Source: Saccharothrix sp. HUAS TT1 (GTDB taxonomy: Bacteria; Actinomycetota; Actinomycetes; Mycobacteriales; Pseudonocardiaceae). From it: DNA of 64,000 nt. A program made the position numbers and the translations under genes. The DNA is taken from assembly GCF_040744945.1 (NCBI RefSeq), contig NZ_CP160453.1, positions 4,216,001 to 4,280,000 of the forward strand, given 5' to 3'. Below the pieces are notes generated by a model. The model had not been told where the DNA came from and made no database searches. It saw only the letters and a list, made by a program, of their open reading frames with translations. This document shows, in pieces, positions 1 to 64,000 of the stretch. Positions within the stretch are counted from its first letter, which is position 1. Each line of letters begins with the position of its first letter.

Positions 1-2876
<2,876 letters not shown>

Positions 2877-3492
2877 GGTCCACCAATCCCCCAGGATCTT
2901 CGGTGCGAACCGACCGTCGCGTGGTGTCGTGCCGCAGCGGGCTTCCGATACTCCATTCGGGCCGGAGTGGATGCACCGTTGGCGCTCCGATTTCCCCCGG
3001 AGCGAACACCCACCTTCGGGATTGGACCCCTCCGGTTCCGTTTGGCCCAATAAATTTACCCCAGTGGTAGCGGCTGGGCAAGCAGTCCTGAAACCGCACC
3101 CAGGTGCCGCGGAGCAAAGTGCGGCGCGGTGCTATCGGGGTCATTGCCAGTCGCGATGATGTTGAAAGTTAACTGTATCAAGGGGCTTTCTGTTACCTCG
3201 CGACCCGTCGCAGAGCCGTGGCGAACTCACGTTCCGCACTGGTGAGGGCCCTGATCGGTCGGTGGTGCGCCGATCCGCAACATCCGATGCGCGGACCGGC
3301 AAGTGCTGCCGGCCAGGGGTCGTACTGTACGAGTAGACCGACATCGAGGTCAGTTCCGGCCACTGGGATCGAAATAATTTCGCCCGGTCGAGTCCAATGA
3401 CCACTCATTGTCCGACGCCGCACCCGGGGCAACGAGCAACGATTGGTGGTCGACCGATGACCTCTTCTGGAACCACTCTTGGAGGATTGATC
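2877..3492. promoter_or_regulatory. Divergent AraC/HpaB intergenic region with two perfect palindromes
   Basis: This 616-bp gap has lower GC than the flanking genes and no convincing gene. It holds two perfect short palindromes on the HpaB side: CGTACTGTACG at 3321-3331 and CGAAATAATTTCG at 3370-3382. AT-rich stretches at about 3045-3060 and 3160-3195 are candidate promoter cores for the leftward and rightward genes. The palindromes are seen in the sequence; their use as operators is inferred. Confidence 0.5.
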
Positions 3493-5046
3493 GTGGCCGA
3501 AACCACTGCGACGACCCTGCTGAACCGGCCGGAGGAAGTGACGCAGGCGCCCAACGACCTGCTCACCGGTGACGGATATCTGGAGAGCATGCGGGACGGC
3601 CGTGAGGTCTACCTCTACGGCGAGCGCGTCACCGACGTGACCAAGCACCCGGCCTTCGCCCAGGCCGCCCGGTCGACCGCGCACCTGTACGACGCGCTGC
3701 ACGACCCGGCCACCGCCGACCTCATGACGACGGTCGACCGCTACACCGGCGCCCGGGTGCACCGCTTCTTCACCCCCGCGCACTCCGCGCAGGACCTGCT
3801 CGACGCCCGCGCCGCCATCGAGCACTGGGCCCGCCTCAGCTACGGGTTCATGAACCGGACCCCCGACTACAAGGCCTCCTTCATGGCGGGCCTCGCGGTC
3901 ACCCACGAGTACTACGAGCCGTTCGGCGACAACGCCCGCGCCTGGTACGAGAGGTACGCCCGCCAGGGCCTGTCGATCAGCCACGCGATCGTCAACCCGC
4001 CGGTCGACCGCAACAAGCCGACGCACGAGGTCGGCGACGTGTTCGTCAAGGTCGTCGAGGAGCGCGACGGCGGCATCGTCGTCGACGGCGCCAAGCTCAT
4101 GGGCACCGCCTCGGCGCTGACCCACGCCGCGTTCGTCGGCCAGATCCACCTGGCGAACCTGGAGAAGGGCAAGGCCGAGGACTACGCGCTGGCGTTCATG
4201 GCCCCGCTCGACACGCCGGGCATGAAGGTCATCTGCCGCCCGTCCTACGAGCAGAAGGCCAACAGCCCGTACGACAACCCGCTGTCGAGCAGGTTCGACG
4301 AGAACGACGCGGTCCTGGTGTTCGACCGGGCGTTCATCCCGTGGGAGAACGTCCTGATCTACCGCGACGTGGAGAAGGTGCACGAGTACTTCCCGCGCTC
4401 GGGCCTGCTCTCGCGCGGGTTCTTCCAGGGCGCGATCCGGATGGCCACCAAGCTGGAGTTCATGGCCGGCCTGATGGACAAGGGCACCAGGCTCAACGGC
4501 ACCCACCAGTTCCGCGGCGTGCAGGCGGGGCTGGGCGAGATGCTGGCGTGGCGGCACGTCACCCACGCCATCACCACCGCGATGGCGATGGACCCGGAGC
4601 CGGGCCCGGCGGGCACCGTGCTGCCGAAGATGTCCTACGCGGCCGGCTACCGCGCGCTCGCGCCGATGTCGTGGGAGCGCACGCACCGCTTCTTCGAGGA
4701 GCACCTGGCGGCGGCGCTGCTGATGACCCCGGCCGGCGCCGAGGACATGAAGAACCCGGAGCTGCGCCCGCTGATCGACCGGTACTACCGGGGCTCGGCG
4801 GGTTCCGCCGACGACCGGGTGAAGCTGTTCAAGCTGGCCTGGGACGCGCTGGGCAGCGAGTTCGGCGGCCGGCACGAGCTCTACGAGCTCAACTACGCGG
4901 GCGGGCCCGACCAGGTCCGGCTGGACACCCTGAACTGGTCGCGCGCGGTGGGCCTGATGGACGACTACGGCGCCCTGGTCGAGCAGTGCATGGACGACTA
5001 CGACGTCGACGGCTGGACCCGGGGTCGCTGGGCCACCGGCAGCTGA
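3493..5046 (+). CDS. HpaB-family FADH2-dependent phenol/aromatic monooxygenase
   Basis: A 517-residue large component of a two-component flavin hydroxylase of the 4-hydroxyphenylacetate 3-monooxygenase family, which also includes Sam5-type 4-coumarate and tyrosine 3-hydroxylases. It would place an OH ortho to a phenolic OH using FADH2 and O2. The family landmarks are present: GYLESMRDGREVYLYGERV near the N-terminus and the phenol-gripping triad of the HpaB fold, here Arg122, Tyr126 (NRTPDY) and His164 (SHAIVNPP). The start is taken as GTG 3493 because GGAGG at 3481 sits seven bases before it and the length then matches the family. An in-frame ATG at 3397 would add a poor 32-residue extension. 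The HpaC-like reductase gene follows 75 bp downstream. The substrate is not determinable from sequence. Confidence 0.92.
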   Translation: MAETTATTLLNRPEEVTQAPNDLLTGDGYLESMRDGREVYLYGERVTDVTKHPAFAQAARSTAHLYDALHDPATADLMTTVDRYTGARVHRFFTPAHSAQDLLDARAAIEHWARLSYGFMNRTPDYKASFMAGLAVTHEYYEPFGDNARAWYERYARQGLSISHAIVNPPVDRNKPTHEVGDVFVKVVEERDGGIVVDGAKLMGTASALTHAAFVGQIHLANLEKGKAEDYALAFMAPLDTPGMKVICRPSYEQKANSPYDNPLSSRFDENDAVLVFDRAFIPWENVLIYRDVEKVHEYFPRSGLLSRGFFQGAIRMATKLEFMAGLMDKGTRLNGTHQFRGVQAGLGEMLAWRHVTHAITTAMAMDPEPGPAGTVLPKMSYAAGYRALAPMSWERTHRFFEEHLAAALLMTPAGAEDMKNPELRPLIDRYYRGSAGSADDRVKLFKLAWDALGSEFGGRHELYELNYAGGPDQVRLDTLNWSRAVGLMDDYGALVEQCMDDYDVDGWTRGRWATGS

Positions 5047-5121
5047 TCCCACGGAGCAGGTCGGAGGCGGGCGCCGCGCGCCTGGGGCACGGGACACCCG
5101 CCGCACGGGGAAGGGATTGCG

Positions 5122-5616
5122 ATGAGCACCACAAACCTGCGCGACGTCATGCGCAACTACGCCACCGGCGTGTGCGTGGCGACGACCTACTCCGACGGGC
5201 CGGACGGTCGGCTCGACGACGCGATCACCATCAACTCGCTCACCTCGGTGTCGATGGACCCGCCACTGGTGTCGATGTGCCTGCGGCCCGACTCCGGGTT
5301 CCTGGCCAACGTCCGCGCCGTCGGCTTCTGGGCCCTGTCGATCCTGGACGCGGGCACCGAGGACATCGCCCGCGCCCTGGCCAAGGACCGGGAGACCCGC
5401 AGCGTGGCCATGCGCACCCTGTCGACGCGACGCGGCGACCTCACCGGTGCGCTGGTCCTGGACTCGCCGAGCTGGCTGGAGTGCAAGTTGGCGGACACGG
5501 TGACCGTGGGCGACCACGTGATGCTGATCGGCGACGTGATCGGGCTCGGCACGAAGGAGCGCCGACCGCCGCTGATCTTCCTCCAGGGCGGGTTCCACAC
5601 GCTCAGCGGAGTGTGA
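5122..5616 (+). CDS. Flavin reductase (HpaC-like small component)
   Basis: A 164-residue flavin reductase-like protein with the FMN-binding split barrel. Seen are the N-terminal MRNYATGVCVATT, the TINSLTSVSMDPPLVSMCL segment (family pattern T.NS..SVS..PPL), and a C-terminal GGFHTL. It would use NAD(P)H to make the reduced flavin that diffuses to the HpaB-type oxygenase encoded 75 bp upstream on the same strand. Length is normal for the family (about 160-180 aa). The ATG follows a GGGAAGGG purine run. The pairing with HpaB strongly supports a working two-component monooxygenase. Confidence 0.93.
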   Translation: MSTTNLRDVMRNYATGVCVATTYSDGPDGRLDDAITINSLTSVSMDPPLVSMCLRPDSGFLANVRAVGFWALSILDAGTEDIARALAKDRETRSVAMRTLSTRRGDLTGALVLDSPSWLECKLADTVTVGDHVMLIGDVIGLGTKERRPPLIFLQGGFHTLSGV

Positions 5617-6119
5617 CGGGCCGCCGCTCACATCCGGGTGGGCGGCGATGGGACGACAACACCGGCGTGCCGGACGTGAGAGGGGAGAGGCGTGGAGGTG
5701 AACCCGCGGGAAGCGACCTGCGCGGTCGTCCGGCGCTCGGCTCTCCGCGGTTCCCGCACGCCGCGAACCCGGGGCGGCCGCTCTTGGCGGCCTCGTGCAC
5801 TACCTGTCGGTGAGGCGCGCGTCTTGAGGGCGGTCGGAGCCCTCGACCTCTGCGCCCGCGACACCCCCGACCAGATCAGCGCAGCGCACCGGACCCGGAG
5901 GTCCCCCGCTCCCGCCCAGGCCCTGCCGGGCGGGGTGGGGGAGCCGGGCGACCGGTGCGCGACCCCGCTCGACGGCACGGGGCGCCTGACCGCCGCCAGG
6001 CGCCCCACCACCCTGCCGCCCGAGCGGGTTCGCGACCGCGGGGAGCGCCCCCGACGCTCCCCGCGGTCGCCCAAGGATGACGGCTGCGTCCCGCAGCCGG
6101 ACAACAGAGAGGCAACACG
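5617..6119 (+). promoter_or_regulatory. 503-bp leader/intergenic region with two strong hairpins
   Basis: No convincing gene lies here. The 3' part contains a perfect 16-bp stem (6032-6047 with 6055-6070, 7-nt loop). Eleven bases later comes a second hairpin, an 8-bp stem CGGCTGCG/CGCAGCCG at 6081-6099. Neither is followed by a T-run. The second ends 21 bases before the next ATG. The first could terminate the hpaBC transcript. Their closeness to the downstream gene also allows a leader-control role. Confidence 0.5.
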
Positions 6120-6758
6120 ATGAAGATCGCGCTGTTCGGTGCGAGCGGCCACATCGGCTCGGCCATCGCCGACGAGCTGCTCTCCCGTGGCCACGAGGTC
6201 ACCGCCGTCACGCGCTCCGGTTCGGGCGACGCCCGTCCCGGGCTGACCGTGAAGTCCGGCGACATCACCGACCCGGAGACGGTGATCGCGCTGGTGGAGG
6301 GCCACGACGCCGTCGCCTCCGCGGTCGGCCCCAAGGTCGGTGTCGAGAACGACGAGGAGATCCTGCTCGGCGCCGCGCGCAGCCTGGTGGAGGCGCTGCC
6401 CAAGACCGACGTGCGCCGCGTGGTGGTGCTCGGCGGCGCGGGCAGCCTGAAGACCCCGTCCGGCGAGCGGGTGGTGGACAACCCCCACTTCCCCGCCATG
6501 TGGAAGGCCAACGCGCTCGCGCAGATCGCGGTGCTCGACCTGTTCCGCACGGTCGACGACCTCGACTGGACGTTCATCTCGCCCGCGGCCCACATCGAAC
6601 CGGGCGAGCGCACCGGCGAGTACCGGGTCGGCGGCGACGACCTGCTCGTGGACGAGAACGGGGACAGCAACATCTCGATCCCCGACTACGCCGTCGCCTT
6701 CGTCGACGAGCTGGAGAAGGGCAATGCGATCAAGCGCCGCATCGGCGTTGCCTACTGA
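6120..6758 (+). CDS. NAD(P)-binding NmrA/YwnB-like oxidoreductase
   Basis: A 212-residue atypical short-chain dehydrogenase. The N-terminus KIALFGASGHIGSAIADELLSRGHEV is the GxxGxxG Rossmann motif of NAD(P)H-binding (NmrA/SDR a5) proteins. VLGGAGSLKTPSGERVVD and the TFISPAAHIEPGERTGEYR segment match the YwnB-like branch. There is no obvious Tyr-x-x-x-Lys pair, so it may be a redox sensor or a quinone/ketone reductase. It is preceded by the double-hairpin leader and followed 49 bp later by an MFS exporter, suggesting a joint transcript in the aromatic cluster. The specific role is unknown. Confidence 0.82.
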   Translation: MKIALFGASGHIGSAIADELLSRGHEVTAVTRSGSGDARPGLTVKSGDITDPETVIALVEGHDAVASAVGPKVGVENDEEILLGAARSLVEALPKTDVRRVVVLGGAGSLKTPSGERVVDNPHFPAMWKANALAQIAVLDLFRTVDDLDWTFISPAAHIEPGERTGEYRVGGDDLLVDENGDSNISIPDYAVAFVDELEKGNAIKRRIGVAY

Positions 6759-6807
6759 CGTCGGCGAATCGCCTGGGACGGACACGAGCAGAAAGGAACC
6801 CGCAGCG

Positions 6808-8064
6808 ATGTCTACAGCGGGTACGACAAAACCGGCCCGGTTGTCGGGCAACGTGGGCCTGATCATCATCCTGGGCGCGCTCACGGCCCTCGGTCCGCTG
6901 TCCAACGACGCCTACCTGCCGAGCTGGCCGCAGCTGGCAGCGGACCTCTCGGCCACCCCGTCCGCGGTGCAGCTGAGCCTCACCGCCTGCCTGGTCGGAC
7001 TCGGCGTCGGGCAGATGATCGCCGGACCGCTGTCGGACCGGTTCGGGCGCAGGGGACCACTGCTCGTCGGTCTTCTCCTGTACACGGTGACGTCGGTGCT
7101 GTGCGCCTTCGCGCCCTCGATCTGGCTGTTGATCGTGCTGCGCCTGCTCCAGGGCTTCGGCGGCGCGACCGGCATCGTGATCGCCGCCGCGATCGTCCGC
7201 GACAGGCACGTGGGCGCCGCCGCGGCGAAGTACTTCTCGATGCTGCTGCTCGTCACCGGGCTCGCCCCGGTCCTGGCGCCGGTGATCGGCGGCCAGCTGC
7301 TGCGGTTCACCACCTGGCCGGGGATCTTCATCGCCCTGGCCGCCGCGGGTGGGCTGATGGTCGTCGCGGTGGCGCTCGGGCTGCGCGAGACGCTGCCACC
7401 GGAACGGCGGGACGCGGGCGGGCTCAAGTCCATCCTGCCGACCTTCGGCCGGCTGCTGTCCGACCGGGTGTTCGTCGGCTACGGCCTGGCGTGCGGGTTC
7501 GGCTTCGGCGCGATGTTCGCCTACATCGCGGGCTCCCCGTTCGTGCTCCAGGAGATCCACGGGCTCTCCCCCCAGGCGTACAGCGCCGTGTTCGCGGTGA
7601 ACGCCTTCGGCCTGGTCATCGCGGCCCAGGTCAGCGGTCGGATCGTGCACCGCGTCAACCCCCGTGCGCTGCTGGGCGCCGGGGTCGCCGCTTCCGCGGC
7701 GGGCGGTCTGGTCGTGCTCGCCGCGGTGCTCGCCGACCTCGGTCTGGTGGCGCTGCTGATCGGGCTGTTCGTGGTGGTCGCGAGCGTCGGGTTGATCATG
7801 CCGAACTCGATGGCGCTCGCGCTGAACGACCACGGCGCGGTCGCGGGCTCGGCCGCCGCGCTGATCGGGCTCGTGCAGCACCTGCTCGGGGCGGTCGCCG
7901 CCCCGTTCGCCGGTGTCGCGGGCGCGGTCAACGCCCTGCCGATGGCGGTGACGATCACCGTGCTCGGCGTCGCCGCCCTGCTGTCGTTCGCCGTCCTGGC
8001 GCGCAAGCGCAAGGACGTCCCGGTCGACAGCGCGGCCCCGGTCGCCCTGGCCGGACAGGACTGA
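6808..8064 (+). CDS. MFS drug-resistance transporter, Bcr/CflA type
   Basis: A 418-residue membrane protein with twelve predicted hydrophobic segments. The motif between helices 2 and 3, GPLSDRFGRRGPLL, is the MFS motif A. The N-terminal ALGPLSNDAYLPSWPQLAADL matches the Bcr/CflA subfamily, which exports bicyclomycin, chloramphenicol and other small molecules with proton antiport. The ATG follows an AAAGGA ribosome site. Its place between biosynthetic genes suggests export of, or self-protection from, the cluster product. A strong hairpin follows the stop. Confidence 0.9.
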   Translation: MSTAGTTKPARLSGNVGLIIILGALTALGPLSNDAYLPSWPQLAADLSATPSAVQLSLTACLVGLGVGQMIAGPLSDRFGRRGPLLVGLLLYTVTSVLCAFAPSIWLLIVLRLLQGFGGATGIVIAAAIVRDRHVGAAAAKYFSMLLLVTGLAPVLAPVIGGQLLRFTTWPGIFIALAAAGGLMVVAVALGLRETLPPERRDAGGLKSILPTFGRLLSDRVFVGYGLACGFGFGAMFAYIAGSPFVLQEIHGLSPQAYSAVFAVNAFGLVIAAQVSGRIVHRVNPRALLGAGVAASAAGGLVVLAAVLADLGLVALLIGLFVVVASVGLIMPNSMALALNDHGAVAGSAAALIGLVQHLLGAVAAPFAGVAGAVNALPMAVTITVLGVAALLSFAVLARKRKDVPVDSAAPVALAGQD

Positions 8065-8068
8065 TCGC

Positions 8069-8104
8069 GTGGCGGCGGGTCCGGTCCACCGGCCCCGCCG
8101 CCAC
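8069..8104 (+). terminator. Hairpin terminator after MFS gene
   Basis: A perfect 11-bp stem (GTGGCGGCGGG with CCCGCCGCCAC) encloses a loop that holds a small CCGG/CCGG stem of its own. It begins five bases after the MFS stop, so it probably ends that transcript, although no T-run follows. Confidence 0.6.
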
Positions 8105-8226
8105 CGCTCGGACCTCGAACCCCCGGCCGGGTCGTCGCCGGTCCCGTCGCGCGGCCGTCACCGACGTGCCGCCGACGTGCGCCGCACCCGTCCACCCGCG
8201 CCGGGCTTCCTACGTGAGGAGTTGTG

Positions 8227-9168
8227 GTGAGCGACGTTCGGCTGGGCACGGTCGCCGTGCTGGGCGCGGGCCTTGTCGGCACGTCGATCGGGTTGGTCCT
8301 GCGCAAGCACGGCATCAGCGTGACGCTCGCGGACCGCGATCCCGAGTCCGTCGCCGCGGCGGTCCGGCGGGGCGCCGGTCGGGCGTCGACGCCCGACGAG
8401 CCGCCGGCGGACCTGGCGGTCCTCGCCGTCCCGCCGGCCGCGGTGCCCGCCGTGCTCCTGCGCGCCCAGGCCGACCGCGTCGCCGAGTGGTACACCGACG
8501 TCGCCGACGTCAAGACCGCGCCCAGCACCGCCGCCCGGCGGCTGGGCTGCGACATGACCAGCTTCGTGCCCGGCCACCCGGTCGGCGGCCGGGAGCACTC
8601 CGGGGCGGCGGTCGCGTCCGGCTCGCTGTTCGGCGGCAAGTCCTGGGTGCTGTGCCCCGAGGAGGAGACCGCCGACGAGGCCGTCCGCGTGGTCCGGGAG
8701 CTGATCGCGCTGTGCGAGGCGATCCCGGTGGTGATGTCGGCCGCCGAGCACGACGACGCGCTCGCCCTCGTCTCGCACACGCCGCACCTGGTGGCCGGCG
8801 CGATGGCGGCGGCGCTGTTCGGCGCCGAGCACCGGACCCTGCGCCTGGGCGGCGCGGGGGTGTGGGACGTGACGCGGGTCGCCGAGGGCGATCCGGCGCT
8901 GTGGACGGAGATCCTGACCCAGAACGCGCGCGGCGTGGCCACCGTGCTCTCCGAGATCGCCGCCAACCTGACCGACGTGGCCGCCGCGCTGCAGCTGGCG
9001 GGCGAGGGCGACGGGTCGTTCATCGGCGACGTGACCGAGCTGCTGACCCTGGGCGCCGCCGGCCGGCGCGACCTGGTCGAGACGGTGGTGCTGGACCCCG
9101 CGCGCCTGCCCGCCCCGTCAGCGGACCTCCTGCCGCCCGTGAACCCGACGGCGCGGCAGCAGGCTTGA
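8227..9168 (+). CDS. Prephenate (arogenate) dehydrogenase, TyrA family, copy 1
   Basis: A 313-residue TyrA-type enzyme. It would oxidatively decarboxylate prephenate to 4-hydroxyphenylpyruvate, or arogenate to tyrosine. Seen are the NAD(P) motif VLGAGLVGTSIG, the family segment SFVPGHPVGGREHSGA, and LVSHTPHLVAGAM. The HPMAG signature common in the family is HPVGG here, a variant also unlike the second copy at 11994-12845. No ACT regulatory domain is visible, so tyrosine feedback may be absent. GTG 8227 is chosen because GAGGAG lies five bases upstream; GTG 8224 is the alternative. A strong hairpin follows. It forms part of a dedicated aromatic precursor supply with AroH and DAHP synthase. Confidence 0.9.
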   Translation: MSDVRLGTVAVLGAGLVGTSIGLVLRKHGISVTLADRDPESVAAAVRRGAGRASTPDEPPADLAVLAVPPAAVPAVLLRAQADRVAEWYTDVADVKTAPSTAARRLGCDMTSFVPGHPVGGREHSGAAVASGSLFGGKSWVLCPEEETADEAVRVVRELIALCEAIPVVMSAAEHDDALALVSHTPHLVAGAMAAALFGAEHRTLRLGGAGVWDVTRVAEGDPALWTEILTQNARGVATVLSEIAANLTDVAAALQLAGEGDGSFIGDVTELLTLGAAGRRDLVETVVLDPARLPAPSADLLPPVNPTARQQA

Positions 9169-9175
9169 GCCCGCT

Positions 9176-9220
9176 GCGGCCGGGACCGCGCTCGCGAACC
9201 GAGCCCGCGGTCCCGGCCGC
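9176..9220 (+). terminator. Hairpin terminator after TyrA copy 1
   Basis: A perfect 15-bp GC-rich stem pairs 9176-9190 with 9206-9220 around a 15-nt loop. It starts seven bases after the stop codon. No T-tract follows, as is usual in high-GC actinomycetes. Confidence 0.65.
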
Positions 9221-9274
9221 GCCCGCCTTGCCGCCGGGCGGCCGCGCCCGGTGCGTGACGAGTCCTGTTCGGAC

Positions 9275-9292
9275 GGTGAAATTCGGTTCACC
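9275..9292. promoter_or_regulatory. Inverted repeat GGTGAA-6-TTCACC, possible operator
   Basis: A perfect 6-bp inverted repeat with a six-base spacer lies about 170 bp before the secreted-protein gene at 9460. It sits in the region that should hold that gene's promoter. The size and symmetry suit a dimeric repressor, but no regulator can be named. Confidence 0.35.
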
Positions 9293-9459
9293 CGTTCGCT
9301 TTTGGGCCACAACCGTGCGTGTTCAGGTGGTGCCACCGCCCTCGCGGGCGTCTAGCGTTTGCCCATCGGAAAGACCGAGTCCCGCCGCCGAGCCGCTTCG
9401 AGCCGGCTCCCGCGCTCTTCGCCAGTGGCGGTCAACCACACCCACCTAGGAGTCGGTCG

Positions 9460-10488
9460 ATGACTTCTCCAAGAAGACGATTACTGCTGTCCGGCAGCGT
9501 GCTCGGCGTGCTCGCCCTGCTGGCGGTCGCGGCGCCCGCCTACTTCACCGCGGACGACTCCGCGGCGGCTGCCCCGGGGCAGAACCCGGTGACGGTCTGC
9601 GTCGTGGCGCACCGCGACGCGAACTCCGAGCACGGCCGGACCCTGACGGTGTCGCAGCGCGTGGCCGACCTGCTCGTCCGGCAGTCCTCGTCGTACTACG
9701 GCCCGTGCGCGGTGTACGGCGCCGCCCGCCCGCTGGGGCAGGGCACGGTCCGCACGTTCGCCCAGCTGCAGGGCAACCGGCCGACCTCGGTCGGCATCAC
9801 CTTCTCGCCGAAGACCCTGACCGGTCTGCCGTCCGAGATGACCGACGGCCTGCGCTGCTTCGACGTCAACGGCGACGGCGTGCGCCAGGAGATGCTGGAG
9901 TGCGCGGGCGGCCACGAGCGGCCGCTGGAGCTGCCCGCCGCGCTGACCAGGCTGTCCGACGTGCCCTTCAAGTGGGCGCTGGTGAACTGGAACCCGCACG
10001 GGCACGGACCGCCCGGCATCTACGAGCACTCGCACTTCGACTTCCACTTCTACACCCAGCCCAAGGCGGAGCGCGACGCGATCCGGCTCGGCCCGTGCGG
10101 CGTCGTGGTCCACTGCGACGACTTCGCGACCGGCACCGCGCCCGTGCCCGCGCAGTACCTGCCCGCCGGCTACTCCGACAACGCCGCGGTCGAGGCGCTG
10201 ATGGGCAACCACCTGGTGGACATGACCGACGAGGAGTGGAACGGCTCCCCGTTCGTCAAGACGTTCATCTACGGCGCCTACGCCGGGAAGATCACCTTCC
10301 TGGAGCCGATGATCACCAAGGGGTGGTTCGACCGGCTGTCCTCCGGGCAGCAGGCCGGCGGCTGCTTCCCGATCAACCAGCCCGCGGCGTGGCAGGAACC
10401 CGGCTGGTACCCGAAGGTCTACTGCACCGAGTTCCGCCCGAACCGCGACGAGTACGTCGTGACGCTCCAGGACTTCAGCCACAGCTAG
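9460..10488 (+). CDS. Secreted protein of unknown function (DUF5602-like)
   Basis: A 342-residue exported protein with an N-terminal signal peptide or anchor (RRRLLLSGSVLGVLALLAVAA) followed by an Ala/Pro-rich stretch. The mature part has paired cysteines and a striking His/Asp cluster, YEHSHFDFHFYTQ, preceded by NWNPHGHGPPGIY, which looks like a metal site. It resembles, from memory, a secreted bacterial family typed by TTHB210 (DUF5602); this cannot be verified here. TAGGAG lies eight bases before the ATG. It is followed 30 bp later by another secreted protein, and the two probably form a bicistron. No enzymatic function can be assigned. Confidence 0.72.
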   Translation: MTSPRRRLLLSGSVLGVLALLAVAAPAYFTADDSAAAAPGQNPVTVCVVAHRDANSEHGRTLTVSQRVADLLVRQSSSYYGPCAVYGAARPLGQGTVRTFAQLQGNRPTSVGITFSPKTLTGLPSEMTDGLRCFDVNGDGVRQEMLECAGGHERPLELPAALTRLSDVPFKWALVNWNPHGHGPPGIYEHSHFDFHFYTQPKAERDAIRLGPCGVVVHCDDFATGTAPVPAQYLPAGYSDNAAVEALMGNHLVDMTDEEWNGSPFVKTFIYGAYAGKITFLEPMITKGWFDRLSSGQQAGGCFPINQPAAWQEPGWYPKVYCTEFRPNRDEYVVTLQDFSHS

Positions 10489-10518
10489 AGCCGTCGGACA
10501 CCGACGAAGGGACGAGCA

Positions 10519-11016
10519 ATGACCGGAAGACTCGTGGGCGTGCGCGGACTGCGCGGCGCCCTCCGCGCGGGGGCTGTCGTGTTCGCCGCCGCCCTGGCGC
10601 TGCCGCTGATGTCGACCGGCGCGGGCGCGCAGGTCGACGCCCTCGGCGCGCGACTGGTGCAGGGGCGCTGGAACACCACCGTGCTGCCCAACGGCAAGCC
10701 GCCGAGCGAGGTGGTCCTGGTGTTCCGCCGTGACCACCGGATCGAGATGTACGGCCCGATCGGGACCGACGGCGAGCCGGTCTACGTGGGCACCGGGAGC
10801 TGGGTGCGGACGTCGCCGAGGACCTTCAGCTTCGACCTGCAGCACCCGTTGCCCGACGGCAGCGGCGGCGTGATCGGCACCCTCCGCGGCCACCAGGAGG
10901 GCCAGCTCTCCGCCTTCCGGTTCAGCAGCTCGGGCGAGTCGTTCGTGGACAAGCCGGACGGCACCACCGTCGGCCCCAACCCGGTGACGATGACCGGCGT
11001 CCGCGCCCGGCGCTGA
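10519..11016 (+). CDS. Small secreted protein, unknown function
   Basis: A 165-residue protein with a clear Sec signal peptide (hydrophobic stretch AGAVVFAAALALPLMSTGAGAQ, cleavage expected after about residue 39). The mature part is beta-rich, with alternating hydrophobic residues and turns such as LPNGKPPSE and PIGTDGEP, suggesting a small barrel or lipocalin-like fold. No cysteines or catalytic motif are seen. The ATG follows GAAGGGACGAG. It is probably co-transcribed with the secreted protein upstream. I do not recognise the family. Confidence 0.7.
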   Translation: MTGRLVGVRGLRGALRAGAVVFAAALALPLMSTGAGAQVDALGARLVQGRWNTTVLPNGKPPSEVVLVFRRDHRIEMYGPIGTDGEPVYVGTGSWVRTSPRTFSFDLQHPLPDGSGGVIGTLRGHQEGQLSAFRFSSSGESFVDKPDGTTVGPNPVTMTGVRARR

Positions 11017-11041
11017 CCGCGACCGGTCGCGGGTCCCGACC

Positions 11042-11061
11042 GCGCCCGGGTCACCGGGCGC
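11042..11061 (+). terminator. Short hairpin after secreted-protein pair
   Basis: An 8-bp perfect stem, GCGCCCGG with CCGGGCGC around a 4-nt loop, lies 26 bases after the stop. It may terminate the bicistron before the methyltransferase gene. Confidence 0.4.
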
Positions 11062-11185
11062 CGCGCCACCACGACCGCGCCACCGGGAACGGCCCCAGAG
11101 CCAGTGCGGTGGTCCGCCGCAGCCGGACCACCGCACGTCCCCGCGCGGTCGACACCCCAGTCCCGTGAGCAGAATCGAGGTTCCG

Positions 11186-11920
11186 ATGGCGTTCGAGTTC
11201 CCCGGCGAGGTCTACGAGACCATCAGGGCCGGCATGCGCGACCTCCCGGGCGAGACCGACTTCCTGGCCGGGCTGCTGCCCGCCGGCGGCCGGCTGCTCG
11301 ACCTCGGGTCCGGCTCCGGCTCCACGCTGCACGCCCTGGCCGAACAGGGGTTCGAGGGCGTCGGCGTCGAGGTGAGCGGCCAGTTCGTCGACCACGCGAA
11401 GAGCCGGGCGAACGACCGCGAGCGCTACGTCAACGCCTCCTTCCTGGAGTTCGACACCGACGAGACCTTCGACGTGGTGTCCTGCCTGTTCGCCACCCTC
11501 AACATGGTCGACCCGGCGGAGCTGCCCGGACTGCTGGTGAAGGCGCGCCAGTGGCTCAAGCCCGGCGGGCGGCTGGTGCTGGAGGCCGCGCACCTGCTGA
11601 ACTTCGTCGACTCCTTCCAGCCGAGCCAGGTCACCCACCACCCGGCCGCGGACGGCACGGTCGTCACCCGGCTCGCCCGGATCTCGGTCCACCCGCACCG
11701 CGCGACGTGGCGCAACGAGGAGACGCTGCTGGTCGGCGCCTCCGGCGGCCCGGCCACGCTGCACCACAACTTCTTCGACCAGTGGGTGCTCACCGCGCCC
11801 GAGCTGCGCAACCTGCTGGCGGCGGCGGGGTTCCGGGTCGTCGCCGAGCACGGCTCGTTCCGGTCCACCCCGCCGGTCGGCCGCGGCCCGCTGATCCAGG
11901 TCGCCGAGATCGACCGCTGA
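11186..11920 (+). CDS. Class I SAM-dependent methyltransferase
   Basis: A 244-residue methyltransferase. Motif I reads LLDLGSGSGSTL, followed by an acidic end to the second strand (VGVEVSGQFVDHAK). The FDVVSCLFATLNMVDP and LKPGGRLVLEA segments are the usual post-I and motif III-like regions. The ATG at 11186 is preferred because GAGG sits five bases upstream; an in-frame GTG at 11165 lacks a site. It is convergent with the minus-strand TyrA gene and separated from it by a very strong hairpin. In this cluster it could O-methylate a phenol produced by HpaBC, but the acceptor is unknown. Confidence 0.85.
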   Translation: MAFEFPGEVYETIRAGMRDLPGETDFLAGLLPAGGRLLDLGSGSGSTLHALAEQGFEGVGVEVSGQFVDHAKSRANDRERYVNASFLEFDTDETFDVVSCLFATLNMVDPAELPGLLVKARQWLKPGGRLVLEAAHLLNFVDSFQPSQVTHHPAADGTVVTRLARISVHPHRATWRNEETLLVGASGGPATLHHNFFDQWVLTAPELRNLLAAAGFRVVAEHGSFRSTPPVGRGPLIQVAEIDR

Positions 11921-11932
11921 CCCACCCCCCGG

Positions 11933-11982
11933 CACGACGAGAACCGGCCGCCCTCGGTTGAGGGCGGCCGGTTCTCGTCGTG
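11933..11982. terminator. Bidirectional terminator, 23-bp perfect stem
   Basis: A perfect 23-bp inverted repeat (11933-11955 with 11960-11982) around a GGTT loop fills the space between the convergent methyltransferase and TyrA copy 2 genes. It can act on both strands. Confidence 0.85.
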
Positions 11983-11993
11983 CGCGCGGCGGG

Positions 11994-12845
11994 TCAACCG
12001 CGGTCGGTCAGCTCCGCACGTCCCGCGCACCCGCGCGCGAGCAGTTCGGCCACCTCGGGCAGCGGCTCGTCGTCACCGCGGGCGACGGCCGCCAGCGCGG
12101 TGGCCGTGCGGCCCAGGTCCGCCGCCACACCGGCCAGCACCCGTGCGACGTGCTCGGCGTTGTGCCGCAGGATGTCGGTCCACAGCGCGACGTCCCCCGC
12201 CGCGATCCGGGTGGTGTCCCGAACACCGCGCCCCGCGAGCCGCAGCACGTCCGGACCCGCGCCGCGCAGCGCCGCCGCCATCGCGCCGGCCACCACGTGC
12301 GGCGCGTGCGACACCAGCGCCACCGCGCGGTCGTGCTCCACCGCGTCCATCTCCACCTCCCGCGCCCCGCACAGCGCCACCAGCTCGCGCACCACGTCGA
12401 CCGCCCCGGCGCCCACGCCTGGCCGGGGGCACAGCACCCAGGCCGCGCCCCGGAACAGCGCCGCGTCGGCCGCCCCCGGGCCGGACCTCTCGCTGCCCGC
12501 CATCGGGTGGCCGGGCACGAAGTCCACCGCCGCCCCGGCGGCGCGGACCACGGTCGCCTTGGTGCTCGCGACATCGGTGTAGACGTGCGCGAGCCCCCGG
12601 TCCCGCGCGTCGCGCAGGACCGGGGGCACGGCGTCCGGCGGCACCGCCAGCACGGCCAGGTCGGCGCGCGGCGGGCGGTCGCCCACGGGCCGGCCCGCGC
12701 CGCGGCCGACCGCGACGTCGAGCGCGTCGACGTCGCGGTCGGCCAGCAGGACGCGGACCCCGGCGGCGCGGGCGGCCAGCGCGATCGACGTGCCGATCAG
12801 GCCGGTGCCCACCACCACCAGGGTCCGCAGCGCCGGTCGGGTCAC
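11994..12845 (-). CDS. Prephenate (arogenate) dehydrogenase, TyrA family, copy 2
   Basis: A 283-residue TyrA-type dehydrogenase on the opposite strand from copy 1. It shows the NAD(P) motif VVGTGLIGTSIA, the classic FVPGHPMAGSERSG substrate-site segment, and LVSHAPHVVAGAM. The GTG start overlaps the chorismate mutase stop (GTGA), so the two successive enzymes of the tyrosine branch are translationally coupled. Chorismate would go to prephenate and then to 4-hydroxyphenylpyruvate. No ACT domain is present. Having two TyrA copies within 3 kb is unusual and suggests one is specialised. Confidence 0.92.
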   Translation of the reverse strand: MTRPALRTLVVVGTGLIGTSIALAARAAGVRVLLADRDVDALDVAVGRGAGRPVGDRPPRADLAVLAVPPDAVPPVLRDARDRGLAHVYTDVASTKATVVRAAGAAVDFVPGHPMAGSERSGPGAADAALFRGAAWVLCPRPGVGAGAVDVVRELVALCGAREVEMDAVEHDRAVALVSHAPHVVAGAMAAALRGAGPDVLRLAGRGVRDTTRIAAGDVALWTDILRHNAEHVARVLAGVAADLGRTATALAAVARGDDEPLPEVAELLARGCAGRAELTDRG

Positions 12846-13222
12846 CGAGCGCCCGTCCGGACCAGGTCCGGGCGCAACGCCGCCGCGCCGCCCAGGTACA
12901 CGTGCCGGACCGACGTCGCCGCGTCCGGGACGCTGACGTGCGCCAGGGCGCGGACGACCCTGGGCATGCCGCCCGGCACGGCGATCTCGGTGGCGCACAT
13001 CAGCGGCACGCCGTCGAGCGGACCCGTCCGCGCCGCCGTCGCCGGGTAGGCGCTGACCAGGTCCGGCGTGACGGTGAACAGCACGCTGATCACGTCCTCC
13101 GGGTCCAGCGCGTTGTCGGCCAGCATCGCGCTCACGAGCGCCCTGGTGGCGTCGGCGATGAGGTCGGGCTCGTCGGCGTCGACTTGAACCGCACCGCGCA
13201 CCGCGCGGACCGTGCCTGCCAT
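12842..13222 (-). CDS. aroH: Chorismate mutase, AroH class
   Basis: A 126-residue monofunctional AroH-fold chorismate mutase, rearranging chorismate to prephenate. The N-terminal VRAVRGAV carries the arginine of the active site. PEDVISVLFTVTPDL is the family's central strand-helix. CATEIAVPGGMPRVVRALAHV holds the Glu and Arg expected at the trimer interface site. VYLGGAAALRPDL gives the C-terminal Tyr. Length matches the Bacillus subtilis enzyme (about 127 aa). GGAGGAG stands eight bases before the ATG. It lies between the aldolase-fold gene and TyrA copy 2 in one minus-strand operon. Confidence 0.93.
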   Translation of the reverse strand: MAGTVRAVRGAVQVDADEPDLIADATRALVSAMLADNALDPEDVISVLFTVTPDLVSAYPATAARTGPLDGVPLMCATEIAVPGGMPRVVRALAHVSVPDAATSVRHVYLGGAAALRPDLVRTGAR

Positions 13223-13244
13223 CACCTGCTCCTCCCGGTGCGAC

Positions 13245-14051
13245 TCACTCGTCCAGCAGTTCGGGTTGCTCGGCGACGATCTCGTCGTAGAGCAGCTGGA
13301 AGCTGAACCAGCCCAGCTGCCGGTCGCCGAAGCCGTCCTTGGCGGCCACCGCCTGCTCGTGGCTCATCCGCTGGGGCGTCCCGGCGGCGGCGGCCAGCAG
13401 CTGCACCTGCGCGCAGCTGTCGTAGGTGAAGAACCAGTGCACGGCCTCCTCGATGGAGCCGCCGACGGTGATCAGCCCGTGGTGGCGCAGCAGGATCGCC
13501 CGCCGGTCGCCCAGCTTCTCGGCGATGTCCAGGCCCTGCTCGACGGCGATGGACGGCCCGCGGTAGTCGTCGTAGAGGACCTGGTCCTGGTAGAACGCGG
13601 CCGACTCCTGGTCCAGCGGCTCCAGCAGCCTGCCCAGGGCGCCCATCGCCCGCGAGTGCGCGGTGTGCGCGTGCGCGGCGGCCTCGGCGCCGGGGTTGAG
13701 CTCGTGGATCTTCGAGTGGATCACGAACGCGCTCGGGTTGACCTTGTGCACGCCCTCCACGACGACTCCCTCGGAGTCCACGCAGATGAGGTCGCGCACC
13801 CGCACCAGGTTGAAGGAGACCCCGAACGGGTTCACCCAGAACCGGTCGTCGAACTCCGGGTCGCGCACCGAGATGTGCCCCGAGATGCCCTCGCCGAACC
13901 CGTACTTGCCGAACAGCCGCAGGGCGGCGGTCAGGCGCTGCTTGCGGTCGCGCCGCTCCTCTTCCGTCGTCCGGGTTTCCCGGGCCGGCATCGGCAGGCC
14001 GGTGTGGGTGTCGGCGAGGTAGCCGGGCGCCTTCACTTCCATCGTGGTCAC
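13245..14051 (-). CDS. Class II aldolase/adducin-fold protein, possible NovR/CloR-like oxygenase
   Basis: A 268-residue protein of the class II aldolase/adducin family. The metal-binding His cluster AAHAHTAHSR and the later LLRHHGLITVGG are present, and the N-terminal half has GISGHISVRDPEF and NPFGVSFNLVR. The family includes sugar-phosphate aldolases. It also includes the non-haem iron oxygenases NovR/CloR, which convert prenylated 4-hydroxyphenylpyruvate to the 4-hydroxybenzoate. The length and the neighbourhood (AroH and TyrA directly downstream) fit the second type, though this is inference. The GTG start has GAGGAG about nine bases upstream. It sits second in a four-gene minus-strand operon. 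Confidence 0.85.
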   Translation of the reverse strand: MTTMEVKAPGYLADTHTGLPMPARETRTTEEERRDRKQRLTAALRLFGKYGFGEGISGHISVRDPEFDDRFWVNPFGVSFNLVRVRDLICVDSEGVVVEGVHKVNPSAFVIHSKIHELNPGAEAAAHAHTAHSRAMGALGRLLEPLDQESAAFYQDQVLYDDYRGPSIAVEQGLDIAEKLGDRRAILLRHHGLITVGGSIEEAVHWFFTYDSCAQVQLLAAAAGTPQRMSHEQAVAAKDGFGDRQLGWFSFQLLYDEIVAEQPELLDE

Positions 14052-14086
14052 GAGCAGAACTCCTCACATCGTCGGACGGGCGGGGT

Positions 14087-15640
14087 TCAGATCAGCTGGA
14101 GGCTGTCGTCGTCGAAGCGGTCGGCGGGTGTCGGCGTCGAGGTCGCCCAGCGGAGCCGGATCGACTCGACGATGTCGACGGCGCGGTCCACCAGGGACTG
14201 CACGCCGAAGGTGAAGAAGAGGGTGCCCCGGGCCGGGTCGCCCAGCGCGTGCAGCCTGGCGTCAGCCACGCCGTCCGCGACCAGCTCGCTGGTGGAGCGC
14301 AGCACGTGGACGCCGCCACGCGGGTGCCGCTCGGCCAGCTTCGCCTCGACCAGCGACTCCACCAGCGGCTGCGACGAGCCCGCCCGGTGGTTGAGCCGGG
14401 CGTTCACCGCGTTCACCACCACGTCCGCCGACGACTCGACGCCGCCCGCGACGACGGTGAACCCGCCGTGCTCGCCGGGCCGGACCGCCGTGACGCCCCG
14501 GACCAGCTCGACCCGGCCCGCGTCCAGCAGCGAGAGCAGGGTGGCCGCGCTCGCCGGCGGCATCGGGCAGCACAGGCTCATCAGGCTCCGGTCGTGCCGG
14601 GCCAGCAGCCACTGCCGGGCGGACTCGTCGAGCAGCGGCCACACGTCGGGACCGGCGTCGGGCACCGCCTGCTGGAGCACGCGGATCGCGATGCTCGGCG
14701 AGTCCACCTCGGCGAGGTTGCGGCGCAGCCGGTCCACCGGGTCCTCGTGCGCGATGGCGTCGATCTCGGCGCGCACCACGGCCAGGTCCTCGCCGACCGT
14801 CCGCAGCTCGGTCTCCATCAGCGAGACGACGTCGCGCAGGCTCACGGCGCCACCGCTCGCGGCGATCCGGCGGAAGTGCGCCGGGGTGAAGTGCCGCAAC
14901 CGGTGGTGGATCGGCCGCTGCCGGACGCCCGGCAGCGCGCCGCGGCGCGACACCATCCTGATCCGACCCCGGTGGCCGCGCGCGTTGAGCGCCAGCACCA
15001 CGTCGATCGCGGTGAGCCCGGAGCCGATGACGGCGACGTCGGCGTCGTCGGGGACCGCGGTGAGCGCTCGCGCCGTCGGGTAGGGCTCGGCGACGAACCC
15101 GGCGGCGCCGGTCAGCCCGAACACGTCCGCCGGCTGGCCGGCGCCGAAGGACAGCACCGCGTGGTCGACCTCGAACCGGGCGCCCGCCGTGGTCTCCAGC
15201 GCCAGGCGGTGGGCGGTGGGCGTCGCGCGGGTCACCGCGTCCCGCACGATCCGCACCTGCCAGCCCTTGCGCACCAGCGCCGACAGCGCCGACCGCGCGG
15301 ACTGCTCCAGGTAGTCGCCGAACACCGCGCGCGGCACGAACCGCGCGCCGCCGAGCGGGTCGAGGTAGGCGTTCGGCCGCGAGCCGGCCGACGCCCTGGT
15401 GGCGAGCCAGTCGGCCAGGTGCGCCGGGTCGCCGGCGCGCACCGACATGTCCTCCGGCACGGCGTTGACCCGGATGACCTCCAGGTCGGGCTGGTAGGGG
15501 CGGCCGCGCCACAGGTGGCCGGACGGTTCGAAGACGACCACCTCGCCGGTGGGCAGGCGGTCGTCCGAGGCGAGTGCGTCGAGCAGGCAGACCGCGGACG
15601 CGCCGCCACCCACCACAGCTATTGCCGGAATTGTTTTCAT
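14087..15640 (-). CDS. FAD/NAD(P)-binding protein
   Basis: A 517-residue flavoprotein with two Rossmann motifs. AIAVVGGGASAVCLLDAL at the N-terminus binds FAD. VAVIGSGLTAIDVVLAL at about residue 205 is the second dinucleotide site. LSFGAGQPAD and VVVNAVNARLNH complete a layout typical of the FAD-NAD(P)-binding (NAD_binding_9-like) group, whose substrates are mostly unknown. The ATG at 15640 is used because the Rossmann fold begins ten residues later; the upstream GGAG is a little far away. It heads the minus-strand operon with the aldolase, AroH and TyrA genes and is divergent from the DAHP synthase gene. It may oxidise a cluster intermediate. Confidence 0.82.
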   Translation of the reverse strand: MKTIPAIAVVGGGASAVCLLDALASDDRLPTGEVVVFEPSGHLWRGRPYQPDLEVIRVNAVPEDMSVRAGDPAHLADWLATRASAGSRPNAYLDPLGGARFVPRAVFGDYLEQSARSALSALVRKGWQVRIVRDAVTRATPTAHRLALETTAGARFEVDHAVLSFGAGQPADVFGLTGAAGFVAEPYPTARALTAVPDDADVAVIGSGLTAIDVVLALNARGHRGRIRMVSRRGALPGVRQRPIHHRLRHFTPAHFRRIAASGGAVSLRDVVSLMETELRTVGEDLAVVRAEIDAIAHEDPVDRLRRNLAEVDSPSIAIRVLQQAVPDAGPDVWPLLDESARQWLLARHDRSLMSLCCPMPPASAATLLSLLDAGRVELVRGVTAVRPGEHGGFTVVAGGVESSADVVVNAVNARLNHRAGSSQPLVESLVEAKLAERHPRGGVHVLRSTSELVADGVADARLHALGDPARGTLFFTFGVQSLVDRAVDIVESIRLRWATSTPTPADRFDDDSLQLI

Positions 15641-16077
15641 GGCGAACCCGATATTCTCCCGCACAGTGGTCGGGTGCATTCGTGGTTATTCGCGGAAAAG
15701 TTGCGATGTGTCCCGACATGGTAGACAGCGGTTCTCGGCGGCGGCTGACGCTTGCGCGCGACGACGATTGCCAAAAAGCGAACCGCGAGTGCGGTGTGGG
15801 CCGATCGGTCTATTGTTCCGGACCGGCCCACCCGTGCTACGGTGCCGACCGTTTGCCTTCGAACGGGTGCGACGACATTCTTCCGGCGACGTTCGCCCGC
15901 TGCGGTATCCGAGACGCCCGGGGGCCGGTTTCAGGGGGCGGCACCGGGTCGGACGTGCCCGTGTTCGCGAATGCGGCAACGAGCCTGCGCTGGTTCGACA
16001 TACCAGGACACGCGTCCTGGGTAGCGTTCCGCAGCGATTGGATCGTCAATTCAAATGTCGAGCGAGGGGCGGGTGCC
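15641..16077. promoter_or_regulatory. Divergent promoter region between FAD protein and DAHP synthase
   Basis: A 437-bp gap with lower GC than the genes and no believable ORF. It must hold the promoters for both wings of the aromatic cluster. A TGTC-CC-GACA inverted repeat lies at about 15710-15719, and AT-rich patches occur near 15640-15700 and 16040-16055. No operator can be assigned to a named regulator. Confidence 0.5.
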
Positions 16078-17115
16078 GTGGTCATCGTCATGGGGGCGGG
16101 TGCGATCGAGGCTGACTTGCGCGGGGTCGTGGAACGCATCGAGAGCGGAAACTGCCAGGCGTTCGTGAGCCGCGGTGTCAATCGCACCATCATCGGTTTG
16201 GTGGGCGACGTGGGGCAGTTCAGCGATGCCGAGCTGCGCGCGCTGCCGGGGGTGGCGGAGGTCGTCCGCATCTCGTCGAAGTACAAGCTGGTCAGCCGGG
16301 AGCACCACGCGCACCGCTCGACCGTGCGCGTCGGCGGCGTGCCGATCGGCCCCGGGACGGTCACCCTGATCGCCGGACCGTGCGCGGTCGAGACGCTGGA
16401 CCAGACGATGGAGGCGGCGGTGATGGCGCGCGCGGCGGGCGCGACGCTGTTGCGCGGCGGCGCGTACAAGCCGCGCACGTCGCCGTACGCGTTCCAGGGG
16501 CTGGGGCCGCAGGGGCTGCGCATCCTCGCCGAGGTCCGCGAGGCGACCGGGCTGCCGGTGGTGACCGAGGTGGTCAGCCCGGCCGACATCGACATCGTCG
16601 CCGAGCACGTCGACATGGTGCAGATCGGCACCCGGAACATGCAGAACTTCCCGCTGCTGCAAGCCGCCGGCGCGCTGGACAAGCCGGTCATGCTCAAGCG
16701 GGGGATGAGCTCGTCCATCGAGGAGTGGCTGATGGCCGCCGAGTACATCGCGCAGCGCGGCAACCTCGACATCGTGCTGTGCGAGCGCGGTATCCGCACC
16801 TTCGAGACCGCCACCCGCAACACGCTCGACGTCTCGGCCGTGCCGGTCGCGCAGCAGCTCTCGCACCTGCCGGTGATCGTCGACCCGTCGCACTCGGGCG
16901 GCCGGCGCGACCTGGTCCTGCCGCTGACCAAGGCGGCGATCGCGGTCGGCGCCGACGGCGTGATCGTGGACGTGCACCCGTCGCCGGAGACCGCGCTGTG
17001 CGACGGCCCGCAGGCGCTGGTGTCGGCCGACATGGCCGAGCTGGCGGAGGTGGTCGACGGTTTCGCCCGGCTCACCGGTCGCACCGCGGCCGCGGGCGAC
17101 CGCCTGGCGGTCTGA
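16078..17115 (+). CDS. aroF: 3-deoxy-7-phosphoheptulonate (DAHP) synthase, type I-beta
   Basis: A 345-residue enzyme catalysing the first shikimate-pathway step, from phosphoenolpyruvate and erythrose-4-phosphate to DAHP. The first 75 or so residues are the ferredoxin-like regulatory domain of the I-beta class (VVERIESGNCQAFVSRG, TIIGLVGDVGQF). The barrel follows with LIAGPCAVET, LLRGGAYKPRTSPYAFQG, PVMLKRGMSSSIEEW and the metal-binding DPSHSGGRRDLV. GTG 16078 is chosen for GAGGGG eight bases upstream. Primary metabolism in actinomycetes usually relies on type II enzymes, so a type I-beta copy beside AroH and TyrA marks a dedicated precursor supply. The CGNR regulator gene follows after four bases. 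Confidence 0.94.
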   Translation: MVIVMGAGAIEADLRGVVERIESGNCQAFVSRGVNRTIIGLVGDVGQFSDAELRALPGVAEVVRISSKYKLVSREHHAHRSTVRVGGVPIGPGTVTLIAGPCAVETLDQTMEAAVMARAAGATLLRGGAYKPRTSPYAFQGLGPQGLRILAEVREATGLPVVTEVVSPADIDIVAEHVDMVQIGTRNMQNFPLLQAAGALDKPVMLKRGMSSSIEEWLMAAEYIAQRGNLDIVLCERGIRTFETATRNTLDVSAVPVAQQLSHLPVIVDPSHSGGRRDLVLPLTKAAIAVGADGVIVDVHPSPETALCDGPQALVSADMAELAEVVDGFARLTGRTAAAGDRLAV

Positions 17116-17119
17116 ACCG

Positions 17120-17689
17120 GTGCCGCCGACGGACGGCTTCGTGCTCGTGCTGCCCGACGAACCGCTGACCGTGCGGTTGATGAACACGGTGTGGTCCGAG
17201 CGCGGCCGGGTGCACGACGCCCTGTCCGACGTCCGGCGCCTGCGCCGGTGGGTCGAGGTGGTGAGCGCGGGGACGACTGCCGGTGACGGGGACCTGGCCG
17301 CGTTCCGCGAGTTGCGGGACGCGCTGCGGGACGTCGTCCACCACCGGACCGCCACGTCGCCGCTGCCGCCCGAGCGGGTGGCGCGGGCGGTCGAGGTGAT
17401 CAACGGGGCGGTGACCGCGACGACGGTCTGGACGGAACTCGTGCTGACCGAGGAGGGCCCGAGCCGCCGCCCGTGCTGCTCGGGCACCCCGGCGGAGCGA
17501 CTGCTGTCGGGCATCGCGGCCGAGGCCGTCGACCTGCTCGCCGACGGTCGCCTGTCGGCGTGCCGGGCGCCGGGGTGCGTCCACCACTACGTGCGGACCG
17601 GCCGGCGGCAGTGGTGCTCCCGGCAGTGCGGGAACCGGGTGCGCGTCGCCCGCCACTACCGCCGCCAGTCGCCCGCGTCCTGGTCCTGA
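17120..17689 (+). CDS. CGNR zinc-finger / ABATE-domain regulator
   Basis: A 189-residue protein with an N-terminal stress-sensing ABATE-like domain (LVLPDEPLTVRLMNTVW, LREL-type helices). It has a C-terminal zinc finger in which CRAPGCVHHYV and RRQWCSRQCGNRVRVARHY supply four cysteines and the defining CGNR tetrad. Such proteins are common actinobacterial DNA-binding regulators of largely unknown targets. The GTG start lies four bases after the DAHP synthase stop without a clear ribosome site, pointing to translational coupling. It may regulate the aromatic cluster. Confidence 0.88.
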   Translation: MPPTDGFVLVLPDEPLTVRLMNTVWSERGRVHDALSDVRRLRRWVEVVSAGTTAGDGDLAAFRELRDALRDVVHHRTATSPLPPERVARAVEVINGAVTATTVWTELVLTEEGPSRRPCCSGTPAERLLSGIAAEAVDLLADGRLSACRAPGCVHHYVRTGRRQWCSRQCGNRVRVARHYRRQSPASWS

Positions 17690-17699
17690 CGGCGCGGTC

Positions 17700-17735
17700 G
17701 GCGCCGGGGGAGGGGAAGCCCCCGCCCCCGGCGCC
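17700..17735 (+). terminator. Hairpin terminator after DAHP synthase operon
   Basis: An 11-bp stem, GGCGCCGGGGG with CCCCCGGCGCC, is extended by a bulge and a GGGG/CCCC pair around an AAG loop. It follows the CGNR stop by ten bases. Confidence 0.65.
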
Positions 17736-17900
17736 CCCGCCGCTCTGCCACCGCCGCTCTGCCACCGCCACCGCTATTGCCCGCCGCGCTCCCTCCACCG
17801 CCGCCCGCCGCTTTGCCGCCGCTGCTCTGCCCCCACCCGCCAACGCCACCAGCCATCCGCCACCGCCATCCGCTGCCTGCCGCCCGCCGTTCCGCCTGTC
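17736..17900. repeat. C-rich low-complexity tract (CCGCCGCT-type)
   Basis: This stretch before the carotenoid genes is built of slipped, imperfect copies of CCGCCGCT, CTGCCACCGCC and CCGCCATCCGC words, strongly C-biased on this strand. No gene is supported. A very similar word family recurs after crtU at 20805-21240. Confidence 0.6.
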
Positions 17901-17936
17901 ATGCGGACCGCGGTGTGCCGCCTTACGGTGAGTCGC

Positions 17937-18281
17937 ATGGAAGACCGGTGGCAGTACCTGGCGGTGCTCGCTGTCTGCCTGCTGCTGACCGCGCCGCTGG
18001 AGTTCCTGGGCGCGGGTGTGTACCGGCGGTTCGAGGCGGTGGCCCGCACGCTCCTGCCGGTGGTGCTGCTGTTCGCCACGTGGGACCTCATCGCCATCGC
18101 GCGCGGGCACTGGACGTTCAGCGAGCGGTTCACGCTGGGACTCGTCCTGCCCGGTGGGATGCCGGTGGAGGAACTGCTGTTCTTCCTGGTGATCCCGCTG
18201 TGCGCGCTGCTCACCTACGAGGCCGTGTCGGCCGTGACGGCTCCCCGACCGGAAGGCGCGCGGTGGGCCCGGAGTACCTGA
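17937..18281 (+). CDS. crtYc: Lycopene beta-cyclase subunit CrtYc
   Basis: A 114-residue membrane protein with three hydrophobic helices. LPGGMPVEELLFFLVIPL holds the Pro-x-Glu-Glu signature of the CrtYc/CrtYd domain family. With its partner it forms the heterodimeric lycopene cyclase of actinobacteria that closes beta-ionone rings, in the membrane and without redox change. The ATG 17937 gives the usual length for the subunit. It overlaps crtYd by 19 bases, which enforces coupled synthesis of both halves. Confidence 0.9.
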   Translation: MEDRWQYLAVLAVCLLLTAPLEFLGAGVYRRFEAVARTLLPVVLLFATWDLIAIARGHWTFSERFTLGLVLPGGMPVEELLFFLVIPLCALLTYEAVSAVTAPRPEGARWARST

Positions 18282-18577
18282 TCGCCGCCGCGGCGTCCGT
18301 CGGGCTGACGGTCGCCGCCGAACTGCTCTTGCTGCGCACCGGGCTGTTCCGCCGCCGCGCCTACTGGCTCACGATGGCGATCGTCTTCGCGTTCCAGGTG
18401 CCGGTCGACGGCTGGCTGACCAAGCTGAGCGCGCCCATCGTCCTCTACGAGCCCGCGGTGATCAGCGGTGTGCGCGTGCCGTGGGACATCCCCGTCGAGG
18501 ACTTCCTGTTCGGCTTCTCGATGATCACCCTGACCCTGTTGCTGTGGGAACGTGCCCGCACCCGGAAGGCGGTCTGA
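18263..18577 (+). CDS. crtYd: Lycopene beta-cyclase subunit CrtYd
   Basis: A 104-residue membrane protein with three hydrophobic segments. VPWDIPVEDFLFGFSMI provides the second Pro-x-Glu-Asp motif of the cyclase. The GTG start 18263 lies within the end of crtYc, and the stop overlaps the next ATG (TGATG). Together with CrtYc it would convert lycopene to beta-carotene, the substrate needed by the CrtU protein encoded downstream. Confidence 0.9.
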   Translation: MGPEYLIAAAASVGLTVAAELLLLRTGLFRRRAYWLTMAIVFAFQVPVDGWLTKLSAPIVLYEPAVISGVRVPWDIPVEDFLFGFSMITLTLLLWERARTRKAV

Positions 18578-19275
18578 TGGCGAAGTTGGCGGTGGCCGAG
18601 GTGCCCGACGCGTTCGACGCGGCGGCCCGCGGCTACGACCTGCTGGTCGGCGCGAACCCCGGCTACCACCGGGAGCTGCGCCGGTCGGCCACGGCGCTCG
18701 GCGTCGTCGGCGACGGTGCGGGGCAGCGCCTGCTGGACCTCGGGTGCGGCACCGGGGCGTCCACGGCGGCGCTGCTGTCGGTCGCGCCCCGGGCCGAGAT
18801 CATCGGCGTGGACGCGTCGGCCGGGATGCTCGACCAGGCGAAGCGCAAACCCTGGCCGGACAACGTGTCCTTCGTGCACGCGCGCGCCGAGGACTTGGCG
18901 GAGCGCGGCCCGTTCGACGGCGTCTTCGCCGCCTACCTGGTTCGCAACCTGGCCGACCCAGACCCCGTGCTCAGCGAGGTGCGCGGCCTGCTCAAGCCGG
19001 GAGCGAGGTTCGTGGCGCACGAGTACTCGGTGCGGGACTCGGTGGCGGCCACCGCGCTGTGGACGGCCGTCTGCTGGACCGTGATCATCCCCGGCGGCGT
19101 GGCAGTGACGCGGTCCGCGAGCCTCTACACGTACCTGTGGCGCAGCGTGCTCGACTTCGACGGCGTCCGCGCGTTGCGCCGCCGGGTCGTGAAGGCCGGG
19201 TTCGCCGACGTCCGGGTGCTGCCGGCGGCCGGGTGGCAGCGGGGGATCGTGCACACGGTCGTGGGACGGGCATGA
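18577..19275 (+). CDS. crtT: Class I SAM methyltransferase (CrtT-like)
   Basis: A 232-residue UbiE-like methyltransferase. Motif I is LLDLGCGTGASTA, followed by IIGVDASAGMLDQAKRK and LVRNLADPDPVLSEVRGLLKPG. It lies between crtYd and crtU with start-stop overlap on both sides, the position of CrtT in Streptomyces isorenieratene clusters. CrtT's substrate is not settled there, so the symbol rests on synteny. A quinone methyltransferase role cannot be excluded from sequence alone. Confidence 0.78.
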   Translation: MAKLAVAEVPDAFDAAARGYDLLVGANPGYHRELRRSATALGVVGDGAGQRLLDLGCGTGASTAALLSVAPRAEIIGVDASAGMLDQAKRKPWPDNVSFVHARAEDLAERGPFDGVFAAYLVRNLADPDPVLSEVRGLLKPGARFVAHEYSVRDSVAATALWTAVCWTVIIPGGVAVTRSASLYTYLWRSVLDFDGVRALRRRVVKAGFADVRVLPAAGWQRGIVHTVVGRA

Positions 19276-20804
19276 GGCGGGACCGCAAGGCCGTGCGCCT
19301 GCCCGGACCGGCCGGGCGGCCGACGTGCGACAAGGACGTCGTGGTCGTCGGTGGCGGGATCGCCGGCCTGGCCGCCGCGACCGTCCTGGCCGAACGCGGC
19401 GCGCGGGTCGTGCTGTGCGAGCGGGAGGACTACCTGGGCGGCCGGGTCGGCGGCTGGGAGACGCGGCTGGCCGACGGCAGCCGCGCCACCATGACCCGCG
19501 GCTTCCACGCGTTCTTCCGCCAGTACTACAACCTGCGGTCGCTGCTGGCCAGGGTCGACCCGGGCGGTGCGGGGCTGGTCGGCCTGCCGGACTACCCGCT
19601 GTGGCAGGCGTCCGGGCACCGCGAGGGCTTCGCCGGGCTGCCGCGCGCCGTGCCGTGGAACGCGGCCGGCTTCCTGCTGCGCAGCCCCGCGTTCGCGCTG
19701 CGCGACCTGCCCTCCGTGGACGCCCGCGCCGCCCTGCCGCTGCTGGACGTCTCCGTGCCGCGCACCTACCACGAGCTGGACGACCTGGACGCGGCCACGT
19801 ACCTGCAACGCATCCGCTTCCCACCGGCCGTGCACGCGCTGGCGTTCGAGGTGTTCTCGCGGAGCTTCTTCGCGCACCCCAGCCGGATGTCGGCGGCCGA
19901 GCTGGCGACCATGTTCCACATCTACTTCCTGGGTTCCAGCGAGGGCCTGCTGTTCGACGTGGCCGCCGACCCGTTCCCGCAGTCGATGTGGAACCCGCTG
20001 GGCCGGTACCTGGCCGGGCTCGGGGTGAGCGTGCGGACGGGCACGCCGGTGCTGGGCGTGGAGCGGGGCGAGCGGTTCGCCGTGCGGTTGGCGGATTCGA
20101 CGGTGGCGGCGGACGCCGTGGTGCTGGCGATGGACGTCGGAGGGCTGCGGGAGGTCGTCGGCGCGTCCGACCTGGGCACCCCGGAGTGGCGGGCGGACAT
20201 CGCCGACCTGGAGTGCGCCCCACCGTTCCTGGTGTCCCGCTACTGGTTGGACCGGCCGGTGCGAGCGGACCGGCCGGGGTTCCTCGGCACCAGTGGTTAC
20301 GGGGAGCTGGACAACGTCTCGGTGTTGAACCACTACGAGCGCGAGGCTCGTGAGTGGGCGTCGCGCACCGGCGGGTCGGTGGTCGAGCTGCACGGGTACG
20401 CGTTGCAGTCCGATGTGGACCCGGAGCGGTTGTTGGAGCAGCTGCACGTCGTGTACCCGGAGACGCGGGCGGCGCGGGTGGTGGACGTGCGGCACGAGCT
20501 GCGTGCCGATTGTCCGCTGTTCGCGCCGGGCGGATTCGCTCGTAGGCCCGCGGTGCGGACTCCGGTGGAGGGTTTGGTGCTGGCTGGCGACCTGGTGCGG
20601 GTGGACCTGCCGGTGGCGCTGATGGAACGCGCGGCGACGACGGGTTTCGCGGCGGCCAACCACCTGCTGGCCGGGTGGGGCGTCTCCGGGACGGACCTGT
20701 GGAGCGTCCCCACCACCGGCCGGGGCCCCGTGCTGCGCACCCTGGCCCGCCGCTTCGGCCGCAACCCGTCCACAACCCGACCGGCAGCAGTGCCCAGCAC
20801 CTGA
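19272..20804 (+). CDS. crtU: CrtU-like carotene desaturase/methyltransferase
   Basis: A 510-residue FAD-dependent oxidoreductase of the phytoene desaturase superfamily. VVVVGGGIAGLAAATVLAERGARV is the FAD motif, and LGGRVGGWETRLADG with TRGFHAFFRQYYNLR follows. GLVLAGDLVRVDLPVALMERAATTGFAAAN is the C-terminal FAD-binding end. CrtU converts beta-carotene rings to aromatic phi rings by desaturation and methyl migration, giving isorenieratene. Placement directly after crtYc-crtYd supports CrtU rather than CrtI. The ATG overlaps the previous stop (ATGA). The early genes crtE, crtB and crtI are not in the window. Confidence 0.85.
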   Translation: MRRDRKAVRLPGPAGRPTCDKDVVVVGGGIAGLAAATVLAERGARVVLCEREDYLGGRVGGWETRLADGSRATMTRGFHAFFRQYYNLRSLLARVDPGGAGLVGLPDYPLWQASGHREGFAGLPRAVPWNAAGFLLRSPAFALRDLPSVDARAALPLLDVSVPRTYHELDDLDAATYLQRIRFPPAVHALAFEVFSRSFFAHPSRMSAAELATMFHIYFLGSSEGLLFDVAADPFPQSMWNPLGRYLAGLGVSVRTGTPVLGVERGERFAVRLADSTVAADAVVLAMDVGGLREVVGASDLGTPEWRADIADLECAPPFLVSRYWLDRPVRADRPGFLGTSGYGELDNVSVLNHYEREAREWASRTGGSVVELHGYALQSDVDPERLLEQLHVVYPETRAARVVDVRHELRADCPLFAPGGFARRPAVRTPVEGLVLAGDLVRVDLPVALMERAATTGFAAANHLLAGWGVSGTDLWSVPTTGRGPVLRTLARRFGRNPSTTRPAAVPST

Positions 20805-21240
20805 CCCGCCCCCCCACCCGGCACCACCACACCACCGCCGCCCACCGTCCCTCACCCGCCACATCGCGCCCGCCACTGGCCGTGATTGGCGGCTGCTGTA
20901 GTTGGCTGGCGACGGTCAGCGGCTGGATGGACGGCTGGCGGTGGCGGGCGGCTGCGGTGTAGGTGGGCGGGGGCAGCTGGCGGCTGGCCGTGGTTGGCCT
21001 ACAGCAGCCGCTAACCACGCCAGCCGCCTACCGCAACCGCTAACGCCCGCCGGCTATCTACTACAGCCGCCGACCACCGCCAGCTACTTATTGCAGCCGC
21101 CCGCCACGGCCAGCCGCCGCTACGGGCGCCAACCACCGCTCCATAACCGCTTGCCGCTCCATGCCGCTTGCCGCCCTACAGCCGCTTGCCGCCCCGCAGC
21201 CGTCCGCCACCGCAGCCGACTCAACAGGCAGTCGCCTTGT
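20805..21240. repeat. Degenerate repeat region with imperfect inverted halves
   Basis: The first part is C-rich. From about 20885 a G-rich half (GGCGGCTGCTGTAG, TTGGCTGGCG, GGCTGGCGG words) is followed from about 20995 by a C-rich half made of the complementary words (CTACAGCAGCCGCT, CGCCAGCCGCC, CCGCCAGC). The whole therefore forms a long imperfect inverted repeat. No gene is supported. The words resemble those upstream of crtYc. Confidence 0.6.
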
Positions 21241-21370
21241 CATCGCTAGCCGACCTGCCGCTGCTCGCCGCCCTGTCAACGCTATTCACTCTAGCGCTGC
21301 TAGCTGAACTATCGCTACTAGAAGAACTACCATCGCTAGGGGTGGTATCGCTGCTAGCCGTTCCGGCTCG
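21241..21370. repeat. AT-richer CTAG-rich tract
   Basis: About 120 bases contain six CTAG tetranucleotides and repeated ATCGCTA/GCTGCTAGC words, far from the composition of the rest of the window. On the plus strand one frame reads as a leucine-rich string that uses the codon CTA about eight times, a codon nearly absent from the neighbouring genes. No ribosome site or gene is supported. Confidence 0.55.
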
Positions 21371-21438
21371 CAGACCAGCCCGCCACCGCGGCGACCGGAT
21401 CGGTCAGCGGTGGCGGGCTCGGTCGTTGGACCTGCTGA

Positions 21439-21573
21439 TCAGCTGGGCGTGGGTGGCTCCGGGGTGGGCGGGAGCGGTGGTTCGGTGGCGGGTGAGGGTT
21501 CGGGGCCCGGCGGCTCGGGCACCGGCTCCGGAACCGGCACGGGCTTCGGCTGGGGCGGTTGAGGCTGCACCAT
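21439..21573 (-). CDS. Small proline-rich peptide (44 aa)
   Basis: A short ORF of 44 codons preceded by a near-ideal ribosome site, AAGGAGGT, five bases before its ATG. About half of the residues are proline, in repeated Pro-Val-Pro-Glu-Pro type units (PVPVPEPVPEPPGPEP), with no transmembrane segment, cysteine or signal peptide. It lies 86 bp downstream of the DUF4037 gene on the same strand. Codon third positions are GC-rich. The Shine-Dalgarno sequence is the main evidence that it is translated; its function is unknown. Confidence 0.5.
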   Translation of the reverse strand: MVQPQPPQPKPVPVPEPVPEPPGPEPSPATEPPLPPTPEPPTPS

Positions 21574-21659
21574 GTCGACCTCCTTGTCCCACCCGGACTA
21601 CCCAGAACCCGCGCGTCCTAAGTCCGGAATCGACACCCGGATCGCAACTCCCACAACGC

Positions 21660-22682
21660 TCACGACATGTGCCGGTGCTGGTCCACAGCACCGGTGAGCG
21701 GCAGACCGGCCACCTCGGGATCGGTGATCGCACCACGCAGCGCGGCGGTGAACCGATCGGCGCGCAGCACCCGGAACGGGCGCGAGTGGTACGGGCGGGC
21801 GCCCGGGTCCACCGGCTCGGCGAGCCCCAGCTCGTTGCACGCCCCCGCCACCACCGAGTACGCCTCCACCAAGTGCCCCTCCCGCACCCGCCAATCACCC
21901 GCCGCCACCACCGACCGCAGCACGGGCACCAGATCGGCGTACCGGGCGAACGCACTGCCGAGCCACTTGCCGTACGGCGGGTAACGGCGGTCCACCAGCA
22001 ACCGCAGCCGCATCAGGTCACGGGTCAGCCGGGCGGCGACGACGGCCGACCCCAGCTCGTCACCGACCTCGCCACACCTCCCCACGAACGCCTCCTCCTG
22101 CGCGATCCGCCACCACTGGCACGCCAGCACGTACCGCCACACGTCGTCCGGGTACCACCGCAGCGCCTCGCGCGCCGGCGTCAGCACCGCCAACCCGTCG
22201 TGGAACACCGCCCCGCCGGTCGTCTCCGCCAACCGCTGCGTCGGCGCGCTCAACCAGTCCCGCACGCCGACCCCGGCCCGCGGGTCGAACCCCAGCTGCC
22301 GGTCGAACCACGTGCCCGCGTCGGTGACCTCCACCCGGTGCCGCACCGGCCCGTCCGTCGGGGCCATCCGCCCGATCCCGGCCTCGCCCGTCTCCGCGAA
22401 GTGCGTCGGGTACCCGAGGAACACCTTGGGCAGGTGCTCGGCCAACGCGGTCCGGATGTCCTCGGCCCTGGTGTCGTCCGGGTCGAGGAACAGCTGCACC
22501 CGCGGTCCCCACTCGTGGTCGGCGGAGCGCTCGGTGTCGTACCCGAGCACCTCGGAACCGGCGCCGATCCGGGCCGCGCTGTGCGGCACCTCGCCGAAGT
22601 GCTCCCTGACCAGGGGTTCGACCGCCTCCCGGTAGAAGCGCTCGGCCAGGGTCAGCCCGGGCAAGAACCGTCCGTCGGGCAC
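21660..22682 (-). CDS. DUF4037 / nucleotidyltransferase-like protein
   Basis: A 340-residue protein. The N-terminal part has FLPGLTLAERFYREAVEPL, ARIGAGSEVLGYDTERSADHEWGPRVQLFL, which is the DUF4037 pattern and resembles a minimal nucleotidyltransferase core (Gly-Ser followed by paired acids). The C-terminal half is helical with conserved RRYPPYGKWLGSAF. The GTG start at 22682 has GGAGG about five bases upstream. It is divergent from the secreted peptidase gene. No substrate is known for the family; possible roles include small-molecule or RNA nucleotidylation. Confidence 0.83.
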   Translation of the reverse strand: MPDGRFLPGLTLAERFYREAVEPLVREHFGEVPHSAARIGAGSEVLGYDTERSADHEWGPRVQLFLDPDDTRAEDIRTALAEHLPKVFLGYPTHFAETGEAGIGRMAPTDGPVRHRVEVTDAGTWFDRQLGFDPRAGVGVRDWLSAPTQRLAETTGGAVFHDGLAVLTPAREALRWYPDDVWRYVLACQWWRIAQEEAFVGRCGEVGDELGSAVVAARLTRDLMRLRLLVDRRYPPYGKWLGSAFARYADLVPVLRSVVAAGDWRVREGHLVEAYSVVAGACNELGLAEPVDPGARPYHSRPFRVLRADRFTAALRGAITDPEVAGLPLTGAVDQHRHMS

Positions 22683-22793
22683 GAATCCTCCGTTCTGCGG
22701 GTGTTCTCGGACACGATCGAGTGAAAGCCTCGCGCGATGGCGTCGCGGTGTCACTGAGGGGCGACGTCGAGTGAACCGAGGGAGCGCTACCGC

Positions 22794-24398
22794 ATGCAAC
22801 TTCGTAACAGAGCGTTGGTCCTCGCGCTGGTCGCCGGCACGGCGGTGTCCGGCCTCGCGGGGACCGGCGCCGCCGCCGCCGCCCAGGAAGCGCAAGAAGC
22901 ACGAGCGACGCCGATCGAGTGGTCGACCTGCGCCGACGACGTGCTCGCCGAGATCCCGGCCGCGCAGCGCGACAAGGTCAGCTGCGCCAACCACCCCGTG
23001 CCGCTGGACCACCGCGAGCCCAACGGCCCCAAGATCACCGTCGCGCTGATGAAGCGCCCGGCCGACGACCAGGCCAACAAGGTCGGCTCGCTGTTCATCA
23101 ACCCCGGCGGCCCCGGTGGCGCCGGCCTGATCTACTCGGCCTACGGCAGCTCGTTCTTCCAGCCCGAGGTGATGAACCGGTTCGACCTGATCGGGTTCGA
23201 CCCGCGCGGCGTCGGCCGCAGTTCGCCGCTGCGCTGCTTCAAGACGCTCGAAGAGGCCAACGAGGTCTTCGGCCGGATGTCCGCGATCCCGGTCACCCGC
23301 ACCGAGATCCGCAACACCATGGACGCCACCGAGGACTACACCGACGCGTGCGCGCGCACGGCGGGCCCGCTGCTCGACCACATGTCCACCGAGGCCGTGG
23401 CGCGCGACCTCGACCTGCTGCGGCAGGGCGTCGGCGACCGGCAGCTGACGTTCGTCGGCTTCTCCTACGGCACGCTGCTCGGCGCGACCTACGCCAACAT
23501 CTTCCCGTCGAAGTCCCGCGCCCTGGTGCTGGACGGCAACGTGGACCCGGCGCTGCGCACCACCAACGGCGCGGAGTACGACCGGCAGCGCGCGCAGGGC
23601 TTCGAGGTCGCGCTCGACGCGTGGCTGAAGCGCTGCGACGCCGAGGGCGACAAGTGCGCGTACAGCGACGGCGACCCGCGGGCGAAGTTCGACGAGGTGC
23701 GCGACCACCTGCGGACCCGGTCGATCACGCTGCCGTCCGGCGAGGTCGTCACCTACGACGGCTACATCGGCCGGGTCACCAGCGACCTGTACGCGCCGAC
23801 CCGGTTCAAGGCGCTGGCCGCGTGGCTCCAGAACGCCTACGCGGTGGTGCGCCCGGGCGCGGCCGCGTTCTCGGCGCAGGAGCAGGCCGAGCCGCTGCCG
23901 CCGCTGGCGAACAAGCACGGCCTCGCCGACATCCGCCCCGGCCGCACCGGTGACACCGAATACCTCTACGACGACTCGTACTACGGCGTGAACTGCACCG
24001 ACAAGCCGTTCCTGCGGGTGCCGCAGCTGTTCCCGGCGCTGGCCGCGCTGTGGGAGCGCGAGTCGCCGACGTTCGGCCGCCAGCAGGCCGCGTCCGACCT
24101 GCTGACCTGCGCGACCTGGCCGGTCCGCCACCCGGACCGCTGGGCCGGGCCGTGGAACAAGCGCACGCCGAACCCGGTCGTCGTGGTCGGCAACTACTAC
24201 GACCCCGCGACGCGGTACGACTTCTCCAAGCGGATGGCCCGCCAGCTGGGCAACGCGCGGCTGCTCAGCGTGGACGCGTTCGGGCACTGCATCCTCGGTG
24301 ACAGCGCCGGTGTGGACACCCTGGTGACCGACTACCTGGTCAACCTCAAGGCCCCGGCCAACGGCCAGGTGTTCCAGCCGAACGTCCAGCCGTTCTGA
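22794..24398 (+). CDS. Secreted alpha/beta-hydrolase, S33 tripeptidyl aminopeptidase type
   Basis: A 534-residue exported hydrolase. Residues 1-30 form a Sec signal peptide (LVLALVAGTAVSGLAGTGAAAAAQ). NPGGPGGAG is the oxyanion-hole region, GFDPRGVGRSSPL the adjacent strand, and GFSYGT places the nucleophile serine at about residue 224. The C-terminal part (NPVVVVGNYYDPATRYDFSKRMARQL, FGHCI) matches the TAP-like domain and supplies the catalytic Asp and His. These Streptomyces SlpD/Tap-like enzymes release N-terminal tripeptides outside the cell. The gene's last 53 bases overlap the convergent membrane-protein gene. Confidence 0.9.
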   Translation: MQLRNRALVLALVAGTAVSGLAGTGAAAAAQEAQEARATPIEWSTCADDVLAEIPAAQRDKVSCANHPVPLDHREPNGPKITVALMKRPADDQANKVGSLFINPGGPGGAGLIYSAYGSSFFQPEVMNRFDLIGFDPRGVGRSSPLRCFKTLEEANEVFGRMSAIPVTRTEIRNTMDATEDYTDACARTAGPLLDHMSTEAVARDLDLLRQGVGDRQLTFVGFSYGTLLGATYANIFPSKSRALVLDGNVDPALRTTNGAEYDRQRAQGFEVALDAWLKRCDAEGDKCAYSDGDPRAKFDEVRDHLRTRSITLPSGEVVTYDGYIGRVTSDLYAPTRFKALAAWLQNAYAVVRPGAAAFSAQEQAEPLPPLANKHGLADIRPGRTGDTEYLYDDSYYGVNCTDKPFLRVPQLFPALAALWERESPTFGRQQAASDLLTCATWPVRHPDRWAGPWNKRTPNPVVVVGNYYDPATRYDFSKRMARQLGNARLLSVDAFGHCILGDSAGVDTLVTDYLVNLKAPANGQVFQPNVQPF

Positions 24399-25398
24399 CG
24401 CCCCCGGGTGCGGCCGTCGTCGCGAGGGCGACGGCCGCACCCGCGAGCACCACCAGCTCCGGCGGCGACCAGGCGTCGAGGTAGGCCACGCTCAGGTAGG
24501 CGACGGCCGTGAGCAGCATGACCGGGCTCCGACGCCGCCAGGCCCACACGGCCAGCCCGACCGCGACGACGAGCGCCGCGAACACCTCGTCGTGGTCGGC
24601 GTGCGAGATGGCGAGCGCGGTGGCACTCGTCTCGGCGGCGTTCATGGGCACGTAGGTCAACGTGGCGTAGTAGCCGTCGGGCAGCCCCTCGAAGGCCGGA
24701 TCGGTCCACCGCGGCGCGGTCGCCCTCTCCAGCACCGGCCACGCCACGAGCCCCACGCCGACCACCGCCAACGGGTACCACGCGCCGGGACGGCGGGCGT
24801 TGAGGTCGTGGGCGCCGACGACCACCGCCGCGGCCACCAGCGCGAACGCGCCCACGTGCCACAACGAGCCGAGCAGGCCGGTGATCGCGAGCACGTGCCA
24901 CGGTCGCGCGCGGTCCAGCCGGGCGTGCGCGAGCACGGCGCCCGCGACGATGACCAGTTCCGGGTGCGACCCGGGGTCGAAGGCCGGCGGGAGGGCGTGG
25001 AACTGCTCGGCGGACAGGAACTGCGAGCCGGGTTCGGGGGCGACGGGCTGGAAGCGGAGCACGGCGGTCAGGTAGGCCAACGCGGTCACCGCCACCACGC
25101 CGCTGCGCGCCCGCCAGGCCCACAGCGCCAGGGCGATGGCCGCCGCCAACCCGATCAGGTACCGCCACAGCTCGGAGGGGATCGACTCGACCGGGGGCGA
25201 CAGCGCCACCACCAGCGACGTCGACCCCGTCACCAGCAGCGGGAACCACGCGCCGGGCCGGTCGGCGTGCACCTGGTGCGCCTTGACCAGCAGGCCGGCG
25301 ACCACCAGGGCGAACGAGGCCCCGACCGGCGGGCCGTCGTCCCACAGCGGCAGGACGAGCCCGAGCAACACCGGTAACGACCAAGCGACAGCCCCCAC
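24346..25398 (-). CDS. Membrane protein with internal duplication
   Basis: A 350-residue hydrophobic protein with about nine or ten membrane segments. It is built of two related halves. Each half has an RPGAW(F/Y)PL turn after a helix, then an LAxWAWRxRSxVxxxTAxAYL segment, then a PELVxxAGA helix near the end of the half. No catalytic or transport motif is recognised. GTG 25398 is the likely start. It overlaps the convergent peptidase gene by 53 bases, so the last 15 or so residues may be dispensable. Function unknown. Confidence 0.7.
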   Translation of the reverse strand: MGAVAWSLPVLLGLVLPLWDDGPPVGASFALVVAGLLVKAHQVHADRPGAWFPLLVTGSTSLVVALSPPVESIPSELWRYLIGLAAAIALALWAWRARSGVVAVTALAYLTAVLRFQPVAPEPGSQFLSAEQFHALPPAFDPGSHPELVIVAGAVLAHARLDRARPWHVLAITGLLGSLWHVGAFALVAAAVVVGAHDLNARRPGAWYPLAVVGVGLVAWPVLERATAPRWTDPAFEGLPDGYYATLTYVPMNAAETSATALAISHADHDEVFAALVVAVGLAVWAWRRRSPVMLLTAVAYLSVAYLDAWSPPELVVLAGAAVALATTAAPGGVRTAGRSAGTPGRWPGP

Positions 25399-25431
25399 AA
25401 GCGCGCCACCCTATCGACCGCCGCGCGCGGC

Positions 25432-25461
25432 GTGAGGGGCGTCCGGTCGGACGCCCCTCAC
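25432..25461 (-). terminator. Hairpin terminator
   Basis: A 14-bp perfect inverted repeat (25432-25445 with 25448-25461, two-base centre) lies 13 bases downstream of the minus-strand ORF end at 25475. It also sits just upstream of the membrane-protein gene's start. Confidence 0.65.
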
Positions 25462-25474
25462 TCGTTGCCGCGCC

Positions 25475-26310
25475 CTACTTGGGCGGCGGCGGGACCAGGC
25501 AGCTCACCGGGAGCGACCGGTTGCCCGAGGCGTCGACGCCGTGGACGAGGGCGTCGCCCTTGAGCGTGATGCGCCAGTCGATGTCACCGACGCCGGGCTT
25601 CTGGTTCGGCGTCGCGCCGGGGGCCTGCACCAGCTTCACCTCGGTGCCGCTCGGGAAGCCGCCGAACACCGCCGGGCCCGCCGAGCCGGAGACGAAGACC
25701 AGCGGGTCCGGGTCGACCGCGTCGGTCGCGGTCAGGACGAAGAACCCGTCCTCGTTGTCGGCGGGCGGCACGGTGCCGCCCGCCGGGGTTGTCGGTCGGT
25801 TGGCACGTCACGACCGGGGGAGTGGTGTCGACCCAGTCCTTCGTGACGTCGTCGCAGACCTGGTGGCCCGCCGCGTGGGTGAAGCAGCCGCGGATCGAGT
25901 CCGTGCCGAGCCCAGCCGGGCCCTGGACGTCCGGGTAGGTGAAGTCGGCCGTGCCGGTGGCGGTGGTGTCCGCGCCGCCGGCCGCGCCCGCGTTCGGGCC
26001 GTCGAGGCCGGTGAAGGTCACCGGCGTGGCCGGCACCGGGTCGCCGAAGTCGTCGGTGACGGTGGCGGTCGCGGTGTGCGTCTGCCGGGCGTGCCCAGCT
26101 CGTCGACCGCGTGCTCGGGCTCGACGTCGATGGCCGCGACGCACCCGCGCACGTTCACCGACGGGTTGCCGAACATCACGACGTGGCCCTCGGCGTCGGT
26201 GTACGTGACCGACGGGTTGACCGGCAGCGCGCCGCCGCCCGAGGCCGGACGGTTGACAGCTCCGTGCAGGTCGGGCGGCGTCGGCGCCAGAAGGTTGGGC
26301 GGGCATTTTG
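25475..26310 (-). pseudogene. Frameshifted gene for an Ig-like/adhesion-type protein
   Basis: Three stretches in different frames read as one protein. The first is LHGAVNRPASGGGALPVNPSV through to EPEHAVDELG. The second runs from QTHTATATVTDDFGDPVPATPVTF to VTCQPTDNP. The third runs from AGGTVPPADNEDGFFVL to the stop after LVPPPPK. Joining them needs one inserted base near 26093 (a GGCCAG word reduced to GGCAG on the coding strand) and one deleted base in the G-run at 25785-25788. Both are single-base events in homopolymers. The middle part has the TATATVTD-type Ig-like/Big_1 repeat look. No start codon is visible in the first frame, so the 5' end is also lost. It is either a true pseudogene or carries assembly errors. 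Confidence 0.65.
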
Positions 26311-26435
26311 GCGAATGTCAAAAGGGGGCACCCGTTCAGCGCAAAAAGATTTTCCGTCGTTTTGATCTGCCGATCGTCACCGGCGGAATTCGAATTGTGA
26401 CGACCACGCGCCCCTTTCGACCCGGCGGGGTCCGG

Positions 26436-27173
26436 TCAGCGGGCGGGCCGCGCGCCCGCCACGATGTCGGCGAGGTCCCGGTCGGTCACCGGTTCCCCGG
26501 ACCCCGGGTCGCTCCCGGTGGCGGCGAACAGCACGAGCACGCAGTAGGCGCTGCCCACGTCCAGGACCAGCACGTGCACGACACCGGTGCGCCCGAGGCA
26601 CGGGTCCGCGTGCGGGGCGAGCACGTCGACCCTGAGCTGGACGCCGTAGTAGCGCGCACCGCCGTCCGCGGCGACCCGGCCGGTCTCTCTGGGCGCGCCG
26701 TACTTCGTCATGGCGTCGTCACCCCACCGCAGGCGGACCCACCTGTCCGCGTGGGCGCGGGCGACCAGGTCCAACGCGCCCGCCGAAGGGTCCACCCCGA
26801 CGTGGGCGATGCCGACCCGGCCGTGGATCCGGTCGCCGCAGCGGCGCCCCTCCAACCCCAGGACCTGCGCCCCCTCGGGCACGTCCGCCCGGTACCGGAA
26901 CGTCGCCCGGTCCAGGCGCGCCGGGATGCGCAGCGCGAGAGCCGGTCCGCCCGCCGCTGGCGCGGGCCCCGGGGGCGGGTCGCCGCCCCGCGACTGGAGG
27001 CCGACCGACAGGACCACGAAGATCCCGACCGCGAACAGCCCGTGCGCGAACCACGCGCGGGCCCCCGGTTCGCGCCGCGGCGAGCCGTGGAAGTGCACCC
27101 CTCCGTTGACGGTGTGCGCTTGAGCCGAGGCGTCGGCGGTCCCGCTCAACTCGTTGTGCGCCTCCCGCACCAT
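26436..27173 (-). CDS. Membrane protein with N-terminal GGVHFH motif
   Basis: A 245-residue protein. Residues about 8-30 read NELSGTADASAQAHTVNGGVHF followed by HG, matching the actinobacterial pattern NxxSGxxxxxVQAxxIxGGVHFH seen ahead of transmembrane segments in many uncharacterised proteins. One membrane helix follows (WFAHGLFAVGIFVVLSVGL). The outside part carries two likely disulfide pairs (RRCGDRIHG, DPCLGRTG, SAYCVLV). The ATG 27173 follows GGTGGGGG; GTG 27182 is an alternative. No enzymatic motif is seen. Confidence 0.72.
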   Translation of the reverse strand: MVREAHNELSGTADASAQAHTVNGGVHFHGSPRREPGARAWFAHGLFAVGIFVVLSVGLQSRGGDPPPGPAPAAGGPALALRIPARLDRATFRYRADVPEGAQVLGLEGRRCGDRIHGRVGIAHVGVDPSAGALDLVARAHADRWVRLRWGDDAMTKYGAPRETGRVAADGGARYYGVQLRVDVLAPHADPCLGRTGVVHVLVLDVGSAYCVLVLFAATGSDPGSGEPVTDRDLADIVAGARPAR

Positions 27174-27361
27174 GGCCCCCACCTTTCCCCGTAGCGCATG
27201 TGTACCGGGGCAGACTGAGAACACCCTTAGCGGTGGTTGAGAATACGATCGGCAAATGGGCATCGAATTACCGCAATAGTGCGGGTACTGCGGTCCGCAG
27301 GCACGAGCGCCGCGCGGGCACGAGTGCCGCCGGGCCATCCGGAACGGGTCAACAGACGGCG

Positions 27362-27393
27362 GAGGGCCGCCCACCCGGAGGTGGACGGCCCTC
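27362..27393 (-). terminator. Hairpin terminator of aconitase gene
   Basis: A 14-bp stem with a CGGA loop pairs 27362-27375 with 27380-27393. The single mismatch becomes a G-U pair in the minus-strand transcript, so it favours termination of the aconitase mRNA, whose stop is 16 bases upstream. Confidence 0.75.
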
Positions 27394-27408
27394 GTCGTGC
27401 GGCGGTGA

Positions 27409-30234
<2,826 letters not shown>

Positions 30235-30388
30235 GTGAAACTCCATCTGGTGACGCGCAAAGTCGGTTGGGGAACTTCTGCCGAGTCTCCCGCACCCGCG
30301 GGTGCGATGCCCTCTCACCCCAAACAGTACGCGTGTCCTGTATTGCGCTTCAACCCGGCCCTACCTTGATCGGGGCATCATCACACCC

Positions 30389-31135
30389 GTGGTGCGTCTT
30401 GATCGAGTCGGCAAGCGCTACGGCCGCGGCCCGTGGGTGCTGCGCGACGTCACGCTGGCCGTGGAACCGGGCGAGGTGGTCGTGCTGCGGGGCGGCAACG
30501 GCTCCGGCAAGTCCACCCTGCTGCGCATCGCGGCGGGGGTGACCGCGCAGTCCACCGGCCGGGTGAGCCGCGGCGCGTCCGTTGGCTACGCGCCGGAGCG
30601 GTTCCCGACCGGGGTGAAGCTGTCCGCGCGCGACTACCTGCGCCACCTCGCCGCCGTGCGCGGCGGGCCGGCGCGCTGGGACCTGGTCGAGGCGCTGGGG
30701 TTCGTCGGCGACCCGGCCGCCCCGATGGCCACCCTGTCCAAGGGCAACGCGCAGAAGGTCGCGCTGGCGCAGGCGCTGCACGCGACCGACCTGCTGGTGC
30801 TGGACGAGCCGTGGTCCGGGCTGGACGCCGCCGCGGGCGCGGTGCTCGGCGAGCTGGTGTCGTCGTCGCCGGCCGCCGTGGTGCTGACCGACCACCACGG
30901 CAACGACCTGCCCGGCGCGCGCGAGATCGCGCTCGGACCGGCGCGGCCCGGTGGCGTGGTGATCGAACTGGACCGGGTGGGGGAGGCGTTCGCGCTGATC
31001 AGCGCACTGGAAGGGGTGGCGGAGGCCCGCGAGGTCGGCGGCGGGGCGCGGGTCGAGGTGCGGGCCGGGTTCAGCGACGGCGTGCTGGCCGAGGCGCTGC
31101 GGCTGGGCTGCTCGGTGCGGAGCGTGCGGTCGTGA
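30389..31135 (+). CDS. ABC transporter ATP-binding protein
   Basis: A roughly 248-residue ATPase. Walker A is GGNGSGKST, the signature is LSKGNAQKV (a variant of LSGGQ), Walker B is LLVLDEPWSGLD, and the switch region reads VVLTDHHG. GTG 30389 is the first plausible start, since the fold begins immediately with VRLDRVGKRYGRG; longer starts give non-family sequence. The stop overlaps the permease start (GTGA). With only one simple permease it is probably an exporter or membrane-stress system; the substrate is unknown. Confidence 0.88.
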   Translation: MVRLDRVGKRYGRGPWVLRDVTLAVEPGEVVVLRGGNGSGKSTLLRIAAGVTAQSTGRVSRGASVGYAPERFPTGVKLSARDYLRHLAAVRGGPARWDLVEALGFVGDPAAPMATLSKGNAQKVALAQALHATDLLVLDEPWSGLDAAAGAVLGELVSSSPAAVVLTDHHGNDLPGAREIALGPARPGGVVIELDRVGEAFALISALEGVAEAREVGGGARVEVRAGFSDGVLAEALRLGCSVRSVRS

Positions 31136-31779
31136 CGGCGCTCGTGCGGTACCTGGCGGCGGACGTCGTCCGCACGCAGCGCTGGCTGCCGCCGCTGCTG
31201 CTGCACGTGGCCGTGCTCGGCATGCTCTACGCCTCCGACGCCGGACCGCCGCTGCCCGCGTACGCCGGGACGTGCGTGCTGGTCTACCCGGTGTCGGTGT
31301 GGCTGACGGTGGTGGTCGCGACCGCCGAGGACCCGGTCCGCCGCACCGTCACGGTGGTGACCGCGGGCGGCTGGGCCCGCGCCCAGGCGGCGGTGACCCT
31401 GCTGTCGGCGCCGGCCGCGCTGGGCGTCGCCCTGCTCGCCGCGCTGGCGCCGGTCGTGACGCAGCCCCGCCCGTACCCGCCGGGCGTGGTGGCGCAGGGC
31501 TTCGCCGCGCTGGCGGTGTGCGCGCTGGTCGGCGTCGGCGTCGGCGTGCTGTGCAGCCGCCCGGTGATCGACCAGACCGGCTGGTCGGTGCTCGCCGCGA
31601 CCGCGCTGGTCGTGCTGGTCTTCCTGTTCGGCCGCACCCCGCCGGTGGGCAACGTGCTCTGGGCGCTGTCCCACGACGAGGGCGTCACGTCCGCGCTCGC
31701 GCTGTCCGGCGTGGTCGCCGTGCTGTTCGTGGCCGGCGCGACCTGGCTCGCGACAGCGGTCGGCCCCCGCCGCGGCTAG
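31132..31779 (+). CDS. ABC transporter permease
   Basis: A 215-residue protein with six predicted hydrophobic helices (for example LPPLLLHVAVLGMLYA, VLVYPVSVWLTVVVA, GVVAVLFVAGATWLATAV). It is translationally coupled to the ATPase, so the two form one transporter as a homodimeric pair. No subfamily motif is evident. The last codons form the left arm of the terminator hairpin. Confidence 0.8.
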   Translation: MTALVRYLAADVVRTQRWLPPLLLHVAVLGMLYASDAGPPLPAYAGTCVLVYPVSVWLTVVVATAEDPVRRTVTVVTAGGWARAQAAVTLLSAPAALGVALLAALAPVVTQPRPYPPGVVAQGFAALAVCALVGVGVGVLCSRPVIDQTGWSVLAATALVVLVFLFGRTPPVGNVLWALSHDEGVTSALALSGVVAVLFVAGATWLATAVGPRRG

Positions 31780-31801
31780 TGCGCGCGACGGGGGCCGACC
31801 G
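31757..31801. terminator. Bidirectional terminator overlapping permease 3' end
   Basis: A 13-bp perfect stem (31757-31769 with 31789-31801) is extended inward by four more pairs after one mismatch. It covers the permease stop codon and lies just past the convergent gene that ends at 31834. Confidence 0.7.
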
Positions 31802-31833
31802 GTCGACCTCTACCCGCTCGTTCCGACCTCGAC

Positions 31834-33372
31834 CTACTTGATCGCCTTGATCAGCTCGTCGATGTCCTTCGGCTCCAGACCGCGCATCAGCGTCAGGAAC
31901 AGCTCGCTGTACGTGCGGAACGGGCTGACGTACCACTTGCCGTCGACCTCGGTGGCGACCACGCCGATGCCGTCCTTCAGCACCTGCGCGCCGACCCGGC
32001 CGATCACGTCGACCGCCGCCGACGGGATGTCGCCGCCGCCCTGCTGCTCGATCAGCTGGGTCAGCTCGTCCGCGCACAGCCGCTGGGTCTGGCCCTTGAC
32101 CGACGCGCTGTAGCAGTCGCCGTCCCGGCTGATTTCGACCTGCTCGCCCTCGGCCTCGACCACCAGCTTGCGGATGGTGAGCTGCGAGCCGCCCTTGACG
32201 TCCTTGGCGTCGGTCTCCAGCTCGACCAGCTTCGCGCCGGTGGGCGGCGTGCGGCCGATCTGGTCCAGGATCACCGGGCCGACGTCCTGCAGCACGCCCA
32301 TCTCGTCCGGCGGCAGCAGCGCGATGACGCCCTCGACGTCACCGGCCAGCGCCTTCTCCACGAGCTGCTTCGCGGCGTCGTTCGCCGAGCCCGCGCCGGC
32401 CGGGGCGATGCCCTTGGCGGGCCACTTCAGGTCCTCTTCCTCCAGCGCGGCGTTCGCGAGGGTGTAGAAGAGGCTCGGGTACCACTCGTCGCCGACCTTG
32501 ATGGTGGCGATGCCGATCGGCTTGCCCTTGCGGTCGGCCTTCTCCTTGGCGAAGTCCAGCGTCTCGGTCTCCGTGCCCTGCTTCTGCAGGTCCGAGCCGA
32601 GCGCGTCGACCAGCTTGTCGGTCAGCGGGATCTGCTTGACGTCCGAGGTGATCGTGATCTTGCCCTCGACCACCTTGTTGATCGTCAGGCGGTCGTTGAC
32701 CTTCTCCGCGGCGGCGTCGTCGAACTTGATGCCCTCGCTCTTGATCTGCACGCCGCTGACCTTGTTCGGGTCGGCGTCCTGCTTCAGGATCTCCAGCCGC
32801 TTGGCCTCGCTGACGGTGGCCTCGGTGTAGTCCTTGCTGAGCTTGGCCTCGGCGGGCGCCAGGCCGTTCATGATGCCCAGGACGTCACCGCTGCCCAGCG
32901 CGTTGAGCAGGTTGTTCGCCGCGGTGGACGGGCTCTCCGCGCCCGCCGCGACGTCGTCGGAGCTGCGCAGCGCCCACACCGTGGCGACCGTGCCCGCGGC
33001 CAGCGCCAGGACCGCGACGACGGCGGTGATGACCAGGCCGGTGCGCTTCTTCTTCGGCGGCTCGCCACCCGCGTAGCCGAACGGCTGCTGGCCGAAGTCC
33101 TGCTGGTAGCCGGGCTGCTGGTAACCGGGCTGCTGGTAACCGGGCTGGGGCTGCGCGAAGCCCTGCGGACCGGTCTGCGGGTAGCCCTGCTGCGGCTGGG
33201 GGCCGGTCTGCGGGTAGGCGCCCTGCTGCGGGTAGCCACCTTGCTGCGGGTAGCCGCCCTGCTGGGGGTGACCGCCCTGCTGCGGGCCCTGCTGGGGGAA
33301 CCCGCCCTGCGGCTGGCCGTAGGGGTTGTTCTGCGGTGGCCATTCGCCTCCGCCGCCGCCTGGGTGCGTCAC
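31834..33372 (-). CDS. Membrane-anchored protein with Gln/Pro/Gly-rich cytoplasmic tail
   Basis: A 512-residue protein. The first about 105 residues are low-complexity repeats of YPQQGG, QPGYQ and PQTGPQ units ending in a basic PPKKKR. A single transmembrane helix follows ([24 protein letters not shown]), then a large extracellular part with two similar lobes. Each lobe contains helical segments such as [12 protein letters not shown] and [23 protein letters not shown] and a [13 protein letters not shown] / [16 protein letters not shown] strand, resembling duplicated DUF4878-like folds. AGGAGGAG precedes the GTG. Its start overlaps the stop of the small membrane protein gene upstream. Role unknown, possibly envelope-related. 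Confidence 0.78.
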
Positions 33373-33824
33373 GGTGCTCCTCCTGGAGTGCTGATCGCTG
33401 TGCGGGATTTCGCGGTGAGCACGGTGATCGCCCCGGCGACCCCCAGCACAGCACCACCGAGGGTCACCACCGGTCCGGTCGAGCTGATCCCGACCAGTGC
33501 CGCCTCGTCGCCCCCTTGGACGGCGGCAAGTGCCGCCACCGTTCCCGCAATCGTGCCAAACACCAGTGCGAGCCATGATGCGATCCGGTGAAACCGCACC
33601 GCCCAGAGGAGCACGCAGCACACCGCCAACGGGGTGAGCGCGACCCAGACGCCGCGCACCACCTCGCCCGCCACCCCGTCCAACCCGGCGAAATCACGAA
33701 GAGCGAGCACTTCGTAACTGGTCCGCGTGACCGTCCCGGAGCGGAGCCAGGGCAGGAACGCGCCGACCACCGCTGTGACCAAACCGACAACTCCGAGCAC
33801 CGCACCCACCCATGTCCTGCGCAC
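33369..33824 (-). CDS. Small four-helix membrane protein
   Basis: A 151-residue protein with about four transmembrane helices: [55 protein letters not shown] and [19 protein letters not shown] short charged loop ([17 protein letters not shown]) follows the first helix. No motif is known to me. GTG 33824 is taken as the start because the membrane fold begins at once. Its stop overlaps the start of the Gln/Pro-rich protein (GTGA), so the two are probably a functional pair. Confidence 0.72.
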
Positions 33825-33860
33825 ACCGACATGCTCGCAGGCGTGTGGGACGGTGGGCGC

Positions 33861-34595
33861 ATGTCTGCACGGGACGTGATGGCCCTCGCACGGCGGATCA
33901 CCGCGCTCACCGGCGCCGGCGTGTCGGTCGGGTCCGGGGTGGTGCGGTTCCGGTTCGACGCGTCGGGGTTCCTGGCCTCGGAGCGGGTGCGGCGCGAGGT
34001 CTGGCGGTCCTGGCTGGACGATCCCTTGTGGACGGCGGCGCCGAACGCCGCGCACCACGCGCTGGCCGCGTTGCAGCGGGCCGGCCGGGTCCGGTCGCTG
34101 CTGACCCAGAACGTCGACGGGCTGCACCAGCGCGCCGGGTCCGAGGTGGTGGAGCTGCACGGGACGATGTCCCGGGTGGTCTGCGTCTCGTGTGGTGCGT
34201 CGGGCGCGATGGGCGAGGCGTTGGAACGGGTGCGCGGCGGCGAGGTCGTGCCCGGCTGCGCGGTGTGCGGCGGGGTCCTCCGGCCCGCCGCGGTCGCGTT
34301 CGGCGAACCCCTGCCGGCCGACGTGCTGCGGGCGGCGCGGACGGCCGCGCTGGACTGCGACCTGCTGCTGGTGGCCGGGACGTCGCTGACGGTCGAACCC
34401 GCCGCGCACCTGGTGCCGCTGGCCGCGCGGGCGGGCGCGGCGGTGCTGATCTGCACCCTCGACCCGACGCCGTACGACGACCTGGCGGCGGCCGTCGTGC
34501 GCGAGCCCGCCGGTTCGGCGCTGCCCGAGCTGGCCGCGGTGCCCGTGGTGGCGACCGGCCCGATCCGCACGTGGGGCGACCCGAGCACCTGGTGA
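33861..34595 (+). CDS. Divergent Sir2-family NAD-dependent protein deacylase
   Basis: A 244-residue sirtuin. It keeps GAGVS (residues 18-22), the NAD/ribose motif TQNVDGLHQRAG, the catalytic His100 in ELHGT, two zinc cysteine pairs (Cys108/111 and Cys133/136) and a GTSL motif. The cofactor-loop signature normally reading SGIPxFRG is changed to SGVVRFRF. Phe-Arg is kept but Ile-Pro and the following Gly are lost. It would remove acyl groups from lysines, though the altered loop may change rate or substrate. ATG 33861 is used; an upstream ATG at 33831 is possible. It is divergent from the membrane-protein pair. Confidence 0.87.
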   Translation: MSARDVMALARRITALTGAGVSVGSGVVRFRFDASGFLASERVRREVWRSWLDDPLWTAAPNAAHHALAALQRAGRVRSLLTQNVDGLHQRAGSEVVELHGTMSRVVCVSCGASGAMGEALERVRGGEVVPGCAVCGGVLRPAAVAFGEPLPADVLRAARTAALDCDLLLVAGTSLTVEPAAHLVPLAARAGAAVLICTLDPTPYDDLAAAVVREPAGSALPELAAVPVVATGPIRTWGDPSTW

Positions 34596-34656
34596 TCACT
34601 CGTCCGTGCGGCTCGATCACCCCAACGGGAAGCGGGCGCGGTGAGAGGGTGGCCGC

Positions 34657-35220
34657 ATGGGTGGTCAACAGTCGCCGATCAACCTGCGCGACGCGGTGGT
34701 GGTGCCGGACCTGGCCCGCGAGCTGGTGGTGCGGTGGCGCGCCGACCAGTTCAGCGCCGCCGACGAGGGGCACGGCTGGCGCTTCCGGCCGCGCGGCGAG
34801 CACCTGGTGAGCCTCGGCGACCGCGAGTTCCGGCTGGACAACCTGCACTTCCACCGGCCCAGCGAGCACTGGGTCGGCGGCCGGGCGCGCGGCGCGGAGA
34901 TGCACGCCGTGCACCTGAGGGCAGGCGAAGACCTCCAGGCGTGCGTGGTGGCGGTGTTCGTCGACCTCGGCGAGCCGGGCGCGTCGGAGGCCAAGCCGCC
35001 CAGCGGCATCGACCTGCCCTCGCTGCTGCCCGACGGCGGCTTCCACCGCTACGAGGGCTCGCTGACCACCGGCGAGTTCGACGAGATCGTCAGCTGGGTG
35101 GTGATGACCGCGCCGGTCCAGGTCGAGGACCCGGCCCTGCGCGCCTTCATCCGCACCCACGCCGACCACCCGCGCCCGGTCCAGCCGGTCAACCGCCGGT
35201 TCGTGCTCAGCACCGGGTGA
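34657..35220 (+). CDS. Alpha-type carbonic anhydrase family protein, short cytoplasmic form
   Basis: A 187-residue protein. QSPINL at the N-terminus, NLHFHRPSEH (zinc ligands His64 and His66) and EMHAVHL (His83) are the hallmarks of alpha-carbonic anhydrases, which hydrate CO2. FHRYEGSLTT replaces the usual YxGSLTTPPC region, and the Pro-Pro-Cys part is missing. Bacterial alpha enzymes are usually exported and about 220-250 residues; this one has no signal peptide and starts directly at QSPI. Activity is plausible because the three zinc histidines are present. Confidence 0.85.
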   Translation: MGGQQSPINLRDAVVVPDLARELVVRWRADQFSAADEGHGWRFRPRGEHLVSLGDREFRLDNLHFHRPSEHWVGGRARGAEMHAVHLRAGEDLQACVVAVFVDLGEPGASEAKPPSGIDLPSLLPDGGFHRYEGSLTTGEFDEIVSWVVMTAPVQVEDPALRAFIRTHADHPRPVQPVNRRFVLSTG

Positions 35221-35267
35221 ACTCGGAGCTGGCCGGGACCGAGCCGGGGTGAATAGGCTCACGTCGC

Positions 35268-36800
35268 ATGCGAGTACCCCTGACTGTCGCGGACTTCCTG
35301 TACCGGGCGGAGCAGGTCTTCGCCGACACCACGGCCACCGTGGACGAGCCGGACCAGCCCGCCGCGCCCGTGCCGACCACCACCTACCGGCAGTTCGCCA
35401 CCCGCGTCCGGGCGTGGCAGGCCGGGTTCGACGCGCTCGGCGTCGGCGAGGGTGAGCGGGTCGCCGTGGTCAGCCAGAACTCGGCTCGGGTGCTCGAACT
35501 GCTGCACGCCGTGCCCGGCTCCGGGCGGATCGCGGTGCCGGTGAACTTCCGGCTGCGGCCGGACGAGGTGTCCTACATCGTCGAGCACAGCGGCGCGTCC
35601 GTGCTGCTGGTCGACCCCGAGTTGGAGCCGGCCGCCGTCACCGCGCGGCACCGGTTCGTCCTCGGCGGGCAGACCGACTCCGAGCTGATGCGCTTCGACG
35701 TCGAGCCCCGGCCGTGGGCCGAGCCGGACGAGGACGCCACCGCCACGATCAACTACACCTCCGGCACCACCGCCCGGCCCAAGGGCGTCCAGCTGACCCA
35801 CCGCAACGTCTGGCTCAACGCGGTCACCTTCGCCATGCACGCCCGCGCGTGGGAGCGGGACGTCTACATGCACGTCCTGCCGATGTTCCACTGCAACGGC
35901 TGGGGCATGCCGTTCGGCCTGGCCGGGCTCGGCGTGCCGCAGGTCGTGCTGCGCAAGGTCGACGGCGCGGAGATCCTGCGCCGGGTCCGCGACCACGGCG
36001 TCACGCTGATGTGCGGCGCGCCCGCCGTGTGGAACGCCGTGCTGGACGCCGCCCGGGACTGGGACGGCGAGATCCCCGGCCGCGACCGGGTCCGGGTCAT
36101 CTGCGCGGGCGCGCCGCCGCCCAGCCGCACCATCGCCCGCGTCGGCGAGGAGCTGGGCTGGGAGTTCATCCAGCTCTACGGCCTGACCGAGACGTCGCCG
36201 CTGCTCACCTTCAACCGCGCCCGGCCGGCCGACGACGGGCTGTCGGCGGACGAGCGGGCGCGCAAGCTGTCCCGGGCGGGCGCGCCGGGGCTCGGCGTGC
36301 GGCTGCGGGTGTCCGAGTCCGGCGAGGTGCTGGCCCGCGGGAACGTCGTGATGGCCGGCTACTGGGAGAACCCCGGCGACAGCGCCGCCGCGCTGGAGGG
36401 CGGCTGGTTCCACACCGGCGACGGCGGCGAGCTGGACGACGAGGGCCACCTGACGATCTCCGACCGGAAGAAGGACGTGATCATCACCGGCGGCGAGAAC
36501 GTGTCGTCCATCGAGGTGGAGGACGCCCTGTTCAGCCACCCGGCGGTGGCCGAGGCGGCGGTCATCGGCGTGCCGCACGACCGGTGGGGCGAGACGATCA
36601 AGGCGCTGGTGGTGCGGGCCGGGGGCGCGGAGGTGACCGAGGCGGAGCTGATCGCGCACTGCAAGGCCCGGCTCGCCGGGTACAAGGCGCCGACGTCGGT
36701 CGAGTTCCGCGACGCCATCCCGCGCACCGCCACCGGGAAGGTGCAGAAGTTCCTGCTGCGCGAGCCGTACTGGGCCGATCTGGAGCGCAAGGTCAACTGA
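35268..36800 (+). CDS. AMP-dependent acyl-CoA synthetase/ligase
   Basis: A 510-residue adenylate-forming enzyme that activates a carboxylic acid with ATP and loads it on CoA. The P-loop is YTSGTTARPKGVQLTHRN. LYGLTETSPLLTF and the C-terminal GWFHTGDGGELDDEGHLTISDRKKDVIITGGENVSSIEVE and TATGKVQKFLL (catalytic Lys) follow in order. Length and motifs match medium/long-chain acyl-CoA ligases of the FadD type. The substrate cannot be fixed. It stands alone, 47 bp after the carbonic anhydrase gene. Confidence 0.92.
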   Translation: MRVPLTVADFLYRAEQVFADTTATVDEPDQPAAPVPTTTYRQFATRVRAWQAGFDALGVGEGERVAVVSQNSARVLELLHAVPGSGRIAVPVNFRLRPDEVSYIVEHSGASVLLVDPELEPAAVTARHRFVLGGQTDSELMRFDVEPRPWAEPDEDATATINYTSGTTARPKGVQLTHRNVWLNAVTFAMHARAWERDVYMHVLPMFHCNGWGMPFGLAGLGVPQVVLRKVDGAEILRRVRDHGVTLMCGAPAVWNAVLDAARDWDGEIPGRDRVRVICAGAPPPSRTIARVGEELGWEFIQLYGLTETSPLLTFNRARPADDGLSADERARKLSRAGAPGLGVRLRVSESGEVLARGNVVMAGYWENPGDSAAALEGGWFHTGDGGELDDEGHLTISDRKKDVIITGGENVSSIEVEDALFSHPAVAEAAVIGVPHDRWGETIKALVVRAGGAEVTEAELIAHCKARLAGYKAPTSVEFRDAIPRTATGKVQKFLLREPYWADLERKVN

Positions 36801-36971
36801 GCGTGACCCGCTCACCCGGGCGTGGGTCGTCCTCCGCCGCCGCTGTGACTCGTGTGGCTGATGTTGTCATCGGGTCCATTGGAAACGGTGTGGCACGGGT
36901 GGCAGAGTCGGCCGGGTATACCGCCGTTCGGCGCAACGGCGGACCGGCCGGACGCTCGGGAGGCGGCAACC

Positions 36972-38261
36972 GTGGCTCGATGGGTGATCTCGGTCGTGAT
37001 CGCGTTGACCACCGCGATCGGCCTGGCCGGACCGGCGGCGGCGGTGCCGCCACCACCGCCCAACCCCAGCGACGCCGAGATCGGCGCCGGTCGCGAGCAG
37101 GCCGACGCCAAGGCCGCCCGCGTCGGTGAGCTGACCAGCAGGCTCACCGACGCCGAGGCGCGGCTGCAGGAGCTGACCGACGACGTCGCGCGCCGGATGG
37201 AGCTGGCCAACAAAGCCCGCGTCGACTCCGAGAACGCCCAGGGCGAGGCCGACCGGGCGCGCCGGGACGCGGAGGCGGCCGCGGTCGAGGCCGACGCCGC
37301 CGGCCGGGCCGTCGAGGACGCCAGGGCGCGGCTGGACGAGTTCGCCGGCGCGAGCTTCCGCCAGGGCAGCGTCGTCGGCTCGGTCTCGGCCTACTTCGGC
37401 GCGTCCAGCCCGCGGGACCTGCTGGCCCGCGCGCAGCTGCTGGAGGCCGTCAGCGAGTCCAGCCTGGACGTGCTGGACGACGTCGAGCGCAGCCGGGCCG
37501 AGAAGGCGAACTCGGACTCCGCCGCCCGGGCCGCCCTGGACCTGGCCGACCGCAAGCAGGTCGCCGCCGACCAGGCCAGGCGGGACGCCGACGCGGCGCG
37601 GAGCGCGGCCGTGCGGGCGCAGGAGGGCCAGGCCGCCGCCGCGCGGACCATCCAGGACGACAAGGCGCGCGTCGAGGGCGAGTTGGACCAGGCGCTGCGC
37701 GCGGTCGAGGGCCTGGAGGGCAGGCGCGCCCAGTACGACCAGTGGCTGGCGGACAAGCGCCGCGAGGACGAGGAAGCCGCCCGCCGGGCCGCCCTGGCCA
37801 AGCCGCAGCTCCCGGTGGCGCGGCCGGTGACGGCGCCGACCGGCGCCCGGGTCGAGGTCGTCGTCGCGCGCGCCATGCAGCAGCTGGGTGTCCGGTACTC
37901 GTGGGGCGGCGGCAACTACCAGGGACCGACCGTCGGCATCCGGGACGGCGGCGTCGGCGACCTGCACGGCGACTACTACAGCGTCGGCTTCGACTGCTCG
38001 GGGCTGATGATGTACGCGTTCGCGGGCGCCGGCGTCTACCTGCCGCACTACAGCGGCTACCAGTACAACGCGGGCCGCAAGGTGCCGCTGTCCCAGGCGC
38101 AGCGCGGCGACATGCTGTTCTGGGGACCGGGCGGCGGCACCCACGTCGCCCTCTACCTCGGCGGCGGGCTGATGGTCGAGGCGCCGTACTCCGGCTCGAA
38201 CGTCCGCGTGTCGCCGGTCCGCTACGGCGGGATCATGCCCTACGCCACGCGCCTGCTGTAA
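36972..38261 (+). CDS. Secreted NlpC/P60 peptidoglycan endopeptidase (RipA-like)
   Basis: A 429-residue exported cell-wall hydrolase. A signal peptide (WVISVVIALTTAIGLAGPAAA) is followed by a Pro-rich stub and a long coiled coil (residues about 45-275, Ala/Arg/Glu/Asp-rich heptads). The last 120 residues are the NlpC/P60 domain, with the catalytic Cys in VGFDCSGLMMYAF, the His in GTHVALYLGGG, and QAQRGDMLFWGPG. It would cut stem-peptide bonds during cell separation. The coiled coil probably gates activity or binds a partner. GTG 36972 has GGGAGG eight bases upstream. The gene ends eight bases before the convergent channel gene. Confidence 0.93.
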   Translation: MARWVISVVIALTTAIGLAGPAAAVPPPPPNPSDAEIGAGREQADAKAARVGELTSRLTDAEARLQELTDDVARRMELANKARVDSENAQGEADRARRDAEAAAVEADAAGRAVEDARARLDEFAGASFRQGSVVGSVSAYFGASSPRDLLARAQLLEAVSESSLDVLDDVERSRAEKANSDSAARAALDLADRKQVAADQARRDADAARSAAVRAQEGQAAAARTIQDDKARVEGELDQALRAVEGLEGRRAQYDQWLADKRREDEEAARRAALAKPQLPVARPVTAPTGARVEVVVARAMQQLGVRYSWGGGNYQGPTVGIRDGGVGDLHGDYYSVGFDCSGLMMYAFAGAGVYLPHYSGYQYNAGRKVPLSQAQRGDMLFWGPGGGTHVALYLGGGLMVEAPYSGSNVRVSPVRYGGIMPYATRLL

Positions 38262-38269
38262 CCGGTCGG

Positions 38270-39049
38270 TCAACGGTCGCCCACCGGTTCCAGCCGCAGC
38301 GCCCGGACCTCCTCGCGCAGCGCCCGGACCTCGTCCAGCACCCGGTCGTCCGAAGTGGACGGTGGCGGTCCGGTCTCGGACTCCATCGCGCTGCACACCA
38401 CGGCGATGAACAGGTTCAGCATGGTGAACGAGCCGACCAGCAGGTAGACCAGGAAGAAGATCCAGGCCAGCGGCTGGGTGGCCATCACGTCGCGCATCAC
38501 GTCCGACCAGCCGTCGCCGGTGGTGATCTGGAACAGCGTCAGGACGGTCGAGCCGAGGTCGTCGAACCGGGGGTCGCCGCCGGCGCGGAACAGGTTGAGC
38601 GCGACCACGCTGGCCACGTACACCATCAGCACGAGCAGGCCGGACAGCGACAGCAGGCCGGGGATGGAGCGCACCAGCGCGGTCACCACGCGGCGCATGC
38701 TCGGCACCATCGAGACCAGCCGCAGCGCGCGCAGGACGCGCAGGGCGCGGACCACCGACAGCGGACCGGCGGCGGGCAGCAGCGACACGGCGACGACGGC
38801 GAGGTCGAAGCAGTTCCACGGGTCGCGGAAGAACCGCAGGCGGTGCGCGTAGAGCCGGGCGACCAGCTCGACCACGAAGACGGTCATGGCCACGTGGTCG
38901 AGCGCGGTGAACACGGCGCCGTAGGACGCGACGAGCGCCGCCGACGTCTCGCACCCGAGGGTGATCGCGTTCACCAGGATCACCACGATGATCACCCGTT
39001 GGAAGCGCTTGCCGTCCACGACGTCGCGGACGCGGTCACGCAGAGCCAT
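38270..39049 (-). CDS. Voltage-gated cation channel (NavBac-type fold)
   Basis: A 259-residue six-helix ion channel subunit forming a homotetramer. The S4 voltage sensor has arginines at 101, 104, 107 and 110. The pore loop reads FQITTGDGWSDV, so the selectivity-filter acid is Asp179 rather than the Glu of sodium-selective NaChBac (TLESWS). S6 is MLNLFIAVVCSAM. The C-terminal DEVRALREEVRALRLE forms a coiled coil as in bacterial channels. AGGAGGAG precedes the ATG. The filter resembles none of the standard engineered or natural types closely, so selectivity is open. Confidence 0.9.
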   Translation of the reverse strand: MALRDRVRDVVDGKRFQRVIIVVILVNAITLGCETSAALVASYGAVFTALDHVAMTVFVVELVARLYAHRLRFFRDPWNCFDLAVVAVSLLPAAGPLSVVRALRVLRALRLVSMVPSMRRVVTALVRSIPGLLSLSGLLVLMVYVASVVALNLFRAGGDPRFDDLGSTVLTLFQITTGDGWSDVMRDVMATQPLAWIFFLVYLLVGSFTMLNLFIAVVCSAMESETGPPPSTSDDRVLDEVRALREEVRALRLEPVGDR

Positions 39050-39349
39050 GCCGAACTCCTCCTGCACGCGTCGGGAACTTGCTCGATCGAGCACCGCCCC
39101 ATCGGCGCGCCACCCGAACGGCTTGAGGGAATTCACCTGGTCGAGCGGAATCGCGGACCGCCGGACCGCTGGTTCCCGGACCTGCCAGGCCGGGTTCCGA
39201 CCTGCTCAAAGGTGGAATATGAACCCTATTCGGCACGACCTCGGAATGGTGACCCCCGAATTGCGGGCAATTGCTCTCGATCACCCGAATGCGCGGCCCC
39301 GGTTCGGTAGCGTCGTGCCCAAGGGAGGAAGTCAAGTCCAGGGGGGACC
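39050..39349. other. Divergent intergenic region, channel / GGDEF
   Basis: This 300-bp gap is AT-richer than the genes, especially 39205-39290, and should hold the two divergent promoters. I see no repeat or operator that can be named. Confidence 0.4.
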
Positions 39350-40987
39350 ATGACGGCCGGCCGAATTCTTCTCGACGACGGCGAATCCACCTACGACAGG
39401 TGCGGCGAGGGACGGGGGGCCGTGCTGCCGCACGGCGGCTCGTTCGCGGTGACCGGACCGGTCGCGCGCCACGAGGACCCCGGGAGACGGGCCGGGCGCG
39501 TCCCACCGCGCCCCGCCGCGGTTACCCAGCGCGTCGCGGTGGGCGGGGGTTTCCACCAGGCGGTGCTCGAACGGGCGGACGCCGCCGTGCTGGTGGTCGA
39601 CCCGGGTGACCTGGGCGTCCGGTGGGCGTCCCCGGCGGCCCGGCGGCTGTTCGGCGGCGCGTCCGGCCAGCTGCCCGACCTGGTCGCGACCGGGGACGCG
39701 GCGGCGGTCGGCACGTTCCTGCAGGCGGCGGGCCGCACGGGCGCGTCGCGGTGCACGTGCGCGGTGCCGGTGGCCGGTTCGGCGCACCGGCGGGTCGACC
39801 TGGTCGCCCGCGACCTGACCACCGATCCGGACGTGCGCGGGCTGGTCGTGGTGGCGCTCGACGTCACCGGGTGGGCCGAGACGGCGGACGAGCTGGGCAG
39901 CAGGCTCAACACCGACGCGTTGACGGGCCTGGCGAACCGCACCGGCTTCCTGCCGCGGCTGGAGCAGGCCGTGCGCGGCGCGCCGGGGCCGGTGCTGCTC
40001 TACCTCGACCTCGACCAGTTCAAGGACGTCAACGACCGGCACGGGCACGCCGCCGGCGACCACGTGCTGCGCCTGGTCGCGTCCCGGCTGGCCGCGGTGG
40101 TGGCCGGTCGCGGCACGGCGGCCAGGCTCGGCGGCGACGAGTTCGCCGTGCTGCTGGACGAGCTGGACGAGCGGCGGGCGCTCGCGTCGGCGCGGGAGAT
40201 CCTGGACGTCATCGGCACGCCGGTGACGTTGGACGAGGGCGTGGTCCGGGTGTCGGTGTCGGCGGGCATCGCGTTCGTCCGGCCCGGTCACGGCGCGGAA
40301 GCCCTGCTGCACCAGGCAGACCTGGCGCTGCACCGGGCGAAGACCACCGGGCCGGTCGGGGTGGCGCTGTACGACGAGGACCTGGAGGACTGGGCGCTGG
40401 CCCGCAAGCACCAGGTCGACCGGCTCGCCGAACGGCTGGAGGAACTGCACGCGGAGAACCGGGCGCTGGCCGAGGCGGCGACCATCGACCAGCGCACGGG
40501 CCTGCCCAACGCGGCGACGTTCGACGTCGACCACGCCCGCCGCAACCGCGCCGGCGAGCCGTACAGCCTGCTGCTGGTCGACATCGACCGCTTCCACAGC
40601 TACAACACGCTGTACCGCTACCTTGCCGGGCACGAGGCGCTGCGCGAGGTCGGCCAGGCGATCGACCGCACCACCCGGGCCGGTGACCGGGCCTACCGGT
40701 ACGGCGGCGAGGAGTTCACCGTGCTGCTGCCCGGCACGCGGCTGGACGGGGCGGTCGCGCTGGGGGAGCGGGTCCGGCAGGCGGTGGAACGGCTCGGGGT
40801 GGAGCACCGGGGCAACAGCGGCGGGGTGGTGACGGTGTCGATCGGCGCGGTGGAGGTCGCGCCGGGCGCCTCGGTCGCCGACGCGGTGGAGGAGGCCAGC
40901 GTGGCGGTGCTGGAGGCCAAGGACGCCGGCCGCAACCGCGTGGTCGGCCGCCGCACGGGCGACGGCGGCCCTCCCGGACCCGGCTAG
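39350..40987 (+). CDS. PAS-like protein with tandem GGDEF domains
   Basis: A 545-residue cytoplasmic c-di-GMP signalling protein. Residues about 65-180 are PAS-like (VLERADAAVLVVDPGDLGVRWASPAARRLF). Then come two diguanylate cyclase domains. GGDEF1 has YLDLDQFKDVNDRHGHAAGD and RLGGDEFAVLL at about residue 261. GGDEF2 has LLVDIDRFHSYN, GHEALREV and RYGGEEFTVLL at about residue 452. Both keep the metal aspartates. Only the second has the product-inhibition I-site RAGD five residues before its GGEEF; the first has RGTA there. A coiled linker joins them. No EAL domain is present. GGGGGG lies just before the ATG. The MHYT sensor gene lies downstream. Confidence 0.9.
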   Translation: MTAGRILLDDGESTYDRCGEGRGAVLPHGGSFAVTGPVARHEDPGRRAGRVPPRPAAVTQRVAVGGGFHQAVLERADAAVLVVDPGDLGVRWASPAARRLFGGASGQLPDLVATGDAAAVGTFLQAAGRTGASRCTCAVPVAGSAHRRVDLVARDLTTDPDVRGLVVVALDVTGWAETADELGSRLNTDALTGLANRTGFLPRLEQAVRGAPGPVLLYLDLDQFKDVNDRHGHAAGDHVLRLVASRLAAVVAGRGTAARLGGDEFAVLLDELDERRALASAREILDVIGTPVTLDEGVVRVSVSAGIAFVRPGHGAEALLHQADLALHRAKTTGPVGVALYDEDLEDWALARKHQVDRLAERLEELHAENRALAEAATIDQRTGLPNAATFDVDHARRNRAGEPYSLLLVDIDRFHSYNTLYRYLAGHEALREVGQAIDRTTRAGDRAYRYGGEEFTVLLPGTRLDGAVALGERVRQAVERLGVEHRGNSGGVVTVSIGAVEVAPGASVADAVEEASVAVLEAKDAGRNRVVGRRTGDGGPPGPG

Positions 40988-41030
40988 CCACCCGGACCGA
41001 CGACCCAGCTCTCGAACGGCCGCACACCGA

Positions 41031-41078
41031 CGCCACCGCCCACCCGTCGTGCCACCGCGCGGCGGGTGGGCGGTGGCG
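41031..41078 (+). terminator. Hairpin terminator after GGDEF gene
   Basis: A 16-bp perfect stem (41031-41046 with 41063-41078) encloses a 16-nt loop, 43 bases past the stop codon. Confidence 0.7.
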
Positions 41079-41234
41079 CTCTCTCGCCCGGCCTCACCCG
41101 CACGGCGGGCGGGCTGCTCCGTTCAGTCCACCGGACGACTACTCAGCGTAGATAGCATGACCATTTGCATTGCGAATCAATGAACTTAGCTGGGCCGATC
41201 TGGTGAAGGTGGTCACGCGGAGTTAGTAATAGGC

Positions 41235-41987
41235 GTGGACCACGACACCATGCACCACTTCACCGACGGCCTCTCCACCCTGGGGCTCGCCTACCTCGTC
41301 TCCGCCATCGGCTCCCTGCTCGGGCTGGCCTGCATGGCCCGCGCCCGCGCCGAGCGGAGCACCGGGCAGAAGGTGCGCTGGACCGTGTTCGGCGCGTTCG
41401 CCATCGGCGGCATCGGCATCTGGCTGATGCACTTCATCGCGATGCTCGGCTTCGACATCCCCGGCGTGCCGGTCAAGTACTCCGCGCCGCTGACCGCGCT
41501 GTCCGCCGTGGTGGCGATCGGCGTGGTCGGGTTCGGCCTGTCGCTGGTCACGCTCCTGCCGTTCACCAAGCTGCGGCTGGTCGTCGCGGGCACGCTGGCC
41601 GGGCTCGGCGTGGCCGGCATGCACTACCTGGGCATGTCCGCGCTCCGGTTCCGCGGCGAGATCTCCTACGAGCCCGCGCTGGTCGCGCTGTCCTGCGTGA
41701 TCGCGGTCGTCGCGGCGACCGCCGCGTTCTGGTTCACCCTGGTCGTCCGGACGACGCCGGCCCGGATCGCGGCCGGGCTGATCATGGGCGTGGCGGTCAC
41801 CGGCATGCACTACACCGGCATGGCGGCGGTGCGGGTCAGCGCCGACCCGTCGTTCCCCTCCGCGCAGGGCACGACCGCCTTCGACCTGGTGTTCCCGGTG
41901 TTCGTGACGAGCGCCCTGGTGGTGGCCATGCTGCTGTGGATGCTCTTCACCGCGGAGGACGAGGACGTGGTGGGCGAGGTCGCGTAG
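41235..41987 (+). CDS. MHYT-domain seven-helix sensor protein
   Basis: A 250-residue integral membrane protein made only of the MHYT sensor domain. The three motif copies read WLMHFIAM, GMHYLGM and GMHYTGM, placed at the outer ends of helices where they may bind copper and gas ligands (O2, CO, NO), as proposed for the family. No GGDEF, EAL or kinase output is attached. The tandem-GGDEF gene upstream is a natural candidate partner, although it has its own terminator. GTG 41235 gives the family-typical N-terminus; the purine site upstream is weak. Confidence 0.9.
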   Translation: MDHDTMHHFTDGLSTLGLAYLVSAIGSLLGLACMARARAERSTGQKVRWTVFGAFAIGGIGIWLMHFIAMLGFDIPGVPVKYSAPLTALSAVVAIGVVGFGLSLVTLLPFTKLRLVVAGTLAGLGVAGMHYLGMSALRFRGEISYEPALVALSCVIAVVAATAAFWFTLVVRTTPARIAAGLIMGVAVTGMHYTGMAAVRVSADPSFPSAQGTTAFDLVFPVFVTSALVVAMLLWMLFTAEDEDVVGEVA

Positions 41988-42008
41988 GTCGCCGCTACCG
42001 TTCGGCCC

Positions 42009-42557
42009 GTGCCCGAACCCGAGCCGCCCTGGGCGGCGTTGGTCCTCGCGGGCGGGCGGGGCAGCAGGCTGGGCGGCGTCGACAAGGCGTCGCTCGTGGT
42101 CGGCGGCCGCACGCTCCTCGACCACGTGCTGGACGCCGTCGCGCCCGCCCGGCAGACCGTCGTCGTCGGCCCGCGCAAGGACGGCGTGCCCGGTGTGACG
42201 TGGACCCGGGAGGACCCGCCCGGCGGTGGCCCGGTCGCGGGCCTGACCGCCGGGCTGGCGCACGTCCGGACCGACCTCGTGGTGGTGCTCGCGGTGGACC
42301 AGCCGGGCATCACCCGGTCCACGGTGGACCGGCTGCTCGCGGCCGTCGGCGAGCACGGCGCGGTCCTCGTGGACGGCGACGGCCGGGCGCAGTGGCTCAC
42401 CGGCGCGTGGCGGGTCGCCGCCCTGCGCGCCGCCCTGCCGGCCGACCCCCGCGACGTCTCGGCGCGGTCCGTCCTCGGCCCGCTGGAACCGGTGCCGGTC
42501 ATCGCACGACCGGGTGAAGCGCGGGACGTGGACACCCCGTCCGACCTGACCCGGTGA
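42009..42557 (+). CDS. mobA: Molybdenum cofactor guanylyltransferase
   Basis: A 182-residue MobA-like nucleotidyltransferase. The N-terminal LVLAGGRGSRLGGVDKASL is the GTP-binding signature with its lysine. Later DLVVVLAVDQPGI contains the acidic metal site, and DVDTPSDL is the usual C-terminal end. It would join GMP to molybdopterin for bis-MGD enzymes. GTG 42009 begins 22 bases after the MHYT gene. No other molybdenum gene is adjacent. Confidence 0.88.
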   Translation: MPEPEPPWAALVLAGGRGSRLGGVDKASLVVGGRTLLDHVLDAVAPARQTVVVGPRKDGVPGVTWTREDPPGGGPVAGLTAGLAHVRTDLVVVLAVDQPGITRSTVDRLLAAVGEHGAVLVDGDGRAQWLTGAWRVAALRAALPADPRDVSARSVLGPLEPVPVIARPGEARDVDTPSDLTR

Positions 42558-42705
42558 CGGCTCCCGGGGCCGGGCCCAAGATCGGCCGCGGCGGGCGTGA
42601 GCTGCGTCGCTGCCCGATTCGGCGCACCCGACCCCCTTCACAAGAGCCATACCGGTGACAGGGGAGACTGGCCGACGATCGCACAACCCCGTCGAGGAGG
42701 ACCTT

Positions 42706-43733
<1,028 letters not shown>

Positions 43734-43737
<4 letters not shown>

Positions 43738-44684
43738 CCGAGTCCACCGAGGCGAACCCGGAACGCCCGAGCTGGGCGCCGCCGGTCCTGCACGGCGGCC
43801 GGATGGAAGCGGCGCTGCGCACGCTCGAACTGGAGGTCCGCCGCCGGCTCGACGGGCTGCTCCAGGGCAACCACCTCGGCCTCGTGCCGGGACCGGGCTC
43901 CGAGCCCGGTGAGGCGCGGCCCTACCAGCCCGGTGACGACGTGCGGCGGATGGACTGGGCGGTCACCGCCCGCACCACCGTGCCGCACATCCGGGAGACC
44001 GTCGCCGACCGCGAGCTGGAGACGTGGCTCGCGATCGACCTGTCGCCGAGCCTCGACTTCGGCACCGCCGCCTGCGAGAAGCGCGACCTGGTCGTCGCCG
44101 CGACGGCCGCGGTGGCGCACCTGACCCGCGGCGGCGGCAACCGGATCGGCGCGCTGGTGTCCACCGGGGACCAGCTGGTCCGGGTGCCCGCGCGCGGTGG
44201 CCTGGCGCACTCGCGCGGCCTGGTCCGCAAGGTCGCCGAGACGCCGCGGGCGCCCGAGGGCACCCGCGGCTCGCTGTCCGAAGTGGTCGAGCAGCTGCGC
44301 CGGCCGCCGCGTCGCCGCGGCCTGGTCGTGGTCGTCTCCGACTTCCTCGGCGCCACGGACTGGCAGCGACCGCTGCGCGCGCTGTCCGCCCGGCACGACC
44401 TGGTCGCCATCGAGGTCGTCGACCCGCGCGACATCGACCTGCCCGAGGTGGGCACGGTCGTGCTGGCCGACCCGGAGTCGGGCAGGCAGCGCGAGGTGGT
44501 GGCGTCGCCGCTGCTGCGCCGCGAGTTCGCCGCCGCGGCGGCCGAGCACCGCGCCGAGGTGGCGGCCGGGCTGCGCCGGGCGGGCGCCGGACACCTGGTG
44601 CTGCGCACCGACTCGGACTGGATCGCCGACACCGTGCGGTTCGTCGTCGCGCGCAAGCGCCGTTGGTCGGGAGGGGTGGCCTGA
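43734..44684 (+). CDS. DUF58 domain protein
   Basis: A 316-residue protein with the DUF58 signature RPYQPGDDVRRMDWAVTARTT followed by a degenerate VWA-like fold (WLAIDLSPSLDFG, RGLVVVVSDFLG). It is soluble. The GTG overlaps the MoxR stop, and its stop overlaps the VWA gene's ATG, so the three proteins are made together. In related loci DUF58 proteins bridge MoxR to the membrane VWA protein. Confidence 0.92.
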
Positions 44685-45652
44685 TGAGCTTCTCCGGGTT
44701 CACCGCGCCGTGGTGGTTCCTGCTGCTGATCGCGGTGGCGCTGCTCGCGGCGTCCTACGTGGTGCTGCAGCGCGTGCTGCGCAAGCGGACGTTGCGGTTC
44801 GCCAACCTGCCGATGCTGGAGAAGGTCGCGCCCAAGCGGCTGCCCTGGTACAAGAAGCACCTGCCGATGGCGCTGCTGATGGTCGCGTTCGTCGCGCTGA
44901 CCGTCGCGCTGGCCGGGCCGACCGCCGAGCAGAAGGTGCCGCGCAACCGCGCCACCGTGATGCTGGTGATCGACACGTCGCTGTCGATGAAGGCCACCGA
45001 CGTCAAGCCGTCCCGGCTGGAGGCCGCGCAGGTGGCCGCCAAGTCGTTCGCCGACGGGCTCACGCCGGGCATCAACCTGGGGCTGATCTCGTTCGCCGGT
45101 TCCGCCACCGTGATGGTCGCGCCGACCACCGACCGGTCCGCGGTCACGTCGAGCATCGACGGGCTCAAGCTCGCCCAGTCGACCGCGACCGGTGACGCCA
45201 TCGTGGCCGCGCTGGCGGCGATCGACTCGTTCGGCAAGGTCGTCGGCGGCGCGGACGGCCCACCGCCCGCGCGCGTCGTGCTGATGACCGACGGCAAGGA
45301 GACCGTCGGCACCCGCAAGGCCACCGACGCGGCGGAGGACGCCAAGAAGGCGGGCATCCCGATCTCCACCATCTCGTTCGGCACCGAGGAGGGCGTGGTC
45401 GAGATCGAGGGCCGGCGGCAGGAGGTGCCGGTGGACGACGACTCGATGAAGGAGATCGCGAAGCTGTCCGGCGGCGAGTTCTTCAAGGCCGCGAGCGCCG
45501 AGGAGCTGCGCCGGGTGTACGACACGCTGGGCGAGCAGATCGGCTACGAGAAGAAGCAGGCCGACGCGTCGCGCCCGTGGGTGGCGCTGGGCACCGTGCT
45601 GGGCATGATCGCCCTGGCGGGCGCCCTCCTCTTCGGCCAACGCCTCCCCTAA
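44684..45652 (+). CDS. Membrane-anchored VWA-domain protein (BatA-like)
   Basis: A 322-residue protein. Two N-terminal membrane helices (WWFLLLIAVALLAASYVVL and PMALLMVAFVALTVALAG) precede a VWA domain with an intact MIDAS site: DTSLSM, a Thr in STATGD and LMTDGKET. A final helix, WVALGTVLGMIALAGALLFG, lies at the C-terminus. The layout equals BatA/aerotolerance proteins. It is the last gene of the MoxR operon and ends at the nested inverted-repeat array. Confidence 0.92.
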   Translation: MSFSGFTAPWWFLLLIAVALLAASYVVLQRVLRKRTLRFANLPMLEKVAPKRLPWYKKHLPMALLMVAFVALTVALAGPTAEQKVPRNRATVMLVIDTSLSMKATDVKPSRLEAAQVAAKSFADGLTPGINLGLISFAGSATVMVAPTTDRSAVTSSIDGLKLAQSTATGDAIVAALAAIDSFGKVVGGADGPPPARVVLMTDGKETVGTRKATDAAEDAKKAGIPISTISFGTEEGVVEIEGRRQEVPVDDDSMKEIAKLSGGEFFKAASAEELRRVYDTLGEQIGYEKKQADASRPWVALGTVLGMIALAGALLFGQRLP

Positions 45653-45658
45653 CCCCCT

Positions 45659-45801
45659 GCGAGAGTCCAACCTCCAGCCCGCGAGAGTCCAACGTCCAGA
45701 ACACCTGAATTCAACGCTCGGAACACGGTCCGCCGGTCCTGAGCGTTGAATTCAGGTGTCGCGAACGTTGGACTCTCGCGCTTTGAGCGTTGGACTCTCG
45801 C
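45659..45801. repeat. Nested inverted-repeat array between convergent genes
   Basis: The gap consists almost wholly of related words. GCGAGAGTCCAAC occurs at 45659-45671 and 45681-45693. A 19-bp arm at 45701-45719 (core CTGAATTCAACGCTC) pairs perfectly with 45741-45759 around a 21-nt loop. The inverse word GTTGGACTCTCGC then occurs at 45767-45779 and 45789-45801. The structure is symmetric about the 21-nt loop and can fold in several ways. The words share the core T(C/T)CAAC, suggesting they descend from one unit. It can act as a bidirectional terminator. Confidence 0.85.
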
Positions 45802-45808
45802 GGAGGGG

Positions 45809-46708
45809 TCAGCCGTGGTGGTTGCGGTAGGTGGTGGCGGCGCCGGGGTGCAGGGGCAGGGTGGCGGTGCCGATCAGGCTGCGGGCGTCCAGGAACTGGG
45901 TGCCGAGCGTCTGGGCGGGCACGAGGGCGGCGGCGCGGGACACCAGGGTCCGGGTGACGGCGGCGGCAGCGGCGTCCGGCAGGGACGAGCGGCACACCAG
46001 CAGGTTGGCCACGCCGATCGTCGGCACCTCGCCGGCCGCGTCGTAGACGCCGACCGGCACGGACACCTTCTCGTACACCGAACCGTGCGCCGTCCGCAGC
46101 ACGGGGACCAGGTCGGCCAGCGGCAGCAGCCGGATGCCGGGCACGAGGTCCAGCACGGGCGTCGGCACGCCACCCGACCACAGCAGCGCGTCGATCCGCC
46201 CGTCCGCCAACGCCTGCGCCGCGTCACCGATCCGGAAGTGCGCCACCCGCACCGACCCGCGCAGCCCCAGCGCCACGAGCATCCGCTCGCCCGACAGCGA
46301 CGCGCCGGAGCCCGCCGCGCCCAGCGACACGGTCCGCCCGGCCAGGTCGGCGGGCCCCCGCGCCGGATCGTCCTCCCGCACCACGAGCTGCAGGTAGTTC
46401 TCGTACACCCGCCCCAGCGCGCGCAGCTCCAGCGCGGGATCGGCGACCAGGGCAGAGTCGGCCAGGACCAGCGCGACCTGCGCCTGCCCGGTGGCCAGCA
46501 GCTCCAGGTTCGCCAGGCTGCCCTCCGACTCCAGCGCCCGCCCGCGCACGTCGACCAGCTGCTCGGCCAGCAGGGTGGCGAAGTCGAAGTACATCCCGCC
46601 GCGCTCACCGGCGGCGATCACCAGCTCGTCGGACGGCCCGCCGCCCGTGCACCCGGCAGCCGCGCACCCGGCGGCCAGCAGCCCGAGCAGGAACACCCGC
46701 CGGTTCAC
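45809..46708 (-). CDS. TAXI-family substrate-binding lipoprotein
   Basis: A 299-residue exported binding protein. The lipobox lies in LLAAGCAAAGC (either Cys could be lipidated). GERGGMYFDFATLLAEQL is the TAXI/TRAP solute-receptor start, and TVSLGAAGSGASLSGERML follows. These proteins bind organic acids such as glutamate or 2-oxoglutarate in known members. No TRAP permease gene is present nearby. Instead the GTG start overlaps the histidine kinase stop (GTGA), making this the third gene of a regulator-kinase-binding protein operon. It may present ligand to the kinase. Confidence 0.88.
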   Translation of the reverse strand: MNRRVFLLGLLAAGCAAAGCTGGGPSDELVIAAGERGGMYFDFATLLAEQLVDVRGRALESEGSLANLELLATGQAQVALVLADSALVADPALELRALGRVYENYLQLVVREDDPARGPADLAGRTVSLGAAGSGASLSGERMLVALGLRGSVRVAHFRIGDAAQALADGRIDALLWSGGVPTPVLDLVPGIRLLPLADLVPVLRTAHGSVYEKVSVPVGVYDAAGEVPTIGVANLLVCRSSLPDAAAAAVTRTLVSRAAALVPAQTLGTQFLDARSLIGTATLPLHPGAATTYRNHHG

Positions 46709-48060
46709 AGCACCGGCTCCAGCGGCAGGGTGACGCGGGCGGTGAACCCGGCCGCCGACGACAGCGCCAGCACGCCCTGCCGCGCCTTGACCAGCTGGTC
46801 GGCGATCGCCAGGCCCAACCCGGTGCCGGGCTGCCCGGACGTCCCGCGCCAGAACCGCGACGTGGCCAGCGCCAGCTCCTCCTCGGTCAACCCCGGACCG
46901 TCGTCGTGCACCTCGACCCACCCCGCTCCCGCCGCCCGGTCCGCGCCGAGCGAGACCCGCACCGCGCCGCCGTACTTGACCGCGTTGTCCAGCAGCACGT
47001 CGAGCACCTGCGCCAGGTCGGACTCCGGGCAGCGCACGAGCACCGCCGGCACCGGCACGTCCGGCAGCGGCACCTGCCAGAACCCGGCCCGGTCCACCGC
47101 CACCGCACCGAGGTCGGCCAGCTCCGGCTCACGCCCGCCCGCCGCGACCTCGGTGGCCGCGCTCTCCGCCGTCGCCAGCGCCAGCAGCCCGTCCAGCAGC
47201 GACTCCAGCCGTTCGATCTCGGCCACGCCCGCCGTGTACGCGCGCACCCCCTCCGGCTTGACCTGACCGCTCAACGTGTCCATCCGCAGCCGCAGCGCCG
47301 CCATCGGGTTGCGCAACTGGTGCGAGGCGTCCGCGATCAACCGCCGCTGCTGGTCGGCGGCCTCCGTCACGGCGTCGGACATCCGGTTGAACGACTCCGA
47401 CAGCTCGCGCACCTCCGGCGGCCCGCTGCTGCCCGCCACGTGCGCCCGGCGCTCGCCGGCGGCCACCGCGCGCACACCGATCGCCAGCTCGGCCAGCGGC
47501 TTGAGCAGCCACCGGGTGACGGCCAGCACCAGCAGCACCGAGATGACGGCCGCCGCCAGCGCGCCGCCGAGGATCAGCAGCCACCGCGCGGTCACGTCCG
47601 CCGCCGCGCGGTCCACCGACGCCCGCAGCACCACCGCCCCGGCCACCCTGGTGCCGGTGCCGACCGGGCGGGCGAACACGACGTCACCCGACGACCAGGG
47701 CCGCAACGTCGGCACCGACGGCACCGGCTGGTTGCGCAGCGCCGCGTCCAGCCCCCGCGCCAACGCCGGGTCGTCGGCCCGCAGCCCGGCCTCGGCCACC
47801 GGCTCCCGGTGCGCGTCGACCACCACCACCGGCTCGCCGTACAGCTCGACGTACGCGGTGACCTCGTCCACCAGGGCGGCGGCGTCGCCCGTGGTCTCGG
47901 CCTGCTGGGCCAGCGCGGCGAACCGGTCCAGGTCGGCGGTGCGGGTCAGCACGAACCGCTGGGTGCGCTCGGAGGCCGTGGCGGACAGCAGCGGCCCGGC
48001 GAACGCCGTCACCGCGGCGGCGGAGAACAGCAGCAGCACCAGCAGCAGGCGGCGGCGCAT
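46705..48060 (-). CDS. Sensor histidine kinase
   Basis: A 451-residue membrane kinase. Two transmembrane helices (LLLVLLLFSAAAVTAFAG near the N-terminus and LLILGGALAAAVISVLLVLAV at about residue 160) enclose an extracytoplasmic sensor of about 130 residues. HAMP is followed by the phosphoacceptor IADASHQLRNPMAAL. The ATPase has LLDNAVKYGG (N box), VHDDGPGLTEEE (G1) and GTGLGLAI (G2). Coupling on both sides to an OmpR-type regulator and a TAXI binding protein resembles TctDE-type systems. The ATG 48060 overlaps the regulator stop; GTG 48063 is possible. Confidence 0.93.
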   Translation of the reverse strand: MRRRLLLVLLLFSAAAVTAFAGPLLSATASERTQRFVLTRTADLDRFAALAQQAETTGDAAALVDEVTAYVELYGEPVVVVDAHREPVAEAGLRADDPALARGLDAALRNQPVPSVPTLRPWSSGDVVFARPVGTGTRVAGAVVLRASVDRAAADVTARWLLILGGALAAAVISVLLVLAVTRWLLKPLAELAIGVRAVAAGERRAHVAGSSGPPEVRELSESFNRMSDAVTEAADQQRRLIADASHQLRNPMAALRLRMDTLSGQVKPEGVRAYTAGVAEIERLESLLDGLLALATAESAATEVAAGGREPELADLGAVAVDRAGFWQVPLPDVPVPAVLVRCPESDLAQVLDVLLDNAVKYGGAVRVSLGADRAAGAGWVEVHDDGPGLTEEELALATSRFWRGTSGQPGTGLGLAIADQLVKARQGVLALSSAAGFTARVTLPLEPVL

Positions 48061-48728
48061 CACTCACCCAGCCGGTAGCCGAAACCGCGGATGGTGGTCA
48101 GCAGGCCGGGGCGGTCCAGCTTGCCCCGCAACCCGGCCAGGTGCACGTCCAGCGACCGCGACACGGCCAGGTACGCGTCGCCCCACACCTCGTCCATCAG
48201 CTGCTGGCGGCTCACCGCCGTGCCCGCCCGGCTGGCCAGCGCGGCGAGCACGTCGAACTCCTTGGGCGTCAACGTGACCTCCGCGGCCCCGACCACCACC
48301 CGCCTGCCCTCCAGGTCGATCTCCACGTCGCGCACCCGCACCACGCGGTCCTTCGGCCCGGTGAGCGCCGCGCTGCGCCGCACGACCGCGTCCATCCTGG
48401 CCAGCAACTCACCGAGGCGGACCGGTTTCACCAGGTAGTCGTCGGCGCCGAGGCGCAGCCCCCGCACGATCGACCGCTCGTCACCGCGCGCTGTGAGCAC
48501 CAGCACGGGCACCTGCGAGACCTTGCGGACCTTGCGCAGCACCTCCAGGCCGTCGGTGTCGGGCAGGCCCAGGTCCAGGAGCAGCAGGTCGAAGTCGCGG
48601 TGGACCAGGAGCGCGTCCGCGCCGCGGGCCACCCGGCTCGGCCGGTGGTCGTTGGCCTCCAGCGCCTCGACCAAGGCGCCGGCGACCCCGTCGTCGTCCT
48701 CGACGAGCAGCACTCGCACCCCCGTCAC
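48060..48728 (-). CDS. OmpR/PhoB-type response regulator
   Basis: A 222-residue regulator. The receiver domain starts VRVLLVEDDDGV, has the phospho-accepting Asp52 in LLLLDLGLPDTDG, and PVLVLTARGDE plus DYLVKPV for the conserved Thr and Lys. The winged helix ends with SRSLDVHLAGLRGKL and IRGFGYRLG. It leads the minus-strand operon with the kinase and the TAXI protein and is divergent from the GAF-ANTAR gene, separated by only 42 bp. Confidence 0.95.
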   Translation of the reverse strand: MTGVRVLLVEDDDGVAGALVEALEANDHRPSRVARGADALLVHRDFDLLLLDLGLPDTDGLEVLRKVRKVSQVPVLVLTARGDERSIVRGLRLGADDYLVKPVRLGELLARMDAVVRRSAALTGPKDRVVRVRDVEIDLEGRRVVVGAAEVTLTPKEFDVLAALASRAGTAVSRQQLMDEVWGDAYLAVSRSLDVHLAGLRGKLDRPGLLTTIRGFGYRLGE

Positions 48729-48770
48729 CCCCTTCGGTTGGGGCGATTATGGCCTTCGAGGTGTAAACAA

Positions 48771-49505
48771 GTGGCTGTGAGCATTGACGAACACGTCCCG
48801 GCGGTCCTCCTGGACGAGGCCAGCGAGGCGTTGCAGGAGCTGACGAGCGTGCTGGCCGACGGCCAGAGCCTGCGGGACGCGCTCCAGCAGCTGGCGGAGT
48901 CGGCGTCCCGGGTCATCCCGGACGCCGAGCACGTCAGCGTGACCGTGATCGGCCCGGACGGCGCGACCACGGCGGTGGCGACCGACGAGAAGGTCCTCGC
49001 CGTGGACGCCGACCAGTACGCGGCCGGCAACGGCCCGTGCCTGGAGGCGTCACGGGCGCAGCGGCCCGTCCGGGCGGGGGTGGCGGAGGGCCGGGCGCGG
49101 TGGCCCGAGTTCGCCCGCGCCGCCGAGCGGGCCGGTGTGTGCGCGTACCTGTCCGCGCCGATCCTGCTGGAAGACGCCGTGCTGGGTTCGTTGAACATGT
49201 ACAGCTCCGACGAGCGGGCGTTCGACCCGTTCGACGAGGCGCTGGTCCGGTTGTTCGTCACCGCCGCGTCCACCGCGATCACCGGCTTCCGCCGCTACGA
49301 GCGGTCCCGCCTGCTGATCGAGCACCTGCAGCACGCGCTGGAGTCGCGTGCCGAGATCGACCAGGCCAAGGGCGTGCTGATGGCCGCCCACGGCGTCGAC
49401 GCCGACGAGGCGTTCGGCCGGCTGGTGGTCGAGTCGCAGCAGCACAACACCAAGCTGCGCGAGGTGGCCCGGAACTTGCTCGACTCGGTGCGAAGACGGC
49501 AATGA
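48771..49505 (+). CDS. GAF-ANTAR RNA-binding antiterminator protein
   Basis: A 244-residue protein. Residues about 30-175 are a GAF sensor (SVTVIGPDGATTAVATDEKV, CAYLSAPILLEDAVLGSLNMYS). The C-terminal ANTAR domain has SRAEIDQAKGVLMAAHGVDADEAFGRLV, the three-helix RNA-binding form. Such proteins bind dual hairpins in nascent mRNA to prevent termination. GTG 48771 has GAGGTG about seven bases upstream; GTG 48777 is an alternative. Confidence 0.92.
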   Translation: MAVSIDEHVPAVLLDEASEALQELTSVLADGQSLRDALQQLAESASRVIPDAEHVSVTVIGPDGATTAVATDEKVLAVDADQYAAGNGPCLEASRAQRPVRAGVAEGRARWPEFARAAERAGVCAYLSAPILLEDAVLGSLNMYSSDERAFDPFDEALVRLFVTAASTAITGFRRYERSRLLIEHLQHALESRAEIDQAKGVLMAAHGVDADEAFGRLVVESQQHNTKLREVARNLLDSVRRRQ

Positions 49506-49681
49506 TCGTCACGCTCCCGACAAAAGTCTTCTTGGCGATGTGGTGATCGCAATAGCGGTGGATTGCCCGGGTTGAATTCTCCGCCGGGTGGTCGGAGTGT
49601 TCGGGAAAAGCATTTCCCGTTCTGGTCCGAGAGGAGTACGCGCAGGAATTCCGGTTTCCGGGGCTCCCGGAACGTTCCGCG

Positions 49682-50971
49682 CTAAGGCGTTCCGGGGTCC
49701 AGTTCGGACCCCTGCTCGTCGTCATCGTCGGCGAGGACGGCGACCATGTCGGCCGGGACGCGGAACGCGATCGCCTTCACGCCGCTGTAGACGGGGGTCA
49801 GCGCGGGTTCGACGCCCCGCGCGACGACGCCGCGCCCCTGGAGCATGCGCGTGATGCGAGCCACCGGCCTGGTGAAGCCGCGGAGCATCCGGTCGTCGTC
49901 GAACCCGGCGATCTCGTAGATCGCCTCGCGGTCGATCCACCCACCTCGGCGGGCGGCCTCGCGGATGACCTCGGCCTGGGGGCGCTCCTCGAAGTCGAGG
50001 TGGCGCAGCAGCTCCGCCGCGCCGGCGGCCGACCAGTCCGCGGTCTCCTGGCTCTCGCTCACCCGGGCGACGTCGCTCACCGACTCGCTGCGAACCGTGA
50101 CGTCGAGCGCGGTCGCCCGCCGGAGCAGGTCGACGGGCCGCATCATGTGCAGCCGCCTGCCGGACGCGGCGGCGAACTCCTCGACCAGCTCGACGCGCGG
50201 GCCCAGGAACTCGGACCGGTGCCGCCACCACCAGTCCTCCTTCTCGTCACCGGTCACGAACAACAGGTCGGCGCCGCGCCGCGACGCCTCCTGGACCGCC
50301 TGCGCCCAGACCAGGTAGTCGCCCGCCGCGCCCTCCGGGAGGCTCGACTCGTCCTTGCCCGCGTCGAGGTACCCGGGCGGTTCCTTCGCGTTGGCACGGC
50401 GCTTGCCCTCCTGGACGAGCTCCTTCCACCGGCCCTGCTCGGGTTTCGCGCCCACCTTGCCGCCGAGGAGCGCTTCCAGCTCCGCCAGCACCGGCTCGTG
50501 CTCGGGGGTCCGCGGCGAGTCGGGTGACGGCGAGGTGTGCGACTTGACGGCCGCCTCCAGCTCCTCGTGCAGCGCCGCCACCCGGTCCAGCAGGCCGTCG
50601 CGATCCGCGTCCGGCAGGGCCGTGGTCTTGGCCCACTGGAGCAGCGCGTCGTCGGCCGCCCTCCGCTGCTTGGCCAGGGCGGCGAGCACCTGGTCGACCG
50701 CCGCCGCGCGGCCGGCCAGGACCGTCAGCCGGTTGCGCCAGAACTCGCGCATCACCTGGTGCGGCACCCACAGCCGGTCGCCCACCCGCCGGAGCAGGCC
50801 GAGCAGGTCGTCGCGCGTCGCCTCGTTGTACCGGTACAGGTTGAGCAGCACGTTCGCGTCGACCACGACCAGCGCGGTCCGGAGGGCGTCGTCCAGCTCC
50901 CGCTCGGGGGCCCGGCGATAACCGGGGAAGGCGTCGTAGATGCCCGAGTTGCCGTCCGGCTGTTCGACCAC
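49682..50971 (-). CDS. PIN-like (PIN_8) domain protein
   Basis: A 429-residue protein whose first 250 residues form a large PIN-like nuclease fold. Conserved features are ALVVVDANVLLNLYRYNEATR (first Asp), HQVMREFWRNRLTVL (Glu), GDYLVWAQAV (Asp) and LLFVTGDEKEDWWW (last Asp). These four acids fit a metal-dependent RNase. The C-terminal part is unassigned and ends acidic. GTG 50971 is used; GTG 51010 could add 13 residues. PIN_8 proteins occur alone and in defence islands; here no antitoxin gene adjoins. Target unknown. Confidence 0.82.
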   Translation of the reverse strand: MVEQPDGNSGIYDAFPGYRRAPERELDDALRTALVVVDANVLLNLYRYNEATRDDLLGLLRRVGDRLWVPHQVMREFWRNRLTVLAGRAAAVDQVLAALAKQRRAADDALLQWAKTTALPDADRDGLLDRVAALHEELEAAVKSHTSPSPDSPRTPEHEPVLAELEALLGGKVGAKPEQGRWKELVQEGKRRANAKEPPGYLDAGKDESSLPEGAAGDYLVWAQAVQEASRRGADLLFVTGDEKEDWWWRHRSEFLGPRVELVEEFAAASGRRLHMMRPVDLLRRATALDVTVRSESVSDVARVSESQETADWSAAGAAELLRHLDFEERPQAEVIREAARRGGWIDREAIYEIAGFDDDRMLRGFTRPVARITRMLQGRGVVARGVEPALTPVYSGVKAIAFRVPADMVAVLADDDDEQGSELDPGTP

Positions 50972-51071
50972 AGGAGTCGTCCCCCGTCCTCCGGCGCTGT
51001 CGGCTCCCACCGCCGAGCGCGATGCCCGTAGGTCGTCGCACGGGCGCCCGGTGTTTCAAGCCGCCGCCGGG

Positions 51072-51446
51072 TCAGGAGGGGGAGACGTAGAGCCAGGACC
51101 CGCGTTCGCGGACGAAGTGGCTGATCTCGTAGAGGTGGTCGCGCTCGCCCGGCCGGCGGTAGTGGGCGCGGAACTCCACGGTGCCCGTCGACTCGAACGG
51201 GGTGCCGCCGGTCTGGGACAGGACCTCCAGGTGGGTCCAGCGCTGCTCGCGGTCCAGGTCGAGGAACCGCGGGCGGGTGGTCGGGTGCCACGTGGCCAGC
51301 AGGTACTCGTCGTCGTAGCGGGCGAAGGCGCTGTAGCGGGAGCGCATGAGGGCGACGGCGGTGGGCGCCTCGCGCTCGCCCCGGTGGAACGGCCCGCAGC
51401 ACGTGTCGTACGGCTCGCCCAGGCCGCACGGGCAGCGGTCGGTCAT
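51072..51446 (-). CDS. YchJ-family protein (UPF0225)
   Basis: A 124-residue protein. It starts with the SEC-C-like metal motif RCPCGLGEPYDTCCGPFHRGE and goes on ALMRSRYSAFARYDDEYLLATWHPTTRP, which is the YchJ pattern. The rest is an NTF2-like fold ending in WLYVSPS. The short N-terminal cysteine cluster binds zinc in relatives. The ATG overlaps the LRV gene stop. Function is unknown. Confidence 0.9.
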   Translation of the reverse strand: MTDRCPCGLGEPYDTCCGPFHRGEREAPTAVALMRSRYSAFARYDDEYLLATWHPTTRPRFLDLDREQRWTHLEVLSQTGGTPFESTGTVEFRAHYRRPGERDHLYEISHFVRERGSWLYVSPS

Positions 51447-51748
51447 TCCGGCCGGTCGCAGGCGGTGCGGCCGGAGCGGTCGTAGCGCACCCACGCCAGC
51501 GCGTTCTCCGCCTCGCGGTCACCTGCGGCGGCGTCCGCGGCCAGCGACGCGTGCACCTGGTAGCGCAGGTCGGCGGGCGCGGCGGAGTTGGTGAGCAGGT
51601 TCGCCCGGATCGCCGGGCTCGGGTCGTCGGCGAGCAGCGCCAACGCCTCGGCGGGCGCCGCGGGGTCGGTGGACAGCGCCTCGCGCACCGAGTCGTCCGG
51701 GTCGCGGGCCAGGGCCACGCCCCGCGCGACGGACATCTGTTCGTTCAC
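51443..51748 (-). CDS. Small LRV/HEAT-like repeat protein
   Basis: A 101-residue protein with two or more repeats of the type ARDPDDSVREALSTDPAAP and LADDPSPAIRANLLTNSAAP, the leucine-rich-repeat-variant pattern that builds a helical solenoid. No catalytic motif is present. GTG 51748 has little ribosome site, so an internal ATG start a few codons later is possible. It is coupled to the YchJ-like gene. Confidence 0.75.
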   Translation of the reverse strand: MNEQMSVARGVALARDPDDSVREALSTDPAAPAEALALLADDPSPAIRANLLTNSAAPADLRYQVHASLAADAAAGDREAENALAWVRYDRSGRTACDRPE

Positions 51749-51766
51749 GGCGCCAGGATATAGAGG

Positions 51767-51815
51767 GAAGCGGCCCCCCTCCCGTTGACTGCCAGTCGGG
51801 GAGGGGGACCGCTTC
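51767..51815 (-). terminator. Terminator of GH6 gene
   Basis: A 17-bp stem (51767-51783 with 51799-51815) has one mismatch that becomes a G-U pair on the minus strand, consistent with termination of the leftward GH6 transcript, whose coding ends at 51833. Confidence 0.75.
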
Positions 51816-51832
51816 GAGGGCCGGCTACGGCG

Positions 51833-53635
<1,803 letters not shown>

Positions 53636-53649
53636 TGGGAACGCTCCCA
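53636..53649. promoter_or_regulatory. CelR/CebR-type operator upstream of GH3
   Basis: TGGGAACGCTCCCA differs from the consensus by one base and lies 43 bases before the GH3-CBM2 start, at the place expected for a repressor that overlaps the promoter or transcript start. Confidence 0.88.
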
Positions 53650-53692
53650 GCGCCTTCCTCGACGCTGTTCCCCGATCCCCGGAGGCAACGCA

Positions 53693-59092
<5,400 letters not shown>

Positions 59093-59100
59093 ACCCAGTC

Positions 59101-59141
59101 TCGGCACGGGGCGTTCTGCGCGCCCGGGCGTCCCGTGCCGA
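59101..59141 (+). terminator. Hairpin between GH9 and GH48 genes
   Basis: A 10-bp perfect stem (TCGGCACGGG with CCCGTGCCGA) surrounds a 21-nt loop with its own GC-rich helix. It begins eight bases after the GH9 stop. It may terminate or stabilise the GH9 message, so that GH48 is made at a different level. Confidence 0.6.
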
Positions 59142-59206
59142 CTCCACCACCGCCGCCACGCCCCAAGCTCGCGGGTCAATGGCTGATCCGTGCAGGAGGA
59201 GGACGC

Positions 59207-62146
59207 ATGAGGTACCGCACCAGAGCGGGACGGTTGCGCACCGGCCCGCTCGCGCTGATAGCCGCGGCGGCGACCGCCGCGGGTGTTATGCCGTTCGTCG
59301 CGCCGGTGGCGAACGCGGCCGTCGCGTGTACGGTCAACTACCAGGTCACCAACCAGTGGCAGGGCGGCTTCGGCGCCAACGTGTCCGTCCGCAACGAGGG
59401 CGACGCGGTGAACAACTGGCGCCTCACGTGGACCTTCCCGGACGGCCAGCGGGTCCAGCAGGGCTGGAACGGCACGTTCTCGCAGAGCGGCACCGGGGTC
59501 ACCGTGTCGGCGCCGAGCTGGTCGCCCAACCTGGGCACCGGCGCCACCGTCACCCCGGGCTTCAACGGCTCGTGGACCGGCCAGAACCGGCCGCCGACGG
59601 ACTTCGCGCTCAACGGCACGCGGTGCACGGGGCCGAACGTCAACGCCAACCCCACCGCGTCGCTGACCTCGCCGACGACCGGGCAGGCGTTCCAGTCCGG
59701 CCAGGCGATCGCGCTGGCGGCCTCCGCCGCCGACACCGACGGCACCGTCTCCAAGGTCGAATTCCTGGCCGACGGCGTGGTCGTCGCGACCGACACGAGC
59801 GCCCCGTACACGGGTTCGTGGACCGGCGCGACCGTGGGTGAGCACGCGATCGTGGCCCGCGCCACCGACGACAAGGGCGGCATCGGCAACTCCAGCATCG
59901 CCAGCATCCGCGTCATCGCGGGCCAGGCGATCCAGGTGAGCCCGCCGTCGCTGAGCGTGCGGCAGGGCGGCACCGGCACCTTCGGCGTGTCGCTGGCCAC
60001 CGCGCCCACCTCGTCGGTGACGGTCGCCGTCGCCCGCTCGGCCGGCAGCACCGACCTCACGGCCGCTCCGACGTCGCTGACGTTCACCACCGCCAACTGG
60101 GCGACCAAGCAGAACGTCACGGTCACCTCGGCGGCCAACGGCGGCACGCTGGCCACGGCCACGTTCACCGCCAGCGCCACCGGCGCCACCGGCGCCTCGG
60201 TCGAGGTCAAGGAGGTCAGCGCCGACACCTCGACGTTCGAGCAGGCGTTCCTCGACCAGTACGCCAAGATCCACGACCCGGCGAGCGGCTACTTCCGCAC
60301 CTTCTCCGACGGGCTGAAGGTGCCGTACCACTCGATCGAGACGCTGATGGTGGAGGCGCCGGACCACGGTCACCAGACCACGTCCGAGGCGTTCAGCTAC
60401 TACCTGTGGCTCGAAGCGAGCTACGCCCGGATCACGGGTGACTGGTCGTCGTTCAAGAAGTCCTGGGCCTCGATGGAGAAGTACATCATCCCGGCCACCG
60501 CGGACCAGCCGACCAACAACAAGTACGACGCGTCCAAGCCCGCGACCTACGCCCCCGAGCACCCGCGGATGGACCAGTACCCGTCGCAGCTCGACTCCAA
60601 CGCGCCGGTGGGTCGCGACCCGATCGCGGCCGAGCTGAAGGCGGCGTACGGCACCGACGACATCTACGGCATGCACTGGCTGCTCGACGTCGACAACACC
60701 TACGGCTTCGGCCGGTGCGGCGACGAGTCCGACGCGCTGCCCGCGTACATCAACACCTACCAGCGCGGTTCGTCGGAGTCGGTGTGGGAGACCATCCCGC
60801 AGCCGTCCTGCGACACCTTCGCGCACGGTGGCCCCAACGGCTTCCTCGACCTGTTCACCAAGGACGCCAGCTACGCCAAGCAGTACAAGTACACCAACGC
60901 CCCGGACGCCGACGCGCGTGCGGTGCAGGTGGCGCTGCTGGCCCAGGAGTGGGCGACCGAGCAGGGCAAGGCCGCCGAGATCGCCCCGGAGGTCGCCAAG
61001 GCGGCGAAGATGGGCGACTACCTCCGCTACGCCATGTTCGACAAGTACTTCAAGAGGATCGGCAACTGCACCAGCCCGACCACCTGCCCCGGTGGCACCG
61101 GCAAGGACAGCGCGCACTACCTGATGTCCTGGTACTACGCGTGGGGTGGCGCGACCGACACGTCCGCCGGTTGGGCGTGGCGCATCGGCTCGGGCGCTTC
61201 GCACCAGGGCTACCAGAACCCGCTCGCGGCGTACGCGCTGGCGAACGTGCCGGCCCTGAAGCCGAAGTCGGCGACCGGCCAGCAGGACTGGGCCACGTCG
61301 ATGACCCGCCAGCTGGAGATGCTGCAGTGGCTGCAGTCGGCCGACGGCGGCATCGCCGGTGGTGTCACGAACACGTGGGAAGGCTCGTACAGCCAGCCGC
61401 CGGCCGGCACGCCGACCTTCTACGGCATGTTCTACGACGCCCACCCGGTGTGGCGCGACCCGCCGTCGAACCGCTGGTTCGGCTTCCAGGCGTGGCAGAT
61501 GGAGCGCACCGCCGCCCTGTACGAGATGACGGGCAACGCGGCGGCCAAGAAGATCCTCGACAAGTGGGTCCCCTGGGCCATCGCGAACACCACCGTCGGC
61601 ACGGGCGGGGCGTTCCAGATCCCGTCCGACCTGGAGTGGACCGGCGCGCCGGACAACTGGAACGCCACCAACCCCGGCGCCAACGCGAACCTGCGCGTCC
61701 GAGTGCTCAACTTCAGCCAGGACGTCGGCATCGCCGCGTCCTACGCCAAGACGCTCCTCAACTACGCGGCCGAGTCGGGCAACGCCCAGGCGAAGACCGT
61801 CGGTGAGGGCCTGCTGACGGCGCTGCTGGCGCACAAGACCGACAAGGGCATCGCGATCCCCGAGGAGCGCAAGGACTACAACCGCTTCGACGACACGTAC
61901 AACACGTCGACGCGCGAGGGTCCGTACGTTCCGTCCGGCTGGTCGGGCGACATGCCCAACGGCGACCAGATCAAGCCGGGTGTGTCCTTCGTGGACATCC
62001 GCTCGATGTTCAAGCAGGACCCGGACTGGCCGAAGGTCCAGGCGTACCTGGACGGCGGCCCCGCGCCGACCTTCACCTACCACCGGTTCTGGGCGCAGGC
62101 TGAGATCGCTACGGCGTTCCAGCTGCACGTGGAGCTGTTCGGGTAG
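59207..62146 (+). CDS. Secreted GH48 cellulase with N-terminal CBM2
   Basis: A 979-residue exported reducing-end exocellulase. After the signal peptide comes CBM2 (about 38-140, NQWQGGFGANVSVRNEGD). An Ig-like Big_9-type module follows (about 143-243, TASLTSPTTGQAFQSG), then a Calx-beta-like module (about 245-340, VSPPSLSVRQGGTGTFGVSL). The GH48 domain fills 342-979, with the acid Glu in APDHGHQTTSEAFSYYLWLEA and the helices of an (alpha/alpha)6 barrel. AGGAGGAGG lies before the ATG. No operator is seen in the 114-bp gap before it. A strong terminator follows. Confidence 0.95.
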   Translation: MRYRTRAGRLRTGPLALIAAAATAAGVMPFVAPVANAAVACTVNYQVTNQWQGGFGANVSVRNEGDAVNNWRLTWTFPDGQRVQQGWNGTFSQSGTGVTVSAPSWSPNLGTGATVTPGFNGSWTGQNRPPTDFALNGTRCTGPNVNANPTASLTSPTTGQAFQSGQAIALAASAADTDGTVSKVEFLADGVVVATDTSAPYTGSWTGATVGEHAIVARATDDKGGIGNSSIASIRVIAGQAIQVSPPSLSVRQGGTGTFGVSLATAPTSSVTVAVARSAGSTDLTAAPTSLTFTTANWATKQNVTVTSAANGGTLATATFTASATGATGASVEVKEVSADTSTFEQAFLDQYAKIHDPASGYFRTFSDGLKVPYHSIETLMVEAPDHGHQTTSEAFSYYLWLEASYARITGDWSSFKKSWASMEKYIIPATADQPTNNKYDASKPATYAPEHPRMDQYPSQLDSNAPVGRDPIAAELKAAYGTDDIYGMHWLLDVDNTYGFGRCGDESDALPAYINTYQRGSSESVWETIPQPSCDTFAHGGPNGFLDLFTKDASYAKQYKYTNAPDADARAVQVALLAQEWATEQGKAAEIAPEVAKAAKMGDYLRYAMFDKYFKRIGNCTSPTTCPGGTGKDSAHYLMSWYYAWGGATDTSAGWAWRIGSGASHQGYQNPLAAYALANVPALKPKSATGQQDWATSMTRQLEMLQWLQSADGGIAGGVTNTWEGSYSQPPAGTPTFYGMFYDAHPVWRDPPSNRWFGFQAWQMERTAALYEMTGNAAAKKILDKWVPWAIANTTVGTGGAFQIPSDLEWTGAPDNWNATNPGANANLRVRVLNFSQDVGIAASYAKTLLNYAAESGNAQAKTVGEGLLTALLAHKTDKGIAIPEERKDYNRFDDTYNTSTREGPYVPSGWSGDMPNGDQIKPGVSFVDIRSMFKQDPDWPKVQAYLDGGPAPTFTYHRFWAQAEIATAFQLHVELFG

Positions 62147-62164
62147 ACCCGCGAAGGTCGCCGG

Positions 62165-62194
62165 CACCCCCCTCACGACGTGGTGAGGGGGGTG
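62165..62194 (+). terminator. Hairpin terminator after GH48
   Basis: A perfect 12-bp stem, CACCCCCCTCAC with GTGAGGGGGGTG, around a 6-nt loop, 18 bases past the GH48 stop. Confidence 0.8.
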
Positions 62195-62221
62195 TTCGGC
62201 GTGTCGCGGAACGTCTCGACA

Positions 62222-62399
62222 GTCGAATCATTTCGACGATTACGTCGCGGATGAAACAACTCTGAAACTTCGGTGTTGACGCGGGTGAGAGAGCTGTGCC
62301 ACATTTCTGGCACCCCGCCCCGCTGACCCAGGTCGGCGATGTTTTCGCGCAGCGATCGAAACGATTCGACTCGGTGAGCTGCACCTTCGAACAATTCGA
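62222..62399. promoter_or_regulatory. Three TCGAA-TTCGA inverted repeats upstream of second GH3
   Basis: TCGAA-TCAT-TTCGA lies at 62223-62236, TCGAA-ACGA-TTCGA at 62356-62369, and TCGAA-CAA-TTCGA at 62387-62399, with the last 19 bases before the GH3 start. They differ wholly from the CelR/CebR box. The half-site CGAA...TTCG resembles, from memory, the site reported for BxlR, a xylobiose-responsive regulator in Streptomyces. The repeats are seen; the regulator is inferred. Confidence 0.7.
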
Positions 62400-62418
62400 C
62401 GACCACGAGAGGTGTGCC

Positions 62419-64000
62419 GTGGACCCGCTGCCGTTCCGCGATCCGGGTCTGCCGGTCGAGGACAGGGTGACCGACCTGCTCGACCGGCTGAGCGACGAGG
62501 AGAAGGTGGCGCTGCTGCACCAGCACCAGCCCGCCGTGCCGAGGCTGGGGCTCGCGGCGTTCCACACCGGCATGGAGGCGCTGCACGGGGTGGCGTGGCT
62601 GGGCGTGGCCACGGTCTTCCCGCAGGCGATCGGGCTGGCGTCCTCGTGGGACACCGGGCTCGTGCGCCGCGTCGGCGAGGCCGTCGGCGTCGAGGCGCGC
62701 GGCTTCCACCACCGGGACCCGGTCCAGCACGGGCTCAACGTGTGGGCGCCGGTGGTGAACCCGCTGCGCGACCCGCGCTGGGGCCGCAACGAGGAGGGCT
62801 ACTCCGAGGACCCGACGCTGACCGCGGCGATGGGCACGGCGTACGCGAGCGGCCTGCGCGGCGACCACCCGCGCTACCTGCGCACCGCGCCGACGTTGAA
62901 GCACTTCCTGGGCTACAACAACGAGGACGACCGCTGCGTCACGTCGTCGGACCTGCGGCCGCGGGTGCTGCACGAGTACGAGCTGCCGTGCTTCCGCGGT
63001 CCGGTCGAGGCGGGCGCGGCGGTGGCCGTGATGCCGTCGTACAACCTGGTCAACGGCCGCCCCGCGCACCTGAGCCCGTTGCTGGAGCAGGAGTTGCGGA
63101 CGTGGGCGCCGGACGGCCTCGCGGTGGTCAGCGACGCGTACGCGCCGTCGAACGTGGCGGGGTTGCAGGCGTACCTGCCGACCCAGGCCGAGGGCCACGC
63201 CGCGCTGATCGCCGCGGGCCTGGACAGCTTCACCGACCAGGACGCCGACCCGTCGCTGACGGTCGAGAGCGTCACCACGGCGATCAAGGACGGGCTGCTG
63301 GACCGGGCCGCGGTGGACCGGGCCGTCGGCCGGGTGCTCGCGCTGCGGTTCCGGCTCGGCGAGTTCGACCCGCCGGAGGGCAACCCCTTCGCGGCGATCA
63401 CGTCCGACGTCATCGGCGCGCACGGCGAGCTGGCGCTGGAGGCCGCGCGGCAGGCGGTCGTGCTGCTGCGCAACGAGTCCCTGCTGCCGCTGGAGCGCGG
63501 CACGGGCCTCGCCGTCATCGGCACGCACGCGGACGTCCTGTTCGAGGACTGGTACAGCGGCACCCTGCCGTACCAGGTGACCGTCCGAAGAGGACTGGCG
63601 GAGTTCGCCCCGGTGACCTGCGTCGAGGGCGTCGACCGGATCGCGCTGCGCGCGGCGGACGGGCGCTACCTCGGGGTCCGTGGCGGTGTGGTGGGCCTGG
63701 GCGAGCGGGCGCTGTTCGACCTGTTCGACTGGGGCGACGGCGTGTGGACGCTGCGGGACGTGGGGTCGCGCCGCTACCTAGGCGTCGCCGAGGACGGCTC
63801 GCTGGTCGCCACCGCGACGATGCCCGGCGGCTGGGACGTGCGGGAGCTGTTCGAGCCGCGGCTCACCGACGGCGGGGTGGTGCTGCGCAACAAGGTGTCC
63901 GGGAACGACACCGGGCCGTTCGAGGTCGAACGCGTGGTGGACGGGATCGCGGCGGCGGTCGAGGCGGCGGCCCGGGCGGACGCGGTCGTGCTGGTGCTGG
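62419..64000 (+). CDS. GH3 glycosidase with inserted trefoil-like domain (3' end outside window)
   Basis: At least 527 residues, running off the right edge. No signal peptide is present, so it is probably cytoplasmic. The GH3 barrel has AFHTGMEALHGVAWLGVATVFPQAIGLASSWD, RTAPTLKHFLGYNNEDDR and the nucleophile region LAVVSDAYAPSN; the second domain starts with VVLLRNESLLPL. Between about residues 410 and 495 an insertion rich in RYLGVRGG, WTLRDVGSRRYLGVAEDGSL and VVLRNKVSG words looks like a fascin-type beta-trefoil. The subfamily resembles beta-xylosidase/beta-glucosidase enzymes acting on imported oligosaccharides. GAGAGG lies six bases before the GTG. Confidence 0.88.
   Translation, partial: MDPLPFRDPGLPVEDRVTDLLDRLSDEEKVALLHQHQPAVPRLGLAAFHTGMEALHGVAWLGVATVFPQAIGLASSWDTGLVRRVGEAVGVEARGFHHRDPVQHGLNVWAPVVNPLRDPRWGRNEEGYSEDPTLTAAMGTAYASGLRGDHPRYLRTAPTLKHFLGYNNEDDRCVTSSDLRPRVLHEYELPCFRGPVEAGAAVAVMPSYNLVNGRPAHLSPLLEQELRTWAPDGLAVVSDAYAPSNVAGLQAYLPTQAEGHAALIAAGLDSFTDQDADPSLTVESVTTAIKDGLLDRAAVDRAVGRVLALRFRLGEFDPPEGNPFAAITSDVIGAHGELALEAARQAVVLLRNESLLPLERGTGLAVIGTHADVLFEDWYSGTLPYQVTVRRGLAEFAPVTCVEGVDRIALRAADGRYLGVRGGVVGLGERALFDLFDWGDGVWTLRDVGSRRYLGVAEDGSLVATATMPGGWDVRELFEPRLTDGGVVLRNKVSGNDTGPFEVERVVDGIAAAVEAAARADAVVLVL

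Follow-up and report, generated by a model that had tools for sequence, protein, structure and literature searches.

The locus at the left of the window (the whole analyzed stretch of 64,000 nucleotides from Saccharothrix sp. HUAS TT1) is supported as a dedicated specialized-metabolite cluster with its own aromatic precursor supply, because the genome holds a further TyrA, AroQ-type chorismate mutases and further DAHP synthase matches elsewhere and because the core gene pair, encoding an FAD/NAD(P) protein and a class II aldolase-fold protein, is found repeatedly among actinobacteria beside aromatic-pathway, hydroxylase and ligase genes. Beyond this, we consider it evenly balanced whether the cluster makes its own 4-hydroxyphenylpyruvate (4-HPP) or tyrosine, oxygenates it by HpaBC together with FzmM-type and NovR-type enzymes, and yields a GAPDH-inhibiting product against which a cluster-encoded GAPDH protects the producer. 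The observations behind this proposal are gene content, conservation, folds, key residues, and the linkage and phylogeny of the GAPDH gene.

Table 1. Features of the cluster within the window, with positions counted from the first base of the window.
Feature	Position	Strand	Profile matches and remarks
PPOX/PNPOx-type flavoprotein	1..736	-	C-terminal end ~97 bases beyond window; likely ATG at 736
Additional type I GAPDH, candidate isozyme for self-resistance	808..1809	-	Gp_dh_N/C; TIGR01534 436.8 bits, cut-off 367.2
AraC-family regulator (FeaR-like)	1806..3050	-	HTH_18, AraC_binding_2; start uncertain, 2930-3050
HpaB-type two-component phenol 3-monooxygenase oxygenase	3493..5046	+	HpaB_N/HpaB
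HpaC-like flavin reductase	5122..5616	+	Flavin_Reduct; every NCBIfam equivalog under cut-off
NAD(P)H-binding SDR	6120..6758	+	NAD_binding_10; adjoins MFS gene in relatives too
Bcr/CflA drug-efflux MFS transporter	~6808-8064	+	TIGR00710 318.5 bits, cut-off 200.9
Prephenate dehydrogenase TyrA1	8224..9168	+	PDH_N/PDH_C; NF005112 above cut-off
Sec1, predicted secreted protein	~9460-10488	+	Invariant HFDFHFY motif
Sec2, small predicted secreted protein	10519..11016	+	Homologue in relative
SAM-dependent methyltransferase	11165..11920	+	Methyltransf_23/25; homologues in relatives
Prephenate dehydrogenase TyrA2	11994..12845	-	PDH_N/PDH_C; 4-base overlap with AroH
AroH-type chorismate mutase	12842..13225	-	PF07736 1.4e-39; TIGR01796 above cut-off
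Class II aldolase-fold protein, predicted NovR-like non-haem iron oxygenase	13245..14042	-	Aldolase_II
Two-dinucleotide-domain FAD/NAD(P) flavoprotein, FzmM-like fold, predicted N-hydroxylase	14087..15640	-	NAD_binding_9
Type I-beta DAHP synthase, BagF/FevY-like	~16078/16090-17115	+	DAHP_synth_1 + FXD
CGNR/ABATE regulator	17120..17689	+	ABATE, zf-CGNR

Gene identities were assigned from Pfam and NCBIfam profile matches. Every gene that the preliminary description had listed, from HpaB/HpaC through the CGNR regulator, was found with profile support and with a distribution of GC over the codon positions typical of genuine genes. The span 3493-17689 covered by that list is just one portion of the cluster, which extends left past the first base of the window with a second AraC regulator (window positions -1549 to -560) and an AMP-ligase (-3284 to -1602). 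The ligase lies about 1.6 kb outside, so the earlier statement that the cluster has none is not supported and reflects the window edge. Absent from the list were the SDR, Sec1 and Sec2 and, left of 3493, where it began and hence missed the GAPDH, the AraC regulator, GAPDH and PPOX-type flavoprotein. The last of these matched TIGR04025 (E 2e-15) under the model cut-off, and its family is recurrent in related clusters; the top NCBIfam model for the AraC regulator in the window was FeaR, again with a score under cut-off. The nearest solved chains to HpaB were TftD (4oo2) and E. coli HpaB. Sec1 matched no Pfam family above its cut-off, and its homologues (50-54% identity) sit between the HpaC and FAD genes in relatives; Sec2 had no family match in the Pfam/NCBIfam scans, and its homologue adjoins the aldolase-fold gene in Micromonospora endophytica (locus L092).

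The preliminary description had read the locus as a dedicated precursor supply, a reading at odds with either sole genomic copies of the enzymes or scattered orthologues in relatives. Neither was found, with genomic copies covered for TyrA, PF01817 chorismate mutases and DAHP synthase: a third TyrA at 1.278 Mb, two AroQ-type chorismate mutases (PF01817), and a class II DAHP synthase at 8.345 Mb with other type I-family matches are present elsewhere in the genome, and the neighborhood is conserved in other families. The nearest curated model for the cluster DAHP synthase, which has the type I-beta domain layout, is BagF/FevY (NF041229) of the bagremycin and ferroverdin pathways, whose aromatic product derives from tyrosine, according to the available part of PMC6692506. 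The enzyme scored 565.1 bits against a cut-off of 700, and no partner genes were matched, so assignment to bagremycin/ferroverdin was rejected. Among the scanned cluster genes there was no match to an ammonia-lyase or amino-hydroxybenzoate synthase, for comparison with that system, and none to a PKS, the lack of ammonia-lyase and PKS agreeing with the earlier account.

Of 72 loci retrieved, the 52 whose FAD protein has 48% identity or more were examined for conservation. The aldolase-fold gene adjoins the FAD gene on the same strand in 43 of the 52, an adjacency that is more than chance. Among the 44 loci holding both genes (10-kb flanks, some truncated), an HpaB or HsaA-like hydroxylase was found in 34, an AMP-ligase in 32, an MFS pump in 28, and DAHP synthase, AroH, TyrA, AroC, AroA or AroB in 24; gamma-butyrolactone regulators also occur in related clusters. 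The locus sets overlap, as L038 and L056 lie on one contig of 290,550 bases and several more of L040-L055 and L057-L104 likewise share contigs, and counts from the two sets were not summed. Streptomyces versions additionally hold an aminotransferase, transketolase, AroA, AroB and AroC, and one Streptomyces plasmid cluster brings together transketolase, class II DAHP synthase, AroA, AroB, AroC, AroH, TyrA and a HisC-type aminotransferase. The earlier remark that no aminotransferase is present thus stands for the window's own cluster, where none was seen, but not for related ones, since the enzyme is encoded within the cluster in five Streptomyces/Kitasatospora genomes and on that plasmid. The FAD/aldolase-fold pair occurs in numerous genomes of Streptomyces, Kitasatospora, Micromonospora, Microbispora, Glycomyces and Pseudonocardiaceae, as well as on plasmids, and would represent a new way of oxidizing tyrosine-type precursors with two enzymes; we found no description of this gene combination in the open-licence PMC literature, a search that could miss subscription papers. 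FAD-HpaB pairs without the aldolase-fold gene occur at loci L067, L074 and L086, so consecutive action of the FAD and aldolase-fold enzymes is not a necessity. A cluster with its own aromatic pathway makes a convenient cassette for heterologous expression.

The aldolase-fold protein is predicted to be a NovR-like non-haem iron oxygenase. NovR was its best match by both phmmer and Foldseek (TM 0.91, Foldseek E 7e-26; ~39% identity), although by phmmer its 186.8 bits are barely above the 181.9 bits of the uncharacterized 4xxf. Residues His124, His126 and His188 align with NovR His128/130/192 and FucA His92/94/155, and these three metal histidines are invariant in a 29-row family alignment, as is Ala105, which, like NovR Ala109, replaces the aldolase Glu73 of FucA. 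In novobiocin and clorobiocin biosynthesis, 4-HPP is supplied by the TyrA-type enzymes NovF and CloF. CloR/NovR then convert a 4-HPP derivative to a hydroxybenzoate via two oxidative decarboxylations at a three-histidine iron, according to the available part of PMC13111500. The present cluster shares with this branch, which leads to 3-dimethylallyl-4-hydroxybenzoate, TyrA-made 4-HPP and a class II aldolase fold with three histidines and without the aldolase glutamate; it differs in the addition of an FzmM-like flavoprotein, HpaBC, AroH, DAHP synthase and GAPDH, and in that no prenyltransferase family, the partner there being of the CloQ type, was matched among the scanned cluster genes. Foldseek also matched pyruvic oxime dioxygenase (POD), as far as its available description goes likewise an aldolase-fold Fe(II) dioxygenase and one acting on an alpha-oximino acid, but POD ranks below NovR (6e-18 versus 7e-26) and has 25-28% identity to the cluster protein.

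The AF2 model of the FAD protein (pLDDT 92.2) gave as its top Foldseek match the aspartate N-hydroxylase FzmM (4e-25, TMq 0.73), with the next enzyme at 1.5e-14; the sequence similarity to FzmM is remote (profile E 8e-9 over part of the chain). With FzmM and CreE, of fosfazinomycin and cremeomycin, it shares the overall fold, two dinucleotide domains and the catalytic Asn62, kept as Asn59 and invariant in its family alignment. In contrast, Arg13, the one position of the aspartate-binding arginine cluster that was aligned, corresponds to Ser15, and to Ser or Ala throughout a 15-row alignment; aspartate N-hydroxylation is thus disfavored. No nitrosuccinate-lyase-like gene, for comparison with the FzmM/CreE systems, was found among the scanned cluster genes.

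PF02800 matched twice genome-wide, the cluster GAPDH being one of the two; the housekeeping GAPDH is encoded at 3.756 Mb. The start codon of the cluster GAPDH gene and the stop codon of the AraC regulator gene overlap by 4 bases. The cluster enzyme retains Cys154 in the motif SNASCTTN, by which it is predicted to be catalytically intact, and a few of its non-catalytic positions differ from those of ordinary GAPDH. A GAPDH copy lies beside cluster genes in 9 of 20 genomes, adjoining the PPOX gene or two genes away from it, and none of the nine falls within the clade (96/94 support) that unites 20 ordinary copies. These linked copies do not form a single clade (2 label changes, the window and Glycomyces copies branching apart), and the window GAPDH has higher identity to a pair of unlinked GAPDHs from Microbispora (77%) than to linked ones (70-74%). 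Linkage is tracked by an HpaB of at least 74% identity, being present in 8 of 9 genomes with and 1 of 11 without such an HpaB (Fisher 0.0009; 0.005 once near-copies were collapsed). No linked GAPDH was found in ten genomes that have the cluster but lack this type of HpaB, or in one genome that has it, a MAG in which the contig stops at that point; these eleven were scored five by GAPDH region and the others by 10-kb flanks alone. In genome G304, the GAPDH block and the FAD gene are on separate contigs. As an additional and divergent version of a housekeeping enzyme, linked to the cluster across genomes though not monophyletic, this GAPDH is a candidate self-resistance gene, and the product may accordingly be a GAPDH inhibitor. 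In pentalenolactone clusters, gap1 confers self-resistance, and there too, in the available part of PMC11727764, an extra, catalytically intact GAPDH with a few non-catalytic differences sits in the biosynthetic cluster; those are terpene clusters, whereas the present one is not, and inhibition and resistance are predictions here. Should the GAPDH prove to confer resistance, the gene content would reveal what the compound acts on before its isolation, which would open a direct route to new glycolysis inhibitors beyond the pentalenolactone and heptelidic acid classes.

The substrates, the sequence of reactions, the product and its target are inferred as follows. DAHP synthase would feed chorismate through AroH and TyrA to cluster-made 4-HPP or tyrosine, with transamination by a host enzyme here and by the cluster-borne enzyme in Streptomyces. 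HpaB/HpaC would hydroxylate this precursor to a catechol; the flavoprotein of FzmM type, which most likely N-hydroxylates an amine, would lead on to an oxime or nitroso intermediate; and the NovR-type oxygenase would carry out oxidative decarboxylation or cleavage of an alpha-keto or alpha-oximino acid. The methyltransferase and AMP-ligase would complete the scaffold, giving a small, oxygenated, perhaps methylated aromatic exported through the Bcr/CflA pump, and the extra GAPDH, coupled to the cluster regulator, would most likely protect the producer from a product that would inhibit GAPDH. More tentatively, a widespread, undescribed actinobacterial family may make N-oxygenated catechols from self-made tyrosine, using an FzmM-fold tyrosine N-hydroxylase and a NovR/POD-type oxygenase on the alpha-oximino acid, with the HpaB subtype yielding a GAPDH inhibitor and its producers carrying a resistant GAPDH.

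A route without nitrogen chemistry is a doubtful but serious competitor: the NovR-like enzyme would convert 4-HPP to 4-hydroxymandelate and 4-hydroxybenzoate, HpaBC would give protocatechuate, the ligase would activate it and the methyltransferase produce a vanilloyl-type unit, leaving the FAD protein as another oxidoreductase. Two TyrA genes without an aminotransferase in the cluster itself suit this route, as does the top structural match to NovR, which acts thus on prenylated 4-HPP (PMC13111500, available part); nonetheless, the cluster aminotransferases of relatives point to tyrosine, and the fold of the FAD protein is nearest to an amino-acid N-hydroxylase by the wide margin given above. 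As for the second GAPDH, a role in supply rather than resistance, raising flux to PEP, the DAHP synthase substrate, or to 1,3-bisphosphoglycerate, is somewhat less probable still. GAPDH is not known as the PEP-limiting step, which counts against supply, and clusters L066 and L070 carry the full aromatic supply set without a GAPDH. Transketolase, AroA, AroB and AroC in the Streptomyces versions would fit supply, as would the foxicin cluster, whose GAPDH is proposed as the source of a glyceryl unit (PMC5318452, available part), but no FkbH-type or PKS match was found among the scanned cluster genes, and the gene arrangement resembles the pentalenolactone clusters with gap1 self-resistance (PMC11727764, available part). 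Identity with foxicin itself was rejected, since its gene table, in the same part of PMC5318452, shows a PKS/NRPS cluster that lacks the genes described here.

An ArsJ-type arsenate resistance system formed by GAPDH and the MFS pump is very improbable: the two genes adjoin in some relatives (L092, L169), but the transporter is above the Bcr/CflA cut-off, and an ArsJ-type GAPDH was rejected at 391.2 bits against the ArsJ-associated model (cut-off 450), with the general type I model above cut-off. Nor do we give much credence to a catabolic or primary-metabolism aromatic locus lying by chance beside biosynthesis genes, although the AraC regulator is FeaR-like, HpaB families are, by name, mostly catabolic, and FAD-HpaB pairs lie near catechol 2,3-dioxygenase-like genes in L051, L067 and L086. 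Against it, the primary copies are located elsewhere in the genome, and the anabolic DAHP synthase, AroH and TyrA genes repeatedly accompany the pair in other families, and also on the plasmid, together with ligase, exporter and gamma-butyrolactone regulators.

All genes named in the preliminary description were present by codon-position GC and family searches (window GC, 72.5%). The genes for the FAD protein, the aldolase-fold protein, AroH and TyrA2 look like a single operon because their intergenic gaps are 44, 19 and -4 bases, and the AraC stop and GAPDH start have four bases in common. That description had reported no ligase; when the genome sequence left of the window was read (locus L128), an AMP-ligase (Pfam AMP-binding, 3.9e-49; 58.6% identity to f5, the AMP-ligase family of related clusters) was found just beyond the edge, and its apparent absence is therefore a window-edge effect. 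Sec1 accompanies HpaBC and the FAD gene. Several of its cysteines are invariant, as is its HFDFHFY motif, and its sole family match, TTHB210-like, is sub-threshold.

Features of the cluster and its surroundings (window coordinates; negative values lie left of window base 1)
Feature	Position	Strand	Remark
Lysine/ornithine N-monooxygenase-like frame	about -17.0 to -15.6 kb		L128:1-1392; likeness of its start by eye; possible siderophore gene; no link to cluster here
AMP-ligase	-3284..-1602		L128
Second AraC gene	-1549..-560		L128
GAPDH	808-1809	minus	left of HpaB
AraC regulator, PPOX-type flavoprotein		minus	left of HpaB
HpaB, HpaC, SDR, Bcr/CflA MFS, TyrA1, Sec2, methyltransferase		plus	Sec2 predicted secreted
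Sec1	9460-10488	plus	predicted secreted
Aldolase-fold protein	13245-14042	minus	
FAD protein	14087-15640	minus	
AroH, TyrA2		minus	
DAHP synthase, CGNR regulator			divergent from FAD/aldolase-fold/AroH/TyrA2
Three long open frames	53576-62146		in succession; 785, 1016, 1004 codons; high GC3

The cluster genes do not belong to primary metabolism. The genome holds three TyrA matches (two in the cluster), two AroQ-type chorismate mutase matches (both outside it), three further type I-family DAHP synthase matches, class II DAHP synthase matches (8.345 and 6.748 Mb), and two type I GAPDH-family matches, one in the cluster. The second class II match (L177, G000:C1:6747591-6748721) falls in two pieces within a single open frame, part of the family profile being absent between them, and is perhaps divergent or shortened.

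A FAD protein match at E 0.001 was obtained in 74 of 297 genomes of the family, many of them weak, and among 18 of the 30 strongest FAD loci, taken as 20-kb stretches, 15 carried the aldolase-fold gene. A one-genome-per-species scan yielded 72 loci. Requiring the FAD match to reach 48% identity left 52 (the 20 dropped include non-actinobacterial ones); the aldolase-fold gene was found in 44 of these 52, adjoining the FAD gene on the same strand in 43. Counts over these 44 are lower bounds, as flanks were at most 10 kb and some loci incomplete: DAHP synthase in at least 20, AroH 17, TyrA 19 and AroC 8, with one or more of the aromatic-pathway genes searched in at least 24; an HpaB or HsaA-like hydroxylase in at least 34 (HpaB of at least 70% identity in at least 8); and HpaC in at least 33, AMP-ligase 32, MFS 28, AraC 26, BBE-like FAD_binding_4 18, PPOX 11, methyltransferase 9, SDR 8, Sec1 5 and GAPDH 3.

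Among the eight loci lacking the aldolase-fold gene are FAD-HpaB pairs (L067, L074, L086) whose neighbours include genes resembling catechol 2,3-dioxygenase and semialdehyde dehydrogenase. Catechol 2,3-dioxygenase-like genes also lie near this pair in L051 and L095 (Saccharopolyspora); L051 also encodes a second NAD_binding_9 protein and a ThDP enzyme. In L067, AhcY and a PLP aminotransferase-like gene join the semialdehyde dehydrogenase-like gene. These five loci perhaps represent a ring-cleaving relative of the pathway. In L181 (Rhodococcus sp. LW-XY12 plasmid pLW3), L046/L065 and L097, the FAD-aldolase-fold pair is accompanied by PPOX and at least two acyl-CoA dehydrogenase-like genes, with PEP-utilising enzymes in L181 and L046, which reads as a different pathway type using the same two oxidative enzymes. 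Frankia FAD relatives have a sirtuin-like gene beside or near them in place of the aldolase-fold gene (L062 8919-9776, Frankia sp. QA3; relatives L063, L081).

A single-sequence search of the FAD protein against the PDB gave no match. With its AF2 model (mean pLDDT 92.2), Foldseek placed FzmM chains at the top (E 4e-25), followed by ornithine/lysine N-hydroxylases (1.5e-14 and weaker), and FzmM again led a profile search (E 8e-9), covering part of the chain only. Asn62 of FzmM is retained, while Arg13 of its aspartate site is replaced by Ser or Ala. We infer an N-hydroxylase-type enzyme with a substrate other than that of FzmM, tyrosine being a candidate. For the aldolase-fold protein (AF2 model, mean pLDDT 90.1), the top Foldseek match was NovR (E 7e-26, TM 0.91, 39% identity), then 4xxf, TqaM and, lower down, pyruvic oxime dioxygenase. 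Its three metal histidines all align with NovR, and the position of FucA Glu73 is Ala in both. In the cited section of PMC13111500, CloR/NovR are 3-His non-haem iron enzymes performing two oxidative decarboxylations of a 4-hydroxyphenylpyruvate derivative. Since sequence scores against NovR and 4xxf are nearly equal, the protein is likened to NovR with no claim of orthology.

The richest version of the cluster lies on a Streptomyces sp. NBC_00435 plasmid. It combines gamma-butyrolactone regulators, two ligases, HpaB, a flavin reductase, Sec1, FAD, aldolase-fold, SDR and MFS genes with aromatic supply (class II DAHP synthase, AroH, TyrA, AroC, AroB, transketolase, AroA and a HisC-annotated aminotransferase), and further PPOX, GAPDH, helix-turn-helix regulator, methyltransferase and CGNR genes. 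The same aminotransferase adjoins PPOX and GAPDH in five other cluster-bearing genomes (G300-G304); it scores 516.8 bits (cut-off 374) in the PRK03321 subfamily, which we take to include aromatic aminotransferases. Its membership in these versions argues for tyrosine or 4-hydroxyphenylpyruvate as precursor, and the remaining steps would follow from the enzyme families. No description of this cluster was found in searches of open-licence PMC papers.

We surveyed GAPDH in 20 genomes hand-picked among cluster holders, a non-random sample. Cluster genes adjoined 8 of 15 fetched GAPDH regions and were absent beside 7; a linked GAPDH occurred in 9 of the 20 genomes, the window's own (G000) and G297-G304. 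In G304, the GAPDH block, ordered as in G302 and G303, and the FAD gene are on separate contigs. A tree rooted only at its midpoint was built from 30 of the 50 GAPDH matches. It places all nine cluster copies outside the clade formed by 20 ordinary ones (support 96/94), and the nine are not monophyletic. Two Microbispora GAPDHs without cluster linkage share 77% identity with the window copy, the linked ones 70-74%. When ten cluster GAPDHs, the plasmid's included, were compared with 20 ordinary ones (one outlier dropped), non-overlapping differences emerged, e.g., Lys117 to Arg and Ile149 to Val, the latter five residues ahead of the catalytic Cys154, which all retain.

This pattern of an extra GAPDH differing at non-catalytic positions resembles that of the pentalenolactone cluster, whose gap1 is described in the cited part of PMC11727764 as a self-resistance gene encoding an insensitive isozyme with a few non-catalytic differences; by this analogy, self-resistance is the likeliest candidate role. 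The main rival is a role in supply, to which the GAPDH of foxicin is assigned in the portion of PMC5318452 cited. HpaB of at least 74% identity was found in 9 of the 20 genomes, and linked GAPDH in 8 of these 9 versus 1 of the 11 others (Fisher, 0.0009; 0.005 with near-copies collapsed, the sole correction for relatedness, so that both values are descriptive). HpaB of this type occurs in one of 25 genomes of the genus, namely the window's own, which suggests horizontal acquisition.
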